DNA of 32,064 bases from Ilumatobacteraceae bacterium (GTDB taxonomy: Bacteria; Actinomycetota; Acidimicrobiia; Acidimicrobiales; Ilumatobacteraceae). Position 1 is the first letter of the stretch; each line of letters begins with the position of its first letter. Position numbers and translations under genes: made by a program. Location of the stretch: contig JAFMNE010000005.1 of assembly GCA_017859395.1 (NCBI GenBank), positions 12,302-44,365 of the forward strand, read 5' to 3'. Shown here one piece after another: positions 1-32,064 of the stretch. Under the pieces are notes generated by a model. The model saw nothing but the letters and a program-made list of their open reading frames with translations. It was not told where the DNA came from and ran no database searches.

Positions 1-1156
1 TCGCTGTGGGCTCGCTGTCTGATCCTGCGTTGCCGCTGCGCATCACATGCGATCCGGTGAGGTGATCGTCGGTGGCGCCAGAGCTGTGGTCGACAATCGA
101 CGCGAACTCGACCGCTGCTCCACCTGCCGGCGAGGTATCCGAGTTAACGATGTGGTTGCGGCTCGTGGTGTGCAGCACCGCAGGACTTCCCGATCCCATG
201 TGACCGCCCGTCACCGCGGCGGCGTTGACGGTCACGGCCTGCAGCGAACTCGCTGGCAATATGACTGCAAGTGCCCCAACGACGAGTCTGGTGATTGGCC
301 GGGACCAACCGATGCGGCTCTGCGGTCGCACCCCGGCGCGCGCCATCGATATCGCTACCCGAACCGCATCGAGAACCCACAGAACAACAGCAATCCACGC
401 CAGGCACAGCGCACATCTGATGACGAGATCGGTCACGAAAGCCCCCGGTACGTATCCGCCCTCGGTGATACCCCGGACGATGGTGTCAACAGTTGCGGCC
501 CCGTCGATCCCGGACAGGGGATACGACGAACCGACGTGATGCCGCGAAAGTCCACGAAGTAGCGCGACAAGACCACCGACGACCGCGACGGTGGCACCCA
601 GCGTGAAGAGGGCCCGGATCACCCGTCCACCAGATGACGCAAGGGTGCCTTGACATCCCGTGAGGCGTGATGATTGGTCATCCACTGGTCGAGCGCAGAC
701 CAGCCCAGAACCGATGTGACAACGTGCTCCTGACCCGGTTCCGGAGAGGTGAGCGCTCGCCTGCTGAGCCCTCGCCGGCCGCATGCCGCATGCCGCAGCA
801 TTGCCGTTCGTCGCGACATCGACGACACCGGTCACGGTCCCATCGTCGGGCGTCGCCTGATGGCCACCACGTGTTCCGAGTGACGTGACGTACTCGCGCG
901 CCGAGTGCGCTCGCAGCCCAGATTCGAATGCATCGCCGGCACCGCAAGTCGCTGCGCAGTCCGCAGCCGGATACCTCGCCGCAACGCATTCGTTGGACGC
1001 ACGACGCGACGTCGCTCCCATGAACGTTGTCTCCATTGCATCTACTTCCATGACATCTGCCTCCATGACATCTCTCCGCTGTTGAGTCGCCGGCCGAATA
1101 TCCGCCGCCTGCACTGCCCCAGCGCGCAACACAACGTCCGCGACCAGTGCCCCCAT
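1..1156 (-). CDS. Tad-locus membrane protein, LysM/BTAD-type N-terminus (partial, runs off left edge)
   Basis: The frame is open from an ATG at 1156 to the window edge, so the C-terminus is missing. From the in-frame GTG at 622 the protein has three hydrophobic segments (about residues 4-22, 69-87 and 106-126 counted from that GTG), then a Ser/Thr/Ala-rich tail. This matches the start and membrane layout of the large LysM plus bacterial-transcriptional-activator-domain proteins that close actinobacterial Tad loci; the LysM and BTAD parts would lie outside the window, so the identity is inferred. The 178 residues between 1156 and 622 are Cys-rich and match nothing I recognise. I chose 1156 because its ATG overlaps the stop of the preceding gene (TGATG), as elsewhere in this operon, and because a 533-nt gap would be out of place. 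GTG 622 is the start expected from family homology and remains possible. Confidence 0.6.
   Translation of the reverse strand, partial: MGALVADVVLRAGAVQAADIRPATQQRRDVMEADVMEVDAMETTFMGATSRRASNECVAARYPAADCAATCGAGDAFESGLRAHSAREYVTSLGTRGGHQATPDDGTVTGVVDVATNGNAAACGMRPARAQQASAHLSGTGSGARCHIGSGLVCARPVDDQSSRLTGCQGTLASSGGRVIRALFTLGATVAVVGGLVALLRGLSRHHVGSSYPLSGIDGAATVDTIVRGITEGGYVPGAFVTDLVIRCALCLAWIAVVLWVLDAVRVAISMARAGVRPQSRIGWSRPITRLVVGALAVILPASSLQAVTVNAAAVTGGHMGSGSPAVLHTTSRNHIVNSDTSPAGGAAVEFASIVDHSSGATDDHLTGSHVMRSGNAGSDSEPTA
1028..1072 (-). repeat. Three 15-bp tandem units inside the N-terminal extension
   Basis: Three imperfect 15-bp copies lie head to tail, each beginning GATG and containing ATGGA. 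Because 15 is a multiple of three, they encode three similar pentapeptides of the type (V/A)ME(A/V/T)(D/T) without breaking the frame of the surrounding gene. Confidence 0.7.
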
Positions 1157-1602
1157 CAGCCACTCACCGCCCGTGCCGACACCCCGGACTCGATGACACC
1201 GTCCACACCATCGAGATGCAGTTGCACCGTCGCTCGATCACCATCGACAACAACAGCGATCACCTCACCGTTCACACCAAGAGTGCTGAAGAGACGAGAC
1301 GCCGTTGCCTCCGCGCGAGCCGTCGCGGCCACCGGATCGATACGAACCACACGCGGATCGGCGCGTAGACCAGCGATATCGATCTCACTGGCCGCAGCAC
1401 GCGCGATCTGAAATGCAAGGTCATCCGCGGTGGCCATCGCAACGAGATCGGTGTCCACATTGATCGTCAGCCACAGCAGCGCACCTGTCGTCATCGCCAC
1501 GATCAACACGAGCCCTGCAACAAGGCCCGCTCCTCGGTCACCACGGCCACGACGCCGCGCCCCATCTGGTCCGATCCCAGCGCGCAAACTGCGCACAACC
1601 AT
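1156..1602 (-). CDS. TadE/TadG-like minor pseudopilin of the Tad pilus
   Basis: The product is about 148 residues: a short basic N-terminus ending in a DRGAG motif, one long hydrophobic helix (about residues 25-47), then a soluble Asp/Ala/Val-rich domain. This is the layout of small pilus-assembly proteins at the 3' end of actinobacterial Tad operons. The Glu expected at +5 after the prepilin cleavage Gly is Ala here, so processing by the locus peptidase is uncertain. The start is the ATG at 1602, or the GTG immediately before it at 1605; both sit 1-4 nt after the stop of the upstream gene, so translation is probably coupled. The stop overlaps the ATG of the next gene. The function is inferred from topology and neighbours; there is no catalytic motif. 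Confidence 0.7.
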   Translation of the reverse strand: MVVRSLRAGIGPDGARRRGRGDRGAGLVAGLVLIVAMTTGALLWLTINVDTDLVAMATADDLAFQIARAAASEIDIAGLRADPRVVRIDPVAATARAEATASRLFSTLGVNGEVIAVVVDGDRATVQLHLDGVDGVIESGVSARAVSG

Positions 1603-1606
1603 CACG

Positions 1607-2215
1607 TCACCGCCCAAGAACCTCAGGCTGAACACCGACCGCCTCGGCGTAGCGGAACCGGTCGACCACAGCTGTTGCGATACCGACCCGTGGCGACCCC
1701 AAAGAGCCCACGAGGCCTGACGCGCGTGCTGTACCCCGCAGCTGGGCACCGTCGACACGCATGCCGTCAACACCAGCCACTCCAGCCTCGCTGGTAATCG
1801 GCCGGGGTAGGCACGACACCACAACCGTGACCGACCCACCAGGCCGAAAGTCCGCAACATCGACCGCAACCGACGGCGCGGAACACGACGGATTGCCTGC
1901 CAGAGCGCCGTGTGCCATCCGTTCTGCGACATGCATGGCACGTGCCGGGGTTCGTTCAAGCGCTGCTGACTGAGCCGCCGCAAATGCCGCTGAGCGAACC
2001 GTTGCACCAGCGTCCACACCGCGTCCGACCGCGACGATCACGATGGCCACGGCCACGATGACCGGTGCGAGCACCACTATTGCTGCCACCTCGGCGGCGC
2101 CCGCATCATCGCCCACCCATCGCCGCCGCCCCGCCCGGCGGTCCAGCGTGATCTGGAACGGCCCGCGACCGCTGGGTTCCTCACAGCGGATCGCATCGTT
2201 GATATGTCGCTCCAT
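1607..2215 (-). CDS. TadE-family pilus assembly protein
   Basis: The 202-residue product has a basic cytoplasmic N-terminus of about 38 residues, a very hydrophobic helix (Ala/Val/Ile-rich, about residues 39-64), and an extracytoplasmic domain with two Cys flanking a FRPGGSV segment. It ends in a VDRFRYAE motif. The Cys pair, the F-x-P-G-G turn and the VDxFR ending are features I associate with actinobacterial TadE proteins. A minor pseudopilin or assembly role at the membrane is inferred. The chosen ATG at 2215 overlaps the stop of the preceding gene (TGATG), the same junction as at 1156; an in-frame ATG at 2233 would add six residues. The next gene starts within 5 nt of the stop, so this is part of a coupled run. 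Confidence 0.8.
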   Translation of the reverse strand: MERHINDAIRCEEPSGRGPFQITLDRRAGRRRWVGDDAGAAEVAAIVVLAPVIVAVAIVIVAVGRGVDAGATVRSAAFAAAQSAALERTPARAMHVAERMAHGALAGNPSCSAPSVAVDVADFRPGGSVTVVVSCLPRPITSEAGVAGVDGMRVDGAQLRGTARASGLVGSLGSPRVGIATAVVDRFRYAEAVGVQPEVLGR

Positions 2216-2679
2216 CAAGGCCACGGTCGCCATCCTTCGATCGGTGCTGCTTCCACGACCCGAACCGGGGCACGCGTAAGTGGAACGAGACCCGGAACCG
2301 AGCCACTCACATCGACCGTGACATGACCTGGTGATGCCCCCGATGCACCCCCGTCGGATACGGCGCCATCGTCAACACGAATGTCAACGTGAATCGCGCC
2401 CATCTCGGTCTGTTGTTCGAGCCGACGGATCAACACGTCACCGAGTTCATCAACCGGAATCGCCCCATGTGCAGCGCGCAACAGTTCTTGGCGAACGATC
2501 GTCCGACTCGATGCCGTTGCATGGTTCCACAGAGCCGCCTGCAATCCGATCGTGCAGAGCACAAGCACCAGCGGCAACAACAGCACGGCGCTCAAGGTGG
2601 ACCCTCCGCACTGTCCACGACCTCGGCGAGCATCTACACGTCGCTGTCCGCCGGGGTGAACGCATCGCCTGCACCGCAT
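2215..2679 (-). CDS. TadE-like minor pseudopilin
   Basis: The product is 154 residues: a basic, Cys-containing N-terminus, a GGSTLSA motif leading into one hydrophobic helix (about residues 25-49), then WNHATASSRTIV and a soluble Asp/Gly-rich domain. The helix followed by an aromatic/His-Ala turn and an Arg/Glu amphipathic stretch is typical of TadE-like proteins. As in the next-but-one gene, the +5 Glu of true pilins is absent. The ATG at 2679 is supported by a GAGAGG Shine-Dalgarno sequence at 2689-2694, 9 nt upstream. The stop overlaps the next start (TGATG). The gene follows the pilin candidate after a 137-nt non-coding gap, which suggests the minor pilins may be set at a different level from the pilin. 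Confidence 0.72.
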   Translation of the reverse strand: MRCRRCVHPGGQRRVDARRGRGQCGGSTLSAVLLLPLVLVLCTIGLQAALWNHATASSRTIVRQELLRAAHGAIPVDELGDVLIRRLEQQTEMGAIHVDIRVDDGAVSDGGASGASPGHVTVDVSGSVPGLVPLTRAPVRVVEAAPIEGWRPWP

Positions 2680-2816
2680 CGCATGGCGCCTCTCATCATT
2701 CGCACTGGCACAGCTCAGATCACCATCGTCGATTGATGCGCCACAGGATGCGTGGGGGCGCACCCTGGCACACCCACAACGGCCTTTGGCCCACACCATC
2801 TGTGGCGCAGACCCCA

Positions 2817-3206
2817 TCACGGCGCGATTGGTGCCTGAATCGGTGAATTTGCCTGCTCTCTGATGCGCGACCACAAGATGCCCGCCACCACAGCAACGCT
2901 GACACCCGATGCCACAAACCACAGCACCTGTTCCAGCGACACTGCACCACGATCGCCGTCGCACCGCCGCGGCTCGGAGTTGACCGCGCCGATTGATTCC
3001 ACCGGCCGATCGGGTGGCTGCATCAGGTTCTCATGACGGTCATGCGCTGCCGTCGAACGGGTGACGCGCCGTATCAGGTGAAACATCTGATGACGTGTCG
3101 CATCCACTGTGACCATCAGCGGTGATCGAGCGATATCGGCGGTGGTCGGCATCGCTGTGCGATTCACTGCCATGGTCGAAGTGCTCGTCGTTGGCCTGTT
3201 CTTCAT
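2817..3206 (-). CDS. Flp/type IVb pilin candidate with unusually long leader
   Basis: The 129-residue product ends in a classic type IVb pilin core. A prepilin site with Gly87, Ala88 and Glu92 (+5) leads into a roughly 21-residue hydrophobic helix and a short 18-residue polar tail. The predicted mature peptide would be about 42 residues, right for a Flp pilin and a substrate for the locus A24 peptidase. What is odd is the 87-residue Ser/Thr/Arg-rich leader; Flp leaders are usually 10-30 residues. The ATG at 3206 has the best Shine-Dalgarno of the operon (AGGAGAG, 6-nt spacer). An in-frame ATG at 3023 would give a conventional 26-residue leader but has only a weak GAGAA. The gene lies between tadC and the tadE-like genes and is the only one in the run with gaps of about 140 nt on both sides. 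Confidence 0.72.
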   Translation of the reverse strand: MKNRPTTSTSTMAVNRTAMPTTADIARSPLMVTVDATRHQMFHLIRRVTRSTAAHDRHENLMQPPDRPVESIGAVNSEPRRCDGDRGAVSLEQVLWFVASGVSVAVVAGILWSRIREQANSPIQAPIAP

Positions 3207-3212
3207 TGCTGT

Positions 3213-3219
3213 CTCTCCT
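3213..3219 (-). promoter_or_regulatory. Strong ribosome binding site of the pilin candidate
   Basis: AGGAGAG lies 6 nt before the ATG at 3206. It is the main argument for the long form of the pilin rather than the internal start at 3023. It sits at the end of a 140-nt non-coding stretch (3207-3346) with no ORF of its own. Confidence 0.7.
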
Positions 3220-3346
3220 CTACTGGGGTGTGTATTGGTGAAGAAGTTCGGATTACGCAGGCCAGGTGAGGCGCGCCATTCTCTGACCGACCGGTCTGCA
3301 TGTACGGAGGAATGGTCGGCGGGCCTGCCACGGGTGCGGCGCATCA

Positions 3347-4204
3347 TCACGCCACCCCCAACGCCGGATAGATCACGACTGCCATGAACACGAGACCCAT
3401 GCCAACGAGAGGTCCAGTCAGGCGCGAGGTCCGCAGCCGAGCCTCGGTCTCGTCCTCCGCGGCGACAGTTGCGCGCAAGGTTGCACAGCGTGCAGCCAAG
3501 GTTCGCCCGAGAGGGGCGCCCTCGCGCACGGCAAGCCGCACAGCGTCGGCCGTCTGGCGGAGTTCGGTGACATCAACGATGTCGGCAACATCGGCGAGCG
3601 CATCAACGACCGACCCACCGCGAGCGTGTTGCATCTCAAGTGCCGAACAGACTTCGCCGAAGAAGCGCCCCTGCCCTGCGCGTGCCGCATGGTCCACTGC
3701 GCTCTCTACCGTTGCATCAGCGGCCAGCACCATGACCATCACGTCGAGGAATGCCGACAATTCGTAACGAACCGCTGCACGTTCGCGTTCCGCCGCCTCA
3801 ATGCGGCCACGTCGCTGCAGGACCACACCACCGAGTGCCCCAACGACACCTGCTGGAACTGCGATGGACCCGGCTGCACGACCACCGACCACCGCCGTGG
3901 CGATTCCTCCTGTCACCACCATCGCCAGTGCAGCCAGCAGCGCCATATGCACGATGAGATCACGGTCGTCATCGGCGCGGCTCCGGCCGAGAAGACGCAA
4001 GTGCACATCGCGGTCGCGCAGCGACGTCCCATGGATCGTGTCCGCGATCACCGCTGCCGGACCACGGTGCTGCACAACCGCGCCACCGCGTCCCCGGTCC
4101 GACGCCGGTGGCAACGGCGCGATGCCGCGGCCCGCGGCCCGGCGGAGAACCAGCAACCCGCACCCGCCGACGATGCCGCTTGCACACAACAGAATCAGTT
4201 CCAC
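3347..4204 (-). CDS. tadC: TadC-like pilus platform protein (T2SSF domain)
   Basis: The 285-residue inner-membrane protein has an N-terminal anchor (about residues 2-20), a pair of hydrophobic helices around 85-130, a cytoplasmic T2SSF-type four-helix region (about 140-255, containing YELSAFLDVMVMVLAA), and a C-terminal helix ending VIYPALGVA. This is the usual TadC layout and length. With TadB it forms the platform that couples TadA ATPase work to pilin extraction from the membrane. The GTG at 4204 overlaps the end of tadB by 10 nt, which supports coupled translation and a stoichiometric partner. No internal oddity was seen. Confidence 0.85.
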   Translation of the reverse strand: MELILLCASGIVGGCGLLVLRRAAGRGIAPLPPASDRGRGGAVVQHRGPAAVIADTIHGTSLRDRDVHLRLLGRSRADDDRDLIVHMALLAALAMVVTGGIATAVVGGRAAGSIAVPAGVVGALGGVVLQRRGRIEAAERERAAVRYELSAFLDVMVMVLAADATVESAVDHAARAGQGRFFGEVCSALEMQHARGGSVVDALADVADIVDVTELRQTADAVRLAVREGAPLGRTLAARCATLRATVAAEDETEARLRTSRLTGPLVGMGLVFMAVVIYPALGVA

Positions 4205-5118
4205 GACTCACCACCGGTGGAAGCGATCACTCGATCGGTGTGCGGTAGGGCAACGAGCACCCGCGCGGGCCGCGGAAACGCGGCCAATGAACGCGTGCGC
4301 ACGATCAGGCCGGCGAACACCGCTACCGCGCATGCGAGGACTACCTGCCCGGTCGGCGTGCCGTATGCCGCCAGATAGCCAGACCTGCCGCTCAGTAAAA
4401 CGGCAGCAAAGAGAGCCAACATGAGAGCGACGAGCAGGCTCACCTCGCGCCGCACCGGCGCACGTTCGGCTTCGACCAACCGGCGACGTTCCACCGCTTG
4501 ACGTGTCTGGGCCGCAAGCGCATCGAAGACGCGAGCGGTACGCGCGCCACGCTCAATTGCGAGCGCGAGTCCCATGGCACACACGTCACCGACCGGATCA
4601 TCGATGTCATCGGCGAACGCGTGGCATGCCAAAGTCGGTGACTCGTGTGCGAGCGACCGCGCGAGGCGTTGCACCGCTGGGCGAATTACCTCTGGTGCCG
4701 CAGGTACCGAGACGGTGACAGCACCGATTGGTTGTTCGCCGGCGCCCATCAGATCGCGCAGCGACTCGATCCATGTGGCGACGGCCTCCAAGCGTGTGAT
4801 TGCCGCGGGCCCATTCGACGGATGCCGACGTTGCATCGATGATGCGTCAACTGAAACGAGACCCGCGGCGGCACCAGCAATGATCGCCGTGAACACCCAA
4901 CCCGATGCCACACCAACGGTCACCGCCACCGTCACGCCAACGACAACTGCACGAACGGCGCGCCGCGTTACGGCGATCGGTGTGTTCGTAACGACCGGCG
5001 GGATGAGCGACAGCCATAGCCCGACCGCACCAATTGCGGACAGGGCCAGGAACACGAGACTGCGCTCTGGAATGTTGACCCCCAGAGCACTCACAGTCAT
5101 CTGCGCGATGGCGTTCAT
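4195..5118 (-). CDS. tadB: TadB-like pilus platform protein (T2SSF domain)
   Basis: The 307-residue membrane protein has helices at about 18-40 and 55-88, a cytoplasmic T2SSF domain (about 105-225) containing the WIESLRDLM segment common in actinobacterial TadB proteins, and C-terminal helices at about 230-250 and 258-278. It would form the inner-membrane platform with TadC, working with the TadA motor. The ATG at 5118 overlaps the tadA stop (ATGA) and has GGGAG 7 nt upstream. Length and topology are normal for the family. Confidence 0.87.
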   Translation of the reverse strand: MNAIAQMTVSALGVNIPERSLVFLALSAIGAVGLWLSLIPPVVTNTPIAVTRRAVRAVVVGVTVAVTVGVASGWVFTAIIAGAAAGLVSVDASSMQRRHPSNGPAAITRLEAVATWIESLRDLMGAGEQPIGAVTVSVPAAPEVIRPAVQRLARSLAHESPTLACHAFADDIDDPVGDVCAMGLALAIERGARTARVFDALAAQTRQAVERRRLVEAERAPVRREVSLLVALMLALFAAVLLSGRSGYLAAYGTPTGQVVLACAVAVFAGLIVRTRSLAAFPRPARVLVALPHTDRVIASTGGESWN

Positions 5119-6710
5119 TGACTACTCCCTGCACCGCTAGAGCGACGTCGAAGTGACGAACTCGCTGCCGAGTGTGAGCGAATGCGGTCGATCAGCCGAG
5201 ATGACAACGGCGATTTCGCTCTCAATGCATCGTGAGCGGCGTCCCACACCAAGACGTCGGACATGGTGGGGACACCGCGCTCACCCACCGGGCCGATCTC
5301 AATGACTGAAGTGACCCGACGTACAGGCATCAACGGCTGGCCTCGCGACGAGTCCCGTGGTGTGATCGCGTCGACATGCACAACCAGATCGACGGTGTGA
5401 GCGATCAGATTCCACACAGCAAACTCGGGCAGCGATGTCTGCGCCTTGGCCACGTAGTACGCGAGGCGATGAATCACTGCTTCGGCCGTATGCGCATGAA
5501 TGGTGGCGAGGGACCCACGCGAGCACATCGATGCCACATCAAGCATGTCGAGTGCCTCGTCCTCGACGAGCTCGCCGATGACAACCCGGTCCGGATTCAA
5601 CCGTCGCGTCAGCTCGACGAGTTGACGCGTCCCCACCTCGCCAAGACCTTCAGCATTCGCACCCCGCGTATGTAATGCCACTGAATCACGGTGACGGCCA
5701 CCGACCTCCAGACCCAGTTCCAGAAGATGCTTCTCAACGGTGATGATGCGCTCGTTGGGGTCAACCTCTCCGAGTAGCTCGGTTAACAACGTCGTCTTTC
5801 CCGCGCCGGGTGGCCCCGAGATCAAGATGGTGCACCCCGCCCGCACCGCCGCCGAGAGGAAGTCCGCTGCGGCGGGAACCATGAGACCTCGCTGAACCAG
5901 ACCAGAGAGCCCCGTCCGACGGATGACATACCGCCGGATCGACAATCGCGGATGAGGTGACAGTCCGTGTTCGGACTCTCCGCCCAGCACCATGACCACC
6001 CGGTCGCCTGCTCTGGTCTGCAATGTCAGGGTCGGCGATGCGGTATCGAGTCGCCCCTCGCCAGTCGCCGACATGCGCCGGGCAAGCCGCTTTTGGAACT
6101 GGGTCAATGCCACATCGTCAGGCCACAGTCGTCCGACATCAATCTTGCGCCCATCGCCCCATGTCACCCAGGTACACGCGGCGGAATTCACATCGATCTC
6201 TTCAACATCGGGATCTGAGAGATACGGGTCGAGCGGACCAGTGCCGATAATTTCGGCCATCGCCGCCGATTCGACGTGCTCTCGAACACCGAACGGCAGC
6301 GGTGATTGCCCCTGCCGGACGCGCACACGATCTGCCTCATCGACCGCTGCGACGATCAGGCTGTGCAACTCGACCGATGATGCATCGAACCCTGCACCGG
6401 CACCCCGCGGAGATACCCCACGATCGACGAGTCGGGCCATGACCGAGTCGGCGATGTCGACGATCAATTCGGGCGCAGCCTCGGCCGTGTTGCCAGCGAT
6501 CGTGCTCGCCGATGCACCGTCGACGTTGACAATGTCATCACCGCTCAGAATCGGTTGATCCGCCTGACCGCCTGGGGTGTTCTCGGTGTCGTGATGGCCG
6601 TGACCGACCACGCCCCGACGTGACCGATCATCGATGCGCATCACCTCATGGCCAACCACATCCTCGGGTTCAACCACGGTCCACGATGTCGTCACGTCAC
6701 TGGTTGACAC
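5115..6710 (-). CDS. tadA: TadA/CpaF secretion ATPase of the Tad pilus
   Basis: This is a hexameric type II/IV secretion ATPase (531 residues) that powers pilus assembly. The first 80 or so residues are low-complexity and Asp/Gly/Thr-rich. The N-terminal domain spans about 110-275 (including DPDVEEIDVN). Walker A is GPPGAGKTT at 299-307. The Walker B region is LNPDRVVIGEL with Glu380, and the His box is SLATIHAHT at 400-408. Two variants stand out: the Asp-box segment reads VEKHLLELGLE, and the usual GEVRG motif reads GELVE, losing the Arg. The GTG at 6710 was chosen because GGAGG lies 6 nt upstream; it overlaps the TadZ-like gene by 14 nt. The stop overlaps tadB (ATGA). Confidence 0.92.
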   Translation of the reverse strand: MSTSDVTTSWTVVEPEDVVGHEVMRIDDRSRRGVVGHGHHDTENTPGGQADQPILSGDDIVNVDGASASTIAGNTAEAAPELIVDIADSVMARLVDRGVSPRGAGAGFDASSVELHSLIVAAVDEADRVRVRQGQSPLPFGVREHVESAAMAEIIGTGPLDPYLSDPDVEEIDVNSAACTWVTWGDGRKIDVGRLWPDDVALTQFQKRLARRMSATGEGRLDTASPTLTLQTRAGDRVVMVLGGESEHGLSPHPRLSIRRYVIRRTGLSGLVQRGLMVPAAADFLSAAVRAGCTILISGPPGAGKTTLLTELLGEVDPNERIITVEKHLLELGLEVGGRHRDSVALHTRGANAEGLGEVGTRQLVELTRRLNPDRVVIGELVEDEALDMLDVASMCSRGSLATIHAHTAEAVIHRLAYYVAKAQTSLPEFAVWNLIAHTVDLVVHVDAITPRDSSRGQPLMPVRRVTSVIEIGPVGERGVPTMSDVLVWDAAHDALRAKSPLSSRLIDRIRSHSAASSSLRRRSSGAGSSQ

Positions 6711-7971
6711 GGGGCCCTCCAAGGAATTCCGAGTTCGTGTCCGACGATCCGTTGGATACCGCTTCGGCCTGGTTCTCTGGCGGCATCTCATAGTGTGAGA
6801 CCGGTTGCTGACCCTGATCAGGTGCCGGGTACTGCGCCGACGACACCGCGGTCGATACATCGGACGGCGGTGCGGCCTCACTGGGGAGGGTGGCGCAGAT
6901 GAACCGTGCGACATCGCGAACCGACGAACGAAGCCGCGAGCGTCGCCACCGGCGACCCGTCAGTTCGGGGCGGCCCGCCAGCAGGGCCGCGGTGCGCGGG
7001 TCGTCATCGATCAACACACACATCGGTTCGGTCGATGAGGTGCTCGTCGGACGACCGACGACAGCGTGCTCGGATTCCGCCGTCATGGTCCCCACTGTCG
7101 CGATAGCCATTGGGTTCATGACCGCCTGATTCTGAGCCACCATCGGGGCCGTGGCCGCCTCAAGTTCGCGAGCGACTGCATCGGCTGTGAACGGCCGATG
7201 ACCAACCACCGCCAGAACCACCCGTTGACCATGCCCATGGTCGATGTCGCGCGCCGCTGCAACGCGCGCAATTGCGCGATGCACCCCCACCGAGGCTGCG
7301 GCAACAGATCGTTGATCTTGGCGGACCGTCTCAACTCGAACAGATGTTGCGCTCTGCGGCAAGCGGTGACGCCAAGCGTCCGGGAGCGAGTCCTCCCACC
7401 CAATGTCAATCACCAGGTCGTGGCCATCGTCGATCAGGTCGATGACCCGCGAGATGTAATCGAGGGAGGTGCTCACGTGAAGTGCCTCCGCAGGATGTGA
7501 CGGGAGCGCCAGAACGAGTACCCCTGACCCGGTCATCACTGGCCGATTCGCAGTGATGTTCTGCAGTTCATGTCCTCGTTCATGAGTTGAGTTGGTTGGC
7601 ATGCCGAACACGTGCCTGTGGCCGCAGTGACCCGTGCACGCACCGACGGGGCAGCCAGAAGTTGACGAATCAACAACACCCCACCATGTCGTGACCGCAC
7701 CACCGCGCGGATCTGCTTCGACGAGGGCAGCTGGCCGTCCGCGAACCTCGGGGAGCACCGCTGTCAACGCGGCTGCTGTTGTCGTGGCAGCCCCGCCGGC
7801 GACGACCACCACCAGAGATTCCGTCGCAGCCGACTCGCCCGCTCCGTTGCCACGATCGAGACTGGCTGCCGGAGTGGTCGCTGCAGCGGCCGCACCAGAT
7901 GGAACTCCCGGCACCACAGGGGCGACGGCCGTCGCTGGGGTACGGCTCGCTCGGCTCATGTCACGTCTCAT
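6697..7971 (-). CDS. tadZ: TadZ-like MinD/ParA relative with degenerate P-loop
   Basis: The 424-residue protein sits between cpaB and tadA, where TadZ is normally encoded. A low-complexity Ala/Gly/Thr N-terminus (1-50) precedes a MinD/ParA-like core: VVVVAGGAATTT at about 54-65 takes the place of the deviant Walker A, followed by PAALVEADPRGG (79-91), which resembles the strand after the P-loop, and DLVIDIGWED later. The P-loop has no Lys, so ATP hydrolysis is unlikely or altered; divergent Walker A motifs are known in TadZ proteins, which localise the pilus machine to a cell pole. The C-terminal 70 residues are disordered-looking and rich in Pro, Gln and Ser. The ATG at 7971 overlaps the upstream stop (ATGA); an ATG at 7959 is an alternative. 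Confidence 0.72.
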   Translation of the reverse strand: MRRDMSRASRTPATAVAPVVPGVPSGAAAAATTPAASLDRGNGAGESAATESLVVVVAGGAATTTAAALTAVLPEVRGRPAALVEADPRGGAVTTWWGVVDSSTSGCPVGACTGHCGHRHVFGMPTNSTHERGHELQNITANRPVMTGSGVLVLALPSHPAEALHVSTSLDYISRVIDLIDDGHDLVIDIGWEDSLPDAWRHRLPQSATSVRVETVRQDQRSVAAASVGVHRAIARVAAARDIDHGHGQRVVLAVVGHRPFTADAVARELEAATAPMVAQNQAVMNPMAIATVGTMTAESEHAVVGRPTSTSSTEPMCVLIDDDPRTAALLAGRPELTGRRWRRSRLRSSVRDVARFICATLPSEAAPPSDVSTAVSSAQYPAPDQGQQPVSHYEMPPENQAEAVSNGSSDTNSEFLGGPRVNQ

Positions 7972-8810
7972 CGCTCATCCTCCGATGCAACGACGTCGAT
8001 CACCGCCGGTGCTGCGCGACCCGAGTCATCGTCTGGCGCCGTATCGCTGGCCGAGGGTGACTCCACCGACAGTGGGGGCAACAGAACAATGCTTGGGTCT
8101 GAGTGCGTGACGACCAGATGGGCATCGTCTGCGAGTACCTCGAGCGACAGGGCCACCGTGTCACCGATTGTGGAGACCGGCTGAGGTGGCGCAACGACGA
8201 TGCCCGGCACGACGACGGTGACTGGGTTCTCGCCATCACGTCCCGCGTTCAGGTGTGCAGGTTCAGGGGGCAGCACAACGTCAACCCGCGATCGTTCCCG
8301 GATGCCGTGTGGGATCCGAGCGGTGCGGACATCAATTGCAACGATCGAGTGACCCGGGTTCACGATTGGGTGCGGCTGTGTCGACGAACGCACAATCAGC
8401 GAGCCCGCGGTGATCCGTCCCACCGCGTACTCACCCACGAGCCCTGCCCATTCGTCTGGACCGATCACCGACACCGACGGGTCGATCCCTCCAATTTCAA
8501 CCACCCGTAGGTCACCAGCCGTGATCTGCGCTCCCGCAGGGACATCTCGCACCGCTTGCACAACCGGCGTCGTGGACGTCGATGAGGCGTAGATGATGAG
8601 GTTTCCGGCAACGGCGATGGCGATGAGTGCCAGACCGAATGTGATTCGCGACCGCGACATCGTCCGAGCGTGGAAACCACCACGTCGGTGCTGGCCGCCG
8701 GTAGCTGAGTGCCCCACCGACGCCCCATCAATATTCGGCAGCATCGGGTGGGACATCGCCGAAGGACCCGCCAACGACCCGGACTGCGCACGACGGCCCC
8801 GGCGCATCAT
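7968..8810 (-). CDS. cpaB: CpaB/RcpC-like pilus assembly protein (SAF domain)
   Basis: The 280-residue protein has a basic N-terminus of about 55 residues, one membrane helix (about 57-75), then a SAF domain at about 82-142 beginning VVQAVRDVPAGAQITAGDL, and a beta-rich C-terminal half with SVDVVLPP-like strands (SRVDVVLPP). In Tad systems CpaB/RcpC is a periplasmic or exoplasmic assembly protein; in a monoderm it probably stabilises the machine outside the membrane. The ATG at 8810 overlaps the stop of the peptidase gene (ATGA). An internal ATG (about 8660) directly before the helix would remove the unusual basic extension. Confidence 0.82.
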   Translation of the reverse strand: MMRRGRRAQSGSLAGPSAMSHPMLPNIDGASVGHSATGGQHRRGGFHARTMSRSRITFGLALIAIAVAGNLIIYASSTSTTPVVQAVRDVPAGAQITAGDLRVVEIGGIDPSVSVIGPDEWAGLVGEYAVGRITAGSLIVRSSTQPHPIVNPGHSIVAIDVRTARIPHGIRERSRVDVVLPPEPAHLNAGRDGENPVTVVVPGIVVAPPQPVSTIGDTVALSLEVLADDAHLVVTHSDPSIVLLPPLSVESPSASDTAPDDDSGRAAPAVIDVVASEDER

Positions 8811-9508
8811 GACAGCCATCCCAGGGGCGACCCCGCAACCATGCCGGGAGCTACAACAGCCACCGTCGCCCCAACAAGCGCAGGACCAAAGGCGATCGAA
8901 TTCACTCGACGGGCAACGGCAATAACCGACGCTGCAGCAGCAGCGGTGAGGAGCGCCACCAGCGACAACCGCCAGTCGACAAGGCCACATGCCGCGCCAA
9001 GTACAAGTGCGATCTTGACGTCACCGAAACCCATTGCCGCGGGGTCGACGAGATGCACCAACAACAGCGGCAGGGTGAACGCCACGGCCCCGAGCACTGG
9101 TTCTGTCGTTGCTGCCACCACGGCCGCGCCCGTCACCGCTACACCCGCTGCGATGGTGAACCGGTCGGGAAGTCGCCGGTATCGCGCATCGACGATTGCC
9201 GCAGCGACCAGAACCACGGCCGCTGACATGAGAAGTGCCGACGTGGCAACCGATGTCCACCAAGCCGGCAGGTTGTTCCACCGACCGAGTAGTCCGATCA
9301 GCGTCATGGCCATGCTTGCCGTTGTCATCGCCCACACGAGCCGCGGCGACACCCGTTGTACCTCGCCACGAGCCCGGTCCGAGCCGGTTGTGTGCACATC
9401 AATTGACGAAGCGTGCGCGACAACGCACTCGCCACAACCCGTGTGATGAATAGCTGCGGCCCGCCGATATCGGCACACCGCTGCGGTGCCCCCCAGCACG
9501 TTCCCCAT
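8807..9508 (-). CDS. tadV: A24-family prepilin peptidase (TadV/CpaA-like)
   Basis: The 233-residue polytopic membrane aspartyl protease cleaves prepilin leaders after Gly. Both expected catalytic Asp are visible: Asp107 in IVDARYRRLPD and Asp163 in the GFGD motif. Six or so hydrophobic segments follow a roughly 50-residue soluble N-terminus with three Cys (CGEC-type spacing), which is not typical of the short CpaA form and is not the complete N-methylase domain of PilD. The ATG at 9508 has AGGAGG 9 nt upstream and is clearly preferred over longer in-frame starts. It is the first gene of the Tad operon; its stop overlaps the next gene (ATGA). Its likely substrates are the pilin at 2817-3206 and perhaps the TadE-like proteins. 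Confidence 0.88.
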   Translation of the reverse strand: MGNVLGGTAAVCRYRRAAAIHHTGCGECVVAHASSIDVHTTGSDRARGEVQRVSPRLVWAMTTASMAMTLIGLLGRWNNLPAWWTSVATSALLMSAAVVLVAAAIVDARYRRLPDRFTIAAGVAVTGAAVVAATTEPVLGAVAFTLPLLLVHLVDPAAMGFGDVKIALVLGAACGLVDWRLSLVALLTAAAAASVIAVARRVNSIAFGPALVGATVAVVAPGMVAGSPLGWLS

Positions 9509-9517
9509 GTCGTCATC

Positions 9518-9523
9518 CCTCCT
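9518..9523 (-). promoter_or_regulatory. Shine-Dalgarno fixing the tadV start
   Basis: AGGAGG lies 9 nt before the ATG at 9508. The 5' flank to 9855 (about 340 nt) carries no convincing ORF. A TACGGT hexamer on the minus strand at 9552-9557 could be the -10 of the Tad operon promoter, about 40 nt before the start codon, but no clear -35 goes with it. Confidence 0.6.
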
Positions 9524-9855
9524 GTCGACCCCGTCCCCACGAGAAGGCCGCACCGTAGGGACGGACCGATGGGCGATGTCGGGGAATTTCCGATGCCGGC
9601 GATCACGGCACCGTGGGATCGGGGCCGATCGCAATGTTGCGAGTGTGGGTCGAAGGCCGTCCGAACCGGAAACGGCAGGACAGCAAAGGGCACCAATCAG
9701 TCTGGTTGGCCTATCAACGCGTGGCCGTCACGGCACATCGGCCAACGCGCACATATCGATGCCCGATCATCATCGCCCCGCATGACACACGACCTGCGGC
9801 GCGCACCTACGGGCCGACGAACATGGTTTCTGACGCAACGACTCGCGACATACCA

Positions 9856-9874
9856 GCACGGCGCAACACCGTGC
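9856..9874 (-). terminator. Hairpin directly after the stop codon of 9875-10876
   Basis: A perfect 6-bp stem (GCACGG/CCGTGC) with a 7-nt loop starts one base after the TAG stop. There is no U-tract, so this is a plausible but not canonical intrinsic terminator separating this gene from the Tad operon. Confidence 0.42.
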
Positions 9875-10876
9875 CTACATCACACCGAGGGTCCAGCCTT
9901 CGTCGGTGAGGACCTGTGTGCGTTCCTGATCGGTGAGATCGGGAGCGAACCAGTCAGCCAAGGTGCCGCTTGCGTCGGCGTCCGCCAGAGCGTCCACGAC
10001 CGTGAGCACCTGCGCCGCGTCGACGATGTCGTGGCGTGCACGATCGACATCGAACATCGACGGCCACACCTCGGCCACCAGCACGGTGCCAGGATCGACC
10101 GTGCCCGAGGCCACGCCCACGCCTGTGTCGAATGGCCACACCGTCACCCGGCCGTCGAGGCGGGCAGCGTGTCGCCATCGTTCGAGATGGTGCATACCGA
10201 GCATCATCTGGCTGCCGACGCTGCCCGGGTAGGCCAACTGCCACGCCGGAAACGGCCGATGACCACGGGCGCGCACCCGCGCTTCAGCAATGCGGTACTC
10301 GCGGGCCCCAAAACCCAGCGCTGCGGCCCGGTGGTGATCAGCTGCATCGTCACCACCCCAAATTGCCGGCCGGGTGCGGCTCAGCGCATCGGAGCGTTCA
10401 CGGCCCGGATACCCCCAGAACGGTGCGACACCCGTGCGGCTCTCGATGTCGGCATTGAGTTGAGCGGCGACGTCGAAACGGTCATTGCGATTGTTCTCGT
10501 CGTCGGTGATGTGCTCGGCCATCCAGCGCCACACGTTGGCCCACGTCGCCCCCAGCTCTCCGCCGGTGATGAGATCCGCAGTGCCCGTTGGGTATCCGAA
10601 GGTGAAGTCGAACCCGATCAGCACTCGCTCGTCGCCAGTCGTCATGACCAGATCGGTGAGCGCAGCCATCGCGGCGGCACGGGTGGAAATATTCACCGGC
10701 GCAGTGGCGCGATTGTCGGGTGTGCGCTGGGCGATCCAAATCGAGTCGCGCCCGAGGCGCGGCGATGACGCGGCGCTCCAATCCACCATTACGTATCGAT
10801 CGAACAGATGGTGGGTGGCGGCTGGTGAGCCAGAGCCGCCGGATACTGCAGCACTATCCGCCGGGTTGCTGTTCAT
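9875..10876 (-). CDS. Conserved protein of unknown function (VDWSA / GFDF motifs)
   Basis: The 333-residue soluble protein has ordered motifs I associate with an uncharacterised family seen in alphaproteobacteria and actinobacteria: YVMVDWSA (28-35) with GRDSIWIA soon after, GFDFTFGYP (88-96), an NNRNDRFDVAAQLN segment (128-141), FWGYPGRER (153-161), WQLAYPGSVGSQMMLG (212-227) and VWPFDTG (246-252). The two acidic motifs near strand ends (Asp32, Asp90) are reminiscent of RNase H-like folds such as DUF429, but that is speculation and no activity is known to me. The first 25 residues are Ser/Gly/Ala-rich. The ATG at 10876 has GGAGAGG 5-6 nt upstream and overlaps the stop of the small gene before it (ATGA). 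A hairpin follows the stop. Confidence 0.8.
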   Translation of the reverse strand: MNSNPADSAAVSGGSGSPAATHHLFDRYVMVDWSAASSPRLGRDSIWIAQRTPDNRATAPVNISTRAAAMAALTDLVMTTGDERVLIGFDFTFGYPTGTADLITGGELGATWANVWRWMAEHITDDENNRNDRFDVAAQLNADIESRTGVAPFWGYPGRERSDALSRTRPAIWGGDDAADHHRAAALGFGAREYRIAEARVRARGHRPFPAWQLAYPGSVGSQMMLGMHHLERWRHAARLDGRVTVWPFDTGVGVASGTVDPGTVLVAEVWPSMFDVDRARHDIVDAAQVLTVVDALADADASGTLADWFAPDLTDQERTQVLTDEGWTLGVM

Positions 10877-11118
10877 CGCAGCCCTCTCCGCGCAGGAAGC
10901 GCATCGTCGTCGATGAGCACGTACTCGTTGGTGTGCACGCCGCACGCATGCCCGGCGCAGAGCCCATTGTGACCGTACGGGACCGTTGCCGATGATGCTG
11001 CGGACATCGCCGTGATCGTCACGACGCGGATCAACGGCCCAATGAAGATGACGCCACTCACCCTTGCACCAAGAGTCACGGGCGCGGTGGGCGTGCGTAA
11101 TGCGGTGAGCACGCGCAT
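10873..11118 (-). CDS. Small hypothetical protein coupled to 9875-10876
   Basis: The 81-residue ORF has G/C-rich third positions, as in real genes here, and its stop overlaps the next start (ATGA). It has a hydrophobic N-terminal half (about residues 18-37), then GHNGLCAGHACGVHTNEYVLIDDD, with two Cys and three His spaced as if to bind a metal or form a disulfide. I recognise no family. The start is uncertain: no Shine-Dalgarno precedes the ATG at 11118, and an internal ATG (11007) would leave a 44-residue form keeping the Cys/His part. Coupling suggests joint function with the downstream unknown protein. It could also be a leader ORF that only sets translation of that gene. Confidence 0.42.
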   Translation of the reverse strand: MRVLTALRTPTAPVTLGARVSGVIFIGPLIRVVTITAMSAASSATVPYGHNGLCAGHACGVHTNEYVLIDDDALPARRGLR

Positions 11119-11232
11119 GGACGTGCATCGTCGCAGGTGTTGGCCCGATCAGCATCACGCACGGAGAACGACTCACTGAAGCACGAACGTGACGAGCTGA
11201 CACCAGCCACGGTCATCAACCGGTGTGACGTC

Positions 11233-11238
11233 TACTGT
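11233..11238 (+). promoter_or_regulatory. -10 hexamer of a leaderless promoter (11245 gene)
   Basis: TACTGT is followed by exactly 6 nt and then the ATG at 11245, so transcription should begin at or next to the start codon. No Shine-Dalgarno and no clear -35 are visible. The same layout recurs at other genes in the window. Confidence 0.6.
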
Positions 11239-11244
11239 GCCCAT

Positions 11245-11892
11245 ATGAGCGCTGATGCGATCCGTGACACCGCCACCTTGCGCACGATGTTCCGCGAGCC
11301 GTCGGGGCGGGCCATCACCAAAGAGATCGACCACATCGATGACCTTGCAGCCGGCTTCATTGCCGCCGCCCCACTATTCGTGTTGGCCACCGCTGCTCAT
11401 GACCGTGTGGATGCATCACCGCGCGGTGGCGACCCGGGATTCGTGAAGGTGATCTCCCCCACCCGCCTGGCATTCGGCGACCTTGCCGGCAATAACCGCA
11501 TCGACTCCTACCGAAATCTGGTGGACGCACCGGCGGTGGCGATGCTGTTCATGGTGCCCGGCAGTATCGAAACCCTTCGCGTGAACGGCCAAGCCGCGGT
11601 GACGACGGACGCGCACATTCGCGAACTGTGCACCATCGACGACCGCATACCGAACATCGCCATCACCGTCGATGTCGACACGTGCTTCATGCACTGCGGC
11701 AAGGCACTACGGCGCAGCGCCACGTGGGAACCCGACACATGGCCGGCCGCAGGCTCCTACCCGAGTGGAGCCGAACTGTTGCATGGCCACACCAACTCAA
11801 CGACCCCCGTGTGCGACATAGCCGAGGGCCTCAACGCCGGATACCAGGCAACGATGTGGGAACCAGGCGGTGTCGACACATCGCCGTCGTGA
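11245..11892 (+). CDS. Pyridoxamine 5'-phosphate oxidase-fold flavoprotein (MSMEG_1061-like)
   Basis: The 215-residue protein contains the split-barrel signature of the PPOX-type FMN proteins: an acidic N-terminal helix, FIAAAPLFVLAT (strand, about residues 38-49), DASPRGGDPGFVKV, LAFGDLAGNNRIDSYRNL (the flavin-phosphate loop) and VAMLFMVPGSIETLRVNG, ending with CFMHCGKALRRSATW and the AEGLNAGY tail. These blocks match the MSMEG_1061 type of FMN-dependent proteins. A redox role on a small organic substrate or F420/FMN is likely; the substrate is unknown. The ATG at 11245 is fixed by a -10 hexamer 6 nt upstream (leaderless). The gene is monocistronic and followed by about 280 nt with no gene. 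Confidence 0.85.
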   Translation: MSADAIRDTATLRTMFREPSGRAITKEIDHIDDLAAGFIAAAPLFVLATAAHDRVDASPRGGDPGFVKVISPTRLAFGDLAGNNRIDSYRNLVDAPAVAMLFMVPGSIETLRVNGQAAVTTDAHIRELCTIDDRIPNIAITVDVDTCFMHCGKALRRSATWEPDTWPAAGSYPSGAELLHGHTNSTTPVCDIAEGLNAGYQATMWEPGGVDTSPS

Positions 11893-12175
11893 ACGACTGC
11901 TCGGGGATCACACAACGTCACCGAGATGACCGGTTGCACGGCGCAGTGACAGCCCGGTCCCGAGTCCATGATGCGAGTTGCAACAGCGATGTACGTCGAT
12001 AGCGGATGTCGATCCGGCGCCAACGTTCGCGAGGCCAGGACGAATAACTCCCGCACAGACGACAACAACCGGCGTGCTACACGATGAGATCATGGTGCCG
12101 CTCGGTCGATGGCAGCGCGTGATCTACGCATCGGCATGGTGCACGGCGACACAACCGTGATGAGTTGGGAGAGCA
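11893..12175 (+). other. Gene-free stretch between the flavoprotein gene and the cutA leader
   Basis: No ORF with convincing codon use, no strong hairpin and no RNA gene was seen here. It presumably holds the 3' end of the flavoprotein mRNA and the promoter of the cutA unit, but no -35/-10 pair stands out. Confidence 0.4.
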
Positions 12176-12220
12176 ATGAACAGTGAGAAGGATGAATCGG
12201 GAGAGGCGAAGCCAACATGA
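12176..12220 (+). CDS. 14-residue leader ORF overlapping cutA
   Basis: A minimal ORF (MNSEKDESGEAKPT) starts 7 nt after GGGAG and stops so that its TGA overlaps the cutA ATG (ATGA). The same GGGAGAG string occurs again 10 nt before cutA, inside this ORF. The peptide itself is charged and unremarkable; coupling or attenuation of cutA translation is the likely role, if any. It is out of frame with cutA. Confidence 0.35.
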   Translation: MNSEKDESGEAKPT

Positions 12221-12675
12221 GTGATGACACCCATAACAACGATGCATCCGACGAGACCGCCGACGATGATCTGCCTGATGACGTCACCGACCTGTTGACA
12301 GCAATCGCCGACATGGCCGGGATGGACGCCGACGACAGTTCGGAACTGAGCCACGTCGAGGTGCAGATCACCTGTGGCAGCGATGACGAAGCGCACCGCA
12401 TCGCCAGCACGTTGGTCGATGAACGTCTCGCCGCCTGTGTGCAACGTCTGCCAATTCATTCCGTCTACAACTGGGACGGGGAAGTACAGAACGAACCGGA
12501 GATCCTGTTGCTGGCCAAGACCACCAGCGACCGCATCGGCGACCTCGTCGACATGGTGGTGGATCTGCACTCCTACGACGTACCCGCAATCACCGCCGTG
12601 CCGATCGTGGCCGGCACCACTGACTACCTCGACTGGGTGACGGACATGACCCGACCAGTCATTCCGGACGACTGA
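12217..12675 (+). CDS. cutA: CutA1-like divalent ion tolerance protein
   Basis: The 152-residue protein has an acidic, Asp-rich extension of about 45 residues and then a complete CutA1 fold: VEVQITCGSDDEAHRIASTLVDERLAACVQRLPIHSVYNWDGEV, the EILLLAKTTSDRI segment and the C-terminal HSYDVPAITAVPI...YLDWV block, all hallmark CutA motifs (ACV and W-x-G-E-V included). CutA1 forms trimers and has been linked to copper tolerance; its real role is unclear. The extension is longer than usual for the roughly 105-residue family. The ATG at 12217 has GGGAGAGG about 10 nt upstream and overlaps a 14-codon leader ORF. A weak hairpin-forming GC-rich segment follows the stop. Confidence 0.9.
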   Translation: MSDDTHNNDASDETADDDLPDDVTDLLTAIADMAGMDADDSSELSHVEVQITCGSDDEAHRIASTLVDERLAACVQRLPIHSVYNWDGEVQNEPEILLLAKTTSDRIGDLVDMVVDLHSYDVPAITAVPIVAGTTDYLDWVTDMTRPVIPDD

Positions 12676-12759
12676 CTCCGGCGCCGCACCCCGGGCTGGG
12701 CGGCATCGCGTCACCGAGCAGGTGACTGTCGCGTATTCGGTCCACAGGTGCGCAGCGGT

Positions 12760-12765
12760 TATGGT
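12760..12765 (+). promoter_or_regulatory. Possible -10 for the cNMP-binding protein gene
   Basis: TATGGT lies about 37 nt before the ATG at 12802, with a weak TTCGGT 18 nt further upstream. Unlike several neighbours this gene keeps a 5' leader with a Shine-Dalgarno (AAGGGGGA). Confidence 0.35.
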
Positions 12766-12801
12766 CTGCGATCGGGGACACATTCACAAGGGGGAATTTC
12801 A

Positions 12802-13221
12802 ATGGCCCACAGCTATCACGCACATCTCACTCAGGTTCCACTGTTCAGCGACCTTGACTCTGACGACCTCGACGTCGTTGCCAAGGCAACAACCGAGCTC
12901 GATCTGAAGGCCGGATACACACTGATCCGTGAGGGCGAGACCGCTCATGAGATGTTCGTCGTGGCCTCTGGCACCCTTGAAGTGAGCCGTGGCGGAGAGC
13001 ACGTGGCCGATATCGGTCCTGGTGGCTTCGCCGGTGAAATGGCGCTGCTCACCCATGCTCGCCGCGACGCCACCGTGACGGCGAAGACCGACGTCACCGT
13101 GTTGCACATCGACGGCCGTTCATTCGGTGGGGTCCTCGAAGAAGCTCCGATGATCGCCGTGAAGATGCTGCCGATCGTCGCGTCGCGTGTGATCGACAAC
13201 AGCACCGAACACACGCACTGA
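12802..13221 (+). CDS. Stand-alone cyclic nucleotide-binding domain protein
   Basis: The 139-residue protein is little more than one CRP-type cNMP-binding domain: VPLFSDLDSDDLDVVAKATTELDLKAGYTLIREGETAHEMFVVASGTLEVSRGG, then the phosphate-binding cassette GFAGEMALLTHARRDATV with its conserved Glu and Arg, so ligand binding looks intact. No DNA-binding helix-turn-helix follows, so it cannot act as a classic CRP regulator. It may sense cAMP or another nucleotide for a partner protein. The ATG at 12802 has a purine-rich AAGGGGGA 7 nt upstream, which excludes the longer reading starting at 12748. It is convergent with the MFS gene. Confidence 0.86.
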   Translation: MAHSYHAHLTQVPLFSDLDSDDLDVVAKATTELDLKAGYTLIREGETAHEMFVVASGTLEVSRGGEHVADIGPGGFAGEMALLTHARRDATVTAKTDVTVLHIDGRSFGGVLEEAPMIAVKMLPIVASRVIDNSTEHTH

Positions 13222-13303
13222 ACGCTGCGGGTCAGCCCTCGCGCGTATCGTGCTCGCGGTTCATGCGACTGGTCTCGCCGAAGGTGTTCAGTGGCGAAAG
13301 CGA

Positions 13304-14422
13304 TCAGTGGCGGAAGCGTCGGTCGATCGCTACGAACGATCCGGCGACAGCGATCGCAAGTGCCAACACCATCCACGGCACCACGGACGCCCCAGCCGCG
13401 TCGAACACCGCACCCGTGGCGAACGGGAACACCGCACCGCCCACACCTGCCGATGCGATGAATAACGACGTGTCTGATCCGGTGAAATGCACCCGACGCT
13501 CGAGATAGGCAAACATCACCGGGAACTGCGGTGCGAGAGCAAGACCCAGCAGCATCGTGCCCGGCCACACCGCCCACGCAGCACCGTCGCCGATCACGAG
13601 CAGCACCGCAGCAACAACGGCAAGTCCGATCGATGACACCATGACCGTGCGCGGTCGCACACGTCCAACCACCACAGCCGACAGCAGACGCCCACCGGTG
13701 AACAACACCCAGAACATGGTGACCAGAACCGTTGGCGCCGCACCCGCGAGGCCGGTCGCCTCGCCATAGGTGAACACCCACCCGGCAAACGTCACCTCGT
13801 ATCCCACATACAACAAGAAGAACACCGACGCCACGATGAGCACGGCGCGTGTGGCATCGCCTTGCTCATCACGTGCTAACTCGGCCCGACGTGGCGATGG
13901 CACCATCACAGCCCACACCGCCAGGACAATCGCCACCAGCGATGTCCCCAGCGAGACCACTGCAAGCCCGGCAGCCACGATCGCCGGACCGGCGAGTGCA
14001 CCGATGCCGAACGAGAAGTGCATCAGATTCATCGAACGCCCAACGTCGGCACCCTTATGCCACATCAGCAAGGTGTTGTCGACCACATCAATGGCCGCCG
14101 CGGCGCCGCCGAGCAACGCGAATACCGCGAGCGCAGGAAGCAACGAACCGAGATGGGGCATCACCAACATGCCGGCCGCGATCGCGAGCAAGCACCCAGC
14201 GTGTACGAGGTGCCCCGGCATTCGATCGACGAGACGACCTGCCAGCAACGACGCAAGGATGCTGCCGATCGCCATCGCAGCGAAGAGCGACCCGGCCGCG
14301 CTCACCGAGGTACCCGTCCGCTCTCGGATCTCGCCCAATGCCGGCCCGAGGAAGGTCAATGTCACGCCGATCACCACGAAACTCGCGAGATACACGGGCA
14401 CCGGTCGACGCACGGCCGACAC
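13304..14422 (-). CDS. MFS transporter, FHS/MFSD4-like
   Basis: The 372-residue polytopic protein has about 11-12 hydrophobic helices. GRLVDRMPGH after the second helix is the MFS motif A region, and AAIDVVDNTLLMWH followed by MNLMHFSFGIGALAGP resembles the fucose/glucose (FHS, MFSD4) branch, where the aligned segment carries an Asn and a His in the substrate path. The substrate is unknown; a sugar or organic acid is the family guess. The central cytoplasmic loop (about residues 180-193) is short and charged. The start is uncertain between GTG 14422 and GTG 14413: the latter has a TAGCGT hexamer 7 nt upstream, in line with leaderless genes nearby. It is divergent from the molybdenum hydroxylase gene across a repeat-rich spacer. 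Confidence 0.87.
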   Translation of the reverse strand: MSAVRRPVPVYLASFVVIGVTLTFLGPALGEIRERTGTSVSAAGSLFAAMAIGSILASLLAGRLVDRMPGHLVHAGCLLAIAAGMLVMPHLGSLLPALAVFALLGGAAAAIDVVDNTLLMWHKGADVGRSMNLMHFSFGIGALAGPAIVAAGLAVVSLGTSLVAIVLAVWAVMVPSPRRAELARDEQGDATRAVLIVASVFFLLYVGYEVTFAGWVFTYGEATGLAGAAPTVLVTMFWVLFTGGRLLSAVVVGRVRPRTVMVSSIGLAVVAAVLLVIGDGAAWAVWPGTMLLGLALAPQFPVMFAYLERRVHFTGSDTSLFIASAGVGGAVFPFATGAVFDAAGASVVPWMVLALAIAVAGSFVAIDRRFRH

Positions 14423-14426
14423 GCTA
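14421..14426 (-). promoter_or_regulatory. Possible -10 hexamer of the MFS gene
   Basis: On the minus strand TAGCGT is followed by 7 nt and GTG 14413. It overlaps the alternative start at GTG 14422, so if real it argues for the shorter protein. Confidence 0.4.
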
Positions 14427-14554
14427 CGGCGCGCAATGACAATGAGCGTCGGCAGTGCACGACGAGATGACCACGTGGCGATCAGTTGGCGACGTCGGTT
14501 CTCGGCATGTCATGCCGTTCTCACCGCGACATCCACCACCGTCGCGGCACGACG

Positions 14555-14660
14555 ACGCACGACCACCACGCACGACCACCACGCACAACCACAACGTCAC
14601 AACGCACGACCACCACGCGACGCCACTCAACACCACCGCACACAACCACAACGACACGCC
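14555..14660. repeat. 13-bp tandem repeats in the divergent MFS/hydroxylase spacer
   Basis: Three adjacent 13-bp units of the form acgcacgaccacc occupy 14555-14593, a fourth perfect unit lies at 14602-14614, and degenerate copies continue to about 14660. The plus strand is almost free of G-runs and rich in ACC/CAC. The array fills most of the 297-nt divergent spacer (14423-14719), upstream of both genes. Confidence 0.7.
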
Positions 14661-14707
14661 ACGGTGCGGAACACAGCGCCAACACCACAACGGCGTTATC
14701 GCATCAC

Positions 14708-14713
14708 TACGGT
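14708..14713 (+). promoter_or_regulatory. -10 hexamer of a leaderless promoter (14720 gene)
   Basis: TACGGT is followed by exactly 6 nt and the ATG at 14720. There is no Shine-Dalgarno. This start is also where family homology to molybdenum hydroxylases begins, so the long in-frame reading to the left is not coding. Confidence 0.6.
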
Positions 14714-14719
14714 CGCACC

Positions 14720-17212
14720 ATGAGCATTGACGAGGTCGTGAACCGCCGCGAGGGATCAATCCTGGGCACCCGAGTGACCCGCACCGAAGACCCGCGTCTG
14801 CTCACCGGCAGCGCCCGCTACATGGCCGACCTCATCGGTGTGCACCTCGACGGTTCCCCACGTGACACACCGGTACTGCACGCGGTTCACGTCCCCTCGC
14901 CCGTGGCGAGCGGGCGGATCATTGCGGTGCACACCGGCGATGCAGCTGCAGTTCCCGGCGTCCACGCAGTGTGGACCGCCTCCGATCTCGCGATGGCACC
15001 TCAACAGGGTTTCGTACCGATCCACGCCGACTTTGCGCGCCCCCCAATCGCCGACGAACGAGTGCGCTTCGTCGGTGAAACGATCGCGGTGGTGTTCGCC
15101 ACCGACCGTGCCGTGGCTGCCGATGCCGCCCAACTGGTGTGGGCCGATATCGAGCCGGACCCGGCCGTGGTCGACTGCGAAGCCGCCCTCGCCGATGATG
15201 CCCCGCTCATTCATGCGCATCGCCGCGACAACCTTGCGCTCTCGGACACCAGCGACACCCCGGTGAACCTTGACGCCATCTCAGCCACGGTGGTGCGCGG
15301 TCGCTACGTGAACCAGCGTGTAGCAGTCGTACCGATGGAGACCGACGGGTGTCTTGCCGAATGGGATGGCGACCACCTCACGTTGTGGGCGTCCACGCAA
15401 ATGCCGCACCTCCTGCACGGACAGATGGCTGCGGCACTCGAGATGGCACCGGACAACATCCGGGTACGCACGCCGCAGGTAGGCGGTGGGTTCGGTGGTA
15501 AAGCTGGCCTCCATGTCGCCTACGTGGTGGCCGCGGTCGCTGCCCAGCGTCTCGGTATGCCGGTGATGTGGACGCCATGGCGCAGTGAAGACCTGCTGGA
15601 GTTGCCCCACGGACGCGGGCAGGTGCAGTACGCCGAAGCTGGCTTCGACACCGATGGCCGCCTTACCGGTTTCCGCTTTCACATCGTCGGTGACGCAGGC
15701 GCTTACCCGGGGATCGGCGCGGCACTTCCTGGTGGAACCCGACGCATGGGGCCCGGTAACTACGCAGTTCCCGCCTACCAGTGCGATGTGGCCGTGGCCC
15801 TCACCACCACCACCCCGATTGGTGCATACCGGGGAGCAGGGCGTCCCGAGGCAACTGCGCTCGTCGAACGTCTGATGGATCAGGCAGCCCACGAGCTCGG
15901 TATCGACCCAATCGAACTGCGCCGCCGCAACCTGCTGGCCGACGACGTGTTCCCGCACACCACACCAACCGGCAACGTCTACGACTCGGGGGCGTACACC
16001 ACCGCCCTCGACACCGCCGCAGCGGCTGCCGACTACGACGCGCTGCGCGCCGAACAAGCCGACCGCCGCGCACGCGGCGACCGCTGGCAGCTCGGTATCG
16101 GAGTGGCGTGCTACGTCGAGATCACCGCCGGCGGAGCCGGAGAGGAGTACGCCGAGGTCACCATTCACGCCGACGGCACCGCCACCATCGTGGCGGGCAC
16201 GGCTGCACACGGCCAGGGCCATGCCACGAGCTACGCGATGATCGTGTCGGAGATGACCGGTATCGCCGTAGAGAACATTTCCTTGGTCGACGGTGACACG
16301 GCGCGCGTACCGCGCGGTGGCGGCACCGGAGGCTCACGGTCGCTGCAACTGGCGGGGTCGGCCACCCTGCGCGCCACTGAGGGCGTCATCGAGCGCGCCC
16401 GCGAACTGGCCGCTGCGCATTTCGAAGCTGACGTCGCCGACATCGTCGTCGATACCGCGACCGCCACCGTGGGTGTGGCGGGCGTGCCCTCGTCGGCGCT
16501 TGGTTGGGGTGACATCGCTCGACTCGCGCTCGACGCACACACGGATGCCAACACCAGCAACGATGCCAACACCAGCGACGATGCCGATGTCGGCCTCGCG
16601 GTCAGTGACGTATTCGCCCAAGAGGGCGCCACGTTCCCCTTCGGTGCCCATATCGCTGTTGTCGAAGTCGACACCGAGACCGGCCGGGTGCGGCCGTTGC
16701 GCCACATCGCCGTCGACGACTGCGGCACCGTGCTCGCGCCACTGATCGTGGAAGGCCAACAACATGGTGGCATTGCGTCCGGGCTCGGCCAGGCCCTCTA
16801 CGAACAGGTGGTGTTCGACAACGATGGCAACCCGCTTACCGGCAACTTGGCGGACTATGCGCTGCCCTCGGCTGCGGAAATGACCTCGTTCGACACGATC
16901 TCCACCCAGACGCCGTCGCCGCTGAACCCGCTGGGTGCCAAAGGCATCGGTGAGGCCGCCACCATCGGCAGCACTCCCGCCATTCAGAACGCGGTGATCG
17001 ATGCGGTCGCACATCTCGGCGTGCGTCACATCGACATGCCCTGCACCTCCGAACGGGTGTGGCGTGCCATCGACGAGTCCGCACGAGGCGAGCACGACCC
17101 GTGGCGTGCACCCCCTGCGGTATTCGCCCGGCTGCGCGCCGCCGCATCGGCAACCTCCGATGTCGCCAGCGGTGACGATCCTGATCTCGCCGGCGCAGCC
17201 GACGGCATCTGA
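14720..17212 (+). CDS. Molybdenum hydroxylase large subunit (xanthine/CO dehydrogenase family, form II CoxL-like)
   Basis: The 830-residue molybdopterin-cytosine-dinucleotide-binding subunit starts with GSILGTRVTRTEDPRLLTGSARY-type sequence typical of the family. GGGFGGK sits at 255-261. The active-site loop reads AYRGAGRPE (369-377), which is the form II loop, not the VAYRCSFR loop of true CO dehydrogenase. The C-terminal PLGAKGIGEAATIG carries the catalytic Glu. It probably hydroxylates an aromatic or N-heterocyclic or aldehyde substrate. Normally such subunits are encoded with an FAD (CoxM) and a 2Fe-2S (CoxS) subunit; neither is adjacent here, so partners must be elsewhere. An Asp/Asn/Thr-rich insertion from an 18-bp repeat lies at about 605-625. 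The leaderless start at ATG 14720 is well supported. Confidence 0.92.
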   Translation: MSIDEVVNRREGSILGTRVTRTEDPRLLTGSARYMADLIGVHLDGSPRDTPVLHAVHVPSPVASGRIIAVHTGDAAAVPGVHAVWTASDLAMAPQQGFVPIHADFARPPIADERVRFVGETIAVVFATDRAVAADAAQLVWADIEPDPAVVDCEAALADDAPLIHAHRRDNLALSDTSDTPVNLDAISATVVRGRYVNQRVAVVPMETDGCLAEWDGDHLTLWASTQMPHLLHGQMAAALEMAPDNIRVRTPQVGGGFGGKAGLHVAYVVAAVAAQRLGMPVMWTPWRSEDLLELPHGRGQVQYAEAGFDTDGRLTGFRFHIVGDAGAYPGIGAALPGGTRRMGPGNYAVPAYQCDVAVALTTTTPIGAYRGAGRPEATALVERLMDQAAHELGIDPIELRRRNLLADDVFPHTTPTGNVYDSGAYTTALDTAAAAADYDALRAEQADRRARGDRWQLGIGVACYVEITAGGAGEEYAEVTIHADGTATIVAGTAAHGQGHATSYAMIVSEMTGIAVENISLVDGDTARVPRGGGTGGSRSLQLAGSATLRATEGVIERARELAAAHFEADVADIVVDTATATVGVAGVPSSALGWGDIARLALDAHTDANTSNDANTSDDADVGLAVSDVFAQEGATFPFGAHIAVVEVDTETGRVRPLRHIAVDDCGTVLAPLIVEGQQHGGIASGLGQALYEQVVFDNDGNPLTGNLADYALPSAAEMTSFDTISTQTPSPLNPLGAKGIGEAATIGSTPAIQNAVIDAVAHLGVRHIDMPCTSERVWRAIDESARGEHDPWRAPPAVFARLRAAASATSDVASGDDPDLAGAADGI
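16544..16579 (+). repeat. Two 18-bp in-frame tandem units in the hydroxylase gene
   Basis: Two near-identical 18-bp copies (one mismatch), beginning GATGCCAACACCAGC, encode DANTSN and DANTSD and are followed by a partial third (DAD). They fall in a surface-like linker of the large subunit and probably grew by slippage. Confidence 0.75.
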
Positions 17213-17415
17213 CCCACGGCACACGCACTGGGTGGTTGACACCGGTGTAACTGCGGTGGTGGCGGCGGCCTGTGCCGTATCCGCCCGTCGATGTCGTCTG
17301 CTCCGTAATCTGCCCGCCGGACATCATCGGTCATCGTGGAACAACTCCGCGGCAGTGGTGGTCGTCTGGCAGCGGTCTCACTCATCAGCGATGACGAGCC
17401 GCCGTTGAACCGAAA

Positions 17416-17440
17416 CCTGTTGGACACCACGCTCAACAGG
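17416..17440. promoter_or_regulatory. Perfect 7-bp dyad upstream of the DoxX-like gene
   Basis: CCTGTTG and CAACAGG are separated by 11 nt, ending 22 nt before the GTG at 17463. It could be a regulator operator or an mRNA hairpin in the 5' leader. The rest of the 250-nt spacer (17213-17462) shows no gene. Confidence 0.4.
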
Positions 17441-17462
17441 CGTCACCCCCTAAGGAGTCACA

Positions 17463-17870
17463 GTGAACGACATCATCTTCCTCATCGGCCGAATCCTGCT
17501 GGTCCTCGTCTTCATCTGGTCGGGCATCAACCACCTCACCAATGACACATTGATCGGTTACGCCCAGTTCAAGAAAATTCCGAATGCGATACTCGCCGTG
17601 CGACTGTCGGGTGTGCTGATGCTCGCCGGCGCACTCGGCATTCTGTTCGGTGTGTGGGGCGACCTCGCCGCCCTTCTCAGCGCACTGCTGGTGCTGCTGA
17701 TGACCATCCCGATGCACAACTACTGGACCCTCGATGATGCGACGGCCAAGCAGACCGATCAGATCATGTTCATGAAGAACATCTCGATCATCGGCGGGCT
17801 GCTGGCAGTGGCCTGGGCGTTCAGCACCGTGGGTGAGGGCGGCTACACCATCACCAACAGCGTGTTCTGA
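17463..17870 (+). CDS. DoxX-family small membrane protein
   Basis: The 135-residue protein has four hydrophobic helices (about 3-22, 44-64, 67-83, 106-125) and the DoxX signatures GRILLVLVFIWSGINHL near the N-terminus and a conserved MHNYW turn before the last helix. Family members are poorly understood and are linked to quinone or thiol redox and oxidative stress systems. The GTG at 17463 follows AAGGAG with a 7-nt spacer, so unlike its neighbours it has a leader and a Shine-Dalgarno. A strong terminator lies about 145 nt after the stop. A 7-bp dyad in the leader may be a control site. Confidence 0.85.
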   Translation: MNDIIFLIGRILLVLVFIWSGINHLTNDTLIGYAQFKKIPNAILAVRLSGVLMLAGALGILFGVWGDLAALLSALLVLLMTIPMHNYWTLDDATAKQTDQIMFMKNISIIGGLLAVAWAFSTVGEGGYTITNSVF

Positions 17871-18014
17871 TCGCTCGATCAGCATCCCACTCACTGCGCT
17901 TCGGCTGCTGAACCCTCGCGGAACACGGCGGGAATACATGCGCACTTCGTTCGGTTGTGATCGATCGACAAGGCTGCGTGCGTCGTCCCCCACGAGCACA
18001 CAGGTCACAGAACG

Positions 18015-18067
18015 CGGTCGGTCCCGAGACGCCCCCCAACCCCCGGGACCGACCGCCCTTGTGTTTT
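18015..18067 (+). terminator. Strong intrinsic terminator
   Basis: A perfect 12-bp GC-rich stem (CGGTCGGTCCCG pairs with CGGGACCGACCG, 18015-18026 with 18044-18055) and a 17-nt C-rich loop are followed by a T-rich run with five Ts at the end. It lies about 145 nt downstream of the DoxX-like gene and ends that transcript before the CoA-transferase gene. It is the best terminator in the window. Confidence 0.85.
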
Positions 18068-18159
18068 TCGACCACTCCGCGTCACGATGCAACGCGCGGT
18101 GACGTGCGATATATCACGGCGTCATCAGCCCCACATCGGCTGGTGCCGGCCACATCAGC

Positions 18160-18165
18160 CATGAT
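18160..18165 (+). promoter_or_regulatory. Weak -10 match 6 nt before GTG 18172
   Basis: CATGAT matches the second and last positions of TANNNT and has the same 6-nt spacing as the better leaderless promoters in this window. It supports GTG 18172 as the start. Confidence 0.35.
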
Positions 18166-18171
18166 CGGTAT

Positions 18172-19407
18172 GTGGAACCCAGCAACACTCCCGGCCTCCG
18201 ACCGCTTGATGACATCGTCGTCTTGGACTTCTCGCGCGTACTCGCAGGCCCACACTGCGGTCGTGCCCTAGCCGATCTCGGTGCGCGCGTTATAAAGATC
18301 GAACCGCCCGCAGGAGACCTCACCCGTTTCTGCCAGCCGCGACGCAACTCGATTTCCAGTTACTACGCCCAACAGAACACCGGCAAAGAAAACCTAAGCC
18401 TTGACCTGCAGCACCCCGAAGCGCGAGATCTCGTGCTCGAGCTGGTGCGCAGCGCCGACATCGTGGTGGAGAACTTCCGCCCCGATGTGATGGACCGATT
18501 GGGCCTTGGCTATGACGACCTTGCAGCGGTGCGACCCGAACTGATCTATGCCTCGGCCAACGGCTACGGCGCCGGCACATCGTGGGCGAACCGGCGCGCC
18601 TATGCACCGGTGATCGGCGCTGAGTCGGGCCTCACCCGTTCCCAAGGTGATGCCCGTGACGGCCGATACTTCAATGATCGTCACTCCCATGCCGACGTCT
18701 ACACCGCTCTTGAATTGACCGTTGGCATCTTGGCGGCGCTTCATCAACGCACCCGTACGGGTCGAGGTCAACGAGTGGAGATCACCATGGCCCAAACCAT
18801 GCTCTACGTGAACGAGCACGCCCATGACGCCCTGTGGGATGCACCCGTGCCCGAGGGCGTGGTGCGCTCATTCCAACCCGGCGACTACCAGGTGCTCACC
18901 CTCGCGGACGGCACCGCCATGATCGTCAGCGGCCACCCCGCCGAGTCGGGCACCTTTGAATTTTTCATGCGAGCGATCGGCCGCGATGACCTCATCGGCG
19001 TCGAACGTTTTGCCGATGTCGCCAACCGGCTGGGGAACCTTGACGAGATCAACGATCTGCTCCGCGAACATGCGCGTGGCATTCCCGATGCCACCACCTA
19101 CGAGTCCATCCTGTCCCAGCACAACTTGGCCGTGGGCACCTTGCGGACCGTCGCCGAGTTCGCCGCCACCGACTGGGCCGCCGAAACCGGCGCTGTGGTC
19201 GAGGTGAGCGATCGGGGTACCGGCACCATTCGGCTCCCCCAGGCGCCATGGACGTTCAGCGATGCCCCCGACGTCGGTGTGCGTGGCGAGCCCCGCTACC
19301 GCGGTGAGGACAACCGCGCTGTATTCGCCGAACTCGCCGGAGTCGATGAGGCCACGCTCGATCGTCTCGCCACCGATGGGGTGCTGAGCGAGCACCGCCC
19401 CCGATGA
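18172..19407 (+). CDS. CaiB/BaiF-type (class III) CoA-transferase
   Basis: The 411-residue protein has full class III CoA-transferase motifs: LDFSRVLAGPHCGRALADLGARVIKIEPP (18-46), QNTGKENLSLDLQ (68-80), NFRPDVMDRLGLGYDDL (101-117), and GILAALHQRTRTGRGQRVE (185-203). Asp175 in the HAD segment aligns with the catalytic Asp that forms the glutamyl/aspartyl-CoA-type intermediate. It moves CoA between a donor acyl-CoA and a carboxylic acid; the substrate cannot be read from sequence. With the molybdenum hydroxylase before it and kynureninase after it, a role in aromatic or amino-acid breakdown is plausible. The GTG start at 18172 is read from family length and a weak leaderless -10. Kynureninase follows after 97 nt. 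Confidence 0.92.
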   Translation: MEPSNTPGLRPLDDIVVLDFSRVLAGPHCGRALADLGARVIKIEPPAGDLTRFCQPRRNSISSYYAQQNTGKENLSLDLQHPEARDLVLELVRSADIVVENFRPDVMDRLGLGYDDLAAVRPELIYASANGYGAGTSWANRRAYAPVIGAESGLTRSQGDARDGRYFNDRHSHADVYTALELTVGILAALHQRTRTGRGQRVEITMAQTMLYVNEHAHDALWDAPVPEGVVRSFQPGDYQVLTLADGTAMIVSGHPAESGTFEFFMRAIGRDDLIGVERFADVANRLGNLDEINDLLREHARGIPDATTYESILSQHNLAVGTLRTVAEFAATDWAAETGAVVEVSDRGTGTIRLPQAPWTFSDAPDVGVRGEPRYRGEDNRAVFAELAGVDEATLDRLATDGVLSEHRPR

Positions 19408-19504
19408 TGACGCCGCCCGCAGCAGCACCGACCGAAGCACCACTTCCCACAGCACCACGGGCCACGATCGCCCAACCGGTAGCGCCGACATCCACTCCTC
19501 GCGC

Positions 19505-20692
19505 ATGAGCACGAACGACGACCTGCTCGACCACGCCCGCCAGCTCGATACGGCGGACCCCCTCGCACATTGGCGTGACGAGTTCGTGATCGATGACCCC
19601 GATCTGGCCTACCTCGACGGTAACTCACTCGGCATGACACCTCGCCGGACCGTGCACCGCCTGCACGAGGTTGTCAACGACGAATGGGCCGGCGGGCTGA
19701 TTTCGTCATGGGGCCACTGGCTCGACCTGCCGATGGTCATCGGTGATGAGCTGGCACCCCTGATCGGTGCAGTGGCCGGCGAGGTCGTGGTGCACGATTC
19801 CACCAGTGTCAACCTCTACCAACTGCTGCATATCGCTGTGGCCGTGGTGGAGGGCTGCACCACCATCGTGGTGCCCACCGGCGAGTTCCCAACCGATCGC
19901 TACCTCGTCGATGCGGTTGCGGAGACGCACAATCTGAATGTCAGCCATGCCGTGGACGATGCCATTGCCGGGCGCCTCGGGCCGGTGGTTGTGGTCATGT
20001 CACTCGTCGACTACCGCAGCGCCGAGGTGGCCGACATGGCGGCTATCACCGCTGCAGTGCAGAACGCCGGTGGGACGGTGATCTGGGATCTCTCACACGC
20101 CGTTGGGGTGCTCGAGGTGAACCTGAACCGCTGCAGTGTCGACTTCGCCGTTGGGTGCACCTACAAGTTCTTGAATGGCGGGCCGGGCGCACCCGGCTTC
20201 TCCTACATGTCGACCCGCGCCCTCGATGCAACGCGCAACGGGCCTCAACAACCGATACCAGGGTGGTTTGCGCAAGCCGACCAGTTCCGCATGGATGAAC
20301 CCCGCCGTCCCCGCGATGACATCGGTCGCCTGCTCATCGGCACACCAGGCATTCTCGGCCTGACCGCCACTCGTTGCGGTGTGGAGCTCACCGCGACCGC
20401 GGGTATCAGCGCGATTGCAGCCAAGGCCCGCGCCATCACCGATTTCGTGATCGAGATTGCCGATGCGCACGGCCTCGACGTCGCCTCGCCCCGCGATGCA
20501 CAGCGCCGTGGGGGCCACGTCTCGATCAGGCATGCATCTGCCGAACAGATCACCGCCGATCTGGCCGCCGCACACAGCGTGCTGGCCGATTACCGCGACC
20601 CGGACCTCATCCGGCTCGGCTGTTCGCCACTGACCACGCGCTACGTGGATGTGGCCCGCGCCGTCAACGCCATCGCCGCACTAACAGCGTGA
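19505..20692 (+). CDS. kynU: Kynureninase
   Basis: The 395-residue PLP enzyme cleaves kynurenine (or 3-hydroxykynurenine) to anthranilate (or its hydroxy form) plus alanine in tryptophan breakdown. YLDGNSLGMTPR near the N-terminus, STSVNLYQLL, EFPTDRYL, IWDLSHAVG (Asp195 binds the PLP nitrogen) and GCTYKFLNGGPGAPGF (Lys221 forms the Schiff base) are diagnostic. The C-terminus RRGGHVSIRH...DLIRLGCSPLTTRY is also typical. Slightly shorter than the roughly 416-residue bacterial norm but complete. The 97-nt gap after the CoA-transferase gene shows no obvious promoter, so co-transcription is likely. No kynA or kynB is adjacent. Confidence 0.96.
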   Translation: MSTNDDLLDHARQLDTADPLAHWRDEFVIDDPDLAYLDGNSLGMTPRRTVHRLHEVVNDEWAGGLISSWGHWLDLPMVIGDELAPLIGAVAGEVVVHDSTSVNLYQLLHIAVAVVEGCTTIVVPTGEFPTDRYLVDAVAETHNLNVSHAVDDAIAGRLGPVVVVMSLVDYRSAEVADMAAITAAVQNAGGTVIWDLSHAVGVLEVNLNRCSVDFAVGCTYKFLNGGPGAPGFSYMSTRALDATRNGPQQPIPGWFAQADQFRMDEPRRPRDDIGRLLIGTPGILGLTATRCGVELTATAGISAIAAKARAITDFVIEIADAHGLDVASPRDAQRRGGHVSIRHASAEQITADLAAAHSVLADYRDPDLIRLGCSPLTTRYVDVARAVNAIAALTA

Positions 20693-20727
20693 CGCCACGG
20701 TGTGATGTAGCGCGTCGTGTGTGGTGA

Positions 20728-21729
20728 TCACACAGCGAACTGGGCGGCGACCCGCACCGGGCCACCATCAACGGTGTGCACGCGGCCGTCATCCACAAGT
20801 TCGATGAGGTGACCCATCACCGAGCGTGCTGCCGGACGGTGCAATTTGGGATGCACTGCCGTATACAGCACCCGCACGATCTCGGGCACGGTGTGGGGCC
20901 CGGATGCGCGCAACAGATCAACGATTTGGGCCGTGCGAGCCAGGCGATGATCGACGAGGGCCTGCACATAGGTTGGGGCATCATCACGACATGGGCCATG
21001 GGTGGGCCACAGCAATGCGTCATCGCGAGCAGCCACCTTGCGCAGCGAATCGATATACGACCGCATATCCCCATCGGGTGGTGACACGACCGTGGTCGAC
21101 CACCCCATCACATGGTCACCGGTGAACAAGGTCCGTTCCTCTTCGAAGGAGAAACAACAGTGGTTCGAGGTGTGCCCCGGTGTGGTGACCGCGCGCATCG
21201 TGAGGCCGGGCCCCTCAAGGGCCACCTCACCGTCGGACACCGCCACATCAGGAGCGAAGCCGGTGTCGACGGATTCCTCCATCTTCACTTCCGGCTCGGC
21301 ATCGTCACCTGACGATGCCGCATCGTCGGATGACTCGGCGGGTTCATCGGGCACCGACAATTCCTCTTCGCCGTCGAACATTCCCTCAGGCTCGTCCACC
21401 ACGAGATGTGGCCCGACCGCGAACGTCGGTGCACCGGTCTCGGCCGCCAACCATGCCGCGAGCGGCGAATGGTCACTATGACAATGCGTGATCAAAATGC
21501 CCCGCACCGTTTCCCCGGCGAGAGCAGCCGCGAGAGCATCCCGATGTGAATCGATGACCGGACCCGGGTCGATCACCACCACATCACCACGGCCCACGAT
21601 GTAGGTGCCGGTGCCGGTGTAGGTGAACTTCGATGGGTTCTTCGCAATCACCCGGCGCACACCGGGGCTCACATCATCGACGCGTCCGTAGACAACATCA
21701 TCGAGGGTACGGAACTCGGGGCCACTCAC
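20728..21729 (-). CDS. Metallo-beta-lactamase-fold hydrolase (LACTB2-like)
   Basis: The 333-residue protein has a binuclear zinc site motif HCHSDH (82-87) and TPGHTSNH (183-190), LFTGDHVMGW, and a C-terminal winged-helix-like domain (about 250-325), the layout of LACTB2-type endoribonucleases and related thioester or lactone hydrolases. A 48-residue acidic, Ser/Asp/Glu-rich insertion (about 111-158) lies between the first and later metal motifs and looks disordered. The function is hydrolytic; the substrate is unknown. GTG 21729 overlaps the asparaginase stop (GTGA), so it is the last gene of a three-gene coupled operon. It converges with kynU with a 35-nt gap that carries a small TGTGTG/CACACA dyad overlapping the stop. 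Confidence 0.9.
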   Translation of the reverse strand: MSGPEFRTLDDVVYGRVDDVSPGVRRVIAKNPSKFTYTGTGTYIVGRGDVVVIDPGPVIDSHRDALAAALAGETVRGILITHCHSDHSPLAAWLAAETGAPTFAVGPHLVVDEPEGMFDGEEELSVPDEPAESSDDAASSGDDAEPEVKMEESVDTGFAPDVAVSDGEVALEGPGLTMRAVTTPGHTSNHCCFSFEEERTLFTGDHVMGWSTTVVSPPDGDMRSYIDSLRKVAARDDALLWPTHGPCRDDAPTYVQALVDHRLARTAQIVDLLRASGPHTVPEIVRVLYTAVHPKLHRPAARSVMGHLIELVDDGRVHTVDGGPVRVAAQFAV

Positions 21730-22700
21730 ACGAGCGACCGTACCCGACCGACCGGCGCGCCAGCCCCTCGGGCCGGTGGCGCGAGATCAGAGTCGAGGTC
21801 GGTCGGCACCGCAACACCAGCACGGCGCAACAACGACGCCGCGACCGGCGCTCCGGCGCGTACGGCCCCATCGGCCACCTTCACCACCACCGTGGCCACA
21901 CCGGGCAGCGACGCGATGAATACCCCTTCGGCGCCGTCCTTGGCGATCAGGCCGGGCACCGCGGTCATCAACATGGTGGCCGGCCGGGTGGGTCCCGCCA
22001 CCAACACCGGGTGTGACGTCATCGCAGTACGCACCTCGTCGACATCACGGGCAACGGTGTGCAACGCCCGCGCTAAACCCACCAGTGCCATCGCATGAGT
22101 CGGCGCACCACACCCGTCGACACCAACATGGCGCACGCCACCGTCGGCGGCACACAACTCATCGATCACCGCGGTGATGTGTTGCTGCAGCGGATGGGTG
22201 GGCGTGAGGTGCCCGTCGACATCCCAGCCTTCGGCCACACAGGTGGCGATGAACGCGGCGTGTTTACCTGAGCAGTTCATCGCCAGTGCGCTCGGACCGC
22301 CGCCATCGAGCAATACCCGGTCGGCCTCAACGCGGTCATAGGGCAGATCGGGGGTGGTGGCGAGTACTCGTTCATCGAGTCCTGCAGCAGCCAACGTCGA
22401 CCGCACCACATCGAGATGTACGGGCGATCCGTCGTGGCTGGCACAGGCCAGCGCCCATTGACGCACCTCAAGGCGTACCGAGGTGCGTGCCATTGCCGCG
22501 GCCTGCAGTGGCTTCAGACACGACCGGCCGAACACGACCTGGGTGTGGTCACCAACCGCGCGCAGCACCTCACCCGAGGCACCCAGCACCACCGCACATC
22601 CGTGATGCACCGACTCGTCGAGGCCGTTGCGATCGACGACGGCGATGGGGACGTGACCCTCAGGAGTCACTGCCGACCGCTGCGCCAGCGCATGAGCCAA
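21726..22700 (-). CDS. L-asparaginase II-family protein
   Basis: The 324-residue protein of the Rhizobium-type asparaginase II family (distinct from the E. coli AnsA/AnsB fold) carries ESVHHGCAVVL, CLKPLQAAAM, ACASHDGSPVHLD, the NCSGKHAAFIATC block and GVDGCGAPTHA. These include the Ser-Lys and Cys residues that form its active site. It would hydrolyse asparagine to aspartate and ammonia in the cytoplasm. Start: ATG 22700 overlaps the preceding gene by 34 nt; an in-frame GTG at 22670 would give the 4-nt GTGA overlap common in this window and still keep all motifs. Coupled downstream to the metallo-hydrolase gene. Confidence 0.93.
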   Translation of the reverse strand: MAHALAQRSAVTPEGHVPIAVVDRNGLDESVHHGCAVVLGASGEVLRAVGDHTQVVFGRSCLKPLQAAAMARTSVRLEVRQWALACASHDGSPVHLDVVRSTLAAAGLDERVLATTPDLPYDRVEADRVLLDGGGPSALAMNCSGKHAAFIATCVAEGWDVDGHLTPTHPLQQHITAVIDELCAADGGVRHVGVDGCGAPTHAMALVGLARALHTVARDVDEVRTAMTSHPVLVAGPTRPATMLMTAVPGLIAKDGAEGVFIASLPGVATVVVKVADGAVRAGAPVAASLLRRAGVAVPTDLDSDLAPPARGAGAPVGRVRSLV

Positions 22701-23884
22701 CCCTGACGCGGACCCACATCGTCGGTGGCGGCTTCCAGCATCGTTAGTTCGGAATCGATCACGTCATGACGACGGCCCCATTCGCTGGCCAGCGCCTGGA
22801 ACATCGCCGAGAACGGCAGGGCCAAAATGGCACCGGCCGGCCCCAGCAGAGCCAGTCCGGCCAGCGCCGCGCCGAATGCCACCGCCGGGTGCAGATCCAT
22901 CGTGCGTGCGGTGATGCGCGGCGAGATCAAGTAGTTCTCCAACTGCTGATACACGATGATGATGCCGAGGATGACCGCCGCGCGTACCGGTGAATCCAAG
23001 AAGGTGATCAGCACCGGCAGCACAGCGGCGATGTAGGTGCCGATCACCGGCAAGAACTGCGAGACCAAACCAACCCACAGCGCCAGCGCCACGGGCGAGC
23101 GCACATCGGCGGAAGTGAACACAATGCCGTGGAAGACCGCCGACACCGTCGACAGCAGGAGCCGCGAATACAGGTAGCCGCCGGTTTTTGAAATTGCCAA
23201 TTCCCACGCCCCGAGCACGGCGACCTGCGCTTCAGGTCGCAGACGCGAGCAGATCACCCGCCGCAGTCGCGGCCCGTCAGCAACCAGGTAATAGGCGAAG
23301 AGCAGAATCGAGAACGCCGCCACCAATCCCTGCAAGGCCTGGCCCGACAAACGAATCGCTTCGCCCTGCTGAGAATCGATGAACTGCTGCACTGCACCGT
23401 TCGGATCGTTGAACTCGGCCACGACCTGCTCGGCGTCGATTGACGTGCCGAACAAGTTGTTGATCCGATCGACCGTGTCGGAGATGTAGCGGTCTGAGTT
23501 CGACAACAGATCGGCGATCTGCGTGCCGATCATCGTTCCCATCACCCCGAGGAACAACCCCACCGCGGCCATCACCGCGAGCAGCACCGACAATGTGGCG
23601 CGGCCACGACGCCACCCACGACGCGCCAGCCGGTTCACCGCTGGTTCCACAGCCAGCGCAATGAACAACGCAATCACCAGCCACATCACCAGGCCCGAGA
23701 TGCGCAGCCATGCATCGGCGACCACACCGGTGAGCAGATAACCCAGCCAGAACAAGATGATCGCGCCCACGATCCACCTCGGCGGTGTCGACCGAGAATT
23801 CACCGCTGCAGCGTCCTTTCCCGCAGCACTATCAGGGCGAGAGCCGTCGACCGGTGGGTCGCCTGGGGCCGGATGTTCGGGCAC
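22667..23884 (-). CDS. AI-2E family transporter (PerM-like)
   Basis: The 405-residue membrane protein has a Pro/Asp-rich cytosolic N-terminus (1-35), a pair of helices at about 37-80, a helix near 98-122, a long soluble segment (about 123-185), and a C-terminal bundle with GLVSQFLPVIGTYIAAVLPVLITF and YQQLENYLISPRITARTMDLHP, the signature of the family. Members export or flux varied small molecules, sometimes as Na+/H+ antiporters; autoinducer export is not implied here. GTG 23884 has a TACGAT hexamer 7 nt upstream (leaderless). It is the first gene of an operon with the asparaginase-like protein and the metallo-hydrolase, which may point to amino-acid or amide turnover, though that is inference. 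Confidence 0.92.
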   Translation of the reverse strand: MPEHPAPGDPPVDGSRPDSAAGKDAAAVNSRSTPPRWIVGAIILFWLGYLLTGVVADAWLRISGLVMWLVIALFIALAVEPAVNRLARRGWRRGRATLSVLLAVMAAVGLFLGVMGTMIGTQIADLLSNSDRYISDTVDRINNLFGTSIDAEQVVAEFNDPNGAVQQFIDSQQGEAIRLSGQALQGLVAAFSILLFAYYLVADGPRLRRVICSRLRPEAQVAVLGAWELAISKTGGYLYSRLLLSTVSAVFHGIVFTSADVRSPVALALWVGLVSQFLPVIGTYIAAVLPVLITFLDSPVRAAVILGIIIVYQQLENYLISPRITARTMDLHPAVAFGAALAGLALLGPAGAILALPFSAMFQALASEWGRRHDVIDSELTMLEAATDDVGPRQGWLMRWRSGRQ

Positions 23885-23891
23885 AAGCGTG

Positions 23892-23897
23892 ATCGTA
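23892..23897 (-). promoter_or_regulatory. -10 hexamer of the AI-2E operon promoter
   Basis: TACGAT on the minus strand lies 7 nt before GTG 23884. Only 39 bp separate this start codon from the divergent ATG at 23924, so the two promoters must overlap. Confidence 0.55.
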
Positions 23898-23911
23898 GTG
23901 ATCTGCCATGC

Positions 23912-23917
23912 GACGAT
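23912..23917 (+). promoter_or_regulatory. -10-like hexamer of the MpaB-like gene
   Basis: GACGAT is followed by exactly 6 nt and ATG 23924. It matches TANNNT except at the first base. There is no Shine-Dalgarno before the ATG. Confidence 0.42.
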
Positions 23918-23923
23918 GGTCCC

Positions 23924-24835
23924 ATGGCGACATCCACCGGCAGCGGCAACGACGACGCCTCATCAGACGACAGCGCCGTCGAACCAGCCGAGACCGTGCG
24001 TGCTTGGTTGGCCGACCGGATCCGCGACCGGGTGATTGGCCCCGATGCCACCGAACGCACCGACGCGCTCTTCGACGCACCCGGGCCACGCAGATTCGAT
24101 GAGAGCGCGCCGATCCGACGGGTGCACGCCGACGCCGCAATGTTCATCGGCGGACTTCGCGCGCTACTGCTCCAGTCGCTGCACCCGCTGGCCATGGCTG
24201 GTGTCGCCGACCACAGCGACTACCGCAACGACCCGTGGGGTCGCCTGCAACGCACCGCTGATTTCTTAGCCACCACCAGTTTCGGCACCGTGGAGATGGG
24301 TGATGCATCGATTGCCGCCGTGCGCCGAATCCACGACCGTGTCACCGGCACCGCGCCCGATGGACGCGCCTACGCGGCAAACGACCCGCACTTGCTCGCA
24401 TGGGTGCATGTTGCCGAGGTCGACAGTTTCCTCAGCGCCTACGACCGCTATGGCGCCGAGCCACTCGCCGGCGACGACCGCGATACGTACATTGCGCAGT
24501 CGGGTGAGATCGCCCGAGCACTCGGCGCCGATCCGGTACCCACCACCGAGTCCGAGGTGGCTGAGGTGTTGCGCTCGTATCGACCCGAACTGCGATCCAC
24601 GCCCGCAGCGCGCGAGGCCGCGCGTTACTTGCTCCTCCAGCCACCACTACCGCTGTCATCGCGGCCGGCCTACGGGTTGTTGGCCGCCGCGGCATCATCG
24701 CTGCTGCCATTGTGGGCCCGACGCCAATTGTTGATTCCATTTTTGCCGCTCACGGAGAACATCGCCGTGCGACCCGCTGGTGCGTTCATTACCGGCACCA
24801 TCAGGTGGGCTTTGGCGCCCGAGCAGCGGCTCTGA
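23924..24835 (+). CDS. MpaB/DUF2236-family oxygenase-like protein
   Basis: The 303-residue protein has the DUF2236 (latex-clearing protein/MpaB) motifs: MFIGGLRALLLQSLHPLAMAGVADHS (73-98, with His87 and His97 as candidate haem ligands), YRNDPWGRLQRTADFL, then DPHLLAWVHVAEVDSFLSAY (154-173). Lcp-type members are b-type haem dioxygenases; MpaB members are oxidases or isomerases in fungal meroterpenoid synthesis, so a haem- or metal-dependent oxidation is a fair family-level guess. The first 25 residues are Ser/Asp/Thr-rich. The C-terminal 70 residues are hydrophobic. Its 3' end overlaps the convergent glycosylase gene by 35 nt. Confidence 0.88.
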   Translation: MATSTGSGNDDASSDDSAVEPAETVRAWLADRIRDRVIGPDATERTDALFDAPGPRRFDESAPIRRVHADAAMFIGGLRALLLQSLHPLAMAGVADHSDYRNDPWGRLQRTADFLATTSFGTVEMGDASIAAVRRIHDRVTGTAPDGRAYAANDPHLLAWVHVAEVDSFLSAYDRYGAEPLAGDDRDTYIAQSGEIARALGADPVPTTESEVAEVLRSYRPELRSTPAAREAARYLLLQPPLPLSSRPAYGLLAAAASSLLPLWARRQLLIPFLPLTENIAVRPAGAFITGTIRWALAPEQRL

Positions 24836-26084
24836 CCCGCAGCCGATCCGCCAGATCACCCACCGCTTCGGCGACATCGACCCCCTCGTCGAGTTCCAGC
24901 CACTGCGCCATCGACTCGAGTTCGGCGAGTAACTCCGCTGCGATCTCATCTCGGCGCGGTGCAACGTCATGCATTGCTTCAATCCATGCGGCACGCACGA
25001 GTAACCGCCGATTGGCGCGATCGGCTTTGAGATCCACGCGGCCCACCAGTTCGCCATCGAGCAAGAACGGCAACACGTAGTAGCCGAAACGCCGACGTGG
25101 TGCGGGTGTGTAGATCTCGAGGCGATATGAGAAGTCGAACAGACGCTCAGCACGTGGGCGGTGCCACACCACCGGGTCGAACGGGCTGAGCAATGCACGC
25201 GCACGCTTCTTCCGCGGCACCGTCACCCCCGATGAGCAGTACGCGATGCGGTTCCAGTTCTCGACCTGCACCGGGGTGATCTCACCGGACGACACCAGAT
25301 CGGCGATCGCGTCGCGCACCTCCACGGTGCGCAGACGGTGATAGTCGGCAATGTCGTCCAGGGTGCCCACACCCAGGTGACCAACGGCGCGGCGCACCAG
25401 TTCACGGTGCGCGTCGGCGCGTGACGGCGTCGGCGCGTTCACCACGGCGTCAGGCAGTGCCCGCTCGGTGATGTCGTACACCCGTGCGAAGTCACGTGGC
25501 CGACGACGAGCCGTGAGACGCCCACACCAGAACAGATGCTCAAGCGCTGCTTTGGTGTCGTCCCAATCCCACCACGACCCGCCCCGTCGCGGACGGGTCC
25601 GCAGATCGCCCACCGTGACCGGGCCGTCATCGCGCACTCGCCGGTAGACATTCTCGACGAGTTGCGGCGCGCGTTCAGCCACCGAACGTGGGCCCGACCA
25701 GCGATGCGGGCTCGCCATCCGCCAGCGCCACAGCGGATGATCCGTCGCGGGAATGTGGCTGGCCTCGTGCACCCAGTACTCGATGAGGTCACCGGCTGCG
25801 GTCGCGCGATTGATCAGGTCGCGACGATGTGGACCCAACCGCGCGAACAGCGGCAGTTCCTGGCTCCGGACGAGAACATTGACCGAATCGATCTGGATGA
25901 CACCCATCTGCCCCATGACGGCGCGCAGATGACGTCGATCGACTCGCGATGGCGTCGGCGCGGGCACCACTGAGTGCGACATCGTGTGGTCTGTGGCAAG
26001 CGGTTGCTCACGCCGACCGAAACCCTGGGCCGCGAGGGCGACGCGGCGGGCCTGGTCGACTCGGAATCGGCGCTCGGAAACCAC
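24801..26084 (-). CDS. Winged-helix DNA glycosylase-like protein (YcaQ/AlkX, HTH_42 family)
   Basis: The 427-residue protein resembles the HTH_42 superfamily whose YcaQ/AlkX members unhook DNA interstrand crosslinks. Visible blocks are ARRVALAAQGF (12-22), VIQIDSVNVL with the QID triad (64-66) that matches the family Gln-hydrophobic-Asp catalytic motif, EYWVHEASHIP, HLFWCGRLT, and LLSPFDPVVWHRPRAERLFDF followed by FGYYVLPFLLDGELVGRVDLKADR. A repair role is inferred. GTG 26084 was chosen because family members begin just before ARRxALAAQGF and a GATACT hexamer lies 7 nt upstream; an ATG at 26129 is possible. Longer in-frame readings run into a tandem repeat and are not credible. Confidence 0.87.
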   Translation of the reverse strand: MVSERRFRVDQARRVALAAQGFGRREQPLATDHTMSHSVVPAPTPSRVDRRHLRAVMGQMGVIQIDSVNVLVRSQELPLFARLGPHRRDLINRATAAGDLIEYWVHEASHIPATDHPLWRWRMASPHRWSGPRSVAERAPQLVENVYRRVRDDGPVTVGDLRTRPRRGGSWWDWDDTKAALEHLFWCGRLTARRRPRDFARVYDITERALPDAVVNAPTPSRADAHRELVRRAVGHLGVGTLDDIADYHRLRTVEVRDAIADLVSSGEITPVQVENWNRIAYCSSGVTVPRKKRARALLSPFDPVVWHRPRAERLFDFSYRLEIYTPAPRRRFGYYVLPFLLDGELVGRVDLKADRANRRLLVRAAWIEAMHDVAPRRDEIAAELLAELESMAQWLELDEGVDVAEAVGDLADRLRVRAAARAPKPT

Positions 26085-26091
26085 GACCGCG

Positions 26092-26097
26092 AGTATC
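26092..26097 (-). promoter_or_regulatory. Weak -10 match before GTG 26084
   Basis: GATACT on the minus strand lies 7 nt before GTG 26084 and matches two of the three fixed positions of TANNNT. Together with homology it favours this start over ATG 26129. Confidence 0.35.
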
Positions 26098-26136
26098 GCG
26101 CACCCGTCGTCGGTGCGCAGGATCGCCATGCCCGAT

Positions 26137-26320
26137 GCAGCGCACCAAGTTGAGCAGAGCGCCAACGTGGGCAACAGGCCAACCCAGGGAGCGCCCAACC
26201 TGGCGACGCAAAACCGGCAACAGGCCAACCCAGGGAGCGCCCAACCTGGCGACGCGGAACCGGCAGCACACCAGAGTGGGCAGCGCACCAACGTGGCGAT
26301 GCAGAACTGGCAGCGCACTT
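26137..26320. repeat. 46-bp tandem repeat (minisatellite) in a 409-nt gap
   Basis: Two almost identical 46-bp units (26170-26215 and 26216-26261, two differences) are flanked by diverged copies: 26262-26308 (47 bp), a partial at 26309-26320, and a truncated one at 26137-26169. Each main unit holds a short inverted repeat (CCAGG and CCTGG, 10-nt loop). The period is not a multiple of three, so the array is not protein-coding even though all minus frames stay open. It sits between two minus-strand genes; the remainder of the gap (26321-26493) shows no gene or clear terminator. Confidence 0.85.
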
Positions 26321-26493
26321 GGCCACGTGGACCCACGACGTGCGGCACTCGGCACTCAGTCGATCAATGCACTCCAGCGGAGCGCATCATCTCGGCGCGA
26401 CAACCACCGTGTGTCGGACGCCGGTGTGCTGTCGCGCAACGCAGCGCCGTGCGTGCACCACCAACGATGCATGCACGCGAGGCGACCGGTGGA

Positions 26494-27066
26494 TCAGTCA
26501 GCTTCGGTGATGGTGACCGATTCGATGACCACCGGTGTGGTCGGTCGGTCGCCGGCGCCGGTCGGCACGTTCTGCATCCGGTCGACGAGTTCGACGCCCT
26601 TCACCGTCTGGCCGAAGAGGCTGTAGGCGGGGGGAAGACGCACACCGTCGGGGCCGGAGATCAAGAAGAACTGGCTGCCATTGGTGTTCGGCCCGGCGTT
26701 GGCCATGGCCAACGACCCGATGTCGTATTGGCCGGGCTGGGGCAGTTCGTCCTCGAAGCGGTAGCCGGGGCCGCCACGGCCGTCACCGCCGGGATCGCCG
26801 CCCTGGCACACGAAGTTCTTGATGATGCGGTGGAAGATGATGCCGTCGTAGTAGTGGTTCAGCGCGAGGAACACGAAGTTGTTGACCGTCTTCGGTGCAC
26901 GCGCAGCATCGAGAGCAATGACGAGATCACCGATGACCTCACCGCCGATCGACACGGTCATCGTGGCCGAGTAGCGCTTGGCCGGGTCGATGCCCATCTC
27001 TGGGGGTTCGGAGAACTGGGTGCTGCGGGGGGCGGATCCGTCAAATGGGGGGAAAGTACTGGCCAT
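26494..27066 (-). CDS. Cyclophilin-type peptidyl-prolyl isomerase
   Basis: The 190-residue cytosolic cyclophilin (no signal peptide) catalyses cis-trans isomerisation of prolyl bonds. Family blocks are APKTVNNFVFLALNHYYDGIIFHRIIKNFVCQGGDP (with the FHR motif), GTG-like GGPGYRFEDEL, GSLAMANAGPNTNGSQFFL and YSLFGQTVKGVELVD. The catalytic Arg (FHRII), Phe and Gln (NGSQFF) residues are present, so it should be active. A 30-residue Pro/Ser-rich N-terminus precedes the domain. ATG 27066 is fixed by a TAGGGT hexamer exactly 6 nt upstream (leaderless). It is divergent from radA. Confidence 0.94.
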   Translation of the reverse strand: MASTFPPFDGSAPRSTQFSEPPEMGIDPAKRYSATMTVSIGGEVIGDLVIALDAARAPKTVNNFVFLALNHYYDGIIFHRIIKNFVCQGGDPGGDGRGGPGYRFEDELPQPGQYDIGSLAMANAGPNTNGSQFFLISGPDGVRLPPAYSLFGQTVKGVELVDRMQNVPTGAGDRPTTPVVIESVTITEAD

Positions 27067-27072
27067 GCGGCG

Positions 27073-27078
27073 ACCCTA
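27073..27078 (-). promoter_or_regulatory. -10 hexamer of a leaderless promoter (cyclophilin)
   Basis: TAGGGT on the minus strand is followed by exactly 6 nt and ATG 27066. There is no Shine-Dalgarno between them. Confidence 0.6.
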
Positions 27079-27232
27079 GCGGTGCGGTGTTGCGGTCGGC
27101 ACCCGCTACTCATCACAACAGGCACACCCGACCGGCAGTCGGTTCGCATCTGTCGGGGTGGCGGATCAGCAGACCACAGACATGGCCGGTTCAGGAACAG
27201 GCCACGAGACCGCGGTTGTCACATCGCACTGC

Positions 27233-27238
27233 CACACT
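27233..27238 (+). promoter_or_regulatory. Weak -10 match before radA GTG 27245
   Basis: CACACT, matching TANNNT at two of three fixed positions, is followed by 6 nt and GTG 27245. It supports the homology-based short start of RadA. Confidence 0.3.
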
Positions 27239-27244
27239 GTGCTC

Positions 27245-28648
27245 GTGGCATCTGCGCGCACCTCACACGTCTGCAGCGACTGTGGCACCCATCATCCGAA
27301 ATGGCTTGGCCAATGCTCGGGATGCGGTGCCTACGGCACGCTCACCGAGGAGGTGCTGTCGAGCGGTTTGCCGACTGAGGCACACCCCGGCTCCCCACGA
27401 CCCGTCAGCAGCGATGCGCGGCCGCCCGTCGCCATCGCCGATGTGGTCACCGCCGCCGAGGCCGCGTGTGCCACCGGCATCGCCGAGTTCGACCGCACAC
27501 TGAGCGGCGGTCTGGTCCCTGGTTCGGTCACGCTGCTCGGTGGCGAACCAGGCATCGGCAAGAGCACTCTCGCTCTGCAGATCGCCGGCACGTGGCCGGG
27601 AACCGTGCTGTACGTGAGCGCGGAGGAAAGCGCCCAACAAGTGCGACGACGGGCCGAACGCTTGGGGGTGGTGCGCGACGGTCTGTTCCTTCTCGCCGAA
27701 ACCGGTCTCGGCGACATCGACGCCGCCGTCAGCCAGATCGGCCCGAGCCTCATGGTGATCGACTCGGTGCAAACCGTGGCTGACCCCGCCGTATCGTCCG
27801 CTCCGGGTTCGGTCAGCCAGGTGCGTGCCGTGGCCCAGCACCTCACGCATATCGCCAAGCGACACGATCTGCCCACGGTGCTCATCGGTCATGTCACCAA
27901 AGACGGCGACCTCGCCGGTCCGCGCGCCCTCGAACATCTCGTCGACACGGTTCTCACCTTCGAGGGCGACCGGCATCACGCCCTGCGCATGGTGCGCGCC
28001 GTGAAACATCGCTACGGCTCCACCAACGAGTTGAGTCTGTTCGAGATGACCGGCGACGGTCTGCGTGGGGTGGCCGACCCCAGCGCGTTGTTCCTGGCCG
28101 ATCGTCGCCCCGGCACCCCGGGGTCGGCGGTTGTCCCCACCCTTGAGGGCCGCCGCCCGCTGGTGTTGGAGGTGCAGGCCTTAACCACCGCGGCACCCGA
28201 CAACGTGCCGGCACGACGCACCACCCAGCACATCGATCACAACCGCCTCTCGCTGCTGCTCGCGGTGATGGAGCGCCATGCGGGTCTGCCGGTGCGCCGT
28301 CACGACGTGTACGCCTCCACCGTCGGCGGGGTGCGCGTATCCGAGCCGGGAATGGACCTCGCCGTCTGCGTGGCCGTGGCCAGCGCGCTCGCCGATCGGC
28401 CGCTGTCGACCGACATTGCTGTGGTTGGCGAGGTCGGCCTCGGTGGCGAGATCCGCCAGGTGGGACACACCGAGCGTCGCTTCGCCGAAGCAGCTCGATT
28501 GGGGTTCACCGCGGTCATCGCTCCCGAACGATCGCCCGAGCCGCCGGCCGGGTTGACGGTGTGGCGCGCAGGCGACATTCGCGAGGCGCTTCGTTTGGCC
28601 GGCGTGTCAGTGCCATCTGGTAACAGTCATACCGATGATTCGTTCTGA
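27245..28648 (+). CDS. radA: DNA repair protein RadA (Sms)
   Basis: The 467-residue RecA-like ATPase promotes branch migration during recombinational repair. Domains in order: a four-Cys zinc finger (Cys10, 13, 24, 27 around THHPKWLGQC), a RecA core with Walker A GGEPGIGKST (99-108) and Walker B LMVIDSVQ, the RadA-specific KNRFG motif present as KHRYG (254-258), and a C-terminal Lon-like domain (about 310-440). The GTG start at 27245 puts the zinc finger nine residues from the N-terminus, as in other RadA proteins; a longer in-frame reading from 27158 adds 29 residues with no family match. disA follows 138 nt downstream, the usual actinobacterial radA-disA neighbourhood. Confidence 0.96.
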   Translation: MASARTSHVCSDCGTHHPKWLGQCSGCGAYGTLTEEVLSSGLPTEAHPGSPRPVSSDARPPVAIADVVTAAEAACATGIAEFDRTLSGGLVPGSVTLLGGEPGIGKSTLALQIAGTWPGTVLYVSAEESAQQVRRRAERLGVVRDGLFLLAETGLGDIDAAVSQIGPSLMVIDSVQTVADPAVSSAPGSVSQVRAVAQHLTHIAKRHDLPTVLIGHVTKDGDLAGPRALEHLVDTVLTFEGDRHHALRMVRAVKHRYGSTNELSLFEMTGDGLRGVADPSALFLADRRPGTPGSAVVPTLEGRRPLVLEVQALTTAAPDNVPARRTTQHIDHNRLSLLLAVMERHAGLPVRRHDVYASTVGGVRVSEPGMDLAVCVAVASALADRPLSTDIAVVGEVGLGGEIRQVGHTERRFAEAARLGFTAVIAPERSPEPPAGLTVWRAGDIREALRLAGVSVPSGNSHTDDSF

Positions 28649-28774
28649 CGGCGGTTCCCACGCTCCCATAACGACACCGGGTCGCGGGGTATCGCGGATG
28701 TAGGGCGCAGAAGTTGTGGGGCCGCAACGTGTGTGTCGGCGATGTCCGCAGAACGTCCCGCGCGCCACCTCCCC

Positions 28775-28780
28775 TACAAT
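28775..28780 (+). promoter_or_regulatory. -10 hexamer of a leaderless promoter (disA)
   Basis: TACAAT, the closest match to consensus in the window, is followed by exactly 6 nt and ATG 28787. It gives disA its own promoter independent of radA read-through. No good -35 is visible. Confidence 0.68.
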
Positions 28781-28786
28781 CACCAC

Positions 28787-29860
28787 ATGTCACGCCCCAC
28801 CACCCTCAGCGAGGCTCTTCGCCGCGCCCTCGGTCGTGTGGCACCTGGAACACCGCTGCGGGACGGCATCGATCGTGTGGTTCGTTCGAAAGCCGGCGCA
28901 CTGCTGGTTCTCGGAGACGACCCTGAAGTGCTGGCCATCTGCACCGGTGGGTTCTTGGTCGACGCCCCCTACTCGCCACAGCGACTGTCGGAGTTGGCGA
29001 AGATGGACGGCGCCATCATCATTTCAAGTGACGGCACCCGGATCGCGCGCGCCAATGTCCACCTGGTCCCCGACCCGAGCGTGCCCACGAGCGAGACCGG
29101 CACTCGACACCGCACCGCCGAACGGGTGGCTCGCTCGATCGGCGTGCCCGTCATCAGCGCCTCTGAGGAGATGGGTGTGATCAACGTCTACGCCGGTGGC
29201 CAAAAGCACCAGCTACAAGACACCAGCCGCCTACTCGACCGATCGAATCAGGCATTGCAGACCTTGGAGCGCTACACCGAACGCGTCAACAATTCTCTCG
29301 GTGGCCTCACCGCATCAGAGGTGGAAGACGTGGTCACCCTCCGCGATGTCGCCATCGTGATGCAACGCCACGAGATGGTGAATCGCATCGCCGAGGAGAT
29401 CGAGACGATGATCGTGGAGTTGGGTGTGGATGCCCGACTTCTGCGACTACAGCTCGACGAGCTCTACGCCGAAGTCGATGATCGCATCGACCTCGTCATC
29501 ACCGACTATCTCCCCGCGGCACGTGACACCGACGACACCATGACGGAACTTGCCACTCTGACCGACGATGAGCTGCGCGATCTCCGACGGGTTGCGGCCA
29601 CTCTTCATCACGGTGGCGACCCCGATGACCTCGATCTCGAGTTGGCCCCGAAAGGCACCCGCCTACTGCGGCGGGTGAACCGCCTCCCAGATGAGATTGC
29701 TGTGCGGGTTGCTGCACATTTCGGAGACCTTGCACGACTGCAGCGGGCCTCGGTGGCCGAACTATCGACGATCGATGGTGTGGACAGCGCCCTGGCCACT
29801 CAGATTCGCGACACCCTCACCAAAGTGACCGAATCGGCAATTCTCGATCAGTACCACTGA
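28787..29860 (+). CDS. disA: DNA integrity scanning protein DisA (diadenylate cyclase)
   Basis: The 357-residue protein makes c-di-AMP from two ATP and scans DNA for branched structures. The DAC domain (about 1-140) shows DGA (74-76) in KMDGAIIIS and RHR (107-109) in GTRHRTAERVA, both needed for catalysis. A helical spine (about 150-290) follows, and a C-terminal HhH domain (about 300-357, including LSTIDGVDSALATQIRD) for DNA binding. Full length and intact. Its place after radA fits the known RadA control of DisA activity. The start at ATG 28787 is set by the leaderless promoter and agrees with the family. Confidence 0.96.
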   Translation: MSRPTTLSEALRRALGRVAPGTPLRDGIDRVVRSKAGALLVLGDDPEVLAICTGGFLVDAPYSPQRLSELAKMDGAIIISSDGTRIARANVHLVPDPSVPTSETGTRHRTAERVARSIGVPVISASEEMGVINVYAGGQKHQLQDTSRLLDRSNQALQTLERYTERVNNSLGGLTASEVEDVVTLRDVAIVMQRHEMVNRIAEEIETMIVELGVDARLLRLQLDELYAEVDDRIDLVITDYLPAARDTDDTMTELATLTDDELRDLRRVAATLHHGGDPDDLDLELAPKGTRLLRRVNRLPDEIAVRVAAHFGDLARLQRASVAELSTIDGVDSALATQIRDTLTKVTESAILDQYH

Positions 29861-29968
29861 ACGTTGCAGGTGCGTGCCGCGCCAACAGCACGTGGATGCG
29901 ACATAGCCGCGATTCCCGCGATCACATGCCTCCCGACCTTGGCGCGACAGGGCAGCCGTCGCCATGGT

Positions 29969-29974
29969 TAGCCT
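29969..29974 (+). promoter_or_regulatory. -10 hexamer of a leaderless promoter (nadE)
   Basis: TAGCCT is followed by exactly 6 nt and GTG 29981, with no Shine-Dalgarno. Confidence 0.52.
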
Positions 29975-29980
29975 GAGCCG

Positions 29981-31855
29981 GTGCCCGACGCTGTGCCAGA
30001 CGCGCCAACGGCTGCCGCGCCCGATGCGCCATCGGGCCGCCCCGGCAGCCAGCTCCGAGTTGCGATTGCGCAACTGAACCCCACCGTCGGCGACCTCGAG
30101 GGCAACGTCGAACGACTGATGGCTGCGTACCGGCGCGCCGACCTCGCCGGAGCCGACGTCATGGCGGCCGGTGAACTCGCGATCAGCGGCTACCCACCTG
30201 AGGACCTTCTGTTGAAGCCACGCTTCGTGGACGACAACCTCGCCGCCCTCGACCGTTTCGCTGCAGCCACCGGCGAGACCGTTGCCATCATCGGTGTTGC
30301 CACCCGCGTGCGCAACGATCCCACCCGGCTGCACAACTCTGCCGCGGTCTGCGCCCACGGCCGTGTCGTCGGTGTGTTCCACAAGCGGCTGCTGCCGAAT
30401 TACGAGGTGTTCGACGAGAAGCGTTACTTCACGCCAGGCAGTGGCACCATGCCCATGTTCAGCATCGCCGGCGTGCCGGTGGCGGTAGTGGTCTGCGAAG
30501 ACGCGTGGCACGACGACGGCCCGCACGCGGCGATGGTGGCCGCTGGCGCTCGTGCGGTGATCGTGGTGAATGGCTCGCCGTATCACCTTGACAAGGACGC
30601 CGAGCGTGAGTCGCTGTTCGCGCGGCGCGCGAACGAACTCGGTGTGCCCTTCGTCTACGCCAACCAGGTCGGTGGCCAGGACGAGCTGGTCTTCGACGGT
30701 GGGTCATTCACGGTCGATGCCACCGGCGAGGTAATCGCCCGATCACCACTGTTCACAGAGGACCTCGCCATCGTGGAGGTGCCCGTTCCGTCTGATGCCA
30801 CAGCACCTGATGATGTGCAGACCGCCGCAGCAACGTCGAGCGACACCGATGAGCTCACCGCCATGGTGGACCATGTGATCGAAGATGTGATCGACGGCGT
30901 GCTCGACCCCACCATTGATGCCTCCCGCGAGGATGTGGCGATGATCGACGTGACCGCGACGCGGCGCAGCCCCGCAGGAGCACCCGGTGGCGACATCGCA
31001 CCAGAGGTGTCGGGAGATGCCGAGCTGTATGACGCGCTCGTGGCGGCCACCCGCGACTACTGCCACAAGAACGGATTCCGTGATGTGGTGATTGGCCTGT
31101 CGGGGGGCATCGACTCCACGATCGTGGCGTGTATTGCCGTCGATGCCCTGGGCGCTGACCACGTGCATGGTGTTGCGATGCCATCGCGCTACTCGTCGGA
31201 TCACTCGATCAGCGATGCTGAGGCCCTCGCCGACAACCTCGGCATCGAGTGCCGCACCATCGCCATCGAGCCCGCGGTGAGCGCCTTCGAAGAGATGCTG
31301 GCCACATCGTTTGTGGGCCGAGATGTCGGTTTGGCATGGGAGAACATGCAGTCGCGGTGTCGCGGCCAGATCCTGATGGCCCTGTCGAATGAGATGGGTT
31401 GGATGGTGCTCACCACCGGCAACAAGAGCGAGGTCGCGGTCGGCTATTTCACGATCTACGGCGATGCGGTCGGCGGGTATGGCCCGATCAAGGATGTGCT
31501 GAAGACTCGGGTGTACGACCTGTGCCGTTTCGTCAACGATCGCGCTGGTCGAGAGGTCGTGCCGAACAACGTGCTGGTGAAACCCCCATCGGCTGAGTTG
31601 CGTCCCGATCAGCGCGACGACCAAAGCCTGCCGGCCTACGAGGTGCTCGACCCGATTCTTGCGGCCTACGTGGAACAGGACCGTACCGCTGCCGAGATCA
31701 TTGCCGACGGTCATGACGCCGAGATGGTGCAGCGCGTCACTCGGCTGGTGGACATCGCGGAGTACAAACGACGTCAGACACCACTCGGTGTGCGGGTAAC
31801 TCGGAAGGCGTTTGGGCGCGATCGGCGTCTGCCCGTCACCAACCGCTACAGCTGA
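29981..31855 (+). CDS. nadE: Glutamine-dependent NAD+ synthetase
   Basis: The 624-residue two-domain enzyme converts nicotinate adenine dinucleotide to NAD+ using ATP and glutamine. The N-terminal nitrilase-type glutaminase (about 25-270) has its Glu65-Lys135-Cys172 triad in GELAISGYPPEDLL, FHKRLLPNY and VVVCEDAW. The C-terminal synthetase carries the PP-loop SGGIDS (374-379), TTGNKSEVAVGY and KPPSAELRPDQRDDQSLPAYE. Between the two lies an Asp/Thr/Ala-rich linker (about 272-345), longer than I would expect. An Ala/Pro-rich stretch of about 22 residues precedes the domain; the GTG is fixed by a leaderless -10. A hairpin follows the stop. Confidence 0.96.
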   Translation: MPDAVPDAPTAAAPDAPSGRPGSQLRVAIAQLNPTVGDLEGNVERLMAAYRRADLAGADVMAAGELAISGYPPEDLLLKPRFVDDNLAALDRFAAATGETVAIIGVATRVRNDPTRLHNSAAVCAHGRVVGVFHKRLLPNYEVFDEKRYFTPGSGTMPMFSIAGVPVAVVVCEDAWHDDGPHAAMVAAGARAVIVVNGSPYHLDKDAERESLFARRANELGVPFVYANQVGGQDELVFDGGSFTVDATGEVIARSPLFTEDLAIVEVPVPSDATAPDDVQTAAATSSDTDELTAMVDHVIEDVIDGVLDPTIDASREDVAMIDVTATRRSPAGAPGGDIAPEVSGDAELYDALVAATRDYCHKNGFRDVVIGLSGGIDSTIVACIAVDALGADHVHGVAMPSRYSSDHSISDAEALADNLGIECRTIAIEPAVSAFEEMLATSFVGRDVGLAWENMQSRCRGQILMALSNEMGWMVLTTGNKSEVAVGYFTIYGDAVGGYGPIKDVLKTRVYDLCRFVNDRAGREVVPNNVLVKPPSAELRPDQRDDQSLPAYEVLDPILAAYVEQDRTAAEIIADGHDAEMVQRVTRLVDIAEYKRRQTPLGVRVTRKAFGRDRRLPVTNRYS

Positions 31856-31858
31856 CGC

Positions 31859-31882
31859 CCACCACCGTGACATCGGTGGTGG
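31859..31882 (+). terminator. Hairpin after nadE
   Basis: A perfect 9-bp stem (CCACCACCG/CGGTGGTGG) with a 6-nt loop begins 3 nt after the stop. There is no T-run, so it may be a bidirectional or Rho-assisted terminator between convergent genes. Confidence 0.5.
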
Positions 31883-31963
31883 CCACACGCCGACAAGCGC
31901 TCATTTGGCTCAACCGGTCAGTGTCCGACCGCGCCTCACGCGGCGAGAGCACACCGTTTGAAC

Positions 31964-32064
31964 TCAGGAGCAGCAGCGGCCGCTGGGGGCTGCACCTTCG
32001 CCAGCCAAGCTGCCGGTATCGGCCATCGACGTGCTGGACGCGTTGGTCGTTGCGGCATCCTCAG
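31964..32064 (-). CDS. 3' end of an unidentified gene (partial, runs off right edge)
   Basis: The minus strand is open from the window edge to a TGA at 31964-31966, giving 32 residues rich in Ala, Ser, Thr and Gly and ending in GRCCS. Low-complexity tails with terminal Cys occur in some FmdB-like zinc-ribbon proteins, but with this fragment no family can be assigned. Its position, convergent to nadE beyond a hairpin, is what a real 3' end would look like. The 81 nt between the hairpin and this stop show nothing else. Confidence 0.35.
   Translation of the reverse strand, partial: EDAATTNASSTSMADTGSLAGEGAAPSGRCCS

Follow-up and report, generated by a model that had tools for sequence, protein, structure and literature searches.

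The TANNNT hexamers that stand a few nucleotides before many start codons in this Ilumatobacteraceae genome are very probably the -10 elements of promoters without a -35 element, whose transcription start site (TSS) would lie at the start codon itself, giving leaderless mRNAs. This arrangement is genuine and common in the genome, and it represents a known actinobacterial habit, not a new mechanism.

Putative -10 boxes in the window

In the window (the whole stretch of DNA analysed, 32,064 nucleotides), the first-pass annotation had listed seven strong TANNNT boxes, and all of them were read in the sequence at the claimed places, five with 6 nt and two with 7 nt before the start codon. It had further reported that these starts have no Shine-Dalgarno (SD) sequence, in agreement with a 4-letter SD test that flags 0/7, and that SD-like tracts precede several other genes; such tracts are indeed present before 12217, 12802, 17463, 10876 (minus strand) and 9508 (minus strand), the one before 12802 (AAGGGGG) not being flagged by the 4-letter test. 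An additional site, at 21729 on the minus strand, was absent from that list. The strong sites are:

11233..11238, plus strand: putative -10 box TACTGT, 6 nt before ATG 11245; PNPOx-like protein (PF01243)
14421..14426, minus strand: putative -10 box TAGCGT, 7 nt before GTG 14413; MFS transporter (PF07690)
14708..14713, plus strand: putative -10 box TACGGT, 6 nt before ATG 14720; molybdopterin-binding xanthine/aldehyde dehydrogenase-like protein
21737..21742, minus strand: putative -10 box TACGGT, 7 nt before GTG 21729; metallo-beta-lactamase-fold protein (PF00753)
23892..23897, minus strand: putative -10 box TACGAT, 7 nt before GTG 23884; AI-2E family permease (PF01594)
27073..27078, minus strand: putative -10 box TAGGGT, 6 nt before ATG 27066; cyclophilin-type prolyl isomerase
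28775..28780, plus strand: putative -10 box TACAAT, 6 nt before ATG 28787; disA, diadenylate cyclase
29969..29974, plus strand: putative -10 box TAGCCT, 6 nt before GTG 29981; nadE, NAD synthetase

The gene at 21729 and its upstream neighbour overlap by 4 nt. An in-frame alternative GTG (14422) overlaps the TAGCGT box of 14413.

Four weaker sites had also been proposed:

18160..18165, plus strand: putative weak -10 box CATGAT, 6 nt before GTG 18172; CoA-transferase family III
23912..23917, plus strand: putative weak -10 box GACGAT, 6 nt before ATG 23924
27233..27238, plus strand: putative weak -10 box CACACT, 6 nt before GTG 27245; radA
26092..26097, minus strand: weak site GATACT, 7 nt before GTG 26084

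Three of them are kept as NANNNT in relatives. Orthologs of 18172 carry CANNNT at 6 nt in 7/7 cases, those of 23924 with an alignable N-terminus carry GANNNT at 6 nt in 9/9, and those of radA with an alignable N-terminus carry NANNNT at 6-7 nt in 15/16 (full TANNNT in 3 of these), ortholog alignments beginning after residue 50 (radA L032, 23924 L027) being left out. The fourth did not hold: NANNNT at 6-7 nt was found in 1/10 orthologs of 26084, the position-weight model score is -0.6, and this GATACT is probably not a promoter of the -10-adjacent type. The divergent genes 23924 (plus strand) and 23884 (minus strand) have start codons 39 nt apart.

The pattern TANNNT-N5-8-RTG occurs 10 times in the whole window on both strands. 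Eight occurrences stand before a start codon in frame with a called gene, at most 120 nt from the caller's start, which is matched exactly at four (14720, 21729 minus, 27066 minus and 29981); the other two are 21731 minus, where the 21729 box recurs in another frame, and 21698 minus, which lies within a gene and opens a 9-aa frame. When the spacing is shifted, the real window yields 3-7 patterns, and its dinucleotide-shuffled versions yield 22.8 (s.d. 4.5), above the real count, presumably because codon structure disfavours TANNNT. The earlier statement that such fixed spacing is very unlikely by chance is borne out by location and spacing, and the raw count does not exceed chance. A box precedes 21/17,922 in-frame RTG codons inside genes; no selection against boxes before in-gene ATG/GTG was found (340/225,264 for other codons, p=0.31), and the reading of an in-gene count of 7/10,765 as a striking depletion was dropped, since it reflects the rarity of TANNNT in coding DNA generally.

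Spacing across the genome

Counted without any gene calls in a 563-kb sample, TANNNT-Nk-ATG occurs 53 times at k=6, compared with 10.5 (s.d. 3.2, max 21) for k=12-79, and TANNNT-Nk-GTG occurs 25 and 29 times at k=6 and 7, compared with 16.1 (s.d. 4.5, max 24). The genome-wide excess on which the first-pass annotation had staked its claim is thus large; it was tested on ~43% of the genome and replicated, and counting over all of the genome points the same way (207 at 6 nt versus 49 at 14 nt). A reversed-pattern control over the whole genome gives 177 versus 207 for the true pattern and has no peak at the box spacing (8-51 per spacing, 25 spacings), so that it is read as a different background, with a contrast that is still not clean. 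The spacer had been described as exactly 6-7 nt; these are the commonest values, within a span of 6-9 nt and in the order 6 > 7 > 8 > 9. The box consensus is TANNNT, in practice TA[G/C][C/G][G/C]T with a degenerate first T, and the third base is G in 64% of 72 boxes.

Gene starts and their context

Starts were chosen by coding potential only, with the upstream letters unseen, and the box was scored at 5-8 nt. In the first sample, with genes too close to a stretch end left out, 72/502 such starts carry a box, compared with 5.7 in shuffles (max 13, 200 shuffles), and in a second 400-kb set 71/387, compared with 4.8 (max 11, 100 shuffles). When any candidate start is allowed, the counts rise to 118/501 (decoys 8.4, s.d. 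2.6, max 16) and 109/387, or 227/888 genes and 106/245 divergent heads with both samples pooled; the 501-gene counts, of any start and of the model runs, omit one gene with ambiguous letters. A share above 20% of genes is therefore reached with any candidate start, the stricter coding-only starts giving 14-18%. An EM mixture model for the class fractions was rejected, its SD class being a catch-all (71%) and shuffled upstream DNA yielding 24-34% box class, and fixed counts with decoys and shuffles were used in its place. A half-split position-weight model gives an excess of 8-13% of 500 genes (coding-only starts, thresholds 1-6), in line with the 72/502 count.

With coding-only starts in the first sample, divergent genes have a box in 32/134 and an SD in 13, and codirectional genes with a gap below 20 nt have a box in 9/177 and an SD in 81. 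With any candidate start, the same sample gives 57/133 for divergent and 13/177 for tightly packed codirectional genes. Box and SD occur together in 3/502 genes of the first sample and 6/387 of the second set, a near-exclusion. Codirectional genes with gaps of 20-59 nt have a box in 16/71, and those with gaps of at least 60 nt in 11/97 (first sample) and 8/71 (second set), below divergent genes. Genes of this last kind should often own a promoter, and their low box rate counts against the explanation that we favour.

Promoter anatomy

No -35 element was seen, as the first-pass annotation had suspected: the mean best match to TTGACA is 2.88, compared with 2.92 at shifted places. Its suggestion of a possible initiator agrees with an enrichment of pyrimidine at -1 of box-led starts, ~86% of 72 versus 49% of 429 others in the first sample and 53/71 versus 154/316 in the second set; the -1 base is the sole start-site test, the +1 purine being fixed by choosing ATG/GTG. 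The 16S rRNA anti-SD CACCTCCTTTCT is intact, so that leaderless and SD routes can coexist. Sigma-70 region 3 is matched three times in the genome, one match being partial, and there are two CarD-domain matches, one within a 1220-aa frame that we take to be probably Mfd.

Conservation in relatives and spread in the class

Judged by RadA, the closest relatives that bear a name are Ilumatobacteraceae/Acidimicrobiia MAGs. Among orthologs, TANNNT is found at 6-8 nt in 10/10 for the cyclophilin (27066) and 7 nt ahead of an in-frame start codon in 9/9 for the AI-2E permease (23884). Own locus included, it stands at 5-8 nt in 24/29 loci for nadE (locus L221, with no local match, left out) and in 18/30 class-wide loci for disA, the other 12/30 being without a box, which indicates that lineages switch. 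For 14720, TACGGT is found at 6 nt in both orthologs (2/6) whose start codons are shown upstream. Orthologs of 11245 and 14413 were not found among the loci searched, so that the evidence for these two sites is their sequence and the statistics.

No box excess is seen in loci from four other phyla or orders (1/81 versus 2.5 in GC-matched Chloroflexota). A small same-genus sample has a box in 6/51 genes (shuffle max 2) and in 0/12 divergent heads. In 36/119 class genomes the count at k=6 is less than 1.2 times that at k=14, 26 of them from one family (f13) with genomes of ~1 Mb and a median k=6/k=14 ratio of 0.89. Loss of the architecture in this family was considered and dropped, as its sole sampled genome, AT-rich G005, has a spacer-6 peak at gene starts (10 boxes versus 0-6 at the other 39 spacings); its total over spacers 5-8 is 16/95, within shuffles (mean 12.1, max 20).

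Interpretation

The box, its spacing and context, the missing -35, the bases at -1 and +1, the near-exclusion of SD and the conservation, all read at the level of sequence, together point to -10 elements of -35-less promoters. An RNA polymerase of the sigma-70 type would recognise the boxes, the housekeeping sigma factor being the likeliest partner, and the 6-8 nt distance would set the TSS on the first base of ATG/GTG; mRNAs starting there are leaderless and would be translated from the 5' end without an SD. About a quarter of genes and more than 40% of divergent heads are box-marked at a candidate start and may be organised in this way, and tightly packed operon genes more often have an SD. 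Besides the box rate at gaps of at least 60 nt, the points that weigh against this reading are the raw window count, the reversed-pattern control, the box-free divergent heads of the same-genus sample, the low ratios in 36/119 class genomes, the disA loci without a box and the lack of an RbpA match.

A chance origin of the boxes, as hexamers that merely caught the eye in GC-rich DNA, might be argued from the small number of window sites (only seven), from start codons selected with the boxes already in view and from a raw window count not above dinucleotide shuffles. Against this stand a peak at one spacing that needs no gene call, a peak at starts chosen blind to the upstream letters and replicated in the second set, and boxes conserved in relatives, so that we count the idea as refuted and its probability as negligible. 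Confusion of part of the signal with the upstream gene's stop codon (TAA/TAG) would fit the frequent G at the third base, which makes TAG common, and boxes before genes overlapping their neighbour, e.g. 21729. The signal is, however, strong at divergent heads (32/134), where no same-strand upstream stop is expected, and at codirectional gaps of 20-59 nt (16/71), where the neighbour's stop lies further off; these context counts refute the idea for the bulk of the signal and leave it exceedingly improbable.

Alternatively, the hexamer could be a signal for translation initiation, or another mRNA signal, in transcripts that do have a leader, their real promoter then lying further upstream. In favour of this, its position is set with respect to the start codon, and it was through this position that it came to notice. 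Such a signal is hard to reconcile with the preference for transcription-unit heads (57/133 versus 13/177), the near-exclusion of SD (3/502, 6/387), -1/+1 bases resembling a start site and the match, as far as described in those sources, to the -10 of leaderless promoters that have been mapped or tested (PMC3898074, PMC12340547), and we consider it very unlikely, if somewhat less so than the two preceding ideas.

Comparison with known systems

Reading the boxes as -10 elements brings this genome close to published cases. As described by Zheng et al. 2011 for high-GC Actinobacteria, shuffle-tested TANNNT lies ~12 bp upstream of the start, the middle three box positions carry little information and TA-led (leaderless) genes exceed 20% (PMC3160421); the first T at ~12 bp, the excess over shuffles and a share above 20% are all shared here, and gene context, the -1 base and ortholog conservation are examined in addition. 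The main text of that study has 0 occurrences of Acidimicrobiia (PMC3160421). In Mycobacterium tuberculosis, Cortes et al. 2013 describe a TANNNT -10 with no conserved -35, a purine start with C commonest at -1, and leaderless transcripts for 26% of the genes that have a primary start site and 22% of expressed genes (PMC3898074). The TANNNT -10, the missing -35 and the purine start are common to both, with 5' ends that were mapped there and are predicted here. The RbpA Pfam model has no match in the 95%-complete genome studied here, and RbpA is not invoked behind the -35 independence.

In another phylum, Deinococcus-Thermus, the same layout is reported, TANNNT adjoining ORFs with spacing needs, mostly without -35 and with leaderless mRNA; -10-adjacent ORFs make up ~1/3 of D. 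radiodurans genes, and the layout was tested by box mutation and reporters (PMC12340547), so that the evidence is experimental there and sequence-based here. SD independence of the Flavobacteriia type, in which CCUCC is described as missing at the 16S rRNA 3' end (PMC10783764), does not fit this genome, where CACCTCCTTTCT is present. The -10-adjacent leaderless kind has thus already been published for Actinobacteria (Zheng 2011; Cortes 2013), and its documentation in Acidimicrobiia is what is new.

Some divergent pairs may, tentatively, share one promoter core, the opposite -10 boxes overlapping in a single palindromic TA (ANNNTANNNT), a reading to which we give somewhat less than even chances. 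Boxes overlapping in this way would place two leaderless genes back to back with start codons only 23-25 nt apart, and the polymerase would pick one direction per binding event, coupling both genes via one dinucleotide. Three such pairs with called genes on both sides occur in the first sample (one right-hand start is an alternative codon), and there are one or two more candidates in the second set.

In conclusion, a known actinobacterial habit is extended to the Ilumatobacteraceae/Acidimicrobiia lineage, and the box can serve as a practical guide when start codons of such genomes are to be corrected, the coding-only caller's starts having lain 108, 114, 45 and 9 nt from the box-marked candidate starts 11245, 23884, 28787 and 14413. 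The class also offers apparent natural swaps between leaderless and SD initiation in the same gene (disA), which would be useful for asking why a gene keeps either initiation mode.

Box-led starts in the window

The first-pass annotation had described seven strong boxes (TANNNT, a -10 hexamer a few nucleotides before ATG or GTG) and four weaker versions. When each site was read in the sequence, positions and spacers proved to be as described, and a pattern scan of the window added one strong box absent from that annotation:

11245, plus: strong box
14413, minus: strong box
14720, plus: strong box, xanthine/aldehyde dehydrogenase-like gene
18172, plus: weak box
21729, minus: additional strong box, TACGGT, 7 nt before GTG
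23884, minus: strong box, permease
23924, plus: weak box, MpaB/Lcp-like oxygenase
26084, minus: weak box
27066, minus: strong box, cyclophilin
27245, plus: weak box, radA
28787, plus: strong box, disA
29981, plus: strong box, nadE

In the window (GC 0.65), TANNNT-N5-8-RTG occurs 10 times, fewer than in the shuffled window (22.8, SD 4.5), so that there is no raw-count excess; 8 of these patterns stand before an in-frame start codon of a called gene, at most 120 nt from the caller-chosen start, and 4 sit exactly at that start. Two repeat tracts were also observed: low-complexity CACGACCACCACGCAC-like repeats at 14530-14700, between two divergent genes and just upstream of the 14720 promoter, and imperfectly repeated units, each some 25-45 nt long (caacaggccaacccagggagcgcccaacctggcgacgc), at 26140-26330, upstream of 26084.

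Excess over chance in the genome

Chance was assessed in three ways, ordered by rising dependence on gene calls, in 41 stretches (562,868 bases, about a quarter) of the source genome, which comprises 2.25 Mb in 95 contigs and is 95% complete. Without gene calls, TANNNT-Nk-ATG was found 53, 24 and 17 times at k = 6, 7 and 8, against a background at k = 12-79 of 10.5 (SD 3.2, maximum 21), and TANNNT-Nk-GTG 25 and 29 times at k = 6 and 7, against 16.1 (SD 4.5, maximum 24); no comparable spacing peak appeared in this sample with TTG, CTG, ATC, GTC or AGT in place of ATG/GTG. Genome-wide, TANNNT-N6-ATG occurs 207 times against 49 at k = 14; the backward-pattern control of this search gave 177, which counts against an excess, although the peak at the box spacing is absent in that control.

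When starts were chosen by coding potential only, 72 of 502 genes had the box 5-8 nt ahead of the start and 4 had it at 20-23 nt, whereas 200 dinucleotide shuffles gave a mean of 5.7 (maximum 13). With every in-frame candidate up to 90 nt from the coding-only start taken into account, 118 of 501 genes had a box, against 8.4 (SD 2.6, maximum 16) for decoy codons. A further 400 kb, unused in training, gave 32 and 35 ATG patterns at k = 6 and 7 (background 9.1, SD 2.6, maximum 17), 32 and 41 GTG patterns (13.2, SD 3.8, maximum 23), 71 box-led coding-only starts in 387 genes (4.8, maximum 11 in 100 shuffles) and a box before any candidate start in 109 of 387, or 227 of 888 genes with both sets pooled. 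The fixed spacing is thus beyond chance genome-wide, as had been proposed, and replicates. At coding-only starts of the first sample, the proposed value of 6-7 nt holds for the peak, at 6 (45 genes) and then 7 (15), but spacers of 5, 8, 9 and 10 also occur (2, 10, 8 and 4 genes).

Features of box-led starts

The box marks the heads of transcription units. At coding-only starts it precedes 32 of 134 divergent genes (SD, Shine-Dalgarno, in 13) and, among codirectional genes, 9 of 177 with gaps below 20 nt (SD 81), 16 of 71 at 20-59 nt (SD 15) and 11 of 97 at 60 nt or more (SD 21), this last being lower than among divergent genes. With any candidate start, the first and second sets gave 57/133 and 49/112 for divergent genes, 13/177 and 17/135 below 20 nt, and 19/97 and 14/71 at 60 nt or more.

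Three further suggestions of the first-pass annotation were borne out. Box-led starts lack an SD, both signals coinciding in only 3 of 502 genes; a -35 element is absent, the best TTGACA match averaging 2.88/6, compared with 2.88 for other genes and 2.92 for shifted positions; and a possible initiator is seen in C/T at -1, which about 86% of the 72 box-led starts have, compared with 49% of the 429 other starts (second set: 53/71 and 154/316). Pyrimidine at -1 followed by purine at +1 is a transcription-start pattern. The 16S rRNA carries a complete anti-SD, CACCTCCTTTCT. This agrees with a published table of anti-SD types, in which Acidimicrobiia are entered with UCACCUCCUU (PMC10783764).

Divergent pairs with overlapping boxes

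CAY-N5-8-ANNNTANNNT-N5-8-RTG matched three times in the first sample, against 0.56 with shifted spacers (16 controls, maximum 2), called genes flanking all three, one via an alternative right-hand start. The second set held 7 matches at 6 places (0.63, maximum 3), with called genes near both ends in only two. Given one box-led side, CAY stood at 6-7 nt 8 times against 2 expected (21 cores), a count in which a symmetric pair can enter twice because cores were counted on both strands. In the following divergent pairs of the source genome, a single TA dinucleotide belongs to the -10 boxes of both strands, and 23-25 nt separate the start codons:

locus L020, 3416-3444
locus L020, 8728-8757
locus L105, 15898-15928

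Small as the numbers are, they are suggestive of such an overlap in divergent pairs; E. coli is known to have bidirectional promoters (PMC12825309). In the window, permease 23884 and oxygenase 23924 diverge with starts 39 nt apart and back-to-back -10 boxes, each conserved in the 9 orthologs compared.

Breadth across the class

Among 119 class genomes, TANNNT-N6-ATG is at least twice as frequent as TANNNT-N14-ATG in 72, the ratio is 1.2-2 in 11 and it falls below 1.2 in 36, of which 26 belong to one family with genomes of about 1 Mb. Two low-ratio genomes were sampled, G005 (family f13) and G009 (f16), both AT-rich with a high raw-pattern background; at gene starts, the box was found in 26 of 84 genes in G009 (shuffles 11.7, maximum 19) and in 16 of 95 in G005, within shuffles (12.1, maximum 20). 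In these small AT-rich genomes the spacing peak is hidden in raw counts, and the gene-start profiles peak at spacer 6. A same-genus genome (G008) gave 6/51 (0.6, maximum 2), with 0/12 at divergent heads, while G058 gave 2/34 (shuffle maximum 3), too small a sample.

Of 80 RadA-search loci, four other groups took up 49 and the relatives' group 10, with 21 left unused. Loci of relatives (L022-L031) had the box in 28 of 137 genes against 2.7 (maximum 8); no excess was found in loci of Chloroflexota (GC 0.63; 1/81 against 2.5), Flavobacteriales (5/138 against 3.2), Balneolales (15/145 against 14.7) or Elusimicrobia (30/305 against 39.8).

Proposed mechanism and known systems

TANNNT about 12 bp upstream of starts has been described in bacteria, including more than 20% of actinobacterial genes (Zheng et al. 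2011, PMC3160421), and the present case is therefore a further member of that kind. A search of main texts in one full-text collection found no earlier description of leaderless genes in Acidimicrobiia or Ilumatobacter; besides PMC10783764, it matched PMC11061730 for the class.

Most likely, a sigma-70-type polymerase would bind a -10-only promoter, melt the DNA at TANNNT and begin transcription on the purine of ATG/GTG, and the leaderless transcript would be translated from its 5' codon. Sigma binding, the position of the 5' end and leaderless translation are inferred from other bacteria: in M. tuberculosis the 5' ends were mapped (PMC3898074), and in Deinococcus the -10 boxes were tested experimentally (PMC12340547). 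Sigma-70 region 3 has three matches in the genome, one partial. RbpA (Pfam PF13397) was not found in it although -10-only promoters are abundant, which may reflect a genome gap, since the assembly is incomplete, or a divergent protein.

Conservation in relatives

In RadA, the closest named relatives are MAGs of Ilumatobacteraceae/Acidimicrobiia (65-67% identity). For six sites, orthologs were compared after excluding alignments beginning after residue 50; several relatives are close to one another, so that ortholog counts are non-independent. TANNNT is kept before cyclophilin 27066 in 10/10 (6-8 nt) and permease 23884 in 9/9 (7 nt). The weak sites were upheld at 18172 (CANNNT, spacer 6, 7/7), 23924 (GANNNT, spacer 6, 9/9) and radA 27245 (NANNNT at 6-7 nt in 15/16, full TANNNT in L035, L036 and L085), but not at 26084 (1/10). 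Because NANNNT stands at 6-7 nt before 7% of in-gene RTG codons (771/10,765), single weak sites carry little meaning and conservation alone supports them. At 14720, TACGGT at 6 nt recurs in two orthologs, those two of the six with start codons shown.

For nadE, a search of a 31-genome family gave 30 loci, 29 with a local match; TANNNT stands at 5-8 nt in 24 of these 29 (own included), 4 lack it and one has an unaligned N-terminus. The 24 include L219 and L220, whose orthology is uncertain at only 27% identity. TAGCCT forms the core in 16 of the 24, though the first ~20 protein residues are unaligned in most.

For disA, the box lies at 6 nt in 7/7 of the first relatives' set. Class-wide, 50 of 60 genomes had a match, and among the matches listed (30 loci, L162-L191) the box is present in 18 (own included), one of them doubtful (L172, box only before TTG). 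The 12 without it were inspected by eye: 6 have a purine-rich SD (L171, L173, L174, L176, L178, L184), in 2 the TANNNT lies 9 nt from the start, and one begins too far inside to judge. With a box in some families and an SD in others, the same gene therefore looks leaderless or SD-led depending on family.
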